Shown: positions 1 to 64,000 of the stretch, one piece after another | Layout of the letters: each line of letters opens with the position of its first letter | Position numbering within the stretch: the stretch's first letter is position 1 | Origin: Verminephrobacter eiseniae EF01-2 | Lineage (GTDB): Bacteria > Pseudomonadota > Gammaproteobacteria > Burkholderiales > Burkholderiaceae_C | DNA: 64,000 bases | Assembly (NCBI RefSeq): GCF_000015565.1 | Contig: NC_008786.1 | Location: forward strand, 2,232,001 to 2,296,000 | Direction of reading: 5' to 3' | Made by a program: the position numbers and the translations under genes | The notes under the pieces: model-generated | Told to the model about the DNA's origin: nothing | Seen by the model: the letters and a program-made list of their open reading frames with translations, nothing else | Database searches by the model: none

Positions 1-2
1 TC

Positions 3-3000
3 GCCGGCGTCCTGGACGCGCAGGGCAACGCCGGAACGGGCAGCGCCAGCAGCGGCAACTTCAGCATCGACACCAGGCCGACCGTGGTCGACAGGCCGCC
101 CGAGGTCACGGTGACGATCAGCGACAACCACCTGACTGCTGGCGAAACCGCCACCGTCACCTTCACCTTCAGCGAGCGCGTCACCGGCTTTGATACCGGG
201 GACATCCAGTACGACAGCAGCAAAGGCACGCTGGGCGCGCTGACGGCGGTCGGCACCGACGGCAGGATCTGGACAGCCACCTACACGCCCAGCAGCGGCA
301 TCGAGAGCGCCAACAACACCATCCGCGTGAACCTCGCCGGCGTGCTGGACGCGCAGGGCAACGCCGGAACGGGCAGCGCCAGCAGCGGCAACTTCAGCAT
401 CGACACCAGGCCGACCGTGGTCGACAGGCCGCCCGAGGTCACGGTGACGATCAGCGACAACCACCTGACCGCTGGCGAAACCGCCACCGTCACCTTCACC
501 TTCAGCGAGCGCGTCACCGGCTTTGATACCGCGGACATCCAGTACGACACCAGCAAAGGCACGCTGGGCGCTCTGATGGCGGTCGGCACCGACGGCAAGG
601 TCTGGACAGCCACCTACACGCCCAGCAGCGGCATCGAGAGCGCCGACAACACCATCCGCGTGAACCTGGCCGGCGTGCTGGACGCGCAGAGCAACGCCGG
701 AACGGGCACCGGCAGCAGCGGCAACTTCAGCATCGACACCAGGCCGACCGTGGTCGACAGGCCGCCCGAGGTCACGGTGACGATCAGCGACAACCACCTG
801 AGCGCTGGCGAAACCGCCACCGTCACCTTCACCTTCAGCGAGAGCGTCACCGGCTTCGATCTCAACGACGTTCAGTACGACACCAGCAAAGGCACGCTGA
901 GCGCTCTGATGGCGGTCGGCACCGACGGCAAGGTCTGGACAGCCAGCTACACGCCCCGGCCCAACACCGAAAGCGCCAACAACACCATCCGCGTGAACCT
1001 CGCCGGCGTGCTGGACGCGCAGGGCAATGCCGGAACGGGCACCGGCAGCAGCGGCAACTTCAGCATCGACACCAGGCCGACCGTGGTCGACAGGCCGCCC
1101 GAAGTCACGGTGACGATCAGCGACAACCACCTGAGCGCTGGCGAAACCGCCACCGTCACCTTCACCTTCAGCGAGCGCGTCACCGGCTTTGATACCGGGG
1201 ACATCCAGTACGACACCAGCAAAGGCACGCTGGGCGCGCTGACGGCAGTCGGCACCGACGGCAGGGTCTGGACAGCCACCTACACGCCCAGCAGCGGCAT
1301 CGAGAGCGCCAACAACACCATCCGCGTGAACCTGGCCGGCGTCCAGGACGCGCAGGGCAACGCCGGAGCGGGCAGCGCCAGCAGCGGCAACTTCAGCATC
1401 GACACCAGGCCGACCGTGGTCGACAGGCCGCCCGAGGTCACGGTGACGATCAGCGACGAGCGCCTGACCGCTGGCGAAACCGCCACCGTCACCTTCGCCT
1501 TCAGCGAGCGTGTCACCGGCTTTGATACCGAGGACATCCAGTACGACACCAGCAAAGGCACGCTGGGCGCTCTGACGGCGGTCGGCACCGACGGCAAGGT
1601 CTGGAGCGCCACCTACACGCCCAGCAGCGGCATCGAGAGCGCCAACAACACCATCCGCGTAAACCTCGCCGGCGTCCTGGACGCGCAGGGCAACGCCGGA
1701 GTGGGCAGCGCCAGCAGCGGCAACTTCAGCATCGACACCAGGCCCACCGAGGTCGACGGGCGGCCCAGCATCGTCTCTGTGGTGGGCCCCACCTCCATCG
1801 TCACGGGGGACACCGACGTCACCATTACCTTCACCTTCAGCGAGGCAGTCACCGGCTTCACGTTGGCCAACATCAATTTGGACAACTCCAGTGCCTCTCC
1901 CTACATCACCTTCAGCCCGAAAGAGCCAGTCAGCGCAGATGGTGGCCGCACCTGGACCATCACCTACCGTGCCAGTCCGCATGTCGCGAGTGATTCCACC
2001 AACACCGTCAGCATCCGCAACCTCGATGGCGTGCGTGACCTCGCAGGCAACGCCGCAGTGCCTAACTCCAGCGCCAGCACCAACAACTACGAGGTCGACG
2101 CCCAGTATCCCTATCCCACCAGCGCCACGTTTGACAAAGCGCGCCTTACCGCCGGAGAAACCGCCACCGTCACGGTCACCTTCAACGAGATCGTCAACAA
2201 CGTCACCGCAGATACCTTCGAAATCCCCAACGGTTCAGTGAGCAACCTGAGGCAGGACACGACCGACGGCAGAATCTGGAGGGCCACCTTCACACCCACG
2301 GCCAACCTGCAGAGCGCCAGCAGCTCGATCAGCATCATTCAGGACGGCATCAGGGACAGCGCCGGCAACGTCAGCAATGGCTCCCAGCCGTTCCGCGAAT
2401 CCACCATCAGCATCGACACCAAGCGCCCCGAAGTCACGGTGGCGATCAGCGACAACCGCTTGACCGTTGGCGAAACCGCCACCGTCACCTTCACCTTCAG
2501 CGAGCGCGTCACCGGCTTCGATCTCAACGACGTTCAGTACGACACCAGCAAAGGCACGCTGGGCGCGCTGACGGCGGTCGGCACCGACGGCAGGATCTGG
2601 ACAGCCACCTACACGCCCAGCAGCGGCATCGAGAGCGCCACCAACACCATCCGCGTGAACCTCGCCGGCGTCCTGGACGCGCAGGGCAACGCCGGAACGG
2701 GCAGCGCCAGCAGCGGCAACTTCAGCATCGACACCAGGCCGACCGTGGTCGACAGGCCGCCCGAGGTCACGGTGACGATCAGCGACAACCACCTGACTGC
2801 TGGCGAAACCGCCACCGTCACCTTCACCTTCAGCGAGCGCGTCACCGGCTTTGATACCGGGGACATCCAGTACGACAGCAGCAAAGGCACGCTGGGCGCG
2901 CTGACGGCGGTCGGCACCGACGGCAGGATCTGGACAGCCACCTACACGCCCAGCAGCGGCATCGAGAGCGCCAACAACACCATCCGCGTGAACCTCGCCG

Positions 3001-6000
3001 GCGTGCTGGACGCGCAGGGCAACGCCGGAACGGGCAGCGCCAGCAGCGGCAACTTCAGCATCGACACCAAGCCGCCCGAAGTCACGGTGACGATCAGCGA
3101 CGAGCGCCTGAGTGCGGGAGAAACCGCCACCGTCACCTTCACCTTCAGAGAGAGCGTCACCGGCTTTGGCACCGAGGACATCCAGTACGACACCAGCAAA
3201 GGCACGCTGGGCGCGCTGACGGCGGTCGGCACCGACGGCAGGGTCTGGACAGCCACCTACACGCCCAGCAGCGGCATCGAGAGCGCCGACAACACCATCC
3301 GCGTGAACCTGGCCGGCGTGCTGGACGCGCAGGGCAACGTCGGAGCGGGCAGCGCCAGCAGCGGCAACTTCAGCATCGACACCAGGCCGACCGAAGTCAC
3401 GGTGACGATCAGCGACGAGCGCCTGAGTGCGGGAGAAACCGCCACCTTCACCTTCACCTTCAGAGAGAGCGTCACCGGCTTTGGCACCGAGGACATCCAG
3501 TACGACACCAGCAAAGGCACGCTGGGTGCGCTGACGGCGGTGGGCACCGACGGCAGGATCTGGACAGCCACCTACACGCCCAGCAGCGGCATCGAGAGCG
3601 CCGACAACACCATCCGCGTGAACCTCGCCGGCGTGCTGGACGCGCAGGGCAACGCCGGAACGGGCAGCGCCAGCAGCGGCAACTTCAGCATCGACACCAG
3701 GCCGACCGTGGTCGACAGGCCGCCCGAGGTCACGGTGACGATCAGCGACAACCACCTGACCGCTGGCGAAACCGCCACCGTCACCTTCACCTTCAGCGAG
3801 CGCGTCACCGGCTTTGATACCGCGGACATCCAGTACGACACCAGCAAAGGCACGCTGGGTGCGCTGACGGCGGTCGGCACCGACGGCAGGATCTGGACAG
3901 CCACCTACACGCCCAGCAGCGGCATCGAGAGCGCCAACAACACCATCCGCGTGAACCTGGCCGGCGTCCAGGACGCGCAGGGCAACGCCGGAACGGGCAG
4001 CGCCAGCAGCGGCAACTTCAGCATCGACACCAGGCCGACCGTGGTCGACAGGCCGCCCGAGGTCACGGTGACGATCAGCGACAACCACCTGACCGCTGGC
4101 GAAACCGCCACCGTCACCTTCACCTTCAGCGAGCGCGTCACCGGCTTTGATACCGCGGACATCCAGTACGACACCAGCAAAGGCACGCTGGGCGCTCTGA
4201 TGGCGGTCGGCACCGACGGCAAGGTCTGGACAGCCACCTACACGCCCAGCAGCGGCATCGAGAGCGCCGACAACACCATCCGCGTGAACCTCAGCGGCGT
4301 GCTGGACGCGCAAGGCAACGCCGGAACGGGCACCGGCAGCAGCGGCAACTTCAGCATCGACACCAGGCCGACCGTGGTCGACAGGCCGCCCGAGGTCACG
4401 GTGACGATCAGCGACAACCGCCTGAGCGCTGGCGAAACCGCCACCGTCACCTTCACCTTCAGCGAGCGCGTCACCGGCTTTGATACCGCGGATATCCAGT
4501 ACGACACCAGCAAAGGCACGCTGGGCGCGCTGACGGCGGTCGGCACCGACGGCAAGGTCTGGAGCGCCACCTACACGCCCAACAGCGACACCGAAAGCGC
4601 CACCAACACCATCCGCGTGAACCTCGCCGGCGTCCAGGACGCGCAGGGCAACGCCGGAGCGGGCAGCGTCAGCAGCGGCAACTTCAGCATCGACACCAAG
4701 CGCCCCGAAGTCACGGTGACGATCAGCGACAACCACCTGAGCGCAGGAGAAACCGCCACCGTCACCTTCACCTTCAGAGAGAGCGTCACCGGCTTTGGCA
4801 CCGAGGACATCCAGTACGACACCAGCAAAGGCACGCTGGGCGCGCTGACGGCGGTGGGCACCGACGGCAAGGTCTGGAGCGCCACCTACACGCCCCGGCC
4901 CGACACCGAGAGCGCCGACAACACCATCCGCGTGAACCTCAGCGGCGTGCTGGACGCGCAGGGCAATGCCGGAACGGGCACCAGCACCAGCGGCAACTTC
5001 AGCATCGACACCAGGCCGACCGTGGTCGACAGGCCGCCCGAGGTCACGGTGACGATCAGCGACAACCACCTGACCGCTGGCGAAACCGCCACCGTCACCT
5101 TCACCTTCAGCGAGCGCGTCACCGGCTTTGATACTGCGGACATCCAGTACGACACCAGCAAAGGCACGCTGGGCGCGCTGACGGCAGTCGGCACCGACGG
5201 CAGGGTCTGGACAGCCACCTACACGCCCAGCAGCGGCATCGAGAGCGCCAACAACACCATCCGCGTGAACCTGGCCGGCGTCCAGGACGCGCAGGGCAAC
5301 GCCGGAACGGGCAGCGCCAGCAGCGGCAACTTCAGCATCGACACCAGGCCGACCGTGGTCGACAGGCCGCCCGAGGTCACGGTGACGATCAGCGACAACC
5401 ACCTGACCGCTGGCGAAACCGCCATCGTCACCTTCACCTTCAGCGAGCGCGTCACCGGCTTTGATACCGCGGACATCCAGTACGACACCAGCAAAGGCAC
5501 GCTGGGCGCTCTGATGGCGGTCGGCACCGACGGCAAGGTCTGGACAGCCACCTACACGCCCAGCAGCGGCATCGAGAGCGCCGACAACACCATCCGCGTG
5601 AACCTGGCCGGCGTGCTGGACGCGCAGAGCAACGCCGGAACGGGCACCGGCAGCAGCGGCAACTTCAGCATCGACACCAGGCCGCCCGGGGTCACGGTGA
5701 CGATCAGCGACAGCAGCCTCGCCGCAGGAGAAACCGCCACCGTCACCGTCACCTTCAGCGAGCGCGTCACCGGCTTCGATCTCAACGACGTTCAATACGA
5801 CACCAGCAAAGGCACGCTGAGCGCGCTGACGGCGGTGGGCACCGACGGCAAGGTCTGGACAGCCACCTACACGCCCCGGCCCGACACCGAGAGCGCCGAC
5901 AACACCATCCGCGTGAACCTCGCCGGCGTGCTGGACGCGCAGGGCAACGCCGGAACGGGCAGCGTCAGCAGCGGCAACTTCAGCATCGACACCAAGCGCC

Positions 6001-9000
6001 CCGAGGTCACGGTGACGATCAGCGACGAGCGCCTCGCCGCAGGAGAAACCGCCACTGTCACCTTCACCTTCAGAGAGAGCGTCACCGGCTTTGGCACCGA
6101 GGACATCCAGTACGACACCAGCAAAGGCACGCTGGGCGCGCTGACGGCGGTGGGCACCGACGGCAGGATCTGGACAGCCACCTACACGCCCAGCAGCGGC
6201 ATCGAGAGCGCCAACAACACCATCCGCGTGAACCTCGCCGGCGTGCTGGACGCGCAGGGCAACGCCGGGGTGGGCACCGGCAGCAGCGGCAACTTCAGCA
6301 TCGACACCAAGCCGCCCGAAGTCACGGTGACGATCAGCGACGAGCGCCTGACCGCTGGAGAAACCGCCACCGTCACCTTCACCTTCAACGAGCGCGTCAC
6401 CGGCTTCGATCTCAACGACATCCAGTACGACACCAGCAAAGGCACGCTGAGCGCTCTGACGGCAGTCGGCACCGACGGCAAGGTCTGGAGCGCCACCTAC
6501 ACGCCCCGGCCCAACATCGAGAGCGCCGACAACACCATCCGCGTGAACCTCAGCGGCGTGCTGGACGCGCAGGGCAACGCCGGAACGGGCACCGGCAGCA
6601 GCGGCAACTTCAGCATCGACACCAGGCCGCCCGAAGTCACGGTGACGATCAGCGACGAGCGCCTGAGTGCTGGAGAAACCGCCACCGTCACCTTCACCTT
6701 CAGAGAGAGCGTCACCGGCTTTGGCACCGAGGACATCCAGTACGACACCAGCAAAGGCACGCTGAGCGCTCTGACGGCGGTGGGCACCGACGGCAAGGTC
6801 TGGACAGCCACCTACACGCCCCGGCCCAACATCGAGAGCGCCGACAACACCATCCGCGTGAACCTGGCCGGCGTCCAGGACGCGCAGGGCAACGCCGGAA
6901 CGGGCAGCGTCAGCAGCGGCAACTTCAGCATCGACACCAAACGCCCCGAGGTCACGGTGGCGATCAGCGACGAGCGCCTGAGTGCGGGAGAAACCGCCAC
7001 CGTCACCTTCACCTTCAGAGAGAGCGTCACCGGCTTTGGCACCGAGGACATCCAGTACGACACCAGCAAAGGCACGCTGGGCGCGCTGACGGCAGTCGGC
7101 ACCGACGGCAGGGTCTGGACAGCCACCTACACGCCCCGCAGCGACATCGAGAGCGTCAACAACACCATCCGCGTGAACCTCAGCGGCGTCCTGGACGCGC
7201 AGGGCAACGCCGGAACGGGCAGCGTCAGCAGCGGCAACTTCAGCATCGACACCCGGCCGCCCGGGGTCACGGTGACGATCAGCGACGAGCGCCTGAGCGC
7301 AGGAGAAACCGCCACCGTCACCTTCACCTTCAACGAGCGCGTCACCGGCTTCGATCTCAACGACGTTCAGTACGACACCAGCAAAGGCACGCTGGGCGCG
7401 CTGACGGCGGTGGGCACCGACGGCAAGGTCTGGACAGCCACCTACACGCCCCGCAGCGACATCGAGAGCGCCGACAACACCATCCGCGTGAACCTGGCCG
7501 GCGTCCTGGACGCGCAGGGCAACGCCGGAACGGGCAGCGTCAGCAGCGGCAACTTCAGCATCGACACCAGGCCGCCCGGGGTCACGGTGACGATCAGCGA
7601 CGAGCGCCTGAGCGCAGGAGAAACCGCCACCGTCACCTTCACCTTCAGAGAGAGCGTCACCGGCTTCGATCTCAACGACGTTCAGTACGACACCAGCAAA
7701 GGCACGCTGGGCGCTCTGACGGCAGTCGGCACCGACGGCAAGGTCTGGAGCGCCACCTACACGCCCCGGCCCGACACCGAGAGCGCCGACAACACCATCC
7801 GCGTGAACCTCAGCGGCGTGCTGGACGCGCAGGGCAACGCCGGAACGGGCAGCGTCAGCAGCGGCAACTTCAGCATCGACACCAAGCGCCCCGAAGTCAC
7901 GGTGACGATCAGCGACGAGCGCCTGAGCGCAGGAGAAACCGCCACCGTCACCGTCACCTTCAGAGAGAGCGTCACCGGCTTCGATCTCAACGACGTTCAG
8001 TACGACACCAGCAAAGGCACGCTGGGCGCGCTGACGGCAGTCGGCACCGACGGCAAGGTCTGGACAGCCACCTACACGCCCCGGCCCGGCACCGAGAGCG
8101 CCGACAACACCATCCGCGTGAACCTCGCCGGCGTGCTGGACGCGCAGGGCAACGCCGGAACGGGCAGCGTCAGCAGCGGCAACTTCAGCATCGACACCAA
8201 GCGCCCCGAAGTCACGGTGACGATCAGCGACGAGCGCCTGAGCGCTGGCCAAACCGCCACCGTCACCTTCACCTTCAGAGAGAGCGTCACCGGCTTTGCT
8301 GCCGAGGACATCCAGTACGACACCAGCAAAGGCACGCTGGGCGCTCTGACGGCGGTCGGCACCGACGGCAAGGTCTGGACAGCCAGCTACACGCCCCGGC
8401 CCGACACCGAGAGCGCCGACAACACCATCCGCGTGAACCTGGCCGGCGTGCTGGACGCGCAGGGCAACGCCGGAACGGGCAGCGTCAGCAGCGGCAACTT
8501 CAGCATCGACACCAAACGCCCCGAGGTCACGGTGGCGATCAGCGACGAGCGCCTGAGTGCGGGAGAAACCGCCACCGTCACCTTCACCTTCAGAGAGAGC
8601 GTCACCGGCTTTGCTGCCGAGGACATCCAGTACGACACCAGCAAAGGCACGCTGGGCGCTCTGACGGCGGTCGGCACCGACGGCAAGGTCTGGACAGCCA
8701 GCTACACGCCCCGGCCCGACACCGAGAGCGCCGACAACACCATCCGCGTGAACCTGGCCGGCGTGCTGGACGCGCAGGGCAACGCCGGAACGGGCAGCGG
8801 CAGCAGCGGCAACTTCAGCATCGACACCAAGCGCCCCGAGGTCACGGTGACGATCAGCGACGAGCGCCTGGCCGCTGGCCAAACCGCCACCTTCACCTTC
8901 ACCTTCAGAGAGAGCGTCACCGGCTTTGGCACCGAGGACATCCAGTACGACACCAGCAAAGGCACGCTGGGCGCTCTGACGGCGGTCGGCACCGATGGCA

Positions 9001-10811
9001 AGGTCTGGACAGCCACCTACACGCCCCGGCCCGACACCGAGAGCGCCGACAACACCATCCGCGTGAACCTCGCCGGCGTGCTGGACGCGCAAGGCAACGC
9101 CGGAACGGGCAGCGCCAGCAGCGGCAACTTCAGCATCGACACCAGGCCGCCCGGGGTCACGGTGACGATCAGCGACGAGCGCCTGAGCGCTGGAGAAACC
9201 GCCACCGTCACCTTCACCTTCAGAGAGAGCGTCACCGGCTTTGGCACCGAGGACATCCAGTACGACACCAGCAAAGGCACGCTGGGCGCGCTGACGGCAG
9301 TCGGCACCGACGGCAAGGTCTGGAGCGCCACCTACACGCCCCGTAGCGACATCGAGAGCGCCGACAACACCATCCGCGTGAACCTCGCCGGCGTGCTGGA
9401 CGCGCAGGGCAACGCCGGAACGGGCAGCGTCAGCAGCGGCAACTTCAGCATCGACACCAAGCGCCCCGAGGTCACGGTGACGATCAGCGACGAGCGCCTG
9501 AGCGCTGGAGAAACCGCCACCGTCACCTTCACCTTCAACGAGCGCGTCACCGGCTTCACGAAAGAGGCCATCGACCTGTCCCAGGCCAACGGCACGCTCG
9601 GCGACCTGGTGCCGGTCGGCACCGACGGCAAAGCCTGGACAGCCACTTTCACGCCCACGGCCAGCCTGGCGCGCACCACCAACCACCGGCTCACCCTGAA
9701 CCTGGCCAATGTCAGGGATGCCGCAGGCAACGCCCCGGCGGTGAACACTTACTCGTTCAACCAGTACACCGTAGACACCATGGTCTTTGCGCTCAGCAGC
9801 GCCACGGTGAACCGCGACCAGTTGGTGCTGAGCTACGGCCACGAAACGGCGCTGGACGGGAACGCGGACCGTGCCCCGACCAACGAGTCCTTTACCGTGC
9901 TGGTCGATGGCACGCGCATCGATGTCAGCCGGGTGACGGTGGATGCAGCGGCCAGGACGGTCACGCTGACCTTGGCCCGCGCCGTGGCTGCCGGCCAGAC
10001 GGTGACCGTCGCCTACCAGGACACCGATACCAGCGACAACAAAGCGCTACAGGAAGCCGGCACCGCCGCCAATGGCGGCGATGACGCGGCCAGTTTTGCG
10101 GCCAGGGCGGTGACCAACCTCACCCGGTCCCCGGTTGCACCCGCCACACCGGAGGCGCCGGGGGCGTCTGGAGGGTCTGGGGGGTCCGGAGGGTCCGGGT
10201 CGTCTGGGGCGCCGGACTCCGACTACGACAGTGTGCCCAACGCCCAGGAAAACCAGGCCCCCGGCCTGCTGCGCCCCGATGGCTCGGCCGGCCTGGATGG
10301 CGACGGCAACGGCGACGGTATCCGGGACAGCGAGCAGGTCGCCGTCGGCTCGACCCGCGACCTGACCTTGGTGGCCGGCAGCCAGAACGGCAAGGTGATC
10401 CCCGGCAGCAATGCGCGCATTACCGAACTGGTGCGCAACGAAGCCCCCGCCAGCCTGCCCAAGGGCATGGAAATGCCGATCGGCCTGACGCAATTCAGGG
10501 TCGGCCTGTCCGTAGGCCGCTACACCGAGAGCTTCAGCCTGTATGTGGACCCGGCCACCGGCGTCAACGGCTACTGGGTCAAGGACAGCGCCGGCACCTG
10601 GGTGAACCTGGCCAGCGAACCCTACGGCGGCAAAGTGACCAGCGAAGGCGGGCGCACGCGGCTGGACTTCCAGATCCAGGACGGCGGCCAGTACGATGCC
10701 GACGGGCTGGCCGATGGCAACATCACCGCCCTTGGCGCGGCAGCGAAGATGCCGCTGTCCATCGTCGGGCAAGCGCCGCCCCAGGTCAATTCGCATGGCT
10801 TTTGGTTCTAG
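3..10811 (+). CDS. Giant Ig-like repeat surface protein with C-terminal anchor domain (5' end outside window)
   Basis: The reading frame is open from the left edge, so the true start lies upstream. What is visible is about 30 bacterial Ig-like modules (Big_12-type, core VTVTISD..L.AGETATVTFTF and ending GNFSIDT), each 105 or 111 residues. They are followed by a SwmB-like module (nt about 9780-10120), a Gly/Ser-rich linker (nt about 10140-10215), Asp-rich segments resembling thrombospondin type-3 calcium sites (DSDYDS, DGDGNGDGIRD), and a C-terminal domain of the choice-of-anchor U kind ending SHGFWF. Two modules near nt 1740-2430 are more divergent than the rest. Proteins of this architecture are generally extracellular adhesins or surface-layer-like stalks; that role is inferred. 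No catalytic domain is seen. The next three genes are shorter paralogues with the same C-terminus. Confidence 0.9.
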   Translation, partial: AGVLDAQGNAGTGSASSGNFSIDTRPTVVDRPPEVTVTISDNHLTAGETATVTFTFSERVTGFDTGDIQYDSSKGTLGALTAVGTDGRIWTATYTPSSGIESANNTIRVNLAGVLDAQGNAGTGSASSGNFSIDTRPTVVDRPPEVTVTISDNHLTAGETATVTFTFSERVTGFDTADIQYDTSKGTLGALMAVGTDGKVWTATYTPSSGIESADNTIRVNLAGVLDAQSNAGTGTGSSGNFSIDTRPTVVDRPPEVTVTISDNHLSAGETATVTFTFSESVTGFDLNDVQYDTSKGTLSALMAVGTDGKVWTASYTPRPNTESANNTIRVNLAGVLDAQGNAGTGTGSSGNFSIDTRPTVVDRPPEVTVTISDNHLSAGETATVTFTFSERVTGFDTGDIQYDTSKGTLGALTAVGTDGRVWTATYTPSSGIESANNTIRVNLAGVQDAQGNAGAGSASSGNFSIDTRPTVVDRPPEVTVTISDERLTAGETATVTFAFSERVTGFDTEDIQYDTSKGTLGALTAVGTDGKVWSATYTPSSGIESANNTIRVNLAGVLDAQGNAGVGSASSGNFSIDTRPTEVDGRPSIVSVVGPTSIVTGDTDVTITFTFSEAVTGFTLANINLDNSSASPYITFSPKEPVSADGGRTWTITYRASPHVASDSTNTVSIRNLDGVRDLAGNAAVPNSSASTNNYEVDAQYPYPTSATFDKARLTAGETATVTVTFNEIVNNVTADTFEIPNGSVSNLRQDTTDGRIWRATFTPTANLQSASSSISIIQDGIRDSAGNVSNGSQPFRESTISIDTKRPEVTVAISDNRLTVGETATVTFTFSERVTGFDLNDVQYDTSKGTLGALTAVGTDGRIWTATYTPSSGIESATNTIRVNLAGVLDAQGNAGTGSASSGNFSIDTRPTVVDRPPEVTVTISDNHLTAGETATVTFTFSERVTGFDTGDIQYDSSKGTLGALTAVGTDGRIWTATYTPSSGIESANNTIRVNLAGVLDAQGNAGTGSASSGNFSIDTKPPEVTVTISDERLSAGETATVTFTFRESVTGFGTEDIQYDTSKGTLGALTAVGTDGRVWTATYTPSSGIESADNTIRVNLAGVLDAQGNVGAGSASSGNFSIDTRPTEVTVTISDERLSAGETATFTFTFRESVTGFGTEDIQYDTSKGTLGALTAVGTDGRIWTATYTPSSGIESADNTIRVNLAGVLDAQGNAGTGSASSGNFSIDTRPTVVDRPPEVTVTISDNHLTAGETATVTFTFSERVTGFDTADIQYDTSKGTLGALTAVGTDGRIWTATYTPSSGIESANNTIRVNLAGVQDAQGNAGTGSASSGNFSIDTRPTVVDRPPEVTVTISDNHLTAGETATVTFTFSERVTGFDTADIQYDTSKGTLGALMAVGTDGKVWTATYTPSSGIESADNTIRVNLSGVLDAQGNAGTGTGSSGNFSIDTRPTVVDRPPEVTVTISDNRLSAGETATVTFTFSERVTGFDTADIQYDTSKGTLGALTAVGTDGKVWSATYTPNSDTESATNTIRVNLAGVQDAQGNAGAGSVSSGNFSIDTKRPEVTVTISDNHLSAGETATVTFTFRESVTGFGTEDIQYDTSKGTLGALTAVGTDGKVWSATYTPRPDTESADNTIRVNLSGVLDAQGNAGTGTSTSGNFSIDTRPTVVDRPPEVTVTISDNHLTAGETATVTFTFSERVTGFDTADIQYDTSKGTLGALTAVGTDGRVWTATYTPSSGIESANNTIRVNLAGVQDAQGNAGTGSASSGNFSIDTRPTVVDRPPEVTVTISDNHLTAGETAIVTFTFSERVTGFDTADIQYDTSKGTLGALMAVGTDGKVWTATYTPSSGIESADNTIRVNLAGVLDAQSNAGTGTGSSGNFSIDTRPPGVTVTISDSSLAAGETATVTVTFSERVTGFDLNDVQYDTSKGTLSALTAVGTDGKVWTATYTPRPDTESADNTIRVNLAGVLDAQGNAGTGSVSSGNFSIDTKRPEVTVTISDERLAAGETATVTFTFRESVTGFGTEDIQYDTSKGTLGALTAVGTDGRIWTATYTPSSGIESANNTIRVNLAGVLDAQGNAGVGTGSSGNFSIDTKPPEVTVTISDERLTAGETATVTFTFNERVTGFDLNDIQYDTSKGTLSALTAVGTDGKVWSATYTPRPNIESADNTIRVNLSGVLDAQGNAGTGTGSSGNFSIDTRPPEVTVTISDERLSAGETATVTFTFRESVTGFGTEDIQYDTSKGTLSALTAVGTDGKVWTATYTPRPNIESADNTIRVNLAGVQDAQGNAGTGSVSSGNFSIDTKRPEVTVAISDERLSAGETATVTFTFRESVTGFGTEDIQYDTSKGTLGALTAVGTDGRVWTATYTPRSDIESVNNTIRVNLSGVLDAQGNAGTGSVSSGNFSIDTRPPGVTVTISDERLSAGETATVTFTFNERVTGFDLNDVQYDTSKGTLGALTAVGTDGKVWTATYTPRSDIESADNTIRVNLAGVLDAQGNAGTGSVSSGNFSIDTRPPGVTVTISDERLSAGETATVTFTFRESVTGFDLNDVQYDTSKGTLGALTAVGTDGKVWSATYTPRPDTESADNTIRVNLSGVLDAQGNAGTGSVSSGNFSIDTKRPEVTVTISDERLSAGETATVTVTFRESVTGFDLNDVQYDTSKGTLGALTAVGTDGKVWTATYTPRPGTESADNTIRVNLAGVLDAQGNAGTGSVSSGNFSIDTKRPEVTVTISDERLSAGQTATVTFTFRESVTGFAAEDIQYDTSKGTLGALTAVGTDGKVWTASYTPRPDTESADNTIRVNLAGVLDAQGNAGTGSVSSGNFSIDTKRPEVTVAISDERLSAGETATVTFTFRESVTGFAAEDIQYDTSKGTLGALTAVGTDGKVWTASYTPRPDTESADNTIRVNLAGVLDAQGNAGTGSGSSGNFSIDTKRPEVTVTISDERLAAGQTATFTFTFRESVTGFGTEDIQYDTSKGTLGALTAVGTDGKVWTATYTPRPDTESADNTIRVNLAGVLDAQGNAGTGSASSGNFSIDTRPPGVTVTISDERLSAGETATVTFTFRESVTGFGTEDIQYDTSKGTLGALTAVGTDGKVWSATYTPRSDIESADNTIRVNLAGVLDAQGNAGTGSVSSGNFSIDTKRPEVTVTISDERLSAGETATVTFTFNERVTGFTKEAIDLSQANGTLGDLVPVGTDGKAWTATFTPTASLARTTNHRLTLNLANVRDAAGNAPAVNTYSFNQYTVDTMVFALSSATVNRDQLVLSYGHETALDGNADRAPTNESFTVLVDGTRIDVSRVTVDAAARTVTLTLARAVAAGQTVTVAYQDTDTSDNKALQEAGTAANGGDDAASFAARAVTNLTRSPVAPATPEAPGASGGSGGSGGSGSSGAPDSDYDSVPNAQENQAPGLLRPDGSAGLDGDGNGDGIRDSEQVAVGSTRDLTLVAGSQNGKVIPGSNARITELVRNEAPASLPKGMEMPIGLTQFRVGLSVGRYTESFSLYVDPATGVNGYWVKDSAGTWVNLASEPYGGKVTSEGGRTRLDFQIQDGGQYDADGLADGNITALGAAAKMPLSIVGQAPPQVNSHGFWF
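281..9646 (+). repeat. Tandem Ig-module repeat array, 315/333-bp units
   Basis: Units repeat with a period of 315 bp (105 codons) or 333 bp (111 codons). The longer unit carries an extra 18 bp encoding a RPTVVD-type linker. Boundaries recur at 281, 614, 947, 1280, then 2609, 2942, 3257, 3572, 3905 and so on to 9332. Blocks longer than one unit are also duplicated: 1-408 appears identical by eye to 2662-3069, including the rare DSSKG codons. The unit with the rare DAQSNAG variant (about 440-745) recurs near 5380-5690. All periods are multiples of three, so gain or loss of units keeps the frame. Confidence 0.95.
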
Positions 10812-10822
10812 GCTCAAGCCCC

Positions 10823-10850
10823 CTGCTGCGGCCTGAGCGCCAGGCAGCAG
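10823..10850 (+). terminator. Hairpin after stop codon, possible terminator
   Basis: CTGCTGC at 10823-10829 pairs with GCAGCAG at 10844-10850, starting 11 bp after the stop. No T-run follows, so a classical intrinsic terminator is not shown. The same hairpin recurs at the same place behind the second and third genes. Confidence 0.4.
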
Positions 10851-11163
10851 CGGATGGCGCAGTCATCAGGCCAGCCTTGCCAGCGCCGGGTTGGCCGCCC
10901 GGCCCAGGCCGGCCAACGGCCGTCTTTCGGCCTGCGCGCCGACCTTTTCGGGCCTGGAGCGCTCCGCCGTGGCCTGACGCCATTGCCAAAGCATTCGTGA
11001 ACGCGAAGGCGGAGCGCAGACAGTACCAATGCACGGCAAGCGACGCCGGCAAAGTGCATGGATGCTTCAGGAACGGAATGACCTGTTCGGGGCCAGCCGC
11101 GACGGGGGCCTGGTCGGCCACCGCCTGGTGGCCGCCGACACGCAGGGCCACATCGGGCGCTAT

Positions 11164-11250
11164 CGGGACTTGCGCAGAAACCCCCGCCGGCAGCGTGCTG
11201 GCCGTGATTTTCGGCACCCGGCCCGTGGTGCCGAATTTGCGCAAGTCCCG
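11164..11250 (+). repeat. Long nested inverted repeat in spacer
   Basis: CGGGACTTGCGCA (11164-11176) is perfectly complementary to TGCGCAAGTCCCG (11238-11250). Inside the loop TTCGGCACC pairs with GGTGCCGAA. The inner GCACC/GGTGC hairpin is also present, with a shorter loop, in spacer 2; spacer 3 keeps CACC/GGTG. The outer arms are intact only here. It could form a large RNA or DNA stem-loop upstream of the promoter-like box; its function is unknown. Confidence 0.5.
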
Positions 11251-11273
11251 GCCCACACATCGGATTGATGGGT

Positions 11274-11290
11274 TTCCATTGCGCTATATT
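11274..11290 (+). promoter_or_regulatory. TTCCAT-N3-GCTATATT promoter-like box
   Basis: TTCCAT (11274-11279) is followed after 3 nt by GCTATATT (11283-11290), 237 bp before the second Ig-repeat gene. The same box with the same 3-nt gap occurs twice in each of the next two spacers. TATATT could serve as a -10 element; no clear -35 is seen. Confidence 0.4.
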
Positions 11291-11458
11291 CCGCGCAGCG
11301 GGGTTTGTTTCAACATTGTCACCCATGCAAGCCGTTGCACCCCCACCGGGCGGGCAACGAACATCGTTGACACCCTCGTCCGCCGTGGCCCTGGCCGCGA
11401 GCGGCGAACGAAACCCGACCAAGCTCTTGTGCATCCATTGTGTCAAAAGGAAAGCGAC

Positions 11459-11515
11459 GTGACCGCCGCCCTCCTGCCTGAATTCAGCGCACCAGCGCAA
11501 TCCACATCCCATTGA
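11459..11515 (+). CDS. Possible 18-residue leader peptide upstream of Ig-repeat gene
   Basis: A GTG-started ORF encodes VTAALLPEFSAPAQSTSH. It is preceded by AAAAGGAA at a suitable distance, and its TGA overlaps the start of the AAAGGAAAG ribosome binding site of the large gene, 11 nt before that gene's ATG. Equivalent short ORFs lie in the same place in spacer 2 (15 residues) and spacer 3 (18 residues, one amino-acid difference). This arrangement suggests translational coupling, but duplication alone could explain the similarity, so the call is tentative. Confidence 0.35.
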   Translation: MTAALLPEFSAPAQSTSH

Positions 11516-11526
11516 AAGGAAAGCCC

Positions 11527-14500
11527 ATGGCCACCATCACGCTTGACAAGACAACCATCAAAGCCGGCGAGACCGCCGTAGTCACCTTTACTGTCGAGCC
11601 ATCCCACATGATGGGCGTCACCAATAGGGGAGGCGTCAGGACAGTCAATGACGTGACCATCACTGGCGGCACCATATCCGCCGGCTACGACTTCCGATAC
11701 GTCGCGGCCCTCAGCACCCCCACCACCAAGGTCTATCAAGGCACCTTCACGCCTACTCCGGATCTGGACAGAACCGAGTGCCGCATCAGCTACAACCCTT
11801 CCGGCACCGACAATGACGCCACCAGCGCCACCTTCATCGTCGACACCCGGGCGCCCACTCTCACGGGCACCCCGACGATCGGCAACCCCAACCTGACCCG
11901 CGCCAACCAAGTAACCACCATCACCTTTGTCTTCTCCGAGCAGTTGGATCAGGCCAGCTTCACGACGGCTGACCTGACGATACCGGCGGGCATGGGCACG
12001 CTGGAGAACCTGCGCACCACCGACGGCGGCAGGTCTTGGCAGGTAGACCTGAGGGCGTCGGCCAACCTGGCGGCCAACACCGAAGCGAAGGACCTGCAGA
12101 TCGGCATCAACATGACCGGCATCACCGATGTCGCGGGCAACGCGGGCACGGGCAACGTCAACCTCGTCACCTACACCATCGACAACAAGCCGCCCAGCGC
12201 CACCATCGCCGTGACCCCCAACCCCGTCACGAGCAGCAATGACAGACTGGTCACCGTCACCATCACCTTCGACGAAGCAGTCACCGGCTTCACGGCAGAC
12301 AACATCGATTTCAGCAACGCCAATGTCACGCCCTATGGCACCAACCGGATAGGAACGCTGAACCGCTCAGCCGACGGCCGCACCTACACCATCACCTACA
12401 CGGCAGGGCCGGACGTCGAGGATGCCACCAACACCGTCAGCCTGCGCAACCTCGATACCATCCGTGACGCCGCAGGCAACGCCGCAACGGTCAGCCCGAC
12501 CAGCAACAACTTCGCGATCGACACCAAGGCTCCCGTTCCCACCAGCGCCACGTTTGACAAAACCCACCTTGCCGCCGGAGAAACCGCCACCGTCACCGTC
12601 ACCTTCAACGAGATCGTCAACAACGTCACCGAAGATACCTTTGAAATCCCCAACGGTTCAGTGAGCAACCTGAGGCAGGACACGACCGACGGCAGAATCT
12701 GGAGGGCCACCTTCACACCCACGGCGAACCTGCCGAGCACCAGCAGCTCGATTAGCATCAATCTGAACGGCCTCAGGGACAGCGTCGGCAACGTCAACAA
12801 TGGCTCCCTGCCGTTCCGTGACTCCACCATCACCATCGACACCAAGCGCCCCGAGGTCACGGTGACGATCAGCGACGAGCGCCTGAGCGCTGGCGAAACC
12901 GCCACCGTCACCTTCACCTTCAGCGAGCGCGTCACCGGCTTTGCTGCCGAGGACATCCAGTACGACACCAGCAAAGGCACGCTGGGCGCTCTGACGGCGG
13001 TGGGCACCGACGGCAGGGTCTGGACAGCCACCTACACGCCCAGCAGCAGCATCGAGAGCGCCGACAACACCATCCGCGTGAACCTCGCCGGCGTCCAGGA
13101 CGCGCAGGGCAACGCCGGAACGGGCACCGGCAGCAGCGGCAACTTCAGCATCGACACCAAGCGCCCCACGGTCGACGTGACGATCAGCGACAACCGCCTC
13201 ACCGTTGGCGAAACCGCCACCATCACCTTCACCTTCAGCGAGCGCGTCACCGGCTTCGTCGGTTCCGACGGCATGGGTTTCGAATACGCTCAGGCTCAGT
13301 ACGACGCCAGCAAAGGCACGCTGGGCGCTCCGACGGCGGTCGGCACCGACGGCAAGGTCTGGACCGCCACCTACACGCCCCGGACCGACATCGAGAGCGC
13401 CGAAAACACCATCAGCGTGAACCTCAGCGACGTCCGGGACGCGCAGGGCAACGCCGGAGAGGGCACCGGCACCAGCGGCAACTTCAGCATCGACACCAAG
13501 CCGCCCGAGGTCACGGTGACGATCAGCGACAACCGCCTGACCGCTGGCGAAAGCGCCACCTTCACCTTCACCTTCAGCGAGAGCGTCACCGGCTTTGGTA
13601 CCGAGGACATCCAGTACGACACCAGCAAAGGCACGCTGGGCGCTCTGACGGCGGTCGGCACCGACGGCAAGGTCTGGACCGCCAGCTACACGCCCCGGCC
13701 CGACACCGAGAGCGCCAACAACACCATCCGCGTGAACCTCGCCGGCGTCCGGGACGCGCAGGGCAACGCCGGAACGGGCATCCCCAGCAGCGGCAACTTC
13801 AGCATCGACACCGTGCGCCCCACGGTCAACGTGACGATCAGCGATAACCGCCTCACCGCTGGCGAAAGCGCCACCATCACCATCACCTTCAACGAGCGCG
13901 TCACCGGCTTCACGAAAGAGGCCATCGACCTGTCCCAGGCCAACGGCACGCTCGGCGACCTGACGCCGGTCGGCACCGACGGCAGAGTCTGGACAGCCAC
14001 CTTCACACCCACGGCCAACCTGGCGCGCACCACCAACCACCGGCTCACCCTGAACCTGGCCAATGTCAGGAATGCCGCAGGCAACACCGTCGCCAACAAC
14101 ACCTACGCGTTCAACCAGTACACCGTAGACACCATGGTCTTTGCGCTCAGCAGCGCCACGGCGAACCGCGACCAGTTGGTGCTGAGCTACAGCGACGCAA
14201 CGGCGCTCGACGGGAACGCGGACCATGCCCCGACCAACGAGTCCTTTACCGTGCTGGTCGATGGCACGCGCATCGATGTCAGCCGGGTGACGGTGGATGC
14301 AGCGGCCAGGACGGTCACGCTGACCCTGGCCCGCGCGGTGACCACCGGCCAGACGGTGACCGTCGCCTACCAGGACACCGACACCAGCGACAACAAGGCG
14401 GTACAGGAAGCCGGCACCGGCGACGACGCGGCCAGTTTCGCGGCCAGGCCGGTGACCCACCTCCCCCCCCCCCCCCCCCCCCCCCCCCCCGCACCGGATG

Positions 14501-15117
14501 CGTCGGGCTCACCGGACGCACCGGACTCCGATCGCGACGGCCTGTCCAACGACCAGGAGGATCAGGCCACCGGCCTGTTGCGCCCCGACGGCTCGGCCGG
14601 CCTGTCTGGTGACGGCAACGGCGACGGCGTCAAAGACAGCCAGCAGATCGCCGTCGCTTCGACCCGCGATCAGACCCTGGTGGCCGGCAGCCAGGACGGC
14701 AAGCTGATCCCCGGCAGCAACGCGCGCATTACCGAACTGGTGCGCAGCGATGCCCCGACCAACCTGCCCAAGGGCATGGAGATGCCGATCGGTCTGACCT
14801 CATTCAAGGTATCGCTGGCCGAAGGCCGCAGCACCGAGAGCTTCAGCCTGTATGTGGACCCGGCCACCGGCGCCACTGGCTACTGGGTCAAGAACGGCGC
14901 CGGCACCTGGGTGAACCTGGCCAGCGAACCCTACGGCGGCAAGGTGAGCAGCGAAGGCGGGCGCACGCGGCTGGACTTTCAGATCCAGGACGGCGGCGAG
15001 TACGACGCCGACGGCCAGGTCAACGGCAGCATCAGCACGCCCGGCGCCGTGGCGAAGATGCCGCTGTCCATCGTCGGGCAGTCGGCCCAGGTCGAGTCGC
15101 ATGGCTTTTGGTTCTAA
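11527..15117 (+). CDS. Ig-like repeat surface protein with poly-proline linker and anchor domain
   Basis: This 1196-residue protein starts at ATG 11527, 4-12 nt after AAAGGAAAG; an in-frame TTG at 11512 lies before that site and is rejected. Eight Ig-like modules are visible. The first three are divergent, the fourth (PTSATFDK...) matches a divergent module of the upstream gene, and the last four are close to the main repeat type. A SwmB-like module (nt about 14130-14440), a linker of nine consecutive prolines, an Asp-rich calcium-like segment and the anchor domain ending SHGFWF follow. There is no Sec or lipoprotein signal peptide at the N-terminus, so export would need another route such as type I secretion. 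The proline run is encoded by 28 consecutive C, which makes the anchor domain prone to frameshift loss. Confidence 0.9.
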   Translation: MATITLDKTTIKAGETAVVTFTVEPSHMMGVTNRGGVRTVNDVTITGGTISAGYDFRYVAALSTPTTKVYQGTFTPTPDLDRTECRISYNPSGTDNDATSATFIVDTRAPTLTGTPTIGNPNLTRANQVTTITFVFSEQLDQASFTTADLTIPAGMGTLENLRTTDGGRSWQVDLRASANLAANTEAKDLQIGINMTGITDVAGNAGTGNVNLVTYTIDNKPPSATIAVTPNPVTSSNDRLVTVTITFDEAVTGFTADNIDFSNANVTPYGTNRIGTLNRSADGRTYTITYTAGPDVEDATNTVSLRNLDTIRDAAGNAATVSPTSNNFAIDTKAPVPTSATFDKTHLAAGETATVTVTFNEIVNNVTEDTFEIPNGSVSNLRQDTTDGRIWRATFTPTANLPSTSSSISINLNGLRDSVGNVNNGSLPFRDSTITIDTKRPEVTVTISDERLSAGETATVTFTFSERVTGFAAEDIQYDTSKGTLGALTAVGTDGRVWTATYTPSSSIESADNTIRVNLAGVQDAQGNAGTGTGSSGNFSIDTKRPTVDVTISDNRLTVGETATITFTFSERVTGFVGSDGMGFEYAQAQYDASKGTLGAPTAVGTDGKVWTATYTPRTDIESAENTISVNLSDVRDAQGNAGEGTGTSGNFSIDTKPPEVTVTISDNRLTAGESATFTFTFSESVTGFGTEDIQYDTSKGTLGALTAVGTDGKVWTASYTPRPDTESANNTIRVNLAGVRDAQGNAGTGIPSSGNFSIDTVRPTVNVTISDNRLTAGESATITITFNERVTGFTKEAIDLSQANGTLGDLTPVGTDGRVWTATFTPTANLARTTNHRLTLNLANVRNAAGNTVANNTYAFNQYTVDTMVFALSSATANRDQLVLSYSDATALDGNADHAPTNESFTVLVDGTRIDVSRVTVDAAARTVTLTLARAVTTGQTVTVAYQDTDTSDNKAVQEAGTGDDAASFAARPVTHLPPPPPPPPPAPDASGSPDAPDSDRDGLSNDQEDQATGLLRPDGSAGLSGDGNGDGVKDSQQIAVASTRDQTLVAGSQDGKLIPGSNARITELVRSDAPTNLPKGMEMPIGLTSFKVSLAEGRSTESFSLYVDPATGATGYWVKNGAGTWVNLASEPYGGKVSSEGGRTRLDFQIQDGGEYDADGQVNGSISTPGAVAKMPLSIVGQSAQVESHGFWF
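14463..14490 (+). repeat. Homopolymeric (C)28 tract inside coding region
   Basis: Twenty-eight uninterrupted C encode the last base of a Leu codon and nine Pro codons between the SwmB-like module and the calcium-like/anchor region. The paralogues have 9-bp-type Gly/Ser or Ser/Asn repeats here instead. Slipped-strand change by one or two bases would shift the frame: one alternative frame stops near 14609, the other at about 14707, and both lose the anchor domain. Confidence 0.95.
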
Positions 15118-15129
15118 GGTTCAAGCCCC

Positions 15130-15157
15130 CTGCTGCGGCCTGAGCGCCAGGCAGCAG
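15130..15157 (+). terminator. Hairpin after stop codon, possible terminator
   Basis: CTGCTGC at 15130-15136 pairs with GCAGCAG at 15151-15157, the same structure as behind the first gene. No T-run follows. Confidence 0.4.
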
Positions 15158-15580
15158 CGGATGGCGCAATAGATCAGGCCGGCCTTGCCAGCGCCGGGCT
15201 GGCCGCCCGGCGCCCGGCCGGCCAACGGCCGTCTTTCGGCCTGCGCGCCAATCTTTTCGGGCCTGGAGCGCTCCGCCGTGGCCTGACCCCATCTCCCAAT
15301 CGTTCGTGAACGCGAAGGCGGAGCGCAGACAGCACCAATGCACGGCAAGCGACGCCGGCAAAGTGCATGGGTGCTTCAGGAACGGAATGACCTGCTCGGG
15401 GCCCGCCGCGACGGGGGGTCTGGTCGGCCACCGCCTGGTGGCCGCCGACACGCAGGGCCACATCGGGCGCCATCGGGACTTGCGCAGAAACCCCCGCCGG
15501 CAGCGTGCTGGCCGTGATTTTCAGCACCCTGCGGTGCCAAATTCTTCGCAGGTCATGGACCACATGCTGGAGTGATGGTG

Positions 15581-15663
15581 TTCCATTACGCTATGTACTG
15601 TGGTGCCTGATTTGATAAATAGCAGACCAAAAACCCATGTTATGGATTCCATGGTGCTATATT
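15581..15663 (+). promoter_or_regulatory. Two direct TTCCAT-N3-GCTATRT boxes
   Basis: Box one is TTCCAT 15581-15586 with GCTATGTA 15590-15597. Box two is TTCCAT 15647-15652 with GCTATATT 15656-15663, exactly 66 bp later, in the most AT-rich part of the spacer. The second box is 238 bp before the gene, matching the 237-bp distance in spacer 1. They may be tandem promoters or regulator sites. Confidence 0.4.
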
Positions 15664-15839
15664 CCGGCGCAGTTGGATCTGTTTCTCTGATGTCAGTAGT
15701 GCAAGTCATTGTTACTCACCGTCGGGTGAGCAACGGGCATCGCTGACCCCCCTCGTCCGCCGTGGACCTGGCCACGAGGGGCAAACGAGACCGGATCAAG
15801 CTCTCGCATCCATCCCTTCCATCAAAAAAGGAACGCACC

Positions 15840-15887
15840 GTGACCGCCTCCCTGCATCAGCCCATCGGCGCAATCCTCGTCTCGTGA
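15840..15887 (+). CDS. Possible 15-residue leader peptide
   Basis: GTG-started ORF VTASLHQPIGAILVS, with AAAAAAGGAA upstream; its TGA runs into the AAAAGGAAAG site of the next gene. Its sequence diverges from the other two leaders after VTA, yet it remains open and ends at the equivalent place. Tentative. Confidence 0.35.
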   Translation: MTASLHQPIGAILVS

Positions 15888-15900
15888 AAAGGAAAGCGCC

Positions 15901-18213
15901 ATGGCCACCACCCTCACCATCAACGAAGAAGTCATCAAAGCCGGCGAGACCGCCGAGGTCAAGTTTGCTTTCGAGCCCAATACCGACTACTCCCTCGCCA
16001 TCGGAAGTGACGGTCTGATCCAGGGTCTGACCTCCACTGGCGGCTCCGTCCGCAACGTCATCGATCGTGGAGTCATCTACGGTCGCCGCGTCTATACCGC
16101 CACATTCACGCCTGACGCGAACCTGGACAGAACCGAGTGCAGCCTCGTCTACGACGTTGCTGGCACCGGCAATGACGCCACCAGCGCCACCTTCATCGTC
16201 GACACCCGGGCGCCCACTCTCACGGGCACCCCGACGATCAGCAACCCCAACCTGACCCGCGCCAACCAAGTAAGCACCATCACCTTTGCCTTCTCCGAGC
16301 GGATAGCTCAGACCTCCTTCACGGCTCAGACCTCCTTCACGACGGCTGACCTGACGATACCGGCGGGCATGGGCACGCTGGAGAACCTGCGCACCACCGA
16401 CGGCGGCAGGTCTTGGCAGGTAGACCTGAGGGCGCCGGCCAACCTGGCGGCCAACACCGAAGCGAAGGACCTGCAGATCGGCATCAACATGGCCGGCATC
16501 ACCGATGTCGCGGGCAACCCGGGCACAGGCAACGTCAACCTCGTCACCTACCACATCGACAACAAGCCGCCCAGCGCCACCATCGACGTTACGCTCTTCC
16601 CCGGCACGATCGACAACGGCAGACTGATCACCATTACCATCACCTTCGACGAGGAAGTCACCGGCTTTACGGCAGACAACATCGATTTCAGCAACGTCGA
16701 TGTCGGTGCCCGTCCCGGCGCCGACCAGACAGGAGCGCTGAACCGCTCACCCGACGGCCGCACCTACACCATCACCTACCCGGTCGCTTCGGGCATCGAG
16801 GATGCCACCAACACCGTCCGCCTGCTCAACCTCCATACCATTCGTGACACCGCAGGCAACGCCGTAGCGGTCAACCCCACCAGCAACAACTTCGAGATCG
16901 ACACCCGGGCGCCCACGGTCACGGTCACGATGGACAAAGAGCGCCTGACCGCTGGCGAAACCGCCACCGTCACGTTCACCTTCAGCGAGACCGTCCCCGG
17001 CTTCAGCGACATTTCCATCGTTATGGGTGGCGCCAACGGCTCTCTGAGCAACCTGAGGCAGACCACAGCCGACGGCAGAACCTGGACAGCCACCTTCACC
17101 CCCACGGCCAGCCTGTCCAACGCCCGCAGCCAGATCAGCGTGAATTACGAGGGCATCAGAGACCGCTACGGCAACGGCGGCAGTGGTACGAGCGCAGCCC
17201 ACAACTACACCGTAGACACCGCCGTTTTTGCCATCATCAGCGCCACGGTGAACGGCAGGCAGTTGGTATTGCAGTACAGCGATGAAACCGCGCTGGACCC
17301 GGAGCAGACCCATAACGCGCCCAACGATGCGTTTGTGGTGCTGGTCGATGGCGTGCGCAACAACGTCACCGGCGTGCTCGTGGATGCAGCGGCCAAGACC
17401 ATCACGCTGACGCTGGCCAACGCCGTGACCTGGGGCCAGCAGGTGAGCGTCGCCTACAACGATCCCAGCACCGGCAACGACCCGCAAGCGGTGCAGGAGG
17501 CCACCACCGGCAACGACGCGGCCAGTTTCGCGGCCAAGCCGGTGACCAACCTCGCCCCGTCCCCGGTCGCACCCGCCACACCGGGGGCGTCTGGAGGGTC
17601 TGGAGGGTCTGGGGCGCTGGACTCCGACTACGACAATGTGCCCAACGCCCAGGAAAACCAGGCCCCCGGCCTGCTGCGCCCCGATGGCTCGGCCGGCACG
17701 GATGGCGACGGCAACGGCGACGGTATCCGGGACAGTGAGCAGGTCGCCGTCAGTTCGACCCGCGACCAGACCCTGGTGGCCGGCAGCCAGGACGGCAAGG
17801 TGATCCCCGGCAGCAACGCGCGCATTACCGAACTGGTGCGCAGCGATGCCCCGACCAAGCTGCCCAAGGGCATGGAAATGCCGCTCGGTCTGACGCAATT
17901 CAGGGTCGGCCTGTCCGAAGGCCGCAGCACCGAGAGCTTCAGCCTGTATGTGGACCCGGCCACCGGCGCCACCGGCTACTGGGTCAAGAACAGCGCCGGC
18001 ACCTGGGTGAACCTGGCCAGCGAACCCTACGGCGGCAAGGTGAGCAGCGAAGGCGGGCGCACGCGGCTGGACTTTCAGATTCAGGACGGCGGCCAGTACG
18101 ACGCCGACGGACTGGCCGATGGCAACATCACCGCCCTTGGCGCCGCAGCGAAAATGCCGCTGTCCATCGTCGGGCAGTCGGCCCAGGTCGAGTCGCATGG
18201 CTTTTGGTTCTAA
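15901..18213 (+). CDS. Ig-like repeat surface protein, short paralogue A
   Basis: A 770-residue protein starting at ATG 15901 behind GAAAAGGAAAG. It has four Ig-like modules (N-terminal MATTLTINEEVIKAGETAE..., a NPNLTRANQ module, a module with FTADNIDFSN, and a VTVTMDKERLTAGETATV module), then a SwmB-like module (AVFAIISATVNGRQLVLQY), a Gly/Ser-rich linker, Asp-rich calcium-like motifs and the anchor domain ending SHGFWF. No signal peptide is visible. An 18-bp direct duplication near 16306-16343 gives the repeated residues QTSFTAQTSFT, a recent slippage not found in the paralogues. It resembles the next gene along its whole length, which indicates tandem duplication. The role is inferred to be surface adhesion. 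Confidence 0.88.
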   Translation: MATTLTINEEVIKAGETAEVKFAFEPNTDYSLAIGSDGLIQGLTSTGGSVRNVIDRGVIYGRRVYTATFTPDANLDRTECSLVYDVAGTGNDATSATFIVDTRAPTLTGTPTISNPNLTRANQVSTITFAFSERIAQTSFTAQTSFTTADLTIPAGMGTLENLRTTDGGRSWQVDLRAPANLAANTEAKDLQIGINMAGITDVAGNPGTGNVNLVTYHIDNKPPSATIDVTLFPGTIDNGRLITITITFDEEVTGFTADNIDFSNVDVGARPGADQTGALNRSPDGRTYTITYPVASGIEDATNTVRLLNLHTIRDTAGNAVAVNPTSNNFEIDTRAPTVTVTMDKERLTAGETATVTFTFSETVPGFSDISIVMGGANGSLSNLRQTTADGRTWTATFTPTASLSNARSQISVNYEGIRDRYGNGGSGTSAAHNYTVDTAVFAIISATVNGRQLVLQYSDETALDPEQTHNAPNDAFVVLVDGVRNNVTGVLVDAAAKTITLTLANAVTWGQQVSVAYNDPSTGNDPQAVQEATTGNDAASFAAKPVTNLAPSPVAPATPGASGGSGGSGALDSDYDNVPNAQENQAPGLLRPDGSAGTDGDGNGDGIRDSEQVAVSSTRDQTLVAGSQDGKVIPGSNARITELVRSDAPTKLPKGMEMPLGLTQFRVGLSEGRSTESFSLYVDPATGATGYWVKNSAGTWVNLASEPYGGKVSSEGGRTRLDFQIQDGGQYDADGLADGNITALGAAAKMPLSIVGQSAQVESHGFWF

Positions 18214-18225
18214 GGTTCAAACCCC

Positions 18226-18253
18226 CTGCTGCGGCCTGAGCGCCAGGCAGCAG
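18226..18253 (+). terminator. Hairpin after stop codon, possible terminator
   Basis: CTGCTGC at 18226-18232 pairs with GCAGCAG at 18247-18253, as behind the two preceding genes. No T-run follows. Confidence 0.4.
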
Positions 18254-18667
18254 CGGATGGCGCAATAGATCAGGCCAGCGCCGGGTTGGCCGCCCGGCGC
18301 CCGGCCGGCCAACGGCCGTCTTTCGGCCTGCGCGCCGACCTTTTCGGGCCTGGAGCGCCCCGCCGTGGCCTGACCCCATCTCCACATCGTTCGTGAACGC
18401 GAAGGCGGAGCGCAGACAGCACAGATATGCGGCAAGCGACGCCGGCAAAGTGCATGGGTGCTTCAGGAATGGAATGACCTGTTCGGGGCCCGCCGCGACG
18501 GAGGGTCTGGTCGGCCACCGCCTGGTGGCCACCAACACGCAGGGCCACATCGGGCGCCATCGGGACTTGCGCAGAAACCCCCGCCGGCAGCGTGCTGGCC
18601 GTGATTTTCAACACCCTGCGGTGCCCCATTTTTCGCAGGTCATGGACCACATGCTGGAGTGATGGTG

Positions 18668-18750
18668 TTCCATTGCGCTATGTACTGTGGTGCCTGATTT
18701 GATAAATAGCAGACCAAAAATCCATGTCCTGGATTCCATGATGCTATATT
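18668..18750 (+). promoter_or_regulatory. Two direct TTCCAT-N3-GCTATRT boxes
   Basis: Box one is 18668-18684 (GCTATGTA) and box two is 18734-18750 (GCTATATT), again 66 bp apart. The second box is 246 bp before the downstream gene. Confidence 0.4.
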
Positions 18751-18925
18751 ACGGCGCAGTTAGATTCGTTTCTCTGATGTCAGTAGTGCAAGTCATTGTT
18801 ACTCACCGCCGGGTGAGCAACGGGCATCGCTGACCCCCCCTCGTCCGCCGTGGACCTGGCCACGAGGGGCGAACGAGACCGGATCAAGCTCTCGCATCCA
18901 TCCCTTCCATCAAAAGGAACGCACC

Positions 18926-18982
18926 GTGACCGCAGCCCTCCTGCCTGAATTCGGCGCCCCAGCGCAATCCACATCCCATTGA
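18926..18982 (+). CDS. Possible 18-residue leader peptide
   Basis: GTG-started ORF VTAALLPEFGAPAQSTSH behind CAAAAGGAA. It differs from the spacer 1 leader by one residue (Ser to Gly) plus two silent changes. Its TGA runs into the AAAAGGAAAG site of the following gene. Tentative. Confidence 0.35.
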   Translation: MTAALLPEFGAPAQSTSH

Positions 18983-18995
18983 AAAGGAAAGCCCC

Positions 18996-21302
18996 ATGGC
19001 CACCATCACGCTTGACAAAACAACCATCAAAGCCGGCGAGACCGCCGTAGTCACCTTTACTGTCGGGAAGACCCACACCATGAGCACCCTCAATAGGGAT
19101 GGCGTCAGGACAGTCATGAACGTGACCATCACTGGCGGCACCATAGGCGGCTACGACTTCCGATACGTCGATGCCCTCAGCACAGCCACCACCCAGGCCT
19201 ATCAAGGCATCTTCACGCCTACCGCGAACCTGGACAGAACCGAGTGCACCATCCGCTACGACGCTCCCGGCACCGCCAACGACGCCACCAGCGCCACCTT
19301 CATCGTCGACACCCGGGCGCCCACTCTCACGGGCACCCCGACGATCGGCAACCGCAACCTGATCCACGCCAACCAAGTAACCACCATCTCCTTTGTCTTC
19401 TCCGAGCAGTTGAATCAGGCCAGCTTCACGATGTCTGACCTGACGATACCGGCGGGCATGGGCAGGCTGCAGAATCTGCGCACCACCGACGGCGGCAGGT
19501 CTTGGCAGGTAGACCTGAGGGCGCCGGCCAACCTGGCGGCCAACACCGAAGTGAAGGACCTGCAGATCGGCATCAACATGGCCGGCATCACCGATGTCGC
19601 GGGCAACCCGGGCACGGGCAACGTCAACCTCGTCACCTACAACATCGACAACAAGCCGCCCAGCGCCACCATCGTCGTTTCACTCATCCCCACCACGAGC
19701 GACAATGACAGACTGATCTCCATTGCCATCACCTTCGACGAGGAAGTCACCGGCTTTACGGCAGACAACATCGATTTCAGCAACGTCCATGTCGGTGCCC
19801 GTCCCGGCGCCGACCGGACAGGAGCGCTGAACCGCTCACCCGACGGCCGCACCTACACCCTCACCTACACGGTCGCTGCGGACACCGAGGGTGCCACCAA
19901 CACCGTCCGCCTGTTCAACCTCAATACCATTCGTGACACCGCAGGCAACGCCGTTGCGGTCAACCCCACCAGCAACAACTTCGAGATCGACGCCCGGGCG
20001 CCCACGGTCACGGTCACGATGGACAAAGAGCGCCTGACCGCTGGCGAAACCGCCACCGTCACGTTCACCTTCAGCGAGACCGTCCCCGGCTTCGGCGACA
20101 CTTCCATCGTTATGCATGGTGCCAACGGCGCTCTGAGCAACCTGAGGCAGACCACAGCCGACGGCAGAGTCTGGACCGCCACCTTCACCCCCACGGCCAG
20201 CCTGTCCAACGCCCGCAGCCAGATCAGCGTGAATTACGAGGGCATCAGAGATCGCTACGGCAACGGCAGAAGTGGTCTGAGCGCAGCCCACAACTACACC
20301 GTAGACACCGCCGTTTTTGCCATCATCAGCGCCACGGTGAACGGCAGGCAGTTGGTATTGCAGTACAGCGATGAAACCGCGCTGGACCCGGACCAGACCC
20401 ATAACGCGCCCAACGATGCGTTTGTGGTGCTGGTCGATGGCGTGCGCAACAACGTCACCGGCGTGCTCGTGGATGCAGCGGCCAAGACCATCACGCTGAC
20501 GCTCGACAGCGCCGTGACCCGGGGCCAGCAGGTGAGCGTCGCCTACGACGACCCCAGCACCGGCGACGACCCGCAAGCGGTGCAAGAAGCCACCACCGGC
20601 AACGACGCGGCCAGCTTCGCGGCCAAACCGGCGACCAACGTTATCCCATCCCCCTCCGCACCGGATGCGTCGAATGGATCGAATGGATCGAATGCGTCAG
20701 ACGCACTGGACTCCGACTACGACAGTGTGCCCAACGCCCAGGAAAACCAGGCCCCCGGCCTGCTGCGCCCCGATGGCTCGGCCGGCCTGGATGGCGACGG
20801 CAACGGCGACGGTATCCGGGACAGCGAGCAGGTCGCCGTCGGCTCGACCCGCGACCTGACCTTGGTGGCCGGCAGCCAGGACGGCAAGCTGATCCCCGGC
20901 AGCAACGCGCGCATTACCGAACTGGTGCGTAGCGATGCCCCCGCCAGCCTGCCCAAGGGCATGGAAATGCCGCTCGGTCTGACGCAATTCAGGGTCGGCC
21001 TGTCCGAAGGACGCTACACCGAGAGCTTCAGCCTGTATGTGGACCCGGCCACCGGCGCCACCGGCTACTGGGTCAAGAACAGCGCCGGCACCTGGGTGAA
21101 CCTGGCCAGCGCACCCTACGGCGGCAAAATGAGCACCGAAGGCGGGCGCACGCGGCTGGACTTTCAGATCCAGGACGGCGGCCAGTACGATGCCGACGGA
21201 CTGGCCGATGGCAACATCACCGCCCTTGGCGCCGCAGCGAAAATGCCGCTGTCCATCGTCGGGCAGTCGCCCCAGGTCGAGTCGCATGGGTACTGGTTCT
21301 AG
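18996..21302 (+). CDS. Ig-like repeat surface protein, short paralogue B
   Basis: A 768-residue protein from ATG 18996 behind GAAAAGGAAAG. The layout is the same as the preceding gene: four Ig-like modules, SwmB-like module, linker, Asp-rich calcium-like motifs and anchor domain, here ending SHGYWF. The N-terminal 20 residues match the second gene of the array rather than the third, another sign of mosaic exchange. The linker is encoded by 9-bp repeats giving NGSNGSN. No signal peptide is visible. The final TAG lies inside the CTAG border of a palindromic element inserted exactly at the stop codon. The gene therefore keeps its full length, but the sequence that once followed it is gone. Confidence 0.88.
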   Translation: MATITLDKTTIKAGETAVVTFTVGKTHTMSTLNRDGVRTVMNVTITGGTIGGYDFRYVDALSTATTQAYQGIFTPTANLDRTECTIRYDAPGTANDATSATFIVDTRAPTLTGTPTIGNRNLIHANQVTTISFVFSEQLNQASFTMSDLTIPAGMGRLQNLRTTDGGRSWQVDLRAPANLAANTEVKDLQIGINMAGITDVAGNPGTGNVNLVTYNIDNKPPSATIVVSLIPTTSDNDRLISIAITFDEEVTGFTADNIDFSNVHVGARPGADRTGALNRSPDGRTYTLTYTVAADTEGATNTVRLFNLNTIRDTAGNAVAVNPTSNNFEIDARAPTVTVTMDKERLTAGETATVTFTFSETVPGFGDTSIVMHGANGALSNLRQTTADGRVWTATFTPTASLSNARSQISVNYEGIRDRYGNGRSGLSAAHNYTVDTAVFAIISATVNGRQLVLQYSDETALDPDQTHNAPNDAFVVLVDGVRNNVTGVLVDAAAKTITLTLDSAVTRGQQVSVAYDDPSTGDDPQAVQEATTGNDAASFAAKPATNVIPSPSAPDASNGSNGSNASDALDSDYDSVPNAQENQAPGLLRPDGSAGLDGDGNGDGIRDSEQVAVGSTRDLTLVAGSQDGKLIPGSNARITELVRSDAPASLPKGMEMPLGLTQFRVGLSEGRYTESFSLYVDPATGATGYWVKNSAGTWVNLASAPYGGKMSTEGGRTRLDFQIQDGGQYDADGLADGNITALGAAAKMPLSIVGQSPQVESHGYWF

Positions 21303-21465
21303 TGTCGCGTCACCGATCAGATGTCGTAGGCTGCGCGCAGCCATCGGAGCGCAGCGCAAGGCGCATCGCGCAGCCCATACCGATCTGTATTGGCAAGCGA
21401 TGCAACGCCGCGATGCGCTTCGATGGCCAGCGCAGACCGACAGATGATCGGTGACGCGACACCAG
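21299..21465 (-). mobile_element. Palindromic MITE-like element, copy A
   Basis: The core 21303-21461 (159 bp) starts TGTCGCGTCACCGATCA and ends with its near-complement, bordered by CTAG on the left and CCAG (CTGG on the other strand) on the right. It is inverted relative to the other four copies. It encodes no transposase. The left flank is the end of an Ig-repeat gene and the right flank a truncated deacetylase gene on the opposite strand, so the borders do not come from one simple target. Confidence 0.85.
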
Positions 21466-21744
21466 GGTTTCGAGCACCCGACCCGGCACGAAGAAGGTCG
21501 CGGGCATGCGGTATTCCCGGAGCATGTCCAGCAGGTCACCGAGCGCGCGCCAGGGGCCGCAGGCGCCCAGCGTGAACAGCCAGGGATTGCGCCCAATCGA
21601 GCCGTCGAGCATGGCCGCGCCGGTGGGGCCATCGACATCGAACGCGGGCGCAACGCTCGACGGAGCGCCGTTCGGCCACAGGCTTTGCGGCACCTGTTGC
21701 GGCGCTCGTTGCGCCAGCTCTTGCACCATTCCTTGCGCCATCAT
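21462..21744 (-). pseudogene. Polysaccharide deacetylase, 5' fragment cut by element
   Basis: Reading from about 21744 (two adjacent ATG codons) on the minus strand gives about 94 residues with the start of a polysaccharide-deacetylase (PuuE/allantoinase-like) fold: FDVDGPTG, then GPWRALGDLLDMLREYRMPATFFVPGRVLETL. The frame then runs into the palindromic element and ends within it. Family members are usually about 280-300 residues and carry the catalytic Asp-His-His residues partly beyond this point, so the product cannot be active. It follows the amino-acid binding-protein gene by 17 bp and was probably the last gene of that operon. Confidence 0.75.
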
Positions 21745-21761
21745 CGGCACGGGCGCGCCCG

Positions 21762-22592
21762 TCAGTCGGCACTGTCGAGAATCAGCTTCGACACCGTGTA
21801 ATCGGCCAGCCCCCACTTGGCGGCGATCTTCGCATACGAGCCATCGGCGATCAGTTGGTCCATCGCGCCGGCCAGTTCTGTCGATAGCGCTTCGTCCTTG
21901 CGCCCGATCGCCAGACCGACGTACTGGAAGGCGAAGGGTTTGCCCACCAGCGCATAGGTGTTCGGCTCCTGCCCGAAGATGTAGTTCAGCGTTTCGCCGC
22001 CCTGCACGGCGGCATCGAGACGGCCTTGGCGCAACTGCGTGCGCGCGTCCGCCGATCCGTCGGTGCCGGCGACGATGATGGCCGGCTTGCCGGCCTTCAC
22101 GCAGTGCGCGTCGCTCCACTTGGCGATCTCGGCCAGAAACGATGTGCGGCGGCTGGCGCCCACCTTCTTGCCGCACAGCGCCTCGGTGCTGGCAAACTCG
22201 GTGGCACGGGCGCCGAGCACATAAAACTGCGGCCCGGTCTTCAGGTAGTCGATGAACCGCACCGCATCGCGGCGTGCCGGGATGTCGGTCATGCCGGACA
22301 GGATGATGTCCACGCGCCCGGTGGCGAGCGAGCTCATCATCTGGTCGAAGCTGGTTTCCTCCCATTTGATCGTGCTGCCCAGGCGCGCCGCGAGCGCTTC
22401 GCCCAGGTCGATGTCGAAGCCGACCAGTTTGCCGCTCGCCGGATCCTTGTATTCGAGCGGGGGATAGTTCGACACGACGGCCGCCCGGATCGGCGCGCCC
22501 TTGGCGCGCATTCCTTGCGCCTGGGCTGCGGGCGCGGCCAGGCCGAGCGCCACGGCCAGGAGGCCGATGCCGGTGAGTGTGTTGCGCGCCAT
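21762..22592 (-). CDS. Polar amino acid ABC transporter, periplasmic binding protein
   Basis: A 276-residue protein starting at the ATG ending at 22592, with a typical signal peptide (basic start, hydrophobic LLAVALGLAAPAAQAQG). The mature part has the family-3 solute-binding fold: PPLEYKDPASGKLVGFDIDLGEALAARLG, then DQMMSSLATGRVDIILSGMTDIPAR, and ends with ADGSYAKIAAKWGL. It would bind an amino acid or close relative in the periplasm and deliver it to the permease encoded just upstream. The ligand cannot be read from sequence. It is the fourth gene of a minus-strand operon (lyase, permease, ATPase, binding protein). Confidence 0.9.
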   Translation of the reverse strand: MARNTLTGIGLLAVALGLAAPAAQAQGMRAKGAPIRAAVVSNYPPLEYKDPASGKLVGFDIDLGEALAARLGSTIKWEETSFDQMMSSLATGRVDIILSGMTDIPARRDAVRFIDYLKTGPQFYVLGARATEFASTEALCGKKVGASRRTSFLAEIAKWSDAHCVKAGKPAIIVAGTDGSADARTQLRQGRLDAAVQGGETLNYIFGQEPNTYALVGKPFAFQYVGLAIGRKDEALSTELAGAMDQLIADGSYAKIAAKWGLADYTVSKLILDSAD

Positions 22593-22641
22593 GTGCGTAC
22601 TCCAGTCAGTGAGGCAAAGGAAAGGGGTCAAAGGAAAGGGG

Positions 22642-23421
22642 TCAGCCGCGCACTGCGGAAATGAATTCGCGCGTGCGCGGGTGCCGGGGTTGCAGCAAGA
22701 TCTGGCCGGGGGAGCCGGTCTCGACGATCCGGCCCTGGTCCATGAATATGACGCGGCTGGACACGTCGCGTGCAAAGCCCAGTTCGTGGGTCACGACCAC
22801 CATCGTCATGCCCGAGGCGGCCAGGTCGCGCATGACCGAGAGCACCTCGCCCACCAGTTCCGGATCGAGCGCCGAGGTCGGCTCGTCGAACAGCATCAGT
22901 TGCGGACGCATCGCCAGCGCGCGCGCAATGGCCACGCGCTGCTGCTGCCCGCCCGACAGCTCGATCGGGAACGCATCGCTCTTGTGCGCCAGGCCGACAC
23001 GCGCCAACAACGCCTGCGCCTCGGCAATGACCTGGTCGCGTGCGCGGCGCTGCACCCGCAGCGGGCCTTCGGTCACGTTCTCCAGCGCCGTCATATGCGG
23101 GAACAGGTTCAGGCGCTGGAACACCATGCCGGTCTTGCGCCGCTGGCGGGCGATTTCCGATTCCGACAGCGCGTACAGCTTGTTGCCGACGCGCCGGTAA
23201 CCGACCAGTTCACCGCCCACCCAAAGCGCGCCGGCGGTCACGGTTTCGAGCTGGTTGATGCAGCGCAGAAAGGTGCTCTTGCCCGAACCCGACGGGCCGA
23301 TGACGCACAGCACCTCGCCGGCGGGGATATCGACCGTGATGCCCTCGAGCGCCTGGAACGCGCCGAAGCTCTTGCACACATCGACGGCGCGCACGATGGG
23401 TTCGCTGTGGGGGCCGCCCAT
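22642..23421 (-). CDS. Polar amino acid ABC transporter, ATPase
   Basis: A 259-residue ATPase of the GlnQ/HisP type. All motifs are intact: Walker [11 protein letters not shown]-loop [13 protein letters not shown], signature LSGGQQQR, Walker [15 protein letters not shown] and switch His in VVVTHELGF. The start at 23421 (MGGPHSEP) is chosen because the permease stop is at 23424, giving tight coupling; upstream in-frame codons lie inside the permease gene. It powers import by the adjacent permease and binding protein. Confidence 0.92.
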
Positions 23422-23423
23422 GC

Positions 23424-24299
23424 TCACTGCCTCGCGCTGGCGCGGCCGGCGCCGCGCGCGAAATGGGACTCGACGCGCGACTGCAGCAGCGCCAGCACGG
23501 TGACCACCGCGATGTACCAGATGCCCGCCACGATCAGCAACTCGATCACGCGGGCGTTGGCGTAGTAGATGTTCTGCGCGTTGTGCAGGATCTCGGCGTA
23601 CTGGATCACGCTCGCCAGCGAGGTGAGTTTGATCATGCCGACGAACTCGTTGCCGATGGGTGGAATGATCACGCGCATGGCCTGCGGCAGGATCACACGG
23701 CGCAGTGCCAGCATGCGCGGCATGCCGATCGACTTGGCGGCCTCGTACTGACCGGCATCGACCGACAGCAGCCCGGCGCGCACCACTTCGGAGGTATAGG
23801 CACCCTGGTTGATGCCCAGGCCCAGTAGCGCGGCAAGAAAGGGGCTCATCACGTCGACGGTGCGCACCTCCCACACCCCGGGAATGCCCAGGGTCGGAAG
23901 CACCAGCGCGAGGTTGAACCACAGCAGCAGTTGCAGGATTACGGGCGTGCCGCGAAAGAGCCAGACATAGGTGCGCGCAACCCAGCCCAGCACCGGGTTG
24001 CTCGACACCCGCATCACCGCCGTGACCACGCCCAGCACGACACCCAGCGCCATCGCCAGGATGCTCATGACGACGGTATTGACCAGGCCGCTGCGGATCG
24101 ATTCGGCCGTAAGGAAGCGGCCGACATACTGCCATTCGATCTGGCCGCGCGCGAATGCATCGAGGATGAACAGCACTGCGGCGAGGATCAGCGCGGTCGC
24201 AATGTAGCGGCCCCAGTAGCGCCGAGGCACATGCTGCAAATGGGAGATGTCCGCCAGCGCGCAAGCGTCCACGGCCTGGCGGCTGCCGGCGGTCAGCAT
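23424..24299 (-). CDS. Polar amino acid ABC transporter, permease
   Basis: A 291-residue membrane protein of the HisM/GlnP type, with a soluble N-terminal stretch of about 45 residues and then about five to six membrane segments. The EAA-like loop reads [33 protein letters not shown]. The start MLTAGSRQ at 24299 overlaps the lyase stop (ATGCTGA), indicating translational coupling; a longer frame would run inside the lyase gene. Only one permease gene is present, so the channel is expected to be a homodimer. Confidence 0.9.
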
Positions 24300-25735
24300 C
24301 GCGGACCTGCGTAGGCGCCATGGGTCCATTCGCCCTGCCGCGCCAAGGCGGCCTGCGCGCGTGCGATCTGCTCGCTCACCCGCTGCGGCGCAGTGCCGCC
24401 ATACCCGGTGCGCGCGCCAATCGCGGCATCGAGCGTCAGGTGCTGCAACACCTCGGGCGTGAGGCGCGCATCGACCTGCGCCAGCAGGGCCTGGGACACA
24501 GCGCTCAATTCGATGCCCTTGGCCTCGCATGCCTGCACCAGTGCGCCGGTGATTTCATGCGCTTCGCTGAAGGGCACACCCGAGAGCGCCAGCCAGTCCG
24601 CCACCTCGGTCGCCAGCGTGAAGCCCAGCGGCGCCTGGCGCCTGAGCCGTTCGACATCGATGCGCATGGTGCGGATCATTGCGGCCAGCGCCGGCAGCAC
24701 CAGCGACAAGGTATCGATGCTGTCGAAGGCCGCGCTCTTGTCTTCGGCCAGGTCGCGGTTGTAGGCCAGCGGCAAGGACTTCAGTGCCGACAGCATGCCC
24801 ACCAGGTTGCCGATCAGGCGGCCCGCCTTGCCGCGGCTCAATTCCGCGATGTCGGGGTTTTTCTTCTGCGGCATGATCGAACTGCCGGTGCAGTAGCCGT
24901 CGTCGAGTTCCACCCACTGGAACTGCCGCGACGACCACAGCACCACCTCTTCCGAGAGCCGCGAGAGTTCGACGGCGAGCATGCTGCAGACAAAGAGGAA
25001 CTCGCACACATGGTCCCTGGCCGCCACTGCGTCGATCGAGTTCTCGCACGGCGCGTCGTAGCCCAGTTCGGCGGCCGATAGTTCAGGCGAGCGGCAGATC
25101 GCCGAGCCTGCCAGGGCCGCAGCGCCCAGCGGCGAACGCGCGCTGCGCCGATCCCAGTCGATCAACCTGTCGATATTGCGGCCAACCGCCTGCACATGCG
25201 CCATCAGATGGTGCGCGAACACGATGGGCTGCGCGGGCTGCAAGTGTGTGAACCCGGCCGACAGCGTGCCGATGTGCTGCTGCGCTTGCGCAATGAGCGC
25301 GCTCTGCAGATCATGCACTGCGGCGGCGATGACGCGCGCCTTGTCGCGCAAATAGAGCTTCAGGTCGTTCGCCGCCTGGTCGTTGCGCGAACGGCCCGCG
25401 CGCAGCTTGCCGCCGAGGGGGCCGAGCCGCTCGGTCAGCACCCGTTCGAGGAAGGTGTGGACATCTTCGTCGGCCTCGCAGGCACGCACCGCGCCGGTCA
25501 GGTAGTCTTGCTCCAGCGCATCGACGCAAGCCAGCAGTTTTTCCAGCTCGTCGCTCTTGAGGATACCTGCGCGGTGCAGCTCGCGTGCATGTGCCCGCGA
25601 GCCTGCGAGGTCATAAGGCACCAGTCGGAAAAAACCAGGCTCCGACCGCGACAGCGCCTTCAATGCGGCCGATGGCTCGGACCTGAAACGTGCGCCCCAC
25701 AGACGTTGGGTTGGACCTGCTGCTTGCGTTTGCAT
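24293..25735 (-). CDS. Argininosuccinate lyase-like protein (fumarase/aspartase superfamily)
   Basis: A protein of about 480 residues, close to the usual ArgH length of about 460. It has the ArgH-type stretch [38 protein letters not shown], and the superfamily signature [12 protein letters not shown]. The start at 25735 (MQTQ) is preferred because GAGG lies 7 nt before it; an ATG two codons earlier has GAGG only 1 nt away. Argininosuccinate lyase splits argininosuccinate into arginine and fumarate. Being first in an operon with an amino-acid transporter, this copy more likely acts in catabolism of an imported N-substituted amino acid than in arginine synthesis. That is inference. Confidence 0.85.
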
Positions 25736-25936
25736 GGACATGCCTCGAACAATCGAGCCGGCATCGTAGTAAGGACATCCATCGATGAAAACTGAAATTA
25801 AAGCCGCGCCTGGCTGCAAAAAATCTCAGCACTCGATTTCAAGCCACGCGAAGAAATGCCGAAAGCATAGGCAAGACAGGTTGTGGCATGAATTTTGCCG
25901 CCAGCCATTTCGCATTCGGAATCGGAAAAAGATCAA
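25736..25936. promoter_or_regulatory. Divergent promoter region between lyase operon and LysR gene
   Basis: About 200 bp with lower GC than the flanking genes, including runs of A/T near 25788-25830 and 25920-25936. This is the expected place for a LysR-type operator and both promoters. I could not fix a specific T-N11-A site. Confidence 0.5.
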
Positions 25937-26851
25937 ATGCACGACCCCGCGAAACGCATCCTGCCCAGAAGCCGTCTGCCTCCTTTGAATGCGTTGCGCG
26001 CCTTTGACGCGACCGCGCGCCACCTGACGGTGGCGAAGGCAGCGGACGAACTGAACGTGACCCCGAGCGCAGTGAGCCATCAACTGCGCGCGCTCGAAAA
26101 TGCGCTCGGCGTGCAACTCTTTCGCCGCAACAAGACCCGCTTGAAATTGACCTCGCATGGCGAGACGCTGTTGCCCTCGGTGCGCTCGGCCTTCCAGATG
26201 ATTGCGAACGCAGCCGCGAAGCTCGGCGACCCGGCAATGGTCGGCAACCTCGTCGTGTCGGCGCCGGTGGGTTTGAGCTCCAGGGTGTTGACGCGCCACA
26301 TCGGCGAATTCCTGTCCGCATGCCCGGATGTCCAGTTCCGGTTGATCGCCTCGAACGAAGACAAGGAGGTCTACTCGCCCGCAGTCGATCTGTGCCTGCG
26401 CTATGGCACCGGCATATGGCCGGACCGCCAAGTTCGCCTGCTGACGCATGTGGAGCTTTTCCCGGTCTGCAACCCGGCCATGATCAACGGTCAGCCGGGC
26501 CTGCGTTCCGTCGACGAACTGAGGAACCATCAGTTGCTGTGCGAGGACAACGGCACGGAGTGGACCCGCTGGCTCCTGGACGCCGGCATGCCGGTGGCCG
26601 GTTTCCGGATGGCCGAAATGGGCAACGCGCATATCGCCATGGAAGCCGCTGTGCATGGGCAGGGCGCCGCACTGGGCGACAGCTTGCTCGTTGGCGACGA
26701 CCTCGCCGAGGGCCGGCTGGTGCGCCTGTTCGAGCGCAGCGTGCCGGCCAAGCACGCCTATTACATGGTGTGCCGCCACGAAATGTCTGCCAACCCGCTC
26801 GTGGCGGCCTTCACCGAATGGCTGCTGACCTGGGTCCGCAGCTATGGCTGA
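25937..26851 (+). CDS. LysR-family transcriptional regulator (GcvA-like)
   Basis: A 304-residue regulator starting at ATG 25937 (MHDPAKR). The N-terminal winged helix-turn-helix is clear: PPLNALRAFDATARHLTVAKAADELNVTPSAVSHQLRALENALGVQLFRR. It is followed by a LysR substrate domain with the GcvA-like PAVDLCLRYGTG and QGAALGDSLL stretches. It is divergent from the lyase/amino-acid transporter operon and is most likely its regulator, responding to the imported compound or a product. A TTG at 25895 in frame is rejected because it lacks a ribosome binding site and adds non-family residues. Confidence 0.9.
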   Translation: MHDPAKRILPRSRLPPLNALRAFDATARHLTVAKAADELNVTPSAVSHQLRALENALGVQLFRRNKTRLKLTSHGETLLPSVRSAFQMIANAAAKLGDPAMVGNLVVSAPVGLSSRVLTRHIGEFLSACPDVQFRLIASNEDKEVYSPAVDLCLRYGTGIWPDRQVRLLTHVELFPVCNPAMINGQPGLRSVDELRNHQLLCEDNGTEWTRWLLDAGMPVAGFRMAEMGNAHIAMEAAVHGQGAALGDSLLVGDDLAEGRLVRLFERSVPAKHAYYMVCRHEMSANPLVAAFTEWLLTWVRSYG

Positions 26852-26981
26852 AACGCCGTGTCGCCGGGCGCTTTGCGGACACTGCCGCCCTGCGCACCTG
26901 GGGCCCACCCGATGGGGCATCCCACTTTGCCCCCACTTTGCGCAATGGAGTCGAGGCAAGGCTGAACGAGCCCGCGCGCGT

Positions 26982-28151
26982 CTAATCCATCTTGCAATTG
27001 ACCGCATAAGGGTCGCTGTAATCCTTGGCGATCATGCCGACGGTGCGGTTGCTGATGCGCCCCTGTTTGTCGCGCTCGACCACGCGCATATGGATGTTGT
27101 GAATCGGGTAGTGATTTCTATTGAATTTGAAATCGCCGCGCACCGATTTGAAGTTGGCAGCGCGCAGCGCCTTGCGGAAGGCCGTCTTGTCTTCGATATG
27201 GCCTTTGACATCGCGCACTGCGCCATCGAGCAGCAGCGCGGCGTCGTAGCCTTGCGCGGCATACATGGTCGGGATGCGGCCATATTGCTTTTCGAACGCG
27301 CGCACGAATTTGGCATTTTCCGCATTGTCCAGATCGCTGGCCCATTGCGAGGCGTTGTACATGCCCAGCATGGGTTCGCCGACGGCCTTGATGGAGTCCT
27401 GGTCGCCTGAAAATCCTGGCGCATATATCCGCATGGTTTTGTTCAGGCCGCCGCTATCCATTTGCTTGAGAAAGGCCGAACCCATGGCGCCCGGCAGGAA
27501 GAAGAACACGGAATCCGCTTTCGACACCCTGGCTTGCGCCAATTCCGCCGAGAAGTCGAGTTGCCCCAGTTTGACATACACCTCGTCGGCAATCTTGCCC
27601 TTGTAGTGGCGTTTGAAGCCGGCGATGCTTTCACGCCCGCCGGGATAATTGGCGCCGATCAGGAACACGTTCTGTTCGTTTTGCTGCGTGACATATTTGC
27701 CCATCGCGCCCGGCAAATCCTCGTTCTGCCAGGAGATGACGAAGAAGTTTTTGTTGCATTTTTCCCCGGCATAGTCGGCCGGCCCGGTATTGGTTGAGAT
27801 GTAGACGGTATCGCTTTCCAGAATGGCGGGCAGCAGGGGCAGCAATACGTTGGAGAACACCATGCCGGTCATGACATCGACATGATCGCGCTTGATCAGG
27901 CGCTCGCTGGCCTGGCGCCCGATGTCGGGATTCATCTGGTCGTCGAGCACGCTCAGCTCGACCGGCAGCCCGCCCAGTTTGTTGTTGCCGTTCGTGAGCG
28001 CCAACTGAAAGCCGTCGCGGATGTCCACACCGAGCGCGCCGCCGGAACCGGAGAGGGAGGAAATGAACCCGATTTTGATCTTGTCGGCGGCAAATACCGA
28101 GCTGCAACAGAGTAGCGCAATCAGCATGGGGTGCCTGAAATGACATTTCAT
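26982..28151 (-). CDS. Liv-type ABC transporter, periplasmic binding protein
   Basis: A 389-residue protein starting at 28151 (MKCHFRHPMLIALLCCSSVFAADK), with AGGAG 6 nt upstream and a Sec signal cleaved near FAA-DK. The mature part is the LivJ-like fold (periplasmic-binding family 6): KIGFISSLSGSGGALGVDIRDGFQLAL. It is transcribed behind livF, separated by 135 bp containing a 37-bp element shared with the dioxygenase promoter, so it probably has its own promoter as well as read-through. Binding proteins of this branch bind branched-chain amino acids or, in many Burkholderiales catabolic clusters, aromatic acids. The shared operator favours an aromatic ligand here, by inference. Confidence 0.88.
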   Translation of the reverse strand: MKCHFRHPMLIALLCCSSVFAADKIKIGFISSLSGSGGALGVDIRDGFQLALTNGNNKLGGLPVELSVLDDQMNPDIGRQASERLIKRDHVDVMTGMVFSNVLLPLLPAILESDTVYISTNTGPADYAGEKCNKNFFVISWQNEDLPGAMGKYVTQQNEQNVFLIGANYPGGRESIAGFKRHYKGKIADEVYVKLGQLDFSAELAQARVSKADSVFFFLPGAMGSAFLKQMDSGGLNKTMRIYAPGFSGDQDSIKAVGEPMLGMYNASQWASDLDNAENAKFVRAFEKQYGRIPTMYAAQGYDAALLLDGAVRDVKGHIEDKTAFRKALRAANFKSVRGDFKFNRNHYPIHNIHMRVVERDKQGRISNRTVGMIAKDYSDPYAVNCKMD

Positions 28152-28225
28152 GAGCTTCTCCTGGTTTGATTTCTCTGACCAACCCGCCGGGCGTATGTCA
28201 GTGTGGGGCGCTGCCAGCGTTGCCA

Positions 28226-28262
28226 CTATCCGATAGCAGCATCTTTAGGCCGATTTTTGAAT
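28226..28262 (-). promoter_or_regulatory. 37-bp element shared with dioxygenase promoter, copy 1
   Basis: Positions 28226-28262 match 35123-35159 at 36 of 37 bases, in the same orientation. On the minus (transcribed) strand it contains two ATCGG half-sites on the same face, about 20 bp apart, which fits tandem binding by an AraC-type protein. It ends 74 bp before the start of the binding-protein gene, nearly the same distance as the other copy has to the dioxygenase gene (77 bp). Confidence 0.7.
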
Positions 28263-28286
28263 TTATTTCAGCCTCGCCCGCTGCAC

Positions 28287-28997
28287 CTATACCCCGACAT
28301 AACGCTGCCAGATATCAGGAGCGGCGCGCAGTTGCCCGCTGCTGCCGGACCAGGCCACGCGCCCTCGCTCGATGACGGTGTGGTGGTCGGCCAGGGACAG
28401 CAGGCGCTCGACGTATTTGTCGATGACCAGGATGGTCTGGCCGTGCTCGCGCAAACGCCCAAGGCAGCGCCATATTTCCTCGCGCATGTGCGGCGACAAT
28501 CCTTCGCTGGCTTCGTCCAGGATCAGCAGGCGCGGGTTGGTCATCAGTGCGCGCCCAATGGCCAGCATTTGCTGCTCGCCGCCGGATAGCTGGTTTCCCA
28601 TGTGGTTGCTGCGTTGCTGTAGCGGCTGGAATAATGCGTGGATGCGTTGCAGGGTCCAGGGATTCTGGCTTTTGCTGCGGTTGCCGGCAAAGGCGAGCAG
28701 GTTTTCGCGCACCGTCAGGTTGGGGAAAATGCGGCGGCCTTCGGGCACGATGGCCATCCCGAGGCGGGCGATGTGGTCGGTCGCCATCGCCTCGATGCGC
28801 TGGCCGCAAAAATGCACTGCGCCGCGCTGGACCGGGGTCAGGCCCAGAATCGAACGCAAGGTGGTGGTTTTACCGACGCCGTTGCGCCCCAGCAGGGTTG
28901 CGGTTTCGCCTTCCCTGATCTCGAAGCTGAGGCCAAACAGCACCTGGCTGCTGCCATAGGCCGTTTCGATATCCTGGACGCTCAACAGGGTGTTCAT
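28287..28997 (-). CDS. livF: Liv-type ABC transporter ATPase (LivF)
   Basis: A 236-residue ATPase with Walker A GRNGVGKTT, the LivF-typical VPEGRRIFPNLTVRENL, signature LSGGEQQML, Walker B LLILDEASEGLSP, and a switch position where the usual His is Lys (LVIDKYVERLLSLADHH; LivF proteins often have Q or K here). The start at 28997 overlaps the end of livG by 4 nt. It pairs with LivG to drive import through LivH and LivM. Confidence 0.9.
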   Translation of the reverse strand: MNTLLSVQDIETAYGSSQVLFGLSFEIREGETATLLGRNGVGKTTTLRSILGLTPVQRGAVHFCGQRIEAMATDHIARLGMAIVPEGRRIFPNLTVRENLLAFAGNRSKSQNPWTLQRIHALFQPLQQRSNHMGNQLSGGEQQMLAIGRALMTNPRLLILDEASEGLSPHMREEIWRCLGRLREHGQTILVIDKYVERLLSLADHHTVIERGRVAWSGSSGQLRAAPDIWQRYVGV

Positions 28998-29743
28998 GCC
29001 ATCGCCTCGTCGCCCAGGTAGGCTTTTCTGACTTGCGCGTCGCTGCGTATCTGCTCTGCCGTGCCGGTGGCGATGATGCGCCCCGACACCAGCACCGAGA
29101 TGCGGTCGGCCAGTTGGAAGACGGCATGCATGTCGTGTTCGATGAGCACGATGCCCAGTTGATTGCGCAGGCTGTCGAGCAAGGCAATCATGCCGGTGGA
29201 GTCGCCCATGCCGGCCATCGGTTCGTCGAGCAGCAACAAGGCGGGCGAGGTCGCCAGTGCCAGGCCGACTTCCAGTTGCCGCTGTTCGCCGTGGGCGAGA
29301 TGGCCGGCGCGCATATCGAGGCGCGCTGCCAGCCCGATGCGGCAGCCGATGGCGCGTGCTTCTTCAAACAGCGCGCCATCGGCCAGCGCCGGCTTCCAGA
29401 AACGCATGCTGCTGCCGCGCCTGGCCTGCACTGCCAGCGCGATATTGTCGAGCACCGAGCAAGCGGGGAAAACGCTGGTGATCTGGTAGGAGCGGGCCAG
29501 GCCGAGTCGCACCCGCTGGTGCATCGTCGTGCGGGTGATGTCCTGGCCGTGGAAGCAGATGCGGCCTCGATCGGGGGCGATGGCGCCGGAAATTTGCTGA
29601 ATCAGCGTCGTCTTGCCAGCCCCGTTGGGGCCGATGATGGCGTGTATCTCGCCGTGCCTGATGTTCAGATCCAGGTGGTCGGTGGCGACCAGGCCGCCGT
29701 AGCGTTTTACCAGTTGGTGCAGGCTGAGCACATCGGCATTCAT
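28994..29743 (-). CDS. livG: Liv-type ABC transporter ATPase (LivG)
   Basis: A 249-residue ATPase with GPNGAGKTTL, RSYQITSVFPACSVLDN, a signature degenerated to LAHGEQRQLEVGLALA, and LLLLDEPMAGMGDS, all typical of LivG. The His switch is in VLIEHDMHAVF. It starts at 29743 and overlaps livM by 4 nt, so the five transporter genes form a tightly packed unit. The ligand cannot be told from the ATPase. Confidence 0.9.
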   Translation of the reverse strand: MNADVLSLHQLVKRYGGLVATDHLDLNIRHGEIHAIIGPNGAGKTTLIQQISGAIAPDRGRICFHGQDITRTTMHQRVRLGLARSYQITSVFPACSVLDNIALAVQARRGSSMRFWKPALADGALFEEARAIGCRIGLAARLDMRAGHLAHGEQRQLEVGLALATSPALLLLDEPMAGMGDSTGMIALLDSLRNQLGIVLIEHDMHAVFQLADRISVLVSGRIIATGTAEQIRSDAQVRKAYLGDEAMA

Positions 29744-30687
29744 GCCTTGCTCCCGCGCTGGAGGCAGCTCGCCAGGCCGTTGGGCAACAGCAGCACCACG
29801 CCCAGCAGGATGGCGCCGAGGATGAGTTGCCAGTGGATGGTGTAGGCCGACAGAATCTCCTCCAGCATCAGCACCGCGATGGCACCGATGATGCCGCCGG
29901 AAAAATACCCGGCGCCGCCCAAAATCACCATCACCAGCAGGCTGCCGGATTGCGTCCAGTGCAACAGGCCGGGGCTGACGAACTGGTTCTGATTGGCCAG
30001 CAAGGCGCCGGCAAAGCTGGCCAGCGCACCGGCAATCACAAAGCAGACCAGTTTGTAGCGCAATACCGGGTAGCCGATGGCCTCCATGCGGGTTTCGTTT
30101 TCGCGTATCGCTTGCAGCACCCGGCCAAAGCGGGAATTGATCAGGCGATGGATCAGCAGCAGAAATATGCTGACCAGCACCAGCACCACATAATGGAAAG
30201 TGGTGTCGGAGGACAGGTTCAGGCCAATGGACGAACGCTGTGGCAGGCGTATGCTTTCGTCGCCGCCCTTCACCTCGAGACCGATCACGATGTAATAAAT
30301 CATTTGCGCAAAAGCCAGCGTGATCATGATGAAATACACGCCCTTGGTGCGCAGCGAAATGAGGCCGACGAGACAGGCCAGCAGCGCGCCCACCAGCATG
30401 GCGAGCGGCCAACTGAGCCAGCCCGACAGGACGCCGTTTTGCATCAGGATGCCCACCGTGTAGGCGCCGGCGCCGAAGTAGGCGGCGTGCCCCAGGCTCA
30501 CCATGCCGCCAAATCCGAGAATCAGATTCAGGCTGCTGGCCGCCAGCGCAAAGATCAGCATACGGCTGACCACGCCGATGTAATACTCTTGCCCGAATGC
30601 CTGCGCGACCAGCGGCAAGAGCAGCATCAGGGCCAGCAAGAGCGCCATGCGCAGCGCCGGCAGGGGATGGTGCAGATGGCTCGTCAT
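29740..30687 (-). CDS. livM: Liv-type ABC transporter permease (LivM)
   Basis: A 315-residue membrane protein with 8-10 hydrophobic segments and the LivM hallmark GFGGMVSLGHAAYFGAGAY, plus a C-terminal GGAGYFSGGIIGAI coupling region. The start at 30687 (MTSHLHHP) gives a short polar leader before the first membrane segment. It forms the channel together with LivH. Confidence 0.9.
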   Translation of the reverse strand: MTSHLHHPLPALRMALLLALMLLLPLVAQAFGQEYYIGVVSRMLIFALAASSLNLILGFGGMVSLGHAAYFGAGAYTVGILMQNGVLSGWLSWPLAMLVGALLACLVGLISLRTKGVYFIMITLAFAQMIYYIVIGLEVKGGDESIRLPQRSSIGLNLSSDTTFHYVVLVLVSIFLLLIHRLINSRFGRVLQAIRENETRMEAIGYPVLRYKLVCFVIAGALASFAGALLANQNQFVSPGLLHWTQSGSLLVMVILGGAGYFSGGIIGAIAVLMLEEILSAYTIHWQLILGAILLGVVLLLPNGLASCLQRGSKA

Positions 30688-30713
30688 GGTTTGGCATATT
30701 CCTTGGCTGCGTC

Positions 30714-31634
30714 TCAACCGCGTGCCGGAAACAGTCCCCGAGGTTTGAAAAACAGGACCGCCGCCATGAGCACATAAATCAGGATGGATGCCAGCGAGGG
30801 GCCGACACCAGCGGCCGCCTCCGGCGCCATGATGGCGCGCAAGGCCGCTGGCAACAGGCTGCGGCTGAGGGTATCGACCATGCCGACCAGCAGGGCGCCG
30901 ACCAAGGCGCCGCGAATCGAGCCAACGCCGCCGATCACGATCACCACGAAGGCCAGTATCAGGATGCTCTCGCCCATGCCAACCTGCACCTCCAGTATCG
31001 CGCCGAGCAGGGTGCCGGCCAGCGCGCACAAGGCGGCGCCGAAGGCAAACAGCAGCGTGAACACGCGCGCGATGTCAATGCCCATGGTGATCGCCATTTC
31101 GCGGTCGGATGCGCCTGCGCGCACCAGCATGCCGAGCCGGGTCTTGACCACGATCAGATACATCAGCGCGGCCACGGCCAGGCCGGTGCCGATGATGAAC
31201 AGGCGGAAGGAAGAATAGGAGAAGCCGGGAAGCAACTCGACGGGCCGGGAAAAAACCGGCGGCGTGTTGAGCGTCAAGGCTTGCGCGCCCCAGATCATGC
31301 GCGCCAGTTCATTGAAGATCAGGATGAGGGCGAAGGTGGCGAGCAATTGCGACAGATGGCTGCGTTGATAAAGACGGCGGAAGACGGCCATCTCCAGCAA
31401 GACGCCGACTGCCGCAGTGGCCGCGACCGAGAGCAGCAGACCGGCCCAGAACGAGCCGCACAGCGAGGTAAAGGTGGCGGCGAAATAAGCCCCCGCCATA
31501 TACAGCGAGCCATGCGCCAGATTGACCACATCCATGATGCCAAATACCAGGGTCAAGCCTGCCGCCAGCAGAAACAGCATCAGGCCGAACTGCAAGCCGT
31601 TGAGCAGATTTTCAATCGCAAAAGCAAGGTCCAT
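30714..31634 (-). CDS. livH: Liv-type ABC transporter permease (LivH)
   Basis: A 306-residue membrane protein starting at 31634 (MDLAFAIENLLNGLQFGLM). LivH features are visible: GIMDVVNLAHGSLYMAGAY, ASDREMAITMGIDIARVFTLLFA and IVIGGVGSIRGALVGALLVG. It is separated by 46 bp from the SDR gene upstream, so the whole set from dioxygenase to livF can be one transcript. Confidence 0.9.
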   Translation of the reverse strand: MDLAFAIENLLNGLQFGLMLFLLAAGLTLVFGIMDVVNLAHGSLYMAGAYFAATFTSLCGSFWAGLLLSVAATAAVGVLLEMAVFRRLYQRSHLSQLLATFALILIFNELARMIWGAQALTLNTPPVFSRPVELLPGFSYSSFRLFIIGTGLAVAALMYLIVVKTRLGMLVRAGASDREMAITMGIDIARVFTLLFAFGAALCALAGTLLGAILEVQVGMGESILILAFVVIVIGGVGSIRGALVGALLVGMVDTLSRSLLPAALRAIMAPEAAAGVGPSLASILIYVLMAAVLFFKPRGLFPARG

Positions 31635-31680
31635 GCCACTCTCCCACAGCGCGGATTTCAAGGCAAGGCAGCAAAACCAG

Positions 31681-32556
31681 TCAGCCGATGCTGCGCTCAA
31701 ACCAGGCACGCGGTGCAATGCCGCGGTCAGGGCCGAGCACCGAGAAGCCGCCATCCACCGGAATATCGACGCCAGTAATCCACGATGCGGCGTCGGAAGC
31801 AAGAAAGGCGACCGCATGGCCAACCTCGCTGCCATCGCCCACGCGCCCCAGCGGATGGAATGGCGCAGCGACGGCATCGGCGGCGGCACGCGAACCCTGG
31901 CTCAAGGTCTCGATGGCCGGCGACCAGGTCCAGGCCGGCGAGACGGCGACGGCGCGAATGCCGCGCGGGGCAAGCGTGACGGCCAGGTTTTTCGTCATTT
32001 GCAGCAGCGCCGCCTTGGCCGCAGGATAGAGTGCGCGGCCAGCGGCGCCGAACTTGCCGCCGGTGCTGCCGAGATTGACGATGACGCTGCCGCGCCGCAT
32101 GTGCACGACGGCCTTCTGGGTGAAAATTGCCGCCGACACCAGATTCACATTCAAGCTCTGAAGCCATTCGGCGCGGCCCGCGTCGAAGCCGCGATCGGCA
32201 TAAGTGCAGGCATTGTTGACCAGGATATCCAGTCGGCCGAAGCTGTCGATGGTGCGTGCCACGCACTTGTCGATCTCCTCATCGCGCTCGATATCGGTGG
32301 CGCAATACAGTGCCCGGACACCATGCTGCTGCAATTGCGCCGCCACTGCGCCACCAGCCACGGCATTGCGGCCCACCACCACCAGGTGGGCGCCACAGGC
32401 CGACAGCACGCGGGCAATCTCCAGGCCCAGGCCCTGGGTGCTGCCGGTAACGATGGCCACCTTGCCGTCCAGCGGCCGGTTCATCCCCGCGCTCACAGGG
32501 GTACCTTCGCCTGCGGCATGAGCGCCTTCAGGCGGCCGGCCCATCCCTGCGCTCAT
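31681..32556 (-). CDS. Short-chain dehydrogenase/reductase
   Basis: A protein of up to 291 residues of the classical SDR fold: TGSTQGLGLEIA for NAD(P) binding, DILVNNA, and a catalytic region with Ser in NLGSTGGKFG and YPAAKAAL (the Tyr-x-x-x-Lys pair). It ends with the usual ITGVDIPVDGG. The start at 32556 overlaps the preceding stop (ATGA) and has a G-rich site 5 nt away. The first 24 codons (MSAGMGRPPEG...) look like a duplicate of the second in-frame start (SAGMNRPLDG), so translation could instead begin at 32484, giving 267 residues. In this operon it may oxidise a dihydrodiol or hydroxy intermediate from the dioxygenase; that is inferred. Confidence 0.85.
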   Translation of the reverse strand: MSAGMGRPPEGAHAAGEGTPVSAGMNRPLDGKVAIVTGSTQGLGLEIARVLSACGAHLVVVGRNAVAGGAVAAQLQQHGVRALYCATDIERDEEIDKCVARTIDSFGRLDILVNNACTYADRGFDAGRAEWLQSLNVNLVSAAIFTQKAVVHMRRGSVIVNLGSTGGKFGAAGRALYPAAKAALLQMTKNLAVTLAPRGIRAVAVSPAWTWSPAIETLSQGSRAAADAVAAPFHPLGRVGDGSEVGHAVAFLASDAASWITGVDIPVDGGFSVLGPDRGIAPRAWFERSIG

Positions 32557-33185
32557 GAGGCCCCCGCATCGAGACGCCACAAACTCGCCGGGCCGTCGCA
32601 CACCTCGGCAATCAGGCGCATGTTCTCCAGCGAGGCTGCGTGTGCTCCGGGGCTTCCTGCGGCACAGGCATCGGCGTTGACGACGACCTCATAGCCCATA
32701 TCCACCGCGTGGCGCACCGTGCTCTCGACCACGGAGTGCGTGGCCACGCCAGCGACAATCAGGCGCCGGGTGGCGAGGATGCGCAATATGCCCTCCAGCG
32801 GCGAGTCGTGAAAGGCATTCACGCGCGTGTGTTTGACGATGAATTCACGCGGACTGTCTTGCAGCGGCGCCAGGTCGGCATGAAACCCGGCGCCCCAACT
32901 GCCTTCGCAGACCGCGCCAAGGCTGGCGACCTGGCGAAAAATCGGGGCATTGGTCAACAGGTCGGCATAGTCGGGACGATAGGCGATGCGCACATGCACG
33001 ACAGGAATCGCACAAGCCCTGGCCTTGCTCAGCAGGGCCTGTGCCGCCGCGATGACATGCTGGCGCTGTGCGCTATCGGCGTGGAAGCCGACCCGGATTT
33101 TCCCGTGCGGGTGCAGCACATCGTTCTGATAATGCAGCGCCAGCACGGCGCTCTGGTGCGTGCCCACCTGCGTGCCCGCAGCCAT
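32553..33185 (-). CDS. Isochorismatase-fold hydrolase-like protein lacking the catalytic Cys
   Basis: A 210-residue isochorismatase-family protein starting at 33185, where its ATG overlaps the dioxygenase beta-subunit stop (TGATG). The Asp in LALHYQNDVLHP and Lys in FIVKHTRVNAF occupy the catalytic positions, but the usual Cys segment reads GVATHSVVESTVRHA, with Val instead of Cys. Members that use Cys hydrolyse amides; those without it, such as isochorismatase itself, act on other bonds. The enzyme may process an intermediate of the dioxygenase pathway, but its reaction cannot be named. Confidence 0.8.
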   Translation of the reverse strand: MAAGTQVGTHQSAVLALHYQNDVLHPHGKIRVGFHADSAQRQHVIAAAQALLSKARACAIPVVHVRIAYRPDYADLLTNAPIFRQVASLGAVCEGSWGAGFHADLAPLQDSPREFIVKHTRVNAFHDSPLEGILRILATRRLIVAGVATHSVVESTVRHAVDMGYEVVVNADACAAGSPGAHAASLENMRLIAEVCDGPASLWRLDAGAS

Positions 33186-33727
33186 CAGAAGAAAGCCTGC
33201 AACATGCCATGCACCGCATCGCAGTTGACCAGATCGACCCGCTTCAAACGAATGCGCCAGGTATCGCCATGGCTTGCCAGTTTGTGGGTGATGCGGCCTG
33301 CCACCTGGTGCAATGGCATGTCCCTTATGTTGCGCCATTCGCTCATTTGAAAGACGGAATGCGCCACCAGATTATCAGCGCCATCCAGGCCGGCAGCGCT
33401 GATATTGCCGACCATCCGGGTGGTATGCGTGGCCGGCTGCTGCGACCAGTTGCGCGCATCGCTCAAGCGGCGCACGCGAATTTCGCGCAGCATCCTGTCT
33501 TCCCAGGCCAGGGAGATATGGTCATAGGGATTGTCCTGCTGCTGCGCTTGCGGCACCCAATACATGCCATCGTCCGTCCACAGGTTCAGCCAGTCCGTCA
33601 GGCGGCGCTCATCCAGCAAGCGCGCTTCGGCAAACAGAAACTGTTGCAGCCGGTGCTGTTGTTCCAGCGACCAGGCAACGGGCCGCAGATCGGCGGTCGA
33701 TACATCGAAGTCTGTTTCAAGCAGCAT
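33185..33727 (-). CDS. Ring-hydroxylating dioxygenase, beta (small) subunit
   Basis: A 180-residue protein starting at 33727 (MLLETDFDVST), with GAGGAG 8 nt upstream. It matches the Ring_hydroxyl_B family: QQFLFAEARLLDERRLTDWLNLWTDDGMYWVPQ, then DRMLREIRVRRL, and a C-terminal strand region. Length fits the family (160-190). Beta subunits are structural partners of the catalytic alpha subunit, whose gene overlaps by 11 nt. A longer frame upstream runs inside the alpha gene and is not used. Confidence 0.9.
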   Translation of the reverse strand: MLLETDFDVSTADLRPVAWSLEQQHRLQQFLFAEARLLDERRLTDWLNLWTDDGMYWVPQAQQQDNPYDHISLAWEDRMLREIRVRRLSDARNWSQQPATHTTRMVGNISAAGLDGADNLVAHSVFQMSEWRNIRDMPLHQVAGRITHKLASHGDTWRIRLKRVDLVNCDAVHGMLQAFF

Positions 33728-35045
33728 CGCAGTTCTCCTCGACGAGGTGGCCAAGCATGTATTGCTTCCATGCCTGGAACTGGTTGCGCATCGGCAGTTC
33801 GCTGGTTCCATTGCTGGAGACCATCCCGCCCGGCACGGCGCGGTCGGTGCCGAGATGGCGATGCAGGCTGGTCCAGTCGCCGCCCCGGGAGAGATTGCCC
33901 TGTTGACAGCGGGCATAAAGCTCAACATCGTCGGCCATGACATTGGACGAGGGGGCATTGATGATATTGGCATACATCAAGGTGCGCTTGAACACCGCCT
34001 CCGGCGCGCCCTTGAGCCGGAAAAGCTGAATTTCTATCATGGTGCGATCGACCGCCAGCGGCCGTATGACGCGAAATTGCTGAAACACGGTGTGCGGCGA
34101 ACCGCTGCCATAAATGATCGTGTTATGCCGATTCATCCCGAGAATTTCGCTCGCCCGCGCATGACCGTAGGCTTGTTCCAGCACGGCGAAATGGGCGCGC
34201 GTGACCGGGTCGCGCGAGGCGGCGCCGGGGTCGAAAATGCCTTCCATATAACCATGCCCATGGGCGTATGCGCATAGTTCCAGGTTTTCCCAAAAGCGGT
34301 AAGGCTCGCCGTTGCCAACCATGATGTGCAGTTCCAGCGGCATCGCGCCCATTTTTTGGGCCTGCTCGCGGGCGGCCACCACCGAAGATTCGTGGGTCAC
34401 CGGCGCGTGCATGGTGTCATGCAGATTTTCATAGAACACCTTCCAGTTGGATGTCTGCAAGACGCGAAACATCCCGCCGGCGACTTCCACCTCGCCGACC
34501 GGCGAGCGGTCGCACAGATTGTCGATCGAGGAGATGACGCCGCCCAGAAAGGACTTCAGCCCAATGCCTTGCGCCGCCTGGCTGGCAAAGACGAAACCGC
34601 GATGAGACTCGACGCGGGCGACTGGCCGCACCGAGAAATCCGGGTGCTGCGGGTCGAAGCAGCTGCCCTCGAAAGCGGCTTTCAGCGGCGCGGCAAGATG
34701 GCTGCCATCCAGTTGGAAGGTCCAGGCATGATACGGGCAGCGGAAAAATTTTCCGGCATGGCCGCAACCATCGGCCACCAGTTTGGCGCCGCGGTGCGGG
34801 CAGCGGTTGTACAGGACGTGGACCTTGCCGTCGGTGGCGCGCACCAGAATGACATCCTGATCGCCAATGCGGGTAGCGCAAAAATCGCCCGCATTGGGCA
34901 CCTGGCTTTCATGGCCCACATAAATCCAGGCGCAGCCATAGATGCGCTCCATCTCCAACTGGAACAACGCACTGTCTGTATACACCGACTTGTGAACACT
35001 ATCGGCGCGCACCAGCGCGGCAATCTGCTCATTCGTGTAGGGCAT
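33717..35045 (-). CDS. Ring-hydroxylating dioxygenase, alpha subunit (Rieske/non-haem iron)
   Basis: A 442-residue protein starting at 35045 (MPYTNEQ), with AAGGAG 6 nt upstream. The Rieske motif is complete: CPHRG near residue 80 and CPYHAW about 20 residues later. The mononuclear iron site appears in NWKVFYENLHDTMHAPVTH (two His; the Asp ligand would be further on). It inserts both atoms of O2 into an aromatic ring. No ferredoxin or reductase gene is present in the window, so electrons must come from elsewhere. The set resembles anthranilate/benzoate-type dioxygenases under AraC control, but the substrate is not established. Confidence 0.92.
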   Translation of the reverse strand: MPYTNEQIAALVRADSVHKSVYTDSALFQLEMERIYGCAWIYVGHESQVPNAGDFCATRIGDQDVILVRATDGKVHVLYNRCPHRGAKLVADGCGHAGKFFRCPYHAWTFQLDGSHLAAPLKAAFEGSCFDPQHPDFSVRPVARVESHRGFVFASQAAQGIGLKSFLGGVISSIDNLCDRSPVGEVEVAGGMFRVLQTSNWKVFYENLHDTMHAPVTHESSVVAAREQAQKMGAMPLELHIMVGNGEPYRFWENLELCAYAHGHGYMEGIFDPGAASRDPVTRAHFAVLEQAYGHARASEILGMNRHNTIIYGSGSPHTVFQQFRVIRPLAVDRTMIEIQLFRLKGAPEAVFKRTLMYANIINAPSSNVMADDVELYARCQQGNLSRGGDWTSLHRHLGTDRAVPGGMVSSNGTSELPMRNQFQAWKQYMLGHLVEENCDAA

Positions 35046-35122
35046 GCAAGCTCCTTTCGATGACGGCATGGGCAACGTCCCGTGCATCGGGTGCTCACTG
35101 TATGGCGCAGGCAGCGGCGGCG

Positions 35123-35159
35123 CTATCCGATTGCAGCATCTTTAGGCCGATTTTTGAAT
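35123..35159 (-). promoter_or_regulatory. 37-bp element upstream of dioxygenase genes, copy 2
   Basis: Nearly identical to 28226-28262 (one mismatch). Read in the direction of transcription it has two AATCGG half-sites about 20 bp apart and lies 77 bp before the alpha-subunit start. Together with the araC-type gene immediately upstream, it is best explained as that regulator's operator. Confidence 0.72.
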
Positions 35160-35222
35160 CGGCGCGCAGATTATTCCGGAAATGATGAGGGCAAGGCCGC
35201 ATCGGCGCAGCCATCGCTTGCG

Positions 35223-36206
35223 TCAGCGCCGCAAGGTTTGCAGAGGCGTTTCTCCATAACGCGCACGATAGCTGAGGGAAAAGCGCCCCAGGTGGGAAAA
35301 ACCGCAGCGCAGGGCAATATCCGTGACATGCGCGCCCGGTGCGGCATTCATCAGTTCGCTGCGCGCTGCGGCCAGCCGCTTTTGTCTCACATAGGCCATC
35401 GGCGCGCACTGATAATGCTCGCGAAAGGCAGCGCACAGGCTGCGCACACCGGTGCCGCAGGCATTGGCAATCGCCTCCAGCGTCAGCGGCTCATGCAGAT
35501 GGCTGGTGATGTAGTCTTCGGCGACGCGCAGTTTGCGCTGCGGCGCCGTGCCTGGCCGCCGCAATAACTGGTCGCTGTAATTATTCGGCTGGCACAGCAG
35601 AAGATGGTGAATCAGCGTCTGCACCTGCGCATGGACGAGCGGCTCCGAATGCGGCTGGTCGGAAAATTCGTGATTGCACAGCAGGCTGCCGAGATGATAT
35701 TGCCAGCTTCGCCCGCTGGCCGCATGCAGGGGCATTTCCGGATGAAACTCGATGGCCCCTTTTTTCAGATCATTGCCAATCAAGGCCCGGCAGGCATGCT
35801 CGACCCGCTCGCGTGGAAATTTCACCAGCACCTGCTCGCATCCCTCGCTCCAGTCCAGTTGCAGCGCCAGCTTGGGCGAAATGATCGCGCCCATCTGCGG
35901 CGATGCGGCAACCGTATGCCTGCCGACCCGGATTTGCGCGTTCCCGCTCAGCGGCGCCTGGAACAGCATGAAGCCGTTCAATTCCCCCGGATTGATATGC
36001 ACTGCGGCGCCATAGCGCAGGATGAAGAACGACAGCGTGCCCAGTTGCGCCCCGTACAAGGCAGAATCGACCTTGCCGCCGCCCCAGGTCAACTCATGTT
36101 CCTTGAACGCCTTCACGGTGTGCTGCTTGACCTCGTTGGGGTCGCAGGAATGGAACAGCGGCGTCTTGTACATCTGTTGCAATTCCTGCTTGAGCGATGC
36201 CTCCAT
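35223..36206 (-). CDS. AraC-family transcriptional regulator
   Basis: A 327-residue regulator starting at 36206 (MEASLKQELQQMYKT), with AAGGAGG 6 nt upstream. The N-terminal two-thirds is an AraC_binding_2-type sensor domain. The last about 100 residues hold two helix-turn-helix motifs: EPLTLEAIANACGTGVRSLCAAFREHYQCAPMAYVRQKRL and VTDIALRCGFSHLGRFSLSYRARYGETP. It lies just upstream of and parallel to the dioxygenase operon and probably activates both that operon and the separate liv binding-protein promoter when the aromatic substrate is present. Confidence 0.9.
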   Translation of the reverse strand: MEASLKQELQQMYKTPLFHSCDPNEVKQHTVKAFKEHELTWGGGKVDSALYGAQLGTLSFFILRYGAAVHINPGELNGFMLFQAPLSGNAQIRVGRHTVAASPQMGAIISPKLALQLDWSEGCEQVLVKFPRERVEHACRALIGNDLKKGAIEFHPEMPLHAASGRSWQYHLGSLLCNHEFSDQPHSEPLVHAQVQTLIHHLLLCQPNNYSDQLLRRPGTAPQRKLRVAEDYITSHLHEPLTLEAIANACGTGVRSLCAAFREHYQCAPMAYVRQKRLAAARSELMNAAPGAHVTDIALRCGFSHLGRFSLSYRARYGETPLQTLRR

Positions 36207-36284
36207 TGCGCCCTCCTTTGCTGGGTAGTGCAAAACGCAGTGCGGTGAACTGCTTGCAGGCTCTTTGCCTGTGATGCAGGAAAG

Positions 36285-36400
36285 CCATGATAGCCATCGG
36301 CCCCTGCTTTAGCCACGGCTTCGTTGGCGCTGATGCCGTTGGCTCCCGGTCGGTGATCGATCACCACCGATTCTCCCCAGGCTTGGCGGAGCGCGATGGG
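36285..36400 (-). pseudogene. Remnant of a TctC/Bug-type binding-protein gene
   Basis: The minus strand reads ALRQAWGESVVIDHRPGAN followed by GISANEAVAKAGADGYHGF, the diagnostic stretch of Bug-family periplasmic proteins. The frame upstream hits a stop at about 36400 and the similarity fades below 36285. Only some 40 codons of the usual 320 remain. The nearby palindromic element at 36480 may have taken part in the loss. Confidence 0.65.
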
Positions 36401-36479
36401 CGGCAGTCAGGCCGTGCACGCATTCCGGCAGGGCCTCCAGCCGTCATGCACCAGCGTGCCGGTGAACTGCGCCGGGCCT

Positions 36480-36646
36480 CTAGTGTCGCGTCACCGATCA
36501 TCTGTCGGTCTGCGCTGGCCATCGAAGCGCATCGCGGCGTTGCATCGCTTGCCAATACAGCTCGGTATGGGCTGCGCGATGCGCCTTGCGCTGCGCTCCG
36601 ATGGCTGCGCGCAGCCTACGACATCTGATCCGTGACGCGACACTAG
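36480..36646 (+). mobile_element. Palindromic MITE-like element, copy B
   Basis: The core 36484-36642 (159 bp) lies between perfect CTAG borders at 36480-36483 and 36643-36646. The ends are TGTCGCGTCACCGATCA and its near-complement. It sits between the Bug-family remnant and the promoter region of the next operon. It carries one more base than copies C and D (near 36558), so it is not a multiple of three. Confidence 0.88.
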
Positions 36647-36746
36647 CCCCGATACGACGCCGCATGGCTTCTTCTCATTGCCCGGTTTTCCTCCTGTCGG
36701 AAAACCTGGGCTTGTTGCGAATTTGAATTCCTCGTACACTGAAAAA

Positions 36747-36762
36747 GTGACCCATCAGTCAC
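36747..36762. promoter_or_regulatory. GTGAC-N6-GTCAC inverted repeat, possible TetR operator
   Basis: GTGAC (36747-36751) and GTCAC (36758-36762) form a 16-bp dyad, 95 bp before the DUF6963-like gene and within the only AT-rich stretch of the 210-bp promoter region. A TetR-family gene is second in the operon, and such regulators usually bind dyads of this size. No binding evidence exists. Confidence 0.4.
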
Positions 36763-36856
36763 ATGCGTGGTGCGTGCCATAGGGTCGTGTTATGGCCGCG
36801 TCGTGGTCGTGTCGTGGCCGCGTTTCTTGCGGCTTCGATCCACAAGGATGTCGAGC

Positions 36857-37783
36857 ATGACGATAGCCATTGCTGCAAGTGGATCCCGGGCAGGAGCGGC
36901 CGTGCGCGATGCGGTGCTGGGCGCCGAGCTGCTTGGCCGTGGCGCGATTGGCGGATTTGCGGTTCTGGCGCTGCTCAGTGGCGATGGCCAACTCCACCAC
37001 TGCATGACCCAGCGCGGCGGCGCCTCCTGTCTGGACATGCCCGATGCCTGGCTCGCCGCTCCCACGGCTGCCGCCATCTCGAGTGGCCCCGACCGGCCCG
37101 AGCCGCTCGTTCAATTTCTGCCGGGCGCAGCCGGCATCGGCTTGGTGACGGGCCATCGGCACCCGAGCCGTCCGGGCCGGGATGGCGCGGCGCTGAATGC
37201 GGCGGTGCTCGCGTTGCTTGGGCAGGGTGCGGCGCCGCAGCCTGCCGTTGCATCGGTGCTCGCAGCCAACGCCGAAGCCGATGCGGGCCTGATTGCGATC
37301 GATGCCCAAGGCGTCCTCGGCTGGGGCAACAGCGAGCGTGTGCTGCGCCGCAGCGACCTGGGGCAGTTCCAGCGTGATGACGGCTCGGCGCGCGTGGCCA
37401 TCTTGCACAACTCCATCTTTTCCTGCGCTCCGCTTGCCGAGCAGGTCGGGGCCTTGGCCTGGGCGCAATTGACGGGGCTTGCCGGCCCCATCGGATGGGT
37501 CCGTCTGGCTGCGGCAGTGCCGCGTCGCATCGCGCATCGGGATCGCGTCCACATCGACCCGTCCGACGCGATCACGGCCATCGACAGCGCCAACCCTTAT
37601 GTGCCAACGAACCTGCACCGTGCCACGGTGGCATATCTGGGCAGCGAAGTGTGGCGGCACGGTGTTTGCGTTGGCCGTGTCATGACGGAGCTGGTTGCTG
37701 ACGTGGCCGATGGCATGGTGATGCCGTTCGGCGATGCGGCGCACGATGCCTTTCTCATGAGGACGGATCATGTCGCGTCGTGA
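36857..37783 (+). CDS. DUF6963-like protein of unknown function
   Basis: A 308-residue protein starting at ATG 36857, 8 nt after AAGGA; a second ATG three codons earlier overlaps that site. The sequence opens MTIAIAASGSRAGAAVRDAVLGAELLGRGAIGGF and has several Gly/Ala-rich strands but no known catalytic motif or membrane segment. From memory it resembles DUF6963 proteins, which accompany TPP enzymes and amidohydrolases in amino-acid clusters; I am not certain of that name. Its end overlaps the TetR gene by 14 nt, so it belongs to the same operon. Confidence 0.75.
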   Translation: MTIAIAASGSRAGAAVRDAVLGAELLGRGAIGGFAVLALLSGDGQLHHCMTQRGGASCLDMPDAWLAAPTAAAISSGPDRPEPLVQFLPGAAGIGLVTGHRHPSRPGRDGAALNAAVLALLGQGAAPQPAVASVLAANAEADAGLIAIDAQGVLGWGNSERVLRRSDLGQFQRDDGSARVAILHNSIFSCAPLAEQVGALAWAQLTGLAGPIGWVRLAAAVPRRIAHRDRVHIDPSDAITAIDSANPYVPTNLHRATVAYLGSEVWRHGVCVGRVMTELVADVADGMVMPFGDAAHDAFLMRTDHVAS

Positions 37784-38429
37784 GCAGACCGAAGCGCGGA
37801 TTCTCCAGGCGCTGGGCGAGCAGATCCGCGCAACCGGCATGGCTGGCGTTGGCATCAATGCCGTGGCCAAGCGCGCCAAGGTCAGCAAGGAACTGATCTA
37901 TCGATACTTCGAAGGCTTTCCCGGACTGATGTCTGCATGGATGCAAAAGCAGGATTTCTGGTCCAGTCACCCTGACCTGCTCGGGGACGACGAGTCGAGC
38001 CAACGCCCGCCGGTCGATCTCATCCTTTCGATGTTGCACGCGCAGATCGGTGCGCTTGCCGGGAACGAGACGTTGATGGAAGTGCGGCGCTGGGAGCTCA
38101 TCGAACGCAACGAGGTGACGGCGCACCTGGCCGAGCGCCGCGAGCGCGCTGCGCGCTCCTTCGTCGACCGGGTCGATGGCTTGACGGATGAGGCCGATGT
38201 CCCGGCGATGATAAGCATCATGCTCGCCGGGGTGCTCTATCTGATGTTGCGCTCAAAGACGGAGGGCCAATTTCTTGGCGTTCCATTGCGCACCAACGAA
38301 GGCTGGGCCCGTTTCTACGCTGCCATCGAACACCTTGCCCGGGCGTTTCCCGAGGACTTGCAGCGCGAGTCGCTGGCGACGCTCGAAGCGTTGCGCAAGC
38401 CGGCATGCGACAAGAAAGACGCAGCATGA
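37770..38429 (+). CDS. TetR-family transcriptional regulator
   Basis: A 219-residue protein with the TetR DNA-binding domain at its N-terminus: ILQALGEQIRATGMAGVGINAVAKRAKVSKELIYRYFEGFPGLMSAW. The C-terminal ligand domain is all-helical and not assignable. The gene overlaps its upstream neighbour by 14 nt, and its TGA overlaps the ATG of the TPP-enzyme remnant. It likely controls its own operon through the dyad at 36747-36762. Confidence 0.9.
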   Translation: MSRREQTEARILQALGEQIRATGMAGVGINAVAKRAKVSKELIYRYFEGFPGLMSAWMQKQDFWSSHPDLLGDDESSQRPPVDLILSMLHAQIGALAGNETLMEVRRWELIERNEVTAHLAERRERAARSFVDRVDGLTDEADVPAMISIMLAGVLYLMLRSKTEGQFLGVPLRTNEGWARFYAAIEHLARAFPEDLQRESLATLEALRKPACDKKDAA

Positions 38430-38929
38430 AGCGCGCCGCCGACAGGTTGATCGAGACCCTGGTGTCGCGTCACCGATCATCTGTCGGTCCGCGCTGGCCA
38501 TCGAAGCGCATCGCGGCGTTGCATCGCTTGCCAATACGCTCGGTATTGGCTGCGCGATGCGCCTTGCGCTGCGCTCCGATGGCTGCGCGCAGCCTACGAC
38601 ATCTGATCGGTGACGCGACACTAGTTCGACACGGCGTCGAGCGGATCTTCCATGTCCCCGGTGAAAGCTGTCTCAGCGTGCTGGATGGCTTGGCTGATGG
38701 TTCGCCGCCTGTAACGGCGGACATGTCTGCCGCGACCTGTCGCCATGAAAGCGCTGCTGGCGTCCTGGCGCTCGCCGATGCGTGTCTGACCGAAGGCGCG
38801 CTGCGCCAGGCACTGGCCTGTGGCCGGGCGGCCGTGCTTGCGGTGCGCGCGCGTCTGGAACATGTTTCGGCCGCAGCCACCATGGACGAACTGCGGCTTC
38901 GCCGGCCCCCGGTGCCGCAAGAGGCTTGA
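38426..38929 (+). pseudogene. Thiamine-pyrophosphate enzyme gene: element insertion plus large internal deletion
   Basis: The frame opens MKRAADRLIETL, is interrupted by copy C of the palindromic element, resumes VRHGVERIFHVPGESCLSVLDGL and reaches TCRHESAAG. That is the start of the TPP-binding (acetolactate-synthase-like) fold, including the Glu that activates TPP. It then jumps directly to ALRQALACGRAAVLAVRA and EHVSAAATMDELR, which is the C-terminal end of the family. About 400 residues are missing, so no activity is possible. Remarkably, the frame remains open through element and deletion alike, giving a 167-residue reading frame. Confidence 0.82.
38459..38624 (+). mobile_element. Palindromic MITE-like element, copy C
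   Basis: The core 38463-38620 (158 bp) is bordered by CTGG on the left and CTAG on the right. Core plus four border bases is 162 bp, or 54 codons, so it inserts in frame between the Leu and Val codons of ETL-VRHGVER in the TPP-enzyme gene. Removing it restores a continuous family sequence, which confirms the exact borders. Confidence 0.9.
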
Positions 38930-38941
38930 GGGCCTGAGCGT

Positions 38942-40192
38942 ATGCACATCGTCGTGATTGGCGCCGGCATCATCGGCATGACCACCGCCTACGCTCTTCG
39001 GCGCGACGGCCACAAGGTCAGTGTGCTCGATGCGCGCTGTGGCCCCGGGCGCCTGACCAGCAAGGCCAATGGCGCGCAGCTCAGCTACAGCTACGTGGCG
39101 CCGCTTGCAGAGCCGGCGGTGTTGCCCAGGCTGCTGTCGTGGCTGGTGCGCAAAGACTCGCCGCTGCGCCTGCGTCTGCGCGCCGATCCGGCGCAATGGC
39201 GCTGGGGCTTGCGCTTTCTTGCGGCCTGCACCCGCACCTGCAGCCAGAAAAGTACCGGGGAACTGCTGGCCCTGGGCACGCGCAGCCGGGAGCGTATGCA
39301 CCTGCTGGTCGCCCAAGAGCGCCTGGCCTTCCATTTCGCATCCAGCGGCAAGCTGCTGATCTACCAGGACCCGCAAGCGTACCGGGCCGCCTTGGTGCAA
39401 TTGGCCTACCTGGCGACGCTGGGCTGCCAACAGCACGCGCTGGACCGCGCGGCTTGCCTGAAGCACGAGCCTGCCCTGGCGGACATCGGAGCGCGCATCG
39501 CCGGCGGCATCTTCACGCCCACCGAGGATGTCGGCGATTGCCTTGCGCTGTGCCGCGAATTGCAGCGCGTGCTGTCTTCCGAGGCCATGCCGGTGCAGTT
39601 CCATTTCGGCACCGAGGCGCACCGGCTACGGGTCGAAAAGGCCCGGGTCGTTGCGCTGGAGACATCGGCGGGCACGCTGGACGCCGACGCATACGTCATC
39701 GCGAACGGGGTCGGCGCCCAGACGCTGGCCCGCCGGATCGGCATCGATCCGCTCATCTATCCGCTCAAGGGCTATAGCCTGACGTACCAATTGACGGAAC
39801 GCAGCAGTGCGCCGGTCACCAGCATCAGCGATGTCCAGAACAAAGTGGTTTACGCGCGCCTGGGCAACCGTCTGCGTGTGGCGGGCATGGTGGAGATCGG
39901 CGCTCGATCGCTGGACATGGATCCGCAGTCCGTCGCCGCCCTCCGGCAACAGGTTCGGGACTATCTGCCCAGGCTCCACGCCGCAGCAGCGCCCGAGGCG
40001 TGGACGGGGCTGCGCCCGGCGCGTCCCGACGGCAAGCCCCTCATTGGCGCGACGCCCTACGGCAACCTGTGGCTCAACGTAGGCCACGGCGCCCTGGGCT
40101 TCACCCTGGCGGCCGGTAGTGCGGAGTTGCTGGCCGACCGAATCGCCGGCCGGCCGTCGGCACATATACCGGCAGAAATGTTCACTTTGTAG
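38942..40192 (+). CDS. FAD-dependent D-amino-acid dehydrogenase-like protein (DadA type)
   Basis: A 416-residue flavoprotein of the DAO family. The N-terminal dinucleotide motif is VVIGAGIIGMTTAYALRRDG, followed by the DadA-like SKANGAQLSYSYVAPLAEP. The C-terminal FAD contact is TGLRPARPDGKPLIG with NLWLNVGHGALGFTLA. It would oxidise a D-amino acid to the 2-oxo acid, passing electrons to the respiratory chain. It is intact, lying between the broken TPP gene and a peptide transporter. This suits a pathway in which an imported N-acyl or peptidyl D-amino acid is hydrolysed and then deaminated; the specific substrate is inferred. Confidence 0.88.
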   Translation: MHIVVIGAGIIGMTTAYALRRDGHKVSVLDARCGPGRLTSKANGAQLSYSYVAPLAEPAVLPRLLSWLVRKDSPLRLRLRADPAQWRWGLRFLAACTRTCSQKSTGELLALGTRSRERMHLLVAQERLAFHFASSGKLLIYQDPQAYRAALVQLAYLATLGCQQHALDRAACLKHEPALADIGARIAGGIFTPTEDVGDCLALCRELQRVLSSEAMPVQFHFGTEAHRLRVEKARVVALETSAGTLDADAYVIANGVGAQTLARRIGIDPLIYPLKGYSLTYQLTERSSAPVTSISDVQNKVVYARLGNRLRVAGMVEIGARSLDMDPQSVAALRQQVRDYLPRLHAAAAPEAWTGLRPARPDGKPLIGATPYGNLWLNVGHGALGFTLAAGSAELLADRIAGRPSAHIPAEMFTL

Positions 40193-40261
40193 CCAAGGCG
40201 GTCCAAGGGCAGATGTCCCGAGGCCACGTTCATCCACCACACCACGGTATCCACGAACGCC

Positions 40262-41845
40262 ATGAAACCCATCTGCTTTTCCCGCACCCTGCGGACATTC
40301 GCGTTGTCGGCCGCGCTGGCGGCTCCGGTGCTCTGGGCGCAGGCCCAGACGCTCACTGTCGTGATGCAAGGCGGCTTGCGGGTGATGGATCCGATCACCA
40401 GCACCGCGTTTTTGACGCGGGACCACGGCTACATGATCTACGACACGCTGCTCGGCACAGACGCCCACTTCAAGATACAGCCGCAGATGGCCGACTGGAA
40501 GGCGTCCGCAGATGGCCTGCGCTACCGCTTCACCCTGCGCAGCGGACTCAAATGGCACGATGGGGCGCCCGTGACCAGCGCCGATTGCATCGCGTCGATC
40601 AAGCGCTGGGCCGAGGTCGATTCGAGCGGCCAGGTGCTGCTGCCGATGATCGACAGCATCGAGGCTGTCGACGACAAGGTATTCGAGGTGGTGCTGAAAG
40701 AGCGCACCACGCTGTTGCTCGAGGGCCTGGCCAAGCTCAGTTCGCGCCCGGCCTTCATGATGCCCAAACGCATCGCCGCCACTGCCGCCGCCACGCCGTT
40801 GACCGAATACATCGGTTCGGGCCCGTTCCGTCTGGTCCGGGCGGAATTCAAGCCCGGCCTGAAGGTGGTGTACGAGAAGAACAAGGACTATGTGGCGCGC
40901 AGCGAGCCGGCAAGCTGGACTGCGGGCGCGAAGCTCGTGGGCGTCGAGCGGGTCGAATGGATCGCCATGCCCGATGCGATGACCTCGATCAATGCGCTGA
41001 AAAATGGCGAGGTGGACTTCATCCAGCAGGTTCCCTATGACCTGGTGCCGATGCTGGAGCATCAGAAAAACGTGACGGTGCAGGTGCTCGACAAGCTCGG
41101 ATCGTGGACTTACTTCCGCTTCAATCATCTTCATCCGCCGTTCGACAACAAGCTCGTGCGCCAGGCCGCCATGGCTGCGGTGGGCCAGGAGGACGTGCTC
41201 AAGGCGCTCGTGGGCAACCCGAAGTTCTACCGGACATGCGCCGCAGTGTTTGGTTGCGGCCATCCGAACGGCAGCAGCTACGGCGCCGAATGGGTGATCC
41301 CCTCGGACATCGACAAGGCCAAGGCCCTTTTGAAAGAGGGCCGCTACGACGGCATGGCGATCGTAGTGCTGCAACCGACGGATGTTGCCATCGTGGCGGC
41401 CCAGCCGATCGTGATTGGCGCGGCCTTGCGCAAGGCGGGCTTCAAGGTCCAGATGAAGACCATGGACTGGCAAACCGTGGTGACGCAGCAGGGCAATCAG
41501 AAATCGCCGCAGGAGGGCGGCTGGAACATCTTCGCCACCGCCGGCCTGTTGGCCACGAGCGGCGATCCAATGACCAACACGACCGTAGGATCGAACGGCA
41601 GGAAAGCCTGGGCCGGCTGGCCCGACGTTCCGGCGATCGAGGTTTTGCGGCAGCGCTACGTTCGCTCCACCGACCTGGCCGAACGCCAATCCATTGCTGT
41701 GGAACTCCAGAAACTGGTGATCGACAACGGCGTGGTCGCGCCACTGGGCCAGTTTCTGATTCCAGCGGCATACAGCACGGCGATCAGCGGCGTGCTGGAG
41801 TCTCCGGTGACTGTGTTTTGGAACATCAAGAAATCTGCCAAATGA
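40262..41845 (+). CDS. Peptide/nickel-type ABC transporter, binding protein (family 5)
   Basis: A 527-residue periplasmic protein with a signal peptide (MKPICFSRTLRTFALSAALA, cleavage near AQA-QT). The family-5 features are MDPITSTAFLTRDHGYMIYDTLLG, the RFTLRSGLKWHDGAPVTSADC stretch, and GSGPFRLVRAEFKPG. It binds oligopeptides or similar solutes. It is followed 1 nt later by the first permease gene. Full length (520-540 is normal), with no sign of damage. Confidence 0.9.
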   Translation: MKPICFSRTLRTFALSAALAAPVLWAQAQTLTVVMQGGLRVMDPITSTAFLTRDHGYMIYDTLLGTDAHFKIQPQMADWKASADGLRYRFTLRSGLKWHDGAPVTSADCIASIKRWAEVDSSGQVLLPMIDSIEAVDDKVFEVVLKERTTLLLEGLAKLSSRPAFMMPKRIAATAAATPLTEYIGSGPFRLVRAEFKPGLKVVYEKNKDYVARSEPASWTAGAKLVGVERVEWIAMPDAMTSINALKNGEVDFIQQVPYDLVPMLEHQKNVTVQVLDKLGSWTYFRFNHLHPPFDNKLVRQAAMAAVGQEDVLKALVGNPKFYRTCAAVFGCGHPNGSSYGAEWVIPSDIDKAKALLKEGRYDGMAIVVLQPTDVAIVAAQPIVIGAALRKAGFKVQMKTMDWQTVVTQQGNQKSPQEGGWNIFATAGLLATSGDPMTNTTVGSNGRKAWAGWPDVPAIEVLRQRYVRSTDLAERQSIAVELQKLVIDNGVVAPLGQFLIPAAYSTAISGVLESPVTVFWNIKKSAK

Positions 41846-41846
41846 C

Positions 41847-42794
41847 ATGGGCACGCTAAGCTACATCGGGCGCCGGTTGCTGGCAACGCTGCCGGTGATG
41901 CTCATGGTGGCCGTCGTGGTGTTCGCCATGCTGCGGCTCACGCCGGGCGATCCGGCGGCCATTTTGGCCGGCGACGATGCCACCGGGGCCCAGCTCGAAA
42001 AAGTCCGCCAGACCATGGGGCTGGACAAATCCATTCCGGCCCAGTTCGCGTCCTGGATGGGGCAGTTGATGCGCGGCGATCTCGGCGTGTCCCTGCTGTC
42101 GGGCACGCCGGTGCGGCAAATGATCGGCATCCGCATGGGGCCGACCCTGGCGCTGGCGCTGTGCACCATTGCGCTGACCATCATGGTGGCGCTTCCACTG
42201 GGGGTGATCGCCGCGTCGCAGCGTGGAAGGTGGCTCGACCGGCTGGTCATGACCCTGTCGGCGCTGGGCTTTTCGGTGCCCACCTTCGTTGTCGCTTATC
42301 TGCTGATTTATCTGTTCTCGATGAAGATGGGCTGGTTTCCCGTGCAGGGCTACAAGCCGCTGGCCGAAGGCATCTGGCCGTTCGCGCAGCGCCTGGTGCT
42401 GCCGGCGCTGGCGCTGAGCGGCATTTATATCGCGCTGGTGGCCCGCATCACGCGCAGCAGCATCCTCGAAGTGATGGGCGAGGACTTCATCCGCACCGTC
42501 CGGGCCAAGGGCGCGAAAGACAGCACGATCTTGCTGCGCCACGCCTTACGCAATGCGGCGGTGTCGATCGTCACGATCATCGGCATAGGGGTCGCCTCGC
42601 TGATCACCGGCGTAGTGGTGACGGAGTCGGTGTTCAATCTGCCCGGGCTCGGCCGCCTGGTCGTCGAGGCGGTGCTGGCGCGCGACTACCCCGTGATTCA
42701 AGGCTTGATCCTGCTGTTTTCCTTCAGCTACATCCTGATCAACCTGCTCGTCGATGTGCTCTACACCGTGTTGGATCCCCGCATCCGATATTGA
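41847..42794 (+). CDS. Peptide-type ABC transporter permease (DppB-like)
   Basis: A 315-residue membrane protein with six predicted membrane segments. It starts MGTLSYIGRRLLATLPVMLMVAVVVFAMLRLTPGDPA, the standard DppB opening. The coupling loop reads VRAKGAKDSTILLRHALRNAAVSIVTIIG and the end LVDVLYTVLDPRIRY. It forms the channel with the next gene product. Confidence 0.92.
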   Translation: MGTLSYIGRRLLATLPVMLMVAVVVFAMLRLTPGDPAAILAGDDATGAQLEKVRQTMGLDKSIPAQFASWMGQLMRGDLGVSLLSGTPVRQMIGIRMGPTLALALCTIALTIMVALPLGVIAASQRGRWLDRLVMTLSALGFSVPTFVVAYLLIYLFSMKMGWFPVQGYKPLAEGIWPFAQRLVLPALALSGIYIALVARITRSSILEVMGEDFIRTVRAKGAKDSTILLRHALRNAAVSIVTIIGIGVASLITGVVVTESVFNLPGLGRLVVEAVLARDYPVIQGLILLFSFSYILINLLVDVLYTVLDPRIRY

Positions 42795-42801
42795 GGACTG
42801 C

Positions 42802-43698
42802 ATGAAAACGGATTTCTTCAATCTCCCGATGCCGGCGACCGCGCCGAACACGGCGCCGTCACCCAAAGGCCCGGGGCAGTTCAGGGCGCAACTGACCCGC
42901 GGACCGGCGGCGGTCGCCTTGGCGATTTTTGCCACGGTCGTGCTGCTGGCCCTGTTTGCCCCGCTACTGGGCACGGTGGACCCGGTGGCGATCGATCCGT
43001 CGCAACGGCTGGCACCGATCTCGGCCGACCATTGGCTTGGCACCGATGTTTTCGGGCGTGACACCTATTCGCGTGTGCTGTATGGCGCGCGGGTGTCGCT
43101 GATCATTGGCCTGGGCGCCATGGTTGCGAGCATCGCGCTGGGCCTGGTGATCGGGGTGGTGGCGGGCTACTTTCGCGTGGCCGATGCGATCGTGATGCGG
43201 GTCATGGATGGCGTGATGGCCATTCCGGGCATCCTTTTGGCCATCGCGCTGGTCTCGCTGACCGGCAGCACGTTGCTGACGGTGCTGGTGGCGATCACCG
43301 TGCCCGAGGTGCCACGGGTGGTCCGGCTGGTGCGCGGCGTGATTCTGGGCGTGCGCTCGGAGCCGTATGTGGAGGCCGCCATCGCGCTGGGCGCGCGCGC
43401 CCCCCGGTTGCTGTTGCGCCATATGGTGCCGGCCACCGTGGCCCCGCTGATCGTCCAGGGTACGTACATCTTCGCCTCGGCCATCCTGACCGAGGCCACG
43501 CTGAGTTTTCTGGGCGCGGGCCTGCCCTCGGAGACGCCGTCGTGGGGCAACATCACGGCCGATGGCCGGGCCTATTTCCTGCTCTTTCCGGGCCTGATCC
43601 TGTATCCCGGCATCATTTTGGCGTTGACGTTGCTGAGCGTGAACGTTCTTGGCGACATGCTGCGTGACATGCTCGATCCACGCAGCGGAAAGCGGTGA
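42802..43698 (+). CDS. Peptide-type ABC transporter permease (DppC-like)
   Basis: A 298-residue membrane protein starting at ATG 42802 (MKTDFFNLP). A longer frame from 42754 would overlap the upstream gene and is rejected. DppC marks are visible: HWLGTDVFGRDTYSRVLYGARVSL, the coupling loop YVEAAIALGARAPRLLLRHMVP and the end LGDMLRDMLDPR. Its stop overlaps the start of the ATPase gene. Confidence 0.92.
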   Translation: MKTDFFNLPMPATAPNTAPSPKGPGQFRAQLTRGPAAVALAIFATVVLLALFAPLLGTVDPVAIDPSQRLAPISADHWLGTDVFGRDTYSRVLYGARVSLIIGLGAMVASIALGLVIGVVAGYFRVADAIVMRVMDGVMAIPGILLAIALVSLTGSTLLTVLVAITVPEVPRVVRLVRGVILGVRSEPYVEAAIALGARAPRLLLRHMVPATVAPLIVQGTYIFASAILTEATLSFLGAGLPSETPSWGNITADGRAYFLLFPGLILYPGIILALTLLSVNVLGDMLRDMLDPRSGKR

Positions 43699-45359
43699 CC
43701 ATGGGCCATGCCGTACTCGCGATCGAGCAGCTACAGGTCAACGTTGCAGGCCCGGGCGGGCGCGCCATCGTCAAGGGCGTGAGCTTGCAGGTCATGGCGG
43801 GCGAGACCGTCTGCGTGGTGGGGGAGTCGGGTTCGGGAAAGTCCGTCATGGCCTTTTCCGCCATGGGCCTGCTCGCTCCCGACGAACTGCGCTGCGTCGC
43901 CGGGCGCATCCTGCTGGATGGCGAGAACCTCCTCGATGCCAGCCCCGCGCGCCAGCGCGAGCTGCGCGGCACGCAGTTGGCAATGGTGTTCCAGGAGCCG
44001 ATGACGGCGCTCAATCCGGTCGAGAAGATAGGCTGGCAGATCGACGAGGTGCTGCGCCTTCACGGCTGCGCCAGCAAGGCGCATCGGCGCGCGCAGGTGC
44101 TGGAGATGCTGCGCTCGGTGCACATGCCCGATCCGGTGCGGATATATGAGGCCTACCCGCACCAATTGTCCGGCGGCCAGCGCCAACGGGTGGTGATCTC
44201 GATGGCCCTGATTCTCAAGCCCAAGCTGCTGATCGCCGATGAGCCGACCACGGCGCTCGATGTGACGACGCAAAAGCAGATACTGGCACTCGTGCGCGAA
44301 CTCCAGCAGCAGCATGGCACGGCGGTGCTCTTCATCACGCACGATTTCGGCGTCGTTGCCGAGATCGCAAACCGGGTGGTCGTCATGAACCATGGCCAGG
44401 TGGTCGAAACCGGCACGCGCGACGACATCCTGATGCGCCCCGCGACGGCCTACACGCGAACGCTGGTGTCGTCGGTGCCCAGCCTCGTGCCCGAAGCGCG
44501 GCCGCCGAGTCAGGGCGCGATCGTCCTGCAAGCCTCGGGCCTGGGCAAGACCTACAGCCAGAGGCGGTGGTTCGGCCGCGCCCAATGTGTAGCCGCAGCG
44601 CAGGACATCCATTTCACGCTGCGGCGCGGCGAAATTTTGGGCATCGTTGGCGAATCCGGCTGCGGTAAATCGACGGTGGCCCGTTGCATCGTCCGATTGC
44701 AAGAACCCAGTTCGGGCGCTATCCATATCCATGGCGTGGACATCGCCCGAACGCGCGGCCGTGCCCTGCGCGCGCTGCGCCAGCGCGTGCAGATCGTGTT
44801 TCAGGATCCATACCGATCGCTGAATCCGCGTGTGCGCGTGGGCGAGTCGATGATCGAAGGGCTGATCAGCCACGGCATGCCTCGCCCCCAAGCCATGCAC
44901 AGGGCGCGCGCGCTGTGCGCCTCCGTCGGCGTCGATGCCGGGTTGCTGGAGCGTTATCCGCACCAGTTCTCGGGCGGGCAGCGCCAGCGCATCTGCATTG
45001 CGCGCGCGCTTGCGCTGGAGCCGGACATCCTGGTGGCCGACGAAGCCGTCTCGGCGCTCGATGTCTCGGTGCAAGCGCAGGTGCTCGCGCTGCTGCAAGA
45101 CATCCGCCAGCGGACCGGCGTGGCGATTTTGTTCATCACCCATGACCTGCGCGTCGCCGCGCAGATCTGCGACAACATCATGGTCATGCAACACGGCCGA
45201 ACGATCGAGCAGGGGCCGGCCGCGCAGGTGCTGACCGCCCCGAGCCAGCCCTACACCAACGCGCTGATCGAGGCCGCACCCGGGCGTGACTGGGACTTCA
45301 AGAATTTCAGGCCGCTCGCGCGCAGCGCAGTGCGCCAGCGCCACGGGGCGCCATCGTGA
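43695..45359 (+). CDS. Peptide ABC transporter ATPase, fused DppD-DppF type
   Basis: A 554-residue protein carrying two complete ABC modules. Module one (residues about 5-260) has [32 protein letters not shown] and FITHDFGVV. Module two (about 285-545) has [32 protein letters not shown] and FITHDLRVA. In the second Walker B, Ala replaces Pro after the catalytic Glu. Fusion of the two ATPases into one chain is common in this transporter class. The start is the GTG at 43695, coupled to the permease stop (GTGA); ATG 43701 is an alternative. Confidence 0.92.
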
Positions 45360-45661
45360 CCCTGCCTGCCTGCGGCATCCTGATCCGCAACGCGGGCATC
45401 GCTGACGGCGCGGGCGCTGCGTGCGTCGATGGCGGCATCGCCATCTGCGGCGCCCGCATGGCGCGCAGCGCAGCGCCATGCGCGCAGCGCGTGCGGCGTG
45501 GAATCGACGCGGCGGGGCTGGTCGTCGCTCGCGCCAGGCGTCATCGACGCCCACACGCATGACGGCTGCATGCCATTGTCTGGCGCAGACATGGGCGGCC
45601 AAGGCCAGCCAGCGCGTGACCCCGTGATCGCCGGCCACTGCGGAATCGCACCCGGGCCTGG
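45356..45661 (+). pseudogene. D-aminoacylase / N-acyl-D-amino-acid deacylase, frameshifted 5' fragment
   Basis: From the GTG at 45356 (overlapping the ATPase stop) the frame reads GILIRNAGIADGAG and then RRGIDAAGLV, the usual amidohydrolase opening. It then loses the frame; a different frame continues APGVIDAHTHDGCMP, with the metal-binding HTH, and later DPVIAGHCGIAP. Several residues between these blocks are missing relative to the family, and everything after residue about 100 is gone, because the sequence abuts copy D of the palindromic element. Family members are about 480 residues. This gene probably supplied the D-amino acid for the nearby dehydrogenase. Confidence 0.78.
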
Positions 45662-45823
45662 TGTCGCGTCACCGATCATCTGTCGGTCTGCGCTGGCCAT
45701 CGAAGCGCATCGCGGCGTTGCATCGCTTGCCAATACGCTCGGTATGGGCTGCGCGATGCGCCTTGCGCTGCGCTCCGATGGCTGCGCGCAGCCTACGACA
45801 TCTGATCCGTGACGCGACACTAG
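45658..45823 (+). mobile_element. Palindromic MITE-like element, copy D
   Basis: The core 45662-45819 (158 bp) is bordered by CTGG on the left and CTAG on the right. The left flank is the deacylase fragment and the right flank is the end of an unrelated binding-protein gene on the opposite strand. The missing rest of the deacylase gene points to deletion or recombination at this copy. Confidence 0.88.
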
Positions 45824-45852
45824 TGTGCCGCCGCGCTGCCGGCAGCAGCCGC

Positions 45853-46890
45853 TCAGTCGGCCTCGATTCCCTTGGCCGCCAGCGCCCAGAGCTTGCGGTC
45901 TGCCTGGCCCTTGGCGGCCAGCGTCTCGGCCGTGCCGGCCCAGACATCGTAGCCCTGGTCGAGCAGGCGCGCGGCCACGTCTTCGCGTGCCAGCATCTTG
46001 CGCACTGCGGCCGTGATGCGCGCCGCCAGCGCCTTGTCCATGCCGGCCGGGCCGTACAGGCCATACCAGCCGCCGACATCGTAGTCGGCCACGCCGGACT
46101 CGATCATGGTCGGCACGCCGGGCAACATGCGATTGCGCTGGCGCGAGGTGACGGCCAGCGCGCGCACCTTGCCGGACGTGATGTAGGCGCGCGCGCTGGC
46201 GACGATGTCGAACATCATCGCGATATTGCCCGCCATCACGTCGGACATTGCCGGCGCATTGCCCTTGTACGGCACATGCGACAGCGGCGCGCCGGTCATG
46301 CGCTCCAGCAGCGCGGCGCTCATGTGGTTGGAGGCGCCAATGCCGGCCGAGCCGTAGAACAGCTTGCCGGGGTTGGCGCGGGCATAGGCCAGCAGTTCGC
46401 CGACATTGCGCACCGGCAGTTCCGGGTTGACCACCAGCACATTGGTGTAGGTCAGCAGCGGCGCGATCGGCAGCAGGTCCTTGCCCGGGTCGAACGACAT
46501 CTTGCGCTGGATGTTGGGGTTGATGGTGATGGTCGGGCTGGCGCCGAAGTAGATCATCGCGCCATCGGGCGGCGCCTTGGCCACCGCGTCGCCGCCGAGC
46601 GAGCCGCTCGCGCCGGGCCGGTTCTCGACGATGACCTGGGTGCCGAGTTCGGCCGCCAGGGCCGGCGCCAGCAGCCGCGCACAGCCGTCCACCGGGCCGC
46701 CCGCGCTGTAGCCGACGACGAGCTTGATGATGCCCGGCAGGTGCGCGCCGGCCTGCGCGCCAGCGCCTGCGGACCAGCCGAGCAGCGGACCGGCGGCGGC
46801 CAGCGCCAGCAGGCGGCGGCGCCCCCCGTCCAGGCGGTCGAAATGATCCCAATGGTCCCAATGGTACAGGCCGTTCAGATTCTTTTTCAT
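45853..46890 (-). CDS. TctC/Bug-family periplasmic solute-binding protein
   Basis: A 345-residue protein from the ATG ending at 46890, with AAGGAAAT upstream. Bug-family features: IKLVVGYSAGGPVDGCARLLA, VIVENRPGASGSLGGDAVAKAPPDG, and GSAGIGASNHMSAALLERMTGAPLSHVPYKG. The signal region is unusual: MKKNLNGLYHWDHWDHFDRL precedes the hydrophobic segment (LLALAAAGPLL) because of a 9-bp repeat encoding His-Trp-Asp. Such proteins bind carboxylates; the ligand is unknown. No tctAB genes are next to it, as is common for Bug proteins in Burkholderiales. Confidence 0.88.
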   Translation of the reverse strand: MKKNLNGLYHWDHWDHFDRLDGGRRRLLALAAAGPLLGWSAGAGAQAGAHLPGIIKLVVGYSAGGPVDGCARLLAPALAAELGTQVIVENRPGASGSLGGDAVAKAPPDGAMIYFGASPTITINPNIQRKMSFDPGKDLLPIAPLLTYTNVLVVNPELPVRNVGELLAYARANPGKLFYGSAGIGASNHMSAALLERMTGAPLSHVPYKGNAPAMSDVMAGNIAMMFDIVASARAYITSGKVRALAVTSRQRNRMLPGVPTMIESGVADYDVGGWYGLYGPAGMDKALAARITAAVRKMLAREDVAARLLDQGYDVWAGTAETLAAKGQADRKLWALAAKGIEAD

Positions 46891-47037
46891 GCATCATTTC
46901 CTTGGTGGATGGAGCTTGCGCAACCCGAACCCGGGCCGTGCGCCGTTCCGTCGATGGCTGCACATAATGAAATCGCTGCGCGCCGGCCGATCTGCATTGG
47001 CATTTTCATTACCTGAACATGCGTTGGCGAACCCGGA

Positions 47038-48234
47038 TCAGGCACGACGATGGGCTCCCGCGAATGTTTTCCAGCATAAAAACATTCCGGCAAAACATAA
47101 TGGCACCATCATCATGTTGGTGCCCATCCAGCCAAAGCCGGCCAGCAGCGGAGCAGGCAGAAACGCGCCCAGCGTGGCACACCCGGCGATCAGGGTGTCG
47201 TTGATTCCTTGCCAGCGATGGCGTTCCTGGTCGCTGACCTTTTGGGTGAGCAATGCGCCACCGCCCACATAAACGAGATTCCAACCCAAGCCAACCAGAA
47301 TCAACCCGATGAATACGGCATGGTAACTGATATCCATCATGCCAAATCCCGCCGCACCGAGCAGCAGCATGAATCCGGTGATCAGGACTTGCCGCAGGCC
47401 GATGGCGCCGATCAGTGAGCCGGTAAAGAATGAGGGAACGAACATTGCCAGCACATGAACTTGAATGGCGCGTGAAGAGGCATCGAAAGAACAGATGTTT
47501 TTCATGACCAGCGAGGCTTGCACCATCAGCAAATTCATCACGAAGTAGCCGCCAGCCGACGCGACGATGGCGGCGACGATGGCAATGTTCCATTGCCCGG
47601 ATTGCACTGCCGGCACCGGATTTGCGCCGGCTTCATGCATTCGGGCAGTCTTTGGCGGAGTCCATAATGCCATCAGCAACAAGGTCAGCATGCCCAAAGC
47701 AGAAAACGCAGCATAGCACAGGGAAAAATCGGTATGGCCGACGACATTGCGCAATGAACTGGCAATGGCCGGCCCAATGATTGCCGCCAGCACGCCACCG
47801 GCCACAACCCATGAGATGGCGCGCGCCTTGGTTTCAGGGGGAAGATCGTCAACGGCGGCAAATCGATAGAAATTGGCGCAGGCGATATAAATGCCCAGTA
47901 GCCCATGCGCGACGATCAAAAGCAGGAAGCTCTCTTGCGTGACGGCGATATAGCCAACCAAACCGGCGCTGATCAGAAAGACTGCGCCCAGGGAAAATAC
48001 GATGCGCCGCCCATGGCGCCGCATCAGCATCGATGCCGGGTAAGTAAACAGCATGACGGCGGCAAATTGAATACCATAGGGTATCGTGCCGAGGGCTGCG
48101 GTCGCGGCCAGTTTCGTTCCGACCAGGGCCGCAATGGTGACGGAGATGACCGCTGCGGTCAGATTGAATGCCTGGGCCAGTGTCAGCAAATAAATCGACC
48201 AAGGCAGGCGGCCTGGAGATGGGGTGGTTGTCAT
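47038..48234 (-). CDS. Major facilitator superfamily transporter
   Basis: A 398-residue protein with about 12 hydrophobic segments, starting at 48234 (MTTTPSPGRLPWSIYLLTLAQAF). The loop between segments 2 and 3 has the MFS motif-A-like MLMRRHGRRIVFSLGAVFL, and there is a longer central loop after segment 6 (WTPPKTARMHEAGANPVPAV). GC content looks lower than in the neighbouring genes. The substrate is unknown. It stands alone between two operons. Confidence 0.88.
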   Translation of the reverse strand: MTTTPSPGRLPWSIYLLTLAQAFNLTAAVISVTIAALVGTKLAATAALGTIPYGIQFAAVMLFTYPASMLMRRHGRRIVFSLGAVFLISAGLVGYIAVTQESFLLLIVAHGLLGIYIACANFYRFAAVDDLPPETKARAISWVVAGGVLAAIIGPAIASSLRNVVGHTDFSLCYAAFSALGMLTLLLMALWTPPKTARMHEAGANPVPAVQSGQWNIAIVAAIVASAGGYFVMNLLMVQASLVMKNICSFDASSRAIQVHVLAMFVPSFFTGSLIGAIGLRQVLITGFMLLLGAAGFGMMDISYHAVFIGLILVGLGWNLVYVGGGALLTQKVSDQERHRWQGINDTLIAGCATLGAFLPAPLLAGFGWMGTNMMMVPLCFAGMFLCWKTFAGAHRRA

Positions 48235-48371
48235 TGAATATCTGATGCCGATTTGCGCAAGTCCTCGTGAAATGTCCGGGCCACGGGCCGCTACCACCGT
48301 GCAGCGCCGGCTGCACCGGGCCACGGTGCAGCGAATCCCCGGGCAACGGCGGGCATGGATGGCCGGGCCGC

Positions 48372-50873
48372 CTATCCAGGCAGGTGCAGCACCTGGCGTG
48401 CCAGGATGTTGCGCTGTATCTCGTTGGTGCCGCCGTAGATCATGGCGCTGCTGGCGCCGATCAGCGGCGCCAGCGCGTTGAATGTCTGGCCGTCGAGTTC
48501 CTGGTCGCCGGCGATTGCGCCTTGCTCCTCGCTGGCCTCGACCAGCAGGGCGCCGATGCGGTGATAGGTTTCGCTGGCCCAGATTTTGAGCAGCGAGACC
48601 GATGCCGGCAGTGGCTTGCCGGCTTTGACGATGTTCGCGAATCCGGCGTAGGCCGCCGACAGATCGGCCACGTCCAGGCGCAGCGCGGTGTAGCGCTGCA
48701 CGAATACCGGGTCGGCAAACAGCCGGCGCGCCTGCGCCAGGCGCTCGAGTTGGCCCAGCGCGTATTGCGACTGTTTCGGGCTGCCGAGAAAGATGCGCTC
48801 GAAGCCGAGCAGCGCCTTGGCGATGCTCCAGCCCGCATGGAGCTGGCCCACCAGGTTCTCGGCGGGCACGCGCACGTCGTCGAAAAACAGTTCACAAAAT
48901 TCGGGCTCGCCGGCCAGCGTCTGGATGGGGCGGATCGTGATGCCGGGCGTGCGCAGGTCGCACAGCAAAAAGCTGATGCCGGCCTGCTTTTTGGCGTTTT
49001 TGTCGGTGCGCACCAGCATGAAGATATGGTTGGCGTCCTGTGCCAGCGTGGTCCAGATTTTTTGGCCGTTGACGATGAAGTGCTCGCCCTGGGCATCTTG
49101 CGCCCGGACGGCCTCGGTGCGCAGACCCGCCAGGTCGGAGCCGGCATTCGGCTCGGAGTAGCCCTGGCACCACACATGCTCGCCGCTGAGGATCTTCGGC
49201 AAGAAGCGCTGCTGCTGCCCGGGCGTGCCGTGCTGTATCAGCAGCGGGCCGATCATCACGATGCCCTGGTCCGGCGCGCGGGCCACGCCGTACTGCTCCA
49301 ATTCTTCGATCCAGGCGATCAGCTTGTCGGCGGGCAGGCCCATGCCGCCATGCGCCTGCGGCCAGGCCGGCGCGATCCAGCCCTGCGCCGATAGCCTGAG
49401 GTACCAGGCGCGCATCTCGCTCCAGCGCGCACGGTGCGACAGGTAGCGCAGTGGCGCCGGATAGTGCTGGCGCAGGAACGCGCGCAACATGCGCCGGAAT
49501 GGCGCCTCGGGCATCGCGGCCCAGTCGGCCGTGCGGGGAAAGCCCTGTTCCCATGCGGCGTCGTCCGGGGCTGGCCCGGCGCCGGTCGGCGCGGCTGCGG
49601 CGAGCGCCGCATAGTGGCGCTGGTGCGCCGAGGCATTGCCCAGCCAGGCCGACAGGCGCAGCGTGCGCTTGTAGAACAGGCTCAGCGCGCATTCCTGCGT
49701 GTAGCCGATCGCGCCGTGCAATTGCAGCGCCGAACGCGAGATCAGCAGCGCCGCCGCGCTGCAACGCGCATTGACGCGGCTGGCCTGCGCTTCCAGCCGC
49801 TCCAGGGCCAGTGTCGTCTCCGCCAGCATCGCATCCGCCAGCGCCAGCACCTCGGCCAGCGTGGCGCGGGCGACTTCCAGGTGGATGTACATGTCCACGC
49901 AGCGGTGCTGCAGGGCCTGAAAGCTGCCAATGGGCACGCCGAACTGCGAGCGGCTGCGCAGATGGGCCAGGGTCTGCTCCAGCATCGCCTGGCCAACGCC
50001 GAGCAGTTCTGCCGATTGCAGAATCCGGGCGCAGGCGAGCGCCTGGCGCAACGCATCCTGCGCGGCGTTGCCCTGGGCCAGCAAGGCGCTGGCGGGCAGC
50101 GCCACCTGCTCCAGGCGCAGCGCCGCCGCCTGCGTGCCGTCGACCAGGGTGGTGAGGGTCTCGCTCACGCCCGGCGTGCCACGGGGAACCCACAGCAGCA
50201 CGGTGTCGCCATCGCCATCGCCGCGCGCCGACACCAGCCAGCCGCTGGCGGCGGCGCCAGGCAGCACCATCAGTTTTTCGCCTTGCAGCAGCACGCCGCC
50301 TTCAGGCCCGGTGCGCGGCTCGCAGCCGCAGTTCAGCGGCACGGCGCTGAGGTCGCCGGGGCTTTCCTGCCAGGCCAGCGCGGGCAGGCTGCGGCCTGCC
50401 ACCAACTCGGCCAGCAGCGCACGCGCGCCGGTCCGCTCTAGTGTCGCGTCACCGATCATCTGTCGGTCTGCGCTGGCCATCGAAGCGCATCGCGGCGTTG
50501 CATCGCTTGCCAATACGCTCGGTATTGGCTGCGCGCAGCCTACGACATCTGATCCGTGACGCGACACTAGGCGCGCCAGCAATACGGCGCTCAGGCCGGC
50601 AACCGCCAGCAGCGGCTCTGGCGCCACATGCGTGCCGGCGGCGCACAGGATTTCGGCCGCGCCGGTCAGGCCCAGCGCCAGGCCGCCGACCGACTCGGGC
50701 GCCAACATGCCGGGCCAGCCGAGCTCGGCCAAAGCGGCCCAGCCCGGGCTTGCAGCGCCTGCGGCAATGCCGGGCGGCGGCTCGACCCACGCGCGGCAGC
50801 GCCCGATGCTGTCGCTGCGGGTGAAGTAGTCGAGCGCCGCCTCGCGGATCGCTGCCTGTGATTCGTGGTCCAT
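48372..50873 (-). CDS. Double-domain acyl-CoA dehydrogenase with in-frame palindromic-element insertion
   Basis: An 833-residue protein starting at 50873 (MDHESQ). It contains two acyl-CoA dehydrogenase modules. The first (residues about 1-455) ends with SALQLHGAIGYTQECALSLFYK. The second (about 470-833) has QGYSEPNAGSDLAGLRTEAV for FAD binding and ends MIYGGTNEIQRNILARQVL. Fused or paired modules of this kind act on bulky acyl-CoA such as side chains. Residues 103-145 are encoded by copy E of the palindromic element. Without it the sequence would read VLLARL-ERTGARALLAELVAG, a normal family sequence. The element lies between helices of the N-terminal domain, so the protein may still fold. 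Whether it is functional is not known. Confidence 0.85.
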   Translation of the reverse strand: MDHESQAAIREAALDYFTRSDSIGRCRAWVEPPPGIAAGAASPGWAALAELGWPGMLAPESVGGLALGLTGAAEILCAAGTHVAPEPLLAVAGLSAVLLARLVSRHGSDVVGCAQPIPSVLASDATPRCASMASADRQMIGDATLERTGARALLAELVAGRSLPALAWQESPGDLSAVPLNCGCEPRTGPEGGVLLQGEKLMVLPGAAASGWLVSARGDGDGDTVLLWVPRGTPGVSETLTTLVDGTQAAALRLEQVALPASALLAQGNAAQDALRQALACARILQSAELLGVGQAMLEQTLAHLRSRSQFGVPIGSFQALQHRCVDMYIHLEVARATLAEVLALADAMLAETTLALERLEAQASRVNARCSAAALLISRSALQLHGAIGYTQECALSLFYKRTLRLSAWLGNASAHQRHYAALAAAAPTGAGPAPDDAAWEQGFPRTADWAAMPEAPFRRMLRAFLRQHYPAPLRYLSHRARWSEMRAWYLRLSAQGWIAPAWPQAHGGMGLPADKLIAWIEELEQYGVARAPDQGIVMIGPLLIQHGTPGQQQRFLPKILSGEHVWCQGYSEPNAGSDLAGLRTEAVRAQDAQGEHFIVNGQKIWTTLAQDANHIFMLVRTDKNAKKQAGISFLLCDLRTPGITIRPIQTLAGEPEFCELFFDDVRVPAENLVGQLHAGWSIAKALLGFERIFLGSPKQSQYALGQLERLAQARRLFADPVFVQRYTALRLDVADLSAAYAGFANIVKAGKPLPASVSLLKIWASETYHRIGALLVEASEEQGAIAGDQELDGQTFNALAPLIGASSAMIYGGTNEIQRNILARQVLHLPG
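50438..50570 (+). mobile_element. Palindromic MITE-like element, copy E (33-bp internal deletion)
   Basis: The core 50442-50566 is 125 bp between perfect CTAG borders. Relative to the 158-bp copies it lacks 33 bp between two GGCTGCGC direct repeats. Core plus one border is 129 bp, or 43 codons, with no stop in the frame of the host gene. Both the full-length form (162 bp) and the deleted form keep the frame. Confidence 0.92.
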
Positions 50874-51080
50874 GGGCTGTGCGCCTTTGTCTCGGCAATC
50901 GTGCCATCGCGTGCCATCAATCAGTGTGCCGGCGAGCGTGCCAGAAGACGGCCTGGCCCGGCATTCGCTTTTGCCAAAGGAAGGGTTTGGCAATCACTGA
51001 ACGGCGCGTCCTGCCGGGGGGATAGATTCATCGCACCGTCCCTTTCGTCCCTCTTGTCCCTTTCCACCTTCAGGCCCGCG

Positions 51081-51866
51081 ATGAGCAAAATCAAGAAGTC
51101 CCTGCATACCGAACTCGGCCACAGCACGCCGGACAAGATCACCGTGCGCGGGCGGGATCTGCCTTCGGAGATCCTCGGCCACTTCAATCTGGGCGACATG
51201 GCCTTCCTGGAACTGACCGGCCGCGCCCCGACGCCGCAGCAGTCCGTGACCTTCAACGCCATCCTGGTGACGCTGGTCGAGCATGGCATCACCCCCAGTG
51301 CGCTGGTGGCGCGCCTGACCTACGCCGGCGCTCCCGAATCATTGCAGGCAGCGGTGGCCGCCGGGCTGTGCGGGCTTGGCAGCGTCTTCGTCGGCAGCAC
51401 CGAGGGCGCGGCGCGCATGTTGTACCAGGCCATCGCCGCCGGCAGCGCGCCGACGCAGGCGCCCGATGTGCTGGCGCGCGCGATCGTGGCGGACCATCGC
51501 AGCCGCAAGGAGATCGTGCCCGGCCTGGGCCATCCGCTGCACAAGCCGATAGACCCGCGCACGCCGCGCCTGTTCCAGATCGCGGCCGAGAACGGCCTGT
51601 CGGGCCACTATGTGGCGCTGATGCAGGCGGTGCAGTCCGAGGCTGAGCGCGTGTCGGGCAAATCTTTGCCGATCAATGCCACCGGCGCCATCGGCGCGAT
51701 TGCCTGCGAGTTCGGTTTTCCGTGGCGCATCATCCGTGGCCTGGGCGTGATGGCGCGCGCGGTCGGCCTGGTGGGCCATATCCTGGAGGAGATCGACGAC
51801 CCGATGGGCGTCGAGATCTGGCAGCGCGTCGAGCGCGAGGCGGGCGGCCCGCGCCAGGATGGGTGA
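51081..51866 (+). CDS. Citrate synthase-fold protein, citryl-CoA lyase-like
   Basis: A 261-residue protein from ATG 51081 (MSKIKKSLHTELGHSTPDKITVRG). It is shorter than citrate synthase (about 430), but it keeps GLGHPLHKPIDPRTPRL with the catalytic His, and INATGAIGAIACEFGFPW near the C-terminus. Small family members of this length are annotated as citryl-CoA lyases or citrate-synthase-like proteins. It is divergent from the acyl-CoA dehydrogenase gene with 207 bp between, so the two may share control. The exact substrate is unknown. Confidence 0.82.
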   Translation: MSKIKKSLHTELGHSTPDKITVRGRDLPSEILGHFNLGDMAFLELTGRAPTPQQSVTFNAILVTLVEHGITPSALVARLTYAGAPESLQAAVAAGLCGLGSVFVGSTEGAARMLYQAIAAGSAPTQAPDVLARAIVADHRSRKEIVPGLGHPLHKPIDPRTPRLFQIAAENGLSGHYVALMQAVQSEAERVSGKSLPINATGAIGAIACEFGFPWRIIRGLGVMARAVGLVGHILEEIDDPMGVEIWQRVEREAGGPRQDG

Positions 51867-52178
51867 GCCGCCCCGGCCCCCAAGCCCCCAAGCCCCCAAG
51901 CCCCCTGAACCATCGAGCCCCGGCAGCGCCGGAACGATAGCCCCGTCGCTTGGCGCGTGGCGGCGGTGGCGGGCAGATCGGGCAGCGTCTGGCGGGTGAC
52001 TGCCCCACTGCCCCAGCTCGCCGGCCAATTCGTCGACTCGCGCGCGCGCCGGGCGGCTGACGGAGCCTAAGGGTAATCACCATTTCGATGCGGCGTTCAC
52101 ATGCGCATACTCTTGAACAAATGAATAGACAAAGAACAATTATTCGCAACCTGCTGCCCGTGCTGCCCGGGGCCGGTC
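51867..52178. promoter_or_regulatory. Intergenic region with 8-bp repeats and SorC promoter region
   Basis: Positions 51881-51905 hold three tandem copies of CAAGCCCC, a small microsatellite just after the lyase stop. The last 110 bp become AT-rich, with a GAATA (52123-52127) / TATTC (52141-52145) dyad that could be the operator of the SorC-type regulator starting at 52179. I see no other gene. Confidence 0.5.
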
Positions 52179-53207
52179 ATGGACGCTGAGCGCGGCCTGG
52201 CGATTCGTGCCGCCTGGCTGGCCTATGTCGGCGGCTACACGCAGGAGGTGATTGCCGAGCGCCTGGCGATTTCCCGCGTCAAGGTGCAGCGCTTGGTGGC
52301 CTCGGCGATGGAAAACGGGCTGGTGAAGTTCTTCGTCGAGGGCGTGCCCGCCGAGTGCATGGCGCTCGAAGACGAACTGATGCGTCGTTGCGGCCTCAGG
52401 CGCTGCGTGGTCGTGCCCGACATGGGCGGCCCGGAGCAACCGGAATCGACCATCGCCGCCCTGGCCGTGGCCGCTGCGCGCTACCTGCACCGCCTGCTCG
52501 GCAAGGGCGACCTGCACACGGTCGGCATCGGCCATGGCCGCACGCTGGCCGCGATGGTCGAGCGGCTGCCGAGCCTGCAACTGCCCGGCACGCGCTTCGT
52601 CTCGGTGCTCGGCAGCCTGACGCGGCGCTCGTCGGCCAACCCCTACGACGTGATCGCCAAACTGGCCGAGCGCACCGGCGGCGAATGCTACTTCTTGCCC
52701 GTGCCCGTCGTCGCCGACAGCATGGCCGACGCCGAGGTGCTGCGCGCCCAGCGCGGTGTGCAGGACGTGTTCCGGCTGGCGCGTGAATGCCAGCTGTGCG
52801 TGGTCGGCATCGCCAGCCTGACATCCGACACGCAGTTGCTGCGCAGCCAGACGCTGACCGCCGAGGAGTTCCGGTCGGTGCGCGCTGCGGGCGCCGTGGG
52901 CGAATTGCTGGGCCGCTTCATCGCCGTCGATGGCAGCCCGATCACGCATGAGATGAACGAACGCGCGGTCGGCGTTGCGCTCGATGACCTGCGCGGCCGC
53001 GATGTGCTGGCCGTGGCGGGTGGCAAGGACAAGGCGGATGCGATCCGGGCGGTATTGCGCACCGGCGTGCTGACGGCCTTGATCGTGGACGAGGCGACGG
53101 CCAAGGCCGTGCTTCGTACCCCGGGGGGCGGCGGCAAGGCGCAGACCACAGCCGCTGGCCGACCCCGTTCGCATGGTTTGAAAACAGGAGACTCACCCAA
53201 TGTCTGA
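52179..53207 (+). CDS. SorC/DeoR-type sugar-responsive transcriptional regulator
   Basis: A 342-residue regulator. The N-terminus has the SorC-type helix-turn-helix (AWLAYVGGYTQEVIAERLAISRVKVQRLVASAMENGLV). The rest is the sugar-phosphate-binding domain with HTVGIGHGRTLAAMVERLP and GGKDKADAIRAVLRTGVLTALIVDE. Regulators of this family include EryD of erythritol operons and respond to a phosphorylated or free polyol. Its last 8 nt overlap the start of the binding-protein gene, so it is the first gene of the operon it presumably controls. Confidence 0.9.
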   Translation: MDAERGLAIRAAWLAYVGGYTQEVIAERLAISRVKVQRLVASAMENGLVKFFVEGVPAECMALEDELMRRCGLRRCVVVPDMGGPEQPESTIAALAVAAARYLHRLLGKGDLHTVGIGHGRTLAAMVERLPSLQLPGTRFVSVLGSLTRRSSANPYDVIAKLAERTGGECYFLPVPVVADSMADAEVLRAQRGVQDVFRLARECQLCVVGIASLTSDTQLLRSQTLTAEEFRSVRAAGAVGELLGRFIAVDGSPITHEMNERAVGVALDDLRGRDVLAVAGGKDKADAIRAVLRTGVLTALIVDEATAKAVLRTPGGGGKAQTTAAGRPRSHGLKTGDSPNV

Positions 53208-54642
53208 AGCACTCAAAGCCCTCGCACGGGCATGCCACGATCGGCGGCTGGAGCGTCGCGAGTTTCTGGCGCGCGCCAGCGCCCTCGGTTTTGGCAGCAG
53301 CGCCGCCGGCCTGATGCTCAATGCCGTGTCGACCCGGGCCCTCGCCCAGGACGGCGGCGTCGACTTCATGAAGCACAAGGGCAAGACCGTCAAACTGCTG
53401 CTGAACAAGCATCCGTATGTGGATGCGATGGTCAAGAACATCGAGAACTTCAAGGCCCTGACCGGCTTGAATGTCAGCTACGACATCTTTCCGGAAGATG
53501 TCTACTTCGACAAGGTGACCGCAGCCCTGGCCAGCAAGAGCAGCCAGTACGACGCTTTCATGACCGGCGCCTACCAGACCTGGAAGTACGGCCCGGCGCG
53601 CCAGATCGTCGACCTGAACCAGTACCTGCAAGACCCCAAGCTCACCTCGGCCAACTACGCCTGGGAGGATATCTACCAGAACCTGCGCGCCGCCACGTCC
53701 TGGGACGGCAAGGCCGGCTCCGCACTCGGCGGCCCGGGCGCCAAGCAATGGGCCTTGCCCTGGGGCTTCGAGCTCAACAGCCTGGCCTACAACAAGCGCC
53801 TGTTCGATGCGCTGAAACTGGGCGTGCCGACCCACCTGGCGGACCTGGCGGACAAGGCCGCCAGCATCAGCAAGAGCGGCAAGGGCTACGGCATCGGCGT
53901 GCGCGGCTCGCGCAGTTGGGCCACGATCCATGCCGGCTTTTTGTCGGCGTACACCAACTTCGGCAACAAGGACTTCCACAGCGCGGGCGGCAAGCTGACG
54001 CCGGCAATGAACACGCCGCAGAGCAAGCAGTTTCACCAGCAGTGGATCGACATGATCAAGAACGGCGGGCCGAAGAACTGGACCAACTACACCTGGTATG
54101 AGGTCGGCAACGATCTGGGCGCGGGCAATAGCGCGATGATCTACGACGCCGACATCATGGGCTACTTCTTCAACAGCGGCAGCAACAAGGAAGCCGGCAA
54201 CCTGGCCTACGCCGCGTTCACGCCGAACCCGGCCGCCAAGGCGCCCACGCCCAATATCTGGATCTGGTCGCTGGCGATGAGCGAGTTCTCCAAACAAAAG
54301 GAGGCCGCCTGGTTCCTGCTGCAATGGGCCACCGGCACGCAGAACACCACCTTCGGCGCCACCCAGGGCGACTTGGTGAACCCGGTGCGCAAATCGGTCT
54401 GGGAAAACGCCCAGTTCAAGGAGCGGCTGGACAAGTCCTACCCCGGCTACCTGCGGCAATACCAGGCCAGCGTGGAGGGCGCGAAGATCTACTTCACGCC
54501 GCAGCAGTTGTTTCCCGAATTCACCACCGAGTGGGCGTCGATGCTGCAACAGATGTACGGCGGCACGGTGCCGGTCGGCGAGGGGCTGGACAAACTGGCC
54601 GAGACGCTGACCCGCAAGCTCAAGGGCGTGGGCCTGGCCTGA
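53200..54642 (+). CDS. Sugar/polyol ABC transporter, binding protein (family 1)
   Basis: A 480-residue periplasmic protein. The N-terminus carries a Tat-like signal (LERREFLARASALGFGSSAAGLML) cleaved near ALA-QDG. The mature part has the family-1 fold: KTVKLLLNKHPYVDAMVKNIENF, PWGFELNSLAYNKRLF, and a C-terminal TEWASMLQQMYGG. It delivers a sugar or polyol to the two permeases encoded next. The length suits the glycerol/sn-glycerol-3-phosphate branch, but the ligand is not fixed by sequence. Confidence 0.9.
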   Translation: MSEALKALARACHDRRLERREFLARASALGFGSSAAGLMLNAVSTRALAQDGGVDFMKHKGKTVKLLLNKHPYVDAMVKNIENFKALTGLNVSYDIFPEDVYFDKVTAALASKSSQYDAFMTGAYQTWKYGPARQIVDLNQYLQDPKLTSANYAWEDIYQNLRAATSWDGKAGSALGGPGAKQWALPWGFELNSLAYNKRLFDALKLGVPTHLADLADKAASISKSGKGYGIGVRGSRSWATIHAGFLSAYTNFGNKDFHSAGGKLTPAMNTPQSKQFHQQWIDMIKNGGPKNWTNYTWYEVGNDLGAGNSAMIYDADIMGYFFNSGSNKEAGNLAYAAFTPNPAAKAPTPNIWIWSLAMSEFSKQKEAAWFLLQWATGTQNTTFGATQGDLVNPVRKSVWENAQFKERLDKSYPGYLRQYQASVEGAKIYFTPQQLFPEFTTEWASMLQQMYGGTVPVGEGLDKLAETLTRKLKGVGLA

Positions 54643-54757
54643 AGCCCCCAGGGCGCCAGCGGCCCCGGCGCGACCGCTCGCGGCCGTGCTGCGGGCCGCA
54701 AAGCCCGGCGCGCCGCGCACACTGGCATCGAACCTCATCCCCCCCGGAGTCACCGTG

Positions 54758-55690
54758 ATGACCGCCACCACCAGGCTCGCCTTGCCGCAGCGGCCGCGCC
54801 GGCGCCTGCGTTTTCAGACGCTGCTGCCGTACCTGCTCAGCCTCCCGGCCCTGCTGGTGTGCATTGGCATCCTGATCCCGTTTTTCGTTGCGGTCGGCTA
54901 CTCATTGCAGCGCTACAACCTGTCCTTTCCCGACCAGCGCGAGTACATCTGGTTTGACAACTACATCGACCTGCTCACCGATGGCGCGTTCTGGAACACC
55001 GTGCGCGTGTCGCTGGTCTACATGCTGGCCACGGTGGGCGTGCAACTGCTGCTGGGCATGGGCATTGCGCTGCTGCTCAAGGAGCGCAACCGCGTCAACA
55101 ACGCGTTGAGCGTGCTGCTGATCCTGCCGCTGATGGTGGCGCCGGCCATCGCCAGCCTGATGTGGAAGCTGATGACCAACCCCGGCTTCGGCGTGCTCAA
55201 CTACCTGCTCGGCCTGCTCGGCATCCGCGACTTCGGCTGGTCCTCGCACCCCGATACCGCGATGTTCACCGTGGTGCTGGTCGACACCTGGGTCTACACG
55301 CCCTTCATCGTCGTGCTGCTGCTGGCCGGTCTGCGCGCGCTGCCGCCGCAGCCCTTCGAGGCCGCGCAGCTCGACGGCGTGCCGGCCAGCTTCGTGTTCT
55401 TTCGCATCACGCTGCCGATGCTCACGCCCTACATCCTGACGGCCTGCATGTTCCGCATGCTCGACAGCATGCAGCAGTTCGACATCATCTACTCGATGAC
55501 GCAGGGCGGCCCCGGCGACGCGCTCACCGTGTTCCAGGTGCAGGCGTACCTGGAGGCGTTCAGCTTCTCGAACATCGGCAAATCGGCGGCGCTGGTGCTG
55601 ATCCTGTGGGTCATCACCTACGCGCTGTCGACCCTGTTCATCCGGCATTGGCTCAAACTGCGGCAACGCGCCCGGGGCGGCCAAGTCTGA
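54758..55690 (+). CDS. Sugar/polyol ABC transporter permease (MalF-like)
   Basis: A 310-residue membrane protein starting at ATG 54758 (MTATTRLALPQRPRRRL), with GGAG 8 nt upstream; GTG 54755 is an alternative. Six membrane segments are visible, with the opening LLPYLLSLPALLVCIGILIPFFVAVGYSL. The coupling loop reads FEAAQLDGVPASFVFFRITLPMLTPYI. It lies 115 bp after the binding-protein gene and pairs with the next permease. Confidence 0.9.
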   Translation: MTATTRLALPQRPRRRLRFQTLLPYLLSLPALLVCIGILIPFFVAVGYSLQRYNLSFPDQREYIWFDNYIDLLTDGAFWNTVRVSLVYMLATVGVQLLLGMGIALLLKERNRVNNALSVLLILPLMVAPAIASLMWKLMTNPGFGVLNYLLGLLGIRDFGWSSHPDTAMFTVVLVDTWVYTPFIVVLLLAGLRALPPQPFEAAQLDGVPASFVFFRITLPMLTPYILTACMFRMLDSMQQFDIIYSMTQGGPGDALTVFQVQAYLEAFSFSNIGKSAALVLILWVITYALSTLFIRHWLKLRQRARGGQV

Positions 55691-55712
55691 GCTGAGGCGA
55701 GACGCACACACC

Positions 55713-56570
55713 ATGAGATCTGCCACCTTCTGGCGCGTCGCGCGCCCCGTTTTGCTGACGGCCGTCGGGCTGTTCTTTTTGTTCCCGTTCGTCTGGGTGC
55801 TGCTGATGTCCTTCATGTCCAACCAGGACATCCTGCGCAGCACGCCGACGCTGGCCTTCACGCCGACGCTGGACAACTACGCCTCGCTGATGGCCGGCCA
55901 GCTCAAGACCGATGTCGGCGCGCCGCTGCCGAGCGACTACATGCACAACCTGTGGAACAGCCTGCTGCTGTCGAGCGCGTCGGTGGCGCTGTCGCTGCTG
56001 CTGGGCGTGCCGGCGGCCTATGCGTTTGCGCGCTTCAAGTTCAGGCTCGGCGAGGACATTGCGTTCACGCTGCTGAGCTTTCGTTTCGCGCCGCCGATTC
56101 TGGTGCTGCTGCCGCTGCAACTGTACTTTCAGGAGATCGGCCTGTATGACACCTACGTCGGCCTGATCTGGGTCTACCAACTGATCACGCTGCCACTGAT
56201 CCTGTGGATCGTGCGCGGCTATTTCGAGGACATCAGCCCCGACATCGAGCATGCCTACCGGCTCGACGGCCACAGTTGGCTGCGCAGCTTCGTCAAGATC
56301 GCGATTCCGCTGGCCCGCCCCGGCATTGCCGCCGCCGGCCTGCTGGCGTTCATCTTCGCGTGGAACAACTTCGTCTTTGCGCTGATCCTGGGCTCGTCGA
56401 GCGTGCAGCCGGTCACCGTGGGCGCGCTGGCGTTCATCACCGCCTCGGGCATCCAATACGGCCAGATCGCCGCAGCGCTGATGCTCAGCGTGCTGCCCAC
56501 GGCCACCATCGCGATGTTCGCGCAGCGCTACCTCGTCGAAGGCCTGAGCCTCGGCGCGGTCAAGGGCTGA
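55713..56570 (+). CDS. Sugar/polyol ABC transporter permease (MalG-like)
   Basis: A 285-residue membrane protein with six segments. It starts MRSATFWRVARPVLLTAVGLFFLFPFVWVLLMSF, has the coupling loop IEHAYRLDGHSWLRSFVKIAIPLARPGI, and ends AQRYLVEGLSLGAVKG, the usual MalG-type finish. It follows the other permease by 22 bp. Confidence 0.9.
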   Translation: MRSATFWRVARPVLLTAVGLFFLFPFVWVLLMSFMSNQDILRSTPTLAFTPTLDNYASLMAGQLKTDVGAPLPSDYMHNLWNSLLLSSASVALSLLLGVPAAYAFARFKFRLGEDIAFTLLSFRFAPPILVLLPLQLYFQEIGLYDTYVGLIWVYQLITLPLILWIVRGYFEDISPDIEHAYRLDGHSWLRSFVKIAIPLARPGIAAAGLLAFIFAWNNFVFALILGSSSVQPVTVGALAFITASGIQYGQIAAALMLSVLPTATIAMFAQRYLVEGLSLGAVKG

Positions 56571-56585
56571 ATCGAGGAACCACGC

Positions 56586-57674
56586 ATGCCCCATCTGAGC
56601 ATCAGCGGCCTGTGCAAGGCTTTCGGCAAGAAAAAGCTGCTCGACGGGCTCGACCTGGCGGTCGAGCGCGGCGAATGTCTGGTGGTGTTCGGCGGCTCCG
56701 GCTCCGGCAAGACCACCTTGCTGCGCCATATCGCCGGGCTGCTGGAGCCTGACGCCGGGACGGTCCTGATCGACGGCCAGCGGGCCGGCGACGTCAGCGC
56801 ACAGCAGCGCGGCGTGGCCATGGCTTTCCAGAACTTCGCGCTCTACCCGCATATGACGGCTTTCGAGAACATCGCCAGCCCGCTGCGCGCGCGCGCCATC
56901 GACGAGGCCCGGATCGCCAGGCAGGTGCAGGAGGTGGCCGAACTGCTGCGCATCGCGCATGTGCTCGACCACAGCCCCCGGCAGTTGTCCAACGGGCAAA
57001 AGCAGCGCACCTCGCTGGCGCGCAGCCTGGTGCACAAGCCGCAGATGATTTTGCTCGACGACCCGCTGCGCAATGTGGACGCGAAGATCCGCTTCGAGAT
57101 GCGGCTGGAGTTTCCCAAGCTGTTCAAGGCCTTCGGCTCCACCGTGCTGTACGTGACGCAGGACTACCGGGAAGCGCTGGCACTGGGCGACCGCATCGGC
57201 GTGCTGGTGGACGGGTGCTTCGCGCAGATCGACTCGCCCGCCGGGGTGTACCGCAATCCGCAAAGCCGCGAGGTGGCGCGCCTGTTTGGCGACCCGCCGA
57301 TCAACCTGTTCGAGGTCACGCCGCAGCGCGGCCCCGGCGGGGCGATGCAGGTGCAGATCGGCGGCCAGACGCTGGTGCTGCCCGACCCCTGCACCGGGTT
57401 GCAGGGGCGCGCCTGCGTGCTCGGCGTGCGCCCTGAAGACCTGCTGTTTTCCACCGAAGCGCAGCCGGGCGCGCTGCCCGTGACCATGGAAGCGGCGATG
57501 CCGATCAACGTGCGCACCGTGGCGCTGCTCAAGGCCGGCGATGGCGCCGAACTGCTGGCCAGCCGGCCCGAAGACCCGGTGCTGGCCGCGCGGCGCGAGC
57601 GCCTGGGCGGCTTTGCCACGCTGGTGCCGGGCCGCTGCATGTTCTTCGACCGCGCCAGCGGCGCCCGCATCTGA
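56586..57674 (+). CDS. Sugar/polyol ABC transporter ATPase 1, with degenerate catalytic motifs
   Basis: A 362-residue MalK/UgpC-class ATPase. Walker A is GGSGSGKTT and the Q-loop FQN is normal, but the signature reads LSNGQKQR instead of LSGGQ, Walker B ends LLDDPLRN (Asp in place of the catalytic Glu), and the switch His is Gln (YVTQDYREA). A C-terminal TOBE-like domain follows. In glycerol-type transporters with two ATPases, one composite ATP site is often degenerate; here the second ATPase gene follows by 13 bp. The protein probably forms a heterodimer and hydrolyses ATP poorly alone. Confidence 0.88.
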   Translation: MPHLSISGLCKAFGKKKLLDGLDLAVERGECLVVFGGSGSGKTTLLRHIAGLLEPDAGTVLIDGQRAGDVSAQQRGVAMAFQNFALYPHMTAFENIASPLRARAIDEARIARQVQEVAELLRIAHVLDHSPRQLSNGQKQRTSLARSLVHKPQMILLDDPLRNVDAKIRFEMRLEFPKLFKAFGSTVLYVTQDYREALALGDRIGVLVDGCFAQIDSPAGVYRNPQSREVARLFGDPPINLFEVTPQRGPGGAMQVQIGGQTLVLPDPCTGLQGRACVLGVRPEDLLFSTEAQPGALPVTMEAAMPINVRTVALLKAGDGAELLASRPEDPVLAARRERLGGFATLVPGRCMFFDRASGARI

Positions 57675-57687
57675 ACCCGGAGTCGCC

Positions 57688-58875
57688 ATGGCATCGCTGA
57701 GCCTGCAAGACGTGAGCAAGATCTACACGCGCAAAGGCCGCGCGGACAACTGGGCCGTGAAGTCGGTCAGCATGGCCATCGATGACGGCGAAATCATCGC
57801 CCTGCTCGGCTCCTCCGGTTGCGGCAAGACCTCGACGCTGCGCATGATCGCCGGCTTCGAGTCGGTCAGCCAGGGCAGCATCCGCATCGGCGACAAGACC
57901 GTCAACGCGCTCGCCCCGGCCGAGCGCAACGTGGCCATGGCCTTCGAGGGCTATGCGCTGTACCCGCCGCTGACGGTCTACGACAACATCGCCTTTGGCC
58001 TGCTGCGCGGCAAGGTGGCGCGCGACGAAGTGCGCCGCCGCGTGCGCCATGTGGCCGAACTGCTGGAGATCGCCGACATCCTCGAGCGCTACCCGCCCAT
58101 GCTGTCCGGCGGCCAGCAGCAGCGCGTGAGCCTGGCGCGCGCGCTGGTGCGCCCGGCCGACCTGTACCTGCTCGACGAGCCGATGTCGCAGTTGGAGCCG
58201 CAACTGCGCTCGCTGCTGCGCGGGCGCATCAAGGACTACCTGATCGCGCACCGGATGACCTCGGTGTTCGTGACCCATGACCAGACCGAGGCCGTGGCGC
58301 TGGCCGACCGCATCGCCGTGATGTCGGACGGCGTGCTGCAGCAGTTCGCCTCGCCCGAAGCGCTCAAGGAGCGGCCGGCCAACCTGTTCGTCGCCGGCTT
58401 CATCGGCGAGCCGGCGATGAACCTGCTCCCGGCCGTGGTGGCGCACCGCGCAGGCCGGCTGGAGGTGCTGCTCGGCGGCCGGCAAGGGCACGAGGCGCTG
58501 CGCGTGGGCTTTGGCCCCGCCGCGCGCATTGCGGCTGCCGCCGGCCTGCAAGACGGGCAGGCGGTGCAACTCGGCGTGCGGCCGCACAAGGTGCGCCTGG
58601 ACACACAGCCGCCGGGCGGCGACATGCCTGCAGCCGGCGGCAACGCACAGCCGGCGGGCGATAACATCGTGCAAGGCCCATTGGCCTTCAACCAATGGCA
58701 GGGCGACCAGAGCCATATCGGCGTCGAACTCGGCGGGCACACGCTGCTGGTGGTGACCGACGGCGCGCTCGACCTGGCGCCGCACAGCCGCGTCACGCTG
58801 GAGCTGCCGCTGGCGGCGCTGCACCTGTTCGACAGCCACACGCAGCAGGCCGTGCTGCACGGCGCCGATCTCTGA
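57688..58875 (+). CDS. Sugar/polyol ABC transporter ATPase 2
   Basis: A 395-residue ATPase starting at ATG 57688, with GGAG 6 nt upstream. It has intact Walker A (GSSGCGKTS), signature LSGGQQQR, Walker B YLLDEPMSQLEPQ and switch FVTHDQTEA. The Q-loop residue, however, is Glu (MAFEGYALYPPL instead of FQNYALYP). The C-terminus is a TOBE domain with a low-complexity insertion (PPGGDMPAAGGNAQPAGD). It complements the degenerate motifs of the first ATPase, supporting a heterodimer. The layout of two ATPases and two permeases resembles the GlpSTPQ glycerol importer of rhizobia. Confidence 0.88.
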   Translation: MASLSLQDVSKIYTRKGRADNWAVKSVSMAIDDGEIIALLGSSGCGKTSTLRMIAGFESVSQGSIRIGDKTVNALAPAERNVAMAFEGYALYPPLTVYDNIAFGLLRGKVARDEVRRRVRHVAELLEIADILERYPPMLSGGQQQRVSLARALVRPADLYLLDEPMSQLEPQLRSLLRGRIKDYLIAHRMTSVFVTHDQTEAVALADRIAVMSDGVLQQFASPEALKERPANLFVAGFIGEPAMNLLPAVVAHRAGRLEVLLGGRQGHEALRVGFGPAARIAAAAGLQDGQAVQLGVRPHKVRLDTQPPGGDMPAAGGNAQPAGDNIVQGPLAFNQWQGDQSHIGVELGGHTLLVVTDGALDLAPHSRVTLELPLAALHLFDSHTQQAVLHGADL

Positions 58876-58917
58876 CGCCCCCCGCGCAGCACCACACACA
58901 CCACACCACATCGCACC

Positions 58918-60528
58918 ATGCACCAGGACCTGATCATCGGCATCGACGCCGGCACCTCGGTCATCAAGGCCGTGGCTTTCGACCTCGCAGGCCGGCAAAT
59001 CGCCGCCGCCAGCACCCCGAACCAAGTGCTGTTTGGCGCGCATGGCGCGGCCGAGCAGGACATGGAGCGCACCTGGCACGACACCGCCGCCACGCTGCAA
59101 GCGCTGGCGCAACGGCTGCCGAACCTGGCCGCGCGCACCGTGGCGCTGGCCGCCACGGCGCAGGGCGACGGCACCTGGCTGATCGATGCCGCAGGCCAGC
59201 CGGTAGGGCCTGCGATGCTGTGGCTGGACGCGCGCGCCGCCAGCGCCATTGGCGCACTGCGCGCCAGCCCGGCCGCAGAGTCGATCACGCAACGCACCGG
59301 CGCGGCGCTGGTGCCGTCGATGCAAAGCGGCCAACTGCTGTGGCTGCGCAGCCACCAGCCCGAGCGCCTGGCGCAGGCCAGCACCGCGCTGCATTGCAAG
59401 GACTGGCTGTACTTCAAAGCCACCGGCGAGCGCAGCACCTGCCATGCCGAGAGCGTCTTTACCTTCGGCAACTACCACAGCGGCGCCTATGACGACGAGG
59501 TGCTGGCCTTGCTCGGACTGTCGTCGCTCAAGCGGCTGCTGCCCCCCATCGTCGAGCCGGGCCAAGCCCGGGCGCCGCTGTTGCGCGCTGCGGCGCAGGC
59601 CACCGGCTTGCGCGAGGGCACGCCGGTGGTGCTGGCGCCGATGGACGTGCCCGCCACCTTGCTCGGCGGCGGCGGCGTGGCCTACGGGCCGGCGGGCCTG
59701 CGCCGCGTCGGCTGCTCGGTGCTGGGCAGCACCGGCATGCACGGCTGGGCCAGCGAAGGCACACAGGGCCTGCGGCCGAATGCCCAGTCCGGCTACATCA
59801 TGCTGATGCCGCTGCCGGCGGTGCGCATGCAACTGATGTCGCACATGGCGGCCACGCTCAACATCGACTGGCTGCTGGGCTTGCTGGCCCAGGCCGTGGA
59901 ACTGGCCGGTGGCGCCGCGCCGCCGGGCGCCCGGCTGCTGGAGCGGCTCGACGCAGCGGTGCTGGCCGCCGCGCCGGGCCAGGCGATCTACCACCCCTAT
60001 GTGGCCGAGAGCGGCGAACGCGGCCCCTTCGTCGATGTCACCGCGCGGGCGCAACTGAGCGGCTTCAGCGCCGGCCTCGGCCTGCCCGGGCTGGCGCGCG
60101 CGGTGTTCGAGGGCATTGCGCTGGCCGCGCGCGACTGCTATGCGGCGCTGGGCGGCCCGCTGCCCGAGGAGATCCGCCTGCTCGGCGGCGCGGCGCGCAG
60201 CCCTGCGCTGCGGCAACTGCTGGCCAGCGTCACCGGCCGGCCGGTGCGCGTCAGCCAGCGCCAGGAATGCGGCGCGGCCGGCGCGGCCATGGTGGCCAGC
60301 GTGGCCATGGGCCACTACGCCAGCCTGCGCGCCGCGCTGCCGGACTGGACCGAATCCTGCCTCGACGAGCACTGCACCATGCCCGATCCGGCCGAAGTCG
60401 CGCTGTACGACGAGCTGTTTGCGCTGTACCGGCAGGCCGCCGCCAGCAACCGCCCGATCTGGGCCGCATTGGGCGCGCTGCGCAGCCGCGCATGGAGCGC
60501 ATCACCAAGCAAAGAAAGCATCGCATGA
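58918..60528 (+). CDS. FGGY-family carbohydrate kinase
   Basis: A 536-residue kinase of the FGGY family. The N-terminal phosphate loop reads DLIIGIDAGTSVIKAVAFDLAG, and the C-terminal part has IRLLGGAARSPALRQLLASVTGRPV followed by CGAAGAAMVA. It phosphorylates a sugar or polyol with ATP. Together with the GlpD-like dehydrogenase and the SorC regulator it resembles the erythritol kinase EryA, but glycerol-, xylulose- and threitol-type kinases share these motifs. Its stop overlaps the next ATG (ATGA). Confidence 0.88.
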   Translation: MHQDLIIGIDAGTSVIKAVAFDLAGRQIAAASTPNQVLFGAHGAAEQDMERTWHDTAATLQALAQRLPNLAARTVALAATAQGDGTWLIDAAGQPVGPAMLWLDARAASAIGALRASPAAESITQRTGAALVPSMQSGQLLWLRSHQPERLAQASTALHCKDWLYFKATGERSTCHAESVFTFGNYHSGAYDDEVLALLGLSSLKRLLPPIVEPGQARAPLLRAAAQATGLREGTPVVLAPMDVPATLLGGGGVAYGPAGLRRVGCSVLGSTGMHGWASEGTQGLRPNAQSGYIMLMPLPAVRMQLMSHMAATLNIDWLLGLLAQAVELAGGAAPPGARLLERLDAAVLAAAPGQAIYHPYVAESGERGPFVDVTARAQLSGFSAGLGLPGLARAVFEGIALAARDCYAALGGPLPEEIRLLGGAARSPALRQLLASVTGRPVRVSQRQECGAAGAAMVASVAMGHYASLRAALPDWTESCLDEHCTMPDPAEVALYDELFALYRQAAASNRPIWAALGALRSRAWSASPSKESIA

Positions 60529-61583
60529 GAGCACTCAAAGTGGCCGTGATCGGCGACCAGTTCATGAAAGCGCGCTACTTCACCGAGGCGCTACAGGCCG
60601 CGCTGCCGCAAACGGCGCTGGACATCCGCACGCTGGAGCTCGACTGGCCCGACACGCCGATGGCGCATGGCTACGGCGCCGATGCCGGCGACCCGCAGTT
60701 GCAGGGCCTCAAGGAATACATGGGCGCGCCCGGCGCGATGGCCGCCTTCATCGCTGACGCCGAGGTGCTGGTGAACCATCTCGCGCCGGTCACCGACGGC
60801 ATGTTGCAGCGCTGCGCGCAGTTGAAACTGGTGGCCGTGTCGCGCGGCGGGCCGGTCAACATCGACATGCAGGCCGCGCGGCGGCGCGGCGTGCAAGTGG
60901 TCAACGCGCCGGGCCGCAATGCCAGCGCGGTGGCCGAGTTCACCATCGGCATGATCCTGGCGCAGACGCGGCTCATCACCCTGGGCCATGTGGCGCTGAT
61001 GCGCGGCCAGTGGCGCGGCGACCTGTACCGCGCCGACCGCACCGGCGAAGAACTGTGCAACCAGAGCGTGGGCCTGATCGGCTACGGCCATATCGGCAGC
61101 CGTGTCACCAAGCTGCTGCGGCCCTTTGGCTGCCGCATCCTGGTCAGCGACCCGTATGCGCAACTGGACGCCGCCGACCGCGCCGCAGGCGTCGCGCAGG
61201 TCGGCCTGGCCGCCTTGCTGGCGCAGTCCGACGTGGTGTCGCTGCACGCGCGCGTGACGCCCGAGACCACCGGCTTCATCGACGCCGCCGCGTTCGCGCA
61301 AATGAAGGACGGCGCTCATTTCATCAACACCGCGCGCGGCCCGATGGTCGACTACGCCGCGCTGTACGCCGCGCTGCAAAGCGGGCGGCTGCGCGGCGCC
61401 GCGCTGGAGACCTTCGGCGTCGAGCCTTGCGACCCTGCCGACCCGCTGCTGCGCCACCCGAACGTGACGCTGACACCGCATATCGCCGGCGCGTCGATCA
61501 AGACCGTCAGGTACGCCGCCGGCCTGTGCGCCGAAGAAGTCCGCCGCTACCTGCAAGGCCAGGCCTTTGCCAACCCCTGCTGA
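60525..61583 (+). CDS. D-2-hydroxyacid dehydrogenase family protein
   Basis: A 352-residue NAD-dependent dehydrogenase from ATG 60525, coupled to the kinase stop. The Rossmann motif is SVGLIGYGHIGSRVTKLL, the substrate-site Arg lies in HFINTARGPMVDYAAL, and the catalytic His in TLTPHIAGAS. The family includes phosphoglycerate and glyoxylate reductases. In this operon it could act on an aldonate or a phosphorylated acid made from the imported polyol; that is inference. Confidence 0.87.
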   Translation: MRALKVAVIGDQFMKARYFTEALQAALPQTALDIRTLELDWPDTPMAHGYGADAGDPQLQGLKEYMGAPGAMAAFIADAEVLVNHLAPVTDGMLQRCAQLKLVAVSRGGPVNIDMQAARRRGVQVVNAPGRNASAVAEFTIGMILAQTRLITLGHVALMRGQWRGDLYRADRTGEELCNQSVGLIGYGHIGSRVTKLLRPFGCRILVSDPYAQLDAADRAAGVAQVGLAALLAQSDVVSLHARVTPETTGFIDAAAFAQMKDGAHFINTARGPMVDYAALYAALQSGRLRGAALETFGVEPCDPADPLLRHPNVTLTPHIAGASIKTVRYAAGLCAEEVRRYLQGQAFANPC

Positions 61584-61625
61584 CCCCTGTCGAGAGACGC
61601 CAGCGCCACCTGCCGAAAAAGCGCC

Positions 61626-63371
61626 ATGACCGAGCCTGTTCGCCCGCGCGCGCCCGGCGCCGAAGAAGCCGCCGACCCGACCTGGCTGAACCCCGCCCAG
61701 CGCAGCCGCGATCTGGCCGCAGCCAGCGCCGCGCCGGTCGACCTGGTGGTGATCGGCGCCGGCGTCACCGGGGCCGGCGCGGCGCTCGATGCCGCCACGC
61801 GCGGCCTGGCGGTGCTGCTGGTGGAGGCGGGCGACATTGCCGTGGGCACCTCCTCGCGCTCGGGCAAGACCTTCCACGGCGGCCTGCGCTACCTGGAGCA
61901 ACTGAACTTCCGGCTGGTCGCGCATGCGATCGCGGAGCGCGACCTGATGGTCAAGACCCTGTGCCCGCACATGGCGCGGCCCGAGGCGTTCGTCTACCCG
62001 CTGACGCACCCGTGGTGGGAGCGCCCCTATGTCGGCGCGGGCGTGCTGCTGTACGACCTGTTCGGCCTCAAGGGCGGGGCCATGCCGCGCCAGCGTCATT
62101 TCAGCCGCAAGGGGCTCAAGGCATGCATCGCCTCGATCGACGCGCAGCGCGTGGTCGGCGGCATACAGTATTACGACGCGCTGATGGACGATGCGCGCCA
62201 CACCTTGGCCGTGGTGCGCAGCGCCGCAGGCCATGGCGTCAAGGTCGTGACGCGCGCGCCGGTGGTCGAATTCATCAAGGACGGCGCCCAGGTGGCCGGC
62301 GTCGTGCTGCGCGACACCTGGAGCGGCAGCCAGCACCGCATCGGCGCGCGCGCGGTGATCAACGCCACCGGCATCTGGGCCGACGAAGTGCAACAGCTCG
62401 CCGGCGCCAACAGCTTCAGCGTGCAGCCGGCCAAGGGCGTGCATCTGCTGCTGCGGCCCGAAGCGCTGCAGTCGGACAGCGGCATCCTGGCGCGCGCCAC
62501 CGACTCGGTGATCATCGCCCGGCGCTGGTACGGCTACTGGCTGGTGGGCACCACCGACTCGCTGTGGAGCGGCGGCAAAGCGCAGCCGGTGGCCGAAGCC
62601 GCCGATGTCGATTACCTGCTGGACAACCTGAACCGCTACCTGGCGCGCAAGGTCGGCCGCGCCGACGTGCTCGGCGTCTACGCCGGCCTGCGGCCGCTGC
62701 TCAAGCCGGTGGGCGACAACGCCGACAGCACCAGCGCGCTGTCGCGCGACCACGCGGTGATCGCCGGCCCGCCGGGGCTGACCACCATCGTCGGCGGCAA
62801 ATACACCACCTACCGCCGCATGGCCCGCGACGCAGTCGATGCCGCAGTGCGGCCGCTGGGCGTCAGCCGGCCCTCGGGCACCGCCACCTTGCCGCTGGTG
62901 GGCGCCGGGCAATGGGCCGCCGTGCGCGACAGCGGCGCGGCGCTGGCGCAGCGCCTGCGCATCACGCCCGCCGCTGCCGGGCTGCTGCTGCAACGCCACG
63001 GCGACCGCGTGCGCGACCTGCTGGCGCTGACCGAAGCGCAGCCCGAGCTGGCGCGCGCGCTGCCGGGCGCCGCGCAGTACCTGGCCGCCGAACTGGTCTA
63101 TGCGGTGCAGGCCGAAGGCGCGCAGACATTGATCGACGTGCTGGTGCGGCGCACCCACCTGTCGATCGAACTGGCCGACGGCGCGCTGGCCCTGGCGCCG
63201 TTCGTCGCCGAACTGATCGCGCCGCATCTGGGCTGGTCGGCGCAGCGCGAGCAGGCCGAGTTGCATGCGTATGAGCGGCTGATCCAGCGCGAGCGCGCCG
63301 CGTTGCAGGCCCTGCACAGCCAGCCACCGACCCCGGCAGCGCCCGCTGCCGGAACACCCGCCACCCGCTGA
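61626..63371 (+). CDS. FAD-dependent glycerol-3-phosphate dehydrogenase-like protein (GlpD/EryB type)
   Basis: A 581-residue flavoprotein. The FAD motif is DLVVIGAGVTGAGAALDAATRGLAVLLVEAGD, followed by the GlpD-specific SSRSGKTFHGGLRYLEQLNFRLV and a C-terminal regulatory domain that ends RTHLSIELADGAL. Length is as for GlpD (500-580). It oxidises a polyol phosphate at the membrane, passing electrons to quinone. Beside an FGGY kinase and SorC regulator, an erythritol- or threitol-phosphate dehydrogenase (EryB-like) is more likely than the housekeeping enzyme, but not proven. Confidence 0.88.
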   Translation: MTEPVRPRAPGAEEAADPTWLNPAQRSRDLAAASAAPVDLVVIGAGVTGAGAALDAATRGLAVLLVEAGDIAVGTSSRSGKTFHGGLRYLEQLNFRLVAHAIAERDLMVKTLCPHMARPEAFVYPLTHPWWERPYVGAGVLLYDLFGLKGGAMPRQRHFSRKGLKACIASIDAQRVVGGIQYYDALMDDARHTLAVVRSAAGHGVKVVTRAPVVEFIKDGAQVAGVVLRDTWSGSQHRIGARAVINATGIWADEVQQLAGANSFSVQPAKGVHLLLRPEALQSDSGILARATDSVIIARRWYGYWLVGTTDSLWSGGKAQPVAEAADVDYLLDNLNRYLARKVGRADVLGVYAGLRPLLKPVGDNADSTSALSRDHAVIAGPPGLTTIVGGKYTTYRRMARDAVDAAVRPLGVSRPSGTATLPLVGAGQWAAVRDSGAALAQRLRITPAAAGLLLQRHGDRVRDLLALTEAQPELARALPGAAQYLAAELVYAVQAEGAQTLIDVLVRRTHLSIELADGALALAPFVAELIAPHLGWSAQREQAELHAYERLIQRERAALQALHSQPPTPAAPAAGTPATR

Positions 63372-63389
63372 ACCACAGGACATATATCC

Positions 63390-64000
63390 ATGACATCCAT
63401 GACATCCACGCCACCCACGTCATCTACCGACGAGAACCGGCTGCGCGCCGCCATCGTGCAGCACTGCCAGCGGCTGTCTGGCGCCGGCTTGTCCGCCGGC
63501 ACGTCGGGCAATATCAGCGCGCGCTGCGCGCAAGGCGCCAGCGCCGGCCTGCTGATCAGCCCGAGCGGCGTGGACTATGCCGATCTGCGCCCCGAGTCGC
63601 TGGTCTGGATGGACCTGGACGGGCGCTGGAGCGGGCCGCTCAAGCCCAGTTCGGAATGGCGCTTTCACCGCGACATCTACGTCGCCCGGCCCGAGGCCGG
63701 CGCCATCGTCCATGCCCACCCGACACATGCCACCGCGCTGGCCGTGCAGCGCCTGGCGATACCGGCCTTTCACTACATGGTGGCCGCCGCCGGCGGGCAT
63801 GACATCCGCTGCGCGCGCTATGCCACCTACGGCACCGAGGAGTTGTCGCAGCACGCGCTGGCCGCGCTCGAAGGCCGCCGCGCCTGCCTGCTGGCCAACC
63901 ACGGGATGATCGCCTTCGGCGCCGACCTGCGGCGCGCATTCGCGCTGGCCATCGAGGTCGAGACGCTGGCGCACCAATATCTGCTGGCGCGCGCCACCGG
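63390..64000 (+). CDS. Class II aldolase/adducin-fold protein (3' end outside window)
   Basis: The first 203 codons are present and the frame runs off the right edge. The start ATG 63390 follows AGGA; a second ATG three codons later is part of a 9-bp repeat giving MTSMTS. Aldolase features: SGAGLSAGTSGNISAR, LLISPSGVDYADLRPESLVWMDLDG, and the zinc-binding VHAHPTHATAL followed by LLANHGMIAFG. L-fuculose- or ribulose-phosphate aldolases and epimerases share this fold. It probably cleaves the phosphorylated keto product of the GlpD-like enzyme. Confidence 0.85.
   Translation, partial: MTSMTSTPPTSSTDENRLRAAIVQHCQRLSGAGLSAGTSGNISARCAQGASAGLLISPSGVDYADLRPESLVWMDLDGRWSGPLKPSSEWRFHRDIYVARPEAGAIVHAHPTHATALAVQRLAIPAFHYMVAAAGGHDIRCARYATYGTEELSQHALAALEGRRACLLANHGMIAFGADLRRAFALAIEVETLAHQYLLARAT

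Follow-up and report, generated by a model that had tools for sequence, protein, structure and literature searches.

The stretch of DNA analysed here (the window) comprises 64,000 nucleotides of the genome of Verminephrobacter eiseniae EF01-2. It holds five copies of a palindromic element and two genes that the element touches:

18996..21302, (+) strand: gene with Ig-like repeats; its TAG stop codon lies within the left border of the 159-bp copy at 21303..21461
21303..21461, (-) strand: element copy, 159 bp, with borders CTAG (21299-21302) and CCAG (21462-21465)
36484..36642, (+) strand: element copy, 159 bp, borders CTAG/CTAG, intergenic
38463..38620, (+) strand: element copy, 158 bp, borders CTGG/CTAG, intergenic
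45662..45819, (+) strand: element copy, 158 bp, borders CTGG/CTAG, intergenic
48372..50993, (-) strand: host gene, acyl-CoA dehydrogenase reading frame of 873 aa, of which 43 residues come from the element
50442..50566, (+) strand: element copy, 125 bp, borders CTAG/CTAG, in frame within gene 48372-50993

The element is short, has terminal inverted repeats and contains no transposase gene. Five transposase-less palindromic copies had been proposed in a sequence-only reading of this DNA, with starts that include the 4-bp border, and our analysis confirms them. The 17-bp inverted ends, described there as near-perfect, match TGTCGCGTCACSGATCA without a mismatch in 10 of 10 cases (100 shuffles gave a mean of 0.58 matches and a maximum of 4). 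Borders of CTAG or CTGG are found at four copies; the first has CCAG on its right side. The 125-bp copy is the 158-bp form minus 33 bp, via an internal deletion. Both forms become multiples of three when 4 bp are added, and each has one stop-free frame per strand (Leu-Val-Ser-Arg-His ... Asp-Ala-Thr-Leu). The two 159-bp copies amount to 163 bp with a border, which shifts the frame, and have a stop-free frame on one strand only, so that openness in both directions belongs to the 158- and 125-bp forms. The copies at 38463..38620 and 45662..45819 lie 33 and 29 bp, respectively, from the 3' end of a called gene. With its borders, the element is predicted to form a single hairpin over its full length (-108 kcal/mol, z -10.4, for the copy at 45662..45819). 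A search of Rfam at six loci returned no family at the element, and no promoter or terminator was found in 45600-45900 of the window.

Based on end matches with at most two mismatches, the host genome (5.60 Mb; chromosome of 5,566,749 bases) contains 314 forward and 315 reverse ends, compared with 2 and 1 for a reversed control pattern in the same search. The element is not confined to the window, as the earlier reading had anticipated, and the end matches correspond to ~315 copies. A search with the 158-nt query listed 391 candidates, 40 of which were scored. Copies were counted in a sample of 148 complete copies from 1.09 Mb (8 partial copies were dropped before the count), in which copies close to the 158-bp consensus or neighbouring a listed copy are over-represented. 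The commonest length in this sample is 158 bp (101 copies), followed by 159 bp (35), 157 bp (6) and 125 bp (2), with one copy each of 156, 146, 126 and 83 bp. Copies of 158 bp differ from the consensus by a mean of 2.2 substitutions (94 of 101 copies; seven with more than 12 differences were left out), and this near-identity points to a recent burst in the host genome. Two tandem pairs have one common border (3237137/3237299 and 4897529/4897691). The element represents 0.8-0.9% of the host genome based on end counts and evenly spaced stretches (0.8% in the latter). A 16-mer of the element is present in 15 of 21 stretches, and after masking of the element no 16-mer occurs in at least 5 of the 21.

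CTAG is found on both sides of 89 of the 148 copies. Six others have XTAG/CTAG or CTAG/CTAC borders, as expected if TA is doubled at a site other than CTAG, and one has GTAC/GTAC borders, which is simpler to explain as a 4-bp duplication; at CTAG targets, TA doubling and 4-bp duplication give an identical sequence. The TA base adjoining the element is altered in 27 copies on the left and 21 on the right (n = 148), mostly from A to G on the left and from T to C on the right. The changes on the two sides mirror each other (CTGG left, CCAG right). The other TA base is altered in 7 (left) and 12 (right) of the 148 copies. Our guess is that the altered bases arose from errors in gap repair after insertion. 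Paralogues of the gene at 18996-21302 end in ggttctaa or ggttctag where the first window copy starts. Judged by these paralogues, the target of this copy is the stop codon, and their ends indicate that its CCAG right border was probably altered at or after insertion.

Evenly spaced stretches totalling 400 kb contain 22 copies (3 of them partial) versus 42 empty CTAG sites, and the window contains 5 copies versus one empty site. Counting one CTAG per copy, about one third of the sampled CTAG sites are filled, a striking case of a transposon exhausting its own targets. Among the complete copies, 98 of 148 are intergenic, 10 lie at stop codons and 40 are internal to genes. The empty CTAG sites of a wider sample comprise 70 intergenic sites, 53 internal sites (41 in phase CTA-G and 12 in phase NCT-AG) and 12 with TAG in frame, stop-codon sites being assigned, for copies and empty sites alike, by the phase that places TAG in frame. 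Internal copies are somewhat depleted (p = 0.03). In the evenly spaced stretches and the window together (24 complete copies), 17 copies are intergenic, 4 are at stop codons and 3 are internal, one of these being open. CTAG is a rare site in the host genome.

Gene calls were our own and used a dicodon model trained on the host genome; segments shorter than 2500 bases were left out of gene calling and all 148 copies were retained. We defined copies as confidently intragenic if the gene score was at least 60 and the copy lay at least 60 nt from both gene ends, and each was tested singly with other copies removed. By this definition, 26 copies are intragenic, in 21 called genes. Phase CTA-G is occupied by 25 of the 26, and the frame is open in 21 and not open in 5. 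The open copies add 43 or 54 residues, with the peptide in one orientation in 14 cases and in the other in 7. When all 40 internal copies are considered, 35 are in phase CTA-G and 29 are open. The suggestion that the element enters genes without breaking the frame, as do the palindromic elements of Rickettsia (RPE), therefore holds for most of the confident intragenic copies, although most copies of the element are intergenic.

The frame bias that the sequence-only reading proposed is very strong against equal thirds (p ~2e-11 for 25 of 26 in phase CTA-G). Against the availability of CTAG in called genes (41:12), p is 0.011 (binomial) or 0.029 (one-sided Fisher), in tests where paired or tandem copies and copies in one gene are not independent. 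Thus, the frame bias beyond CTAG availability is modest. The 158-type length (2 mod 3) is found in 33 of 40 internal copies and 72 of 108 other copies, a difference that is not significant (p = 0.07); for length class versus gene context among the confident copies, p is 0.10. The 17-bp end has TGA in two frames, and its third frame is that of the CTA-G phase.

All 15 host genes scanned have Pfam matches, and the proteins are unrelated: acyl-CoA dehydrogenase, polysaccharide deacetylase, radical-SAM/lipoyl synthase, PD-(D/E)XK nuclease, solute-binding protein, ATP-grasp acyl-CoA ligase-like protein, TctC receptor, transposase, SURF1, polyketide synthase, phosphopantetheine-binding protein, ketoacyl synthase, SNF2-type helicase, malonate decarboxylase gamma subunit and MFS transporter. 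A Hydrogenophaga homologue of the SNF2-type helicase lacks exactly the 54 inserted residues (counted by eye). The helicase gene of the host genome is without 429 residues elsewhere and may be dead.

The acyl-CoA dehydrogenase of the window was aligned with six proteins. A V. eiseniae homologue, P0128, reads LLAR-LERSAAR without the window's insert, and two Variovorax homologues are also without an insert at this site. Two proteins that are closer to the window protein than P0128 is, P0127 and P0226, read LLAR-LVSRH...GDAT-LERPGAR, which is the 54-residue form at the window site. The window protein reads as P0127/P0226 minus 11 residues (43 versus 54). P0127 is encoded on a contig of 804,981 bases and hence not on the host chromosome, and P0224 is uninformative at the insert site. 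P0128 does carry an insert about 210 residues further on, which is in frame, 50 residues long and different from the window's (PVSRHRSDVV...GDAA). Based on this alignment, acyl-CoA dehydrogenase alone shows an empty site, an insertion, an in-frame shortening and an independent second insertion.

The CTAG target had been likened to that of some IS5-group elements, but the family indicated by our comparisons is IS630, which is Tc1/mariner-like. Searching by protein similarity, without use of the ends, gave three 1177-bp insertion sequences (IS) of Polaromonas, namely ISPna1 and two relatives, and one of 1219 bp from Caballeronia. All four are flanked by CTAG on either side, and their transposase is annotated as IS630. 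The three Polaromonas IS and the Caballeronia IS begin TGTCGCGTCATGA or TGTCGCGACATGC. Six ends, taken from three ISPna1-group IS, agree with those of the element at 15-19 of 25 positions, a level equalled by 0 to 4 of 20,000 shuffles. An Azotobacter IS has CTAG borders and a different start. In genome G731, an end of the element's kind (TGTCACGTCACACATGATATGACG), preceded by CTAG in one copy and CTAC in the other, adjoins the N-terminus of an IS630-like transposase frame. The 62 residues of this frame are 38-56% identical to sequences in 10 plasmid records, and in 7 of these the annotation is IS630 transposase (five of the ten were inspected, namely the three Polaromonas IS, the Caballeronia IS and the Azotobacter IS); Pfam and NCBIfam returned nothing for it, and a 22-residue query also returned nothing. 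Tenzen and Ohtsubo are said to have found in 1991 that IS630 prefers the TA in CTAG. For ISY100, a member of the IS630 family, the available part of PMC2170065 describes doubling of TA on insertion.

The host genome contains 27 DDE_3 loci and four IS630 types with CTAG borders. None of the 27 loci has the element's ends as its own; where element-type ends lie nearby, at five loci, they are those of element copies. The host genome yielded no IS whose ends are exactly those of the element, and its one exact end match that departs from the element's continuation is an ordinary copy. The earlier reading had proposed looking for an IS with the same ends, and IS630 relatives with ends of the same kind exist elsewhere. 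Because a MITE can outlive its partner, absence of an autonomous partner from the host genome does not exclude membership of the IS630 MITEs. Among host IS, ISd (C2:4242563-4244076, with a 412-aa frame) has the protein most similar to that of ISPna1 (50% over 230 aa). Compared with the better end of the element, the two ISd ends agree at 15 and 14 of 25 positions (15 and 43 of 50,000 shuffles); compared with the other end, they agree at 13 and 13 of 25 (227 and 180 of 50,000 shuffles). On these similarities, ISd is the best candidate driver found in the host genome.

Two other possible sources were rejected. At locus L258 an end lies beside an IS630 gene, but by eye this is a partial element copy adjoining another IS630, one with ends TRTTTCGTTTC and a gene split near a short tandem duplication. 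IS481/IS3-type parents were sought at 18 host rve_3 loci: two are near ordinary element copies, one has a single end with 3 mismatches and the others have none. Four rve_3 loci have a common left end, TGTCGCATCCCGGACGAT, without the element's end structure.

In other genomes, the element is matched at six places at 89-95% identity, three of them full-length, in G456 (another genus of the same family), and in Luteimonas sp. BDR2-5 by two full-length sequences (81 and 76%) and a short pair. In two same-genus genomes, Acidovorax radicis (G034) and G041, an old relative of 73-76% identity sits in frame at one and the same position of a helicase gene. The same frame is open in the host element (SARRIAQPIPSVLASDATPR) and in the A. 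radicis helicase insert (GARRSPLPIPEVLARTATPR), and a search with the insert alone showed it to be common to six proteins. Repeats matching the central 55 bp of the element occur in at least 27 of 46 same-genus genomes; six were inspected, and their outer arms differ from the element's.

Seven sequences from four genomes all retain the hairpin. In 18 of its pairs both partners have changed (0 of 500 shuffles), and values were far lower for every slid version. One of five covariation measures, further pair types, was reached by 44 of 500 shuffles. In a palindrome, changes on both sides of a pair can also result from templated correction between the arms.

Searches with the ends alone returned few hits. 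At 1 mismatch, one end each was found in 4 of 147 other genomes (1 of 46 same-genus genomes), with no element beyond the end in those four; diverged copies, for example those in G034 and G041, escape a search of this kind. CTAG followed by the end at 1 mismatch was found in 3 of 398 other genomes in a scan of the family and 5 of 368 in a scan of the class. Of 52 stretches matched in genome contigs, a search from which the host was perhaps excluded, only Luteimonas has the element and the others have the end only. Three viral matches are single ends, and three further matches are without a second end at 1 mismatch. Of seven end matches, two (L312 and L314) lie close to another end-like sequence, with no element match over 17 bp. 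A plasmid search with the element returned one partial core match, in Comamonas.

We conclude that the repeat is very probably an IS630-family MITE of ISPna1 type, moved in trans and tolerated in genes through three coinciding features. By the habits of this family, a transposase from an IS630-type IS would bind the ends (TGTCGCGTCAC..ATCA..TGTCG) in trans, and the element would be cut out and pasted into the TA of CTAG, with TA doubled. The driver could be an older host IS630 with related ends, or one since lost. Spread to ~315 copies has been recent and has filled the observed third of the sampled CTAG sites. A CTAG inside a gene cannot have TAG in frame and is mostly read as CTA-G; stops close two of the three frames of the element's end, the remaining one being that of the CTA-G phase, which is open on both strands; and adding 4 to 158 (or 125) gives a multiple of three. 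Tolerance inside genes would follow because the CTAG phase, the open frame of the end and the length of the element coincide. The reading frames continue through an added peptide of 54 or 43 residues that does not end the protein, and we infer that the protein is produced and functions. Insertions that break the frame would probably be mostly purged by selection on the host.

Origin as an IS5-type MITE that duplicates 4 bp (CTAG), on the model of MITEPsy1 from Pseudomonas syringae, would account for the single copy with GTAC/GTAC borders. In the available part of PMC3189936, MITEPsy1 has a CTAG or YTAA target with a 4-nt duplication and is attributed to IS5, in a table with a question mark, but the ends given there (GGAAGGTCTGAAAAAGCC) are unlike those of the element. 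Moreover, IS with ends of the element's kind and CTAG borders encode IS630 transposases, and we consider an IS5-type origin most improbable. RAYT-type enzymes read tetranucleotides, and the element's borders would be such tetranucleotides if it were a REP/REPIN-like palindrome moved as single-stranded DNA by a RAYT (Y1 tyrosine transposase). The predicted full-length hairpin, the tetranucleotide borders and the mirror-like border changes are all consistent with this mode of movement; the element's ends, however, are common to DDE-type relatives, and we give a RAYT very little credence. It is also highly unlikely that the inserts persist because their peptides benefit the hosts: two close homologues, P0127 and P0226, do carry the insert at the window site, but the copies are recent and near-identical, they sit in unrelated proteins, and either peptide orientation occurs.

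A further question is whether the IS630 MITE has been selected for its own open frame. The alternative, compatible with such a MITE, is that the in-frame property is a by-product with no selection on the element's frame, and we regard this as fairly probable. At 65-66% G+C stops are rare, CTAG in called genes favours the CTA-G phase by 41:12, and frame-breakers would be purged; 13.6% of shuffled element interiors have both strands open. Selection on the frame was not seen within the host genome, where 1 of 44 distinct interior substitutions makes a stop versus 1.5 expected. The phase constraint of CTAG, together with stop-making substitutions that are not depleted, favours target constraint plus purging by the host. 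On the other side, both strands are open in the CTA-G phase in 6 of 6 158-bp sequences translated (the host consensus, three copies from another genome of the family and two from Luteimonas), despite the 76-92% identity of the non-host sequences to the query element. Openness on both strands at 8-24% divergence in three genomes is what selection for translational silence would produce, an explanation that we consider doubtful. If it were true, the repeat would be a mobile element adapted to protein entry, and the central core common to same-genus palindromic repeats would be a module conferring silence in translation.

The repeat named VeiPR1 (Pinel 2009, cited in the review PMC3975124) is probably this element, and the earlier reading, which knew of no description, would be superseded in this respect. 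In the available part of PMC3975124, VeiPR1 is one palindromic repeat that makes up ~2.3% of the V. eiseniae genome and is unique to V. eiseniae. Set beside it by description only, the element is likewise the dominant dispersed repeat of this genome in the 16-mer test. It differs in amounting to 0.8-0.9% of the genome as measured here, and in that related sequences occur in Luteimonas, in Acidovorax radicis and in another genus of the same family. Literature searches by end sequence, and by Acidovorax together with miniature inverted-repeat, returned no description, as judged by titles.

With ISPna1 of Polaromonas and its Caballeronia relative the element has in common the ends (TGTCGCGTCA or TGTC[GT]CG[AT]CA..GTCGG) and CTAG on both sides, whereas those IS have a transposase gene, are 1177-1219 bp long and are identical to it at 15-19 of the first 25 bases. 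MITEPsy1 resembles it in its CTAG target but, according to PMC3189936, has other ends and adds 104 bp, which shifts the frame. ERIC/RU, Correia (NEMIS), RUP and QMITE2 are, in the accessible parts of PMC2759123 and PMC5896051, hairpin MITEs, some flanked by TA, that are sometimes intragenic or in frame; by description, they are set apart by their other hosts and by the openness of the element at 21 of 26 confident sites. The BRE of Betaproteobacteria is a short repeat with some copies within coding sequence, but as described in the available text of PMC3110155 it is ~90 bp, often tandem, and reported once in V. eiseniae EF01-2.

To our knowledge, no named source exists for the palindromic elements of Rickettsia. 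The present host we take to be an earthworm symbiont that is probably culturable. In-frame palindromic insertions are best known from Rickettsia, where the excerpt of PMC10969869 calls their frequency unusual and describes RPE as ~150 bp, palindromic and in frame inside unrelated genes. Likened to them by description, the element differs in that its parent IS family and target can be named, its copies are near-identical and they are mostly intergenic. By analogy, it would work like the Rickettsia elements, with an identifiable parent family. Here an RPE-like habit comes with near-identical copies, a nameable target (CTAG) and a nameable parent family (IS630, ISPna1 type). Together with the insertion history within one protein, these properties open the spread of protein-entering palindromes to experiment.

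Across 148 complete copies of the element in the V. eiseniae genome (G000, L001-L302), the two TA bases of the border are not altered equally: changes are more frequent at the one adjacent to the element, and those on the left side of the element mirror those on the right.

Among the matches listed, the element core was matched in at least 27 of the 46 same-genus genomes. Longer palindromic repeats, in which the central 55 bp are common with the element, occur in genomes of the same genus at loci L149, L161, L163, L165 and L166, and their ends, as judged by eye, resemble AGAACCTGTTCAA.

Several core matches are also present in G206, a genome from another genus of the family, which also carries a related palindrome (L190 60-260) with ends of the element's kind (CTAGTGTCGCGTCAGGGATCAAATGTCG). 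In G667, a distant member of the class, a 116-bp A+T-rich element (L304 470-585) has ends of this kind and is bordered by CTAG/CTAA. A Luteimonas locus (L055 3370-3487) has an Rfam match to asX1, a Xanthomonadaceae sRNA.

Two tandem arrays are present in the window:

1-9657, about 30 copies of a 315-bp unit, inside long reading frames
12830-14011, about 4 copies of the same 315-bp unit, inside long reading frames

Downstream of these arrays, the plus-strand gene at 18996-21302, whose TAG stop forms the left border of the first element copy, encodes Ig-like and SWM repeats.

At G000:C2:4897849-4898828 (L119) on the host chromosome, element copies flank an orphan fragment of an IS630-like transposase, its N-terminal half. 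No catalytic part of the transposase was seen in this half, which spans about 150 aa and matches ISPna1, an IS630-family insertion sequence of Polaromonas that shares the element's kind of ends, at 30%.
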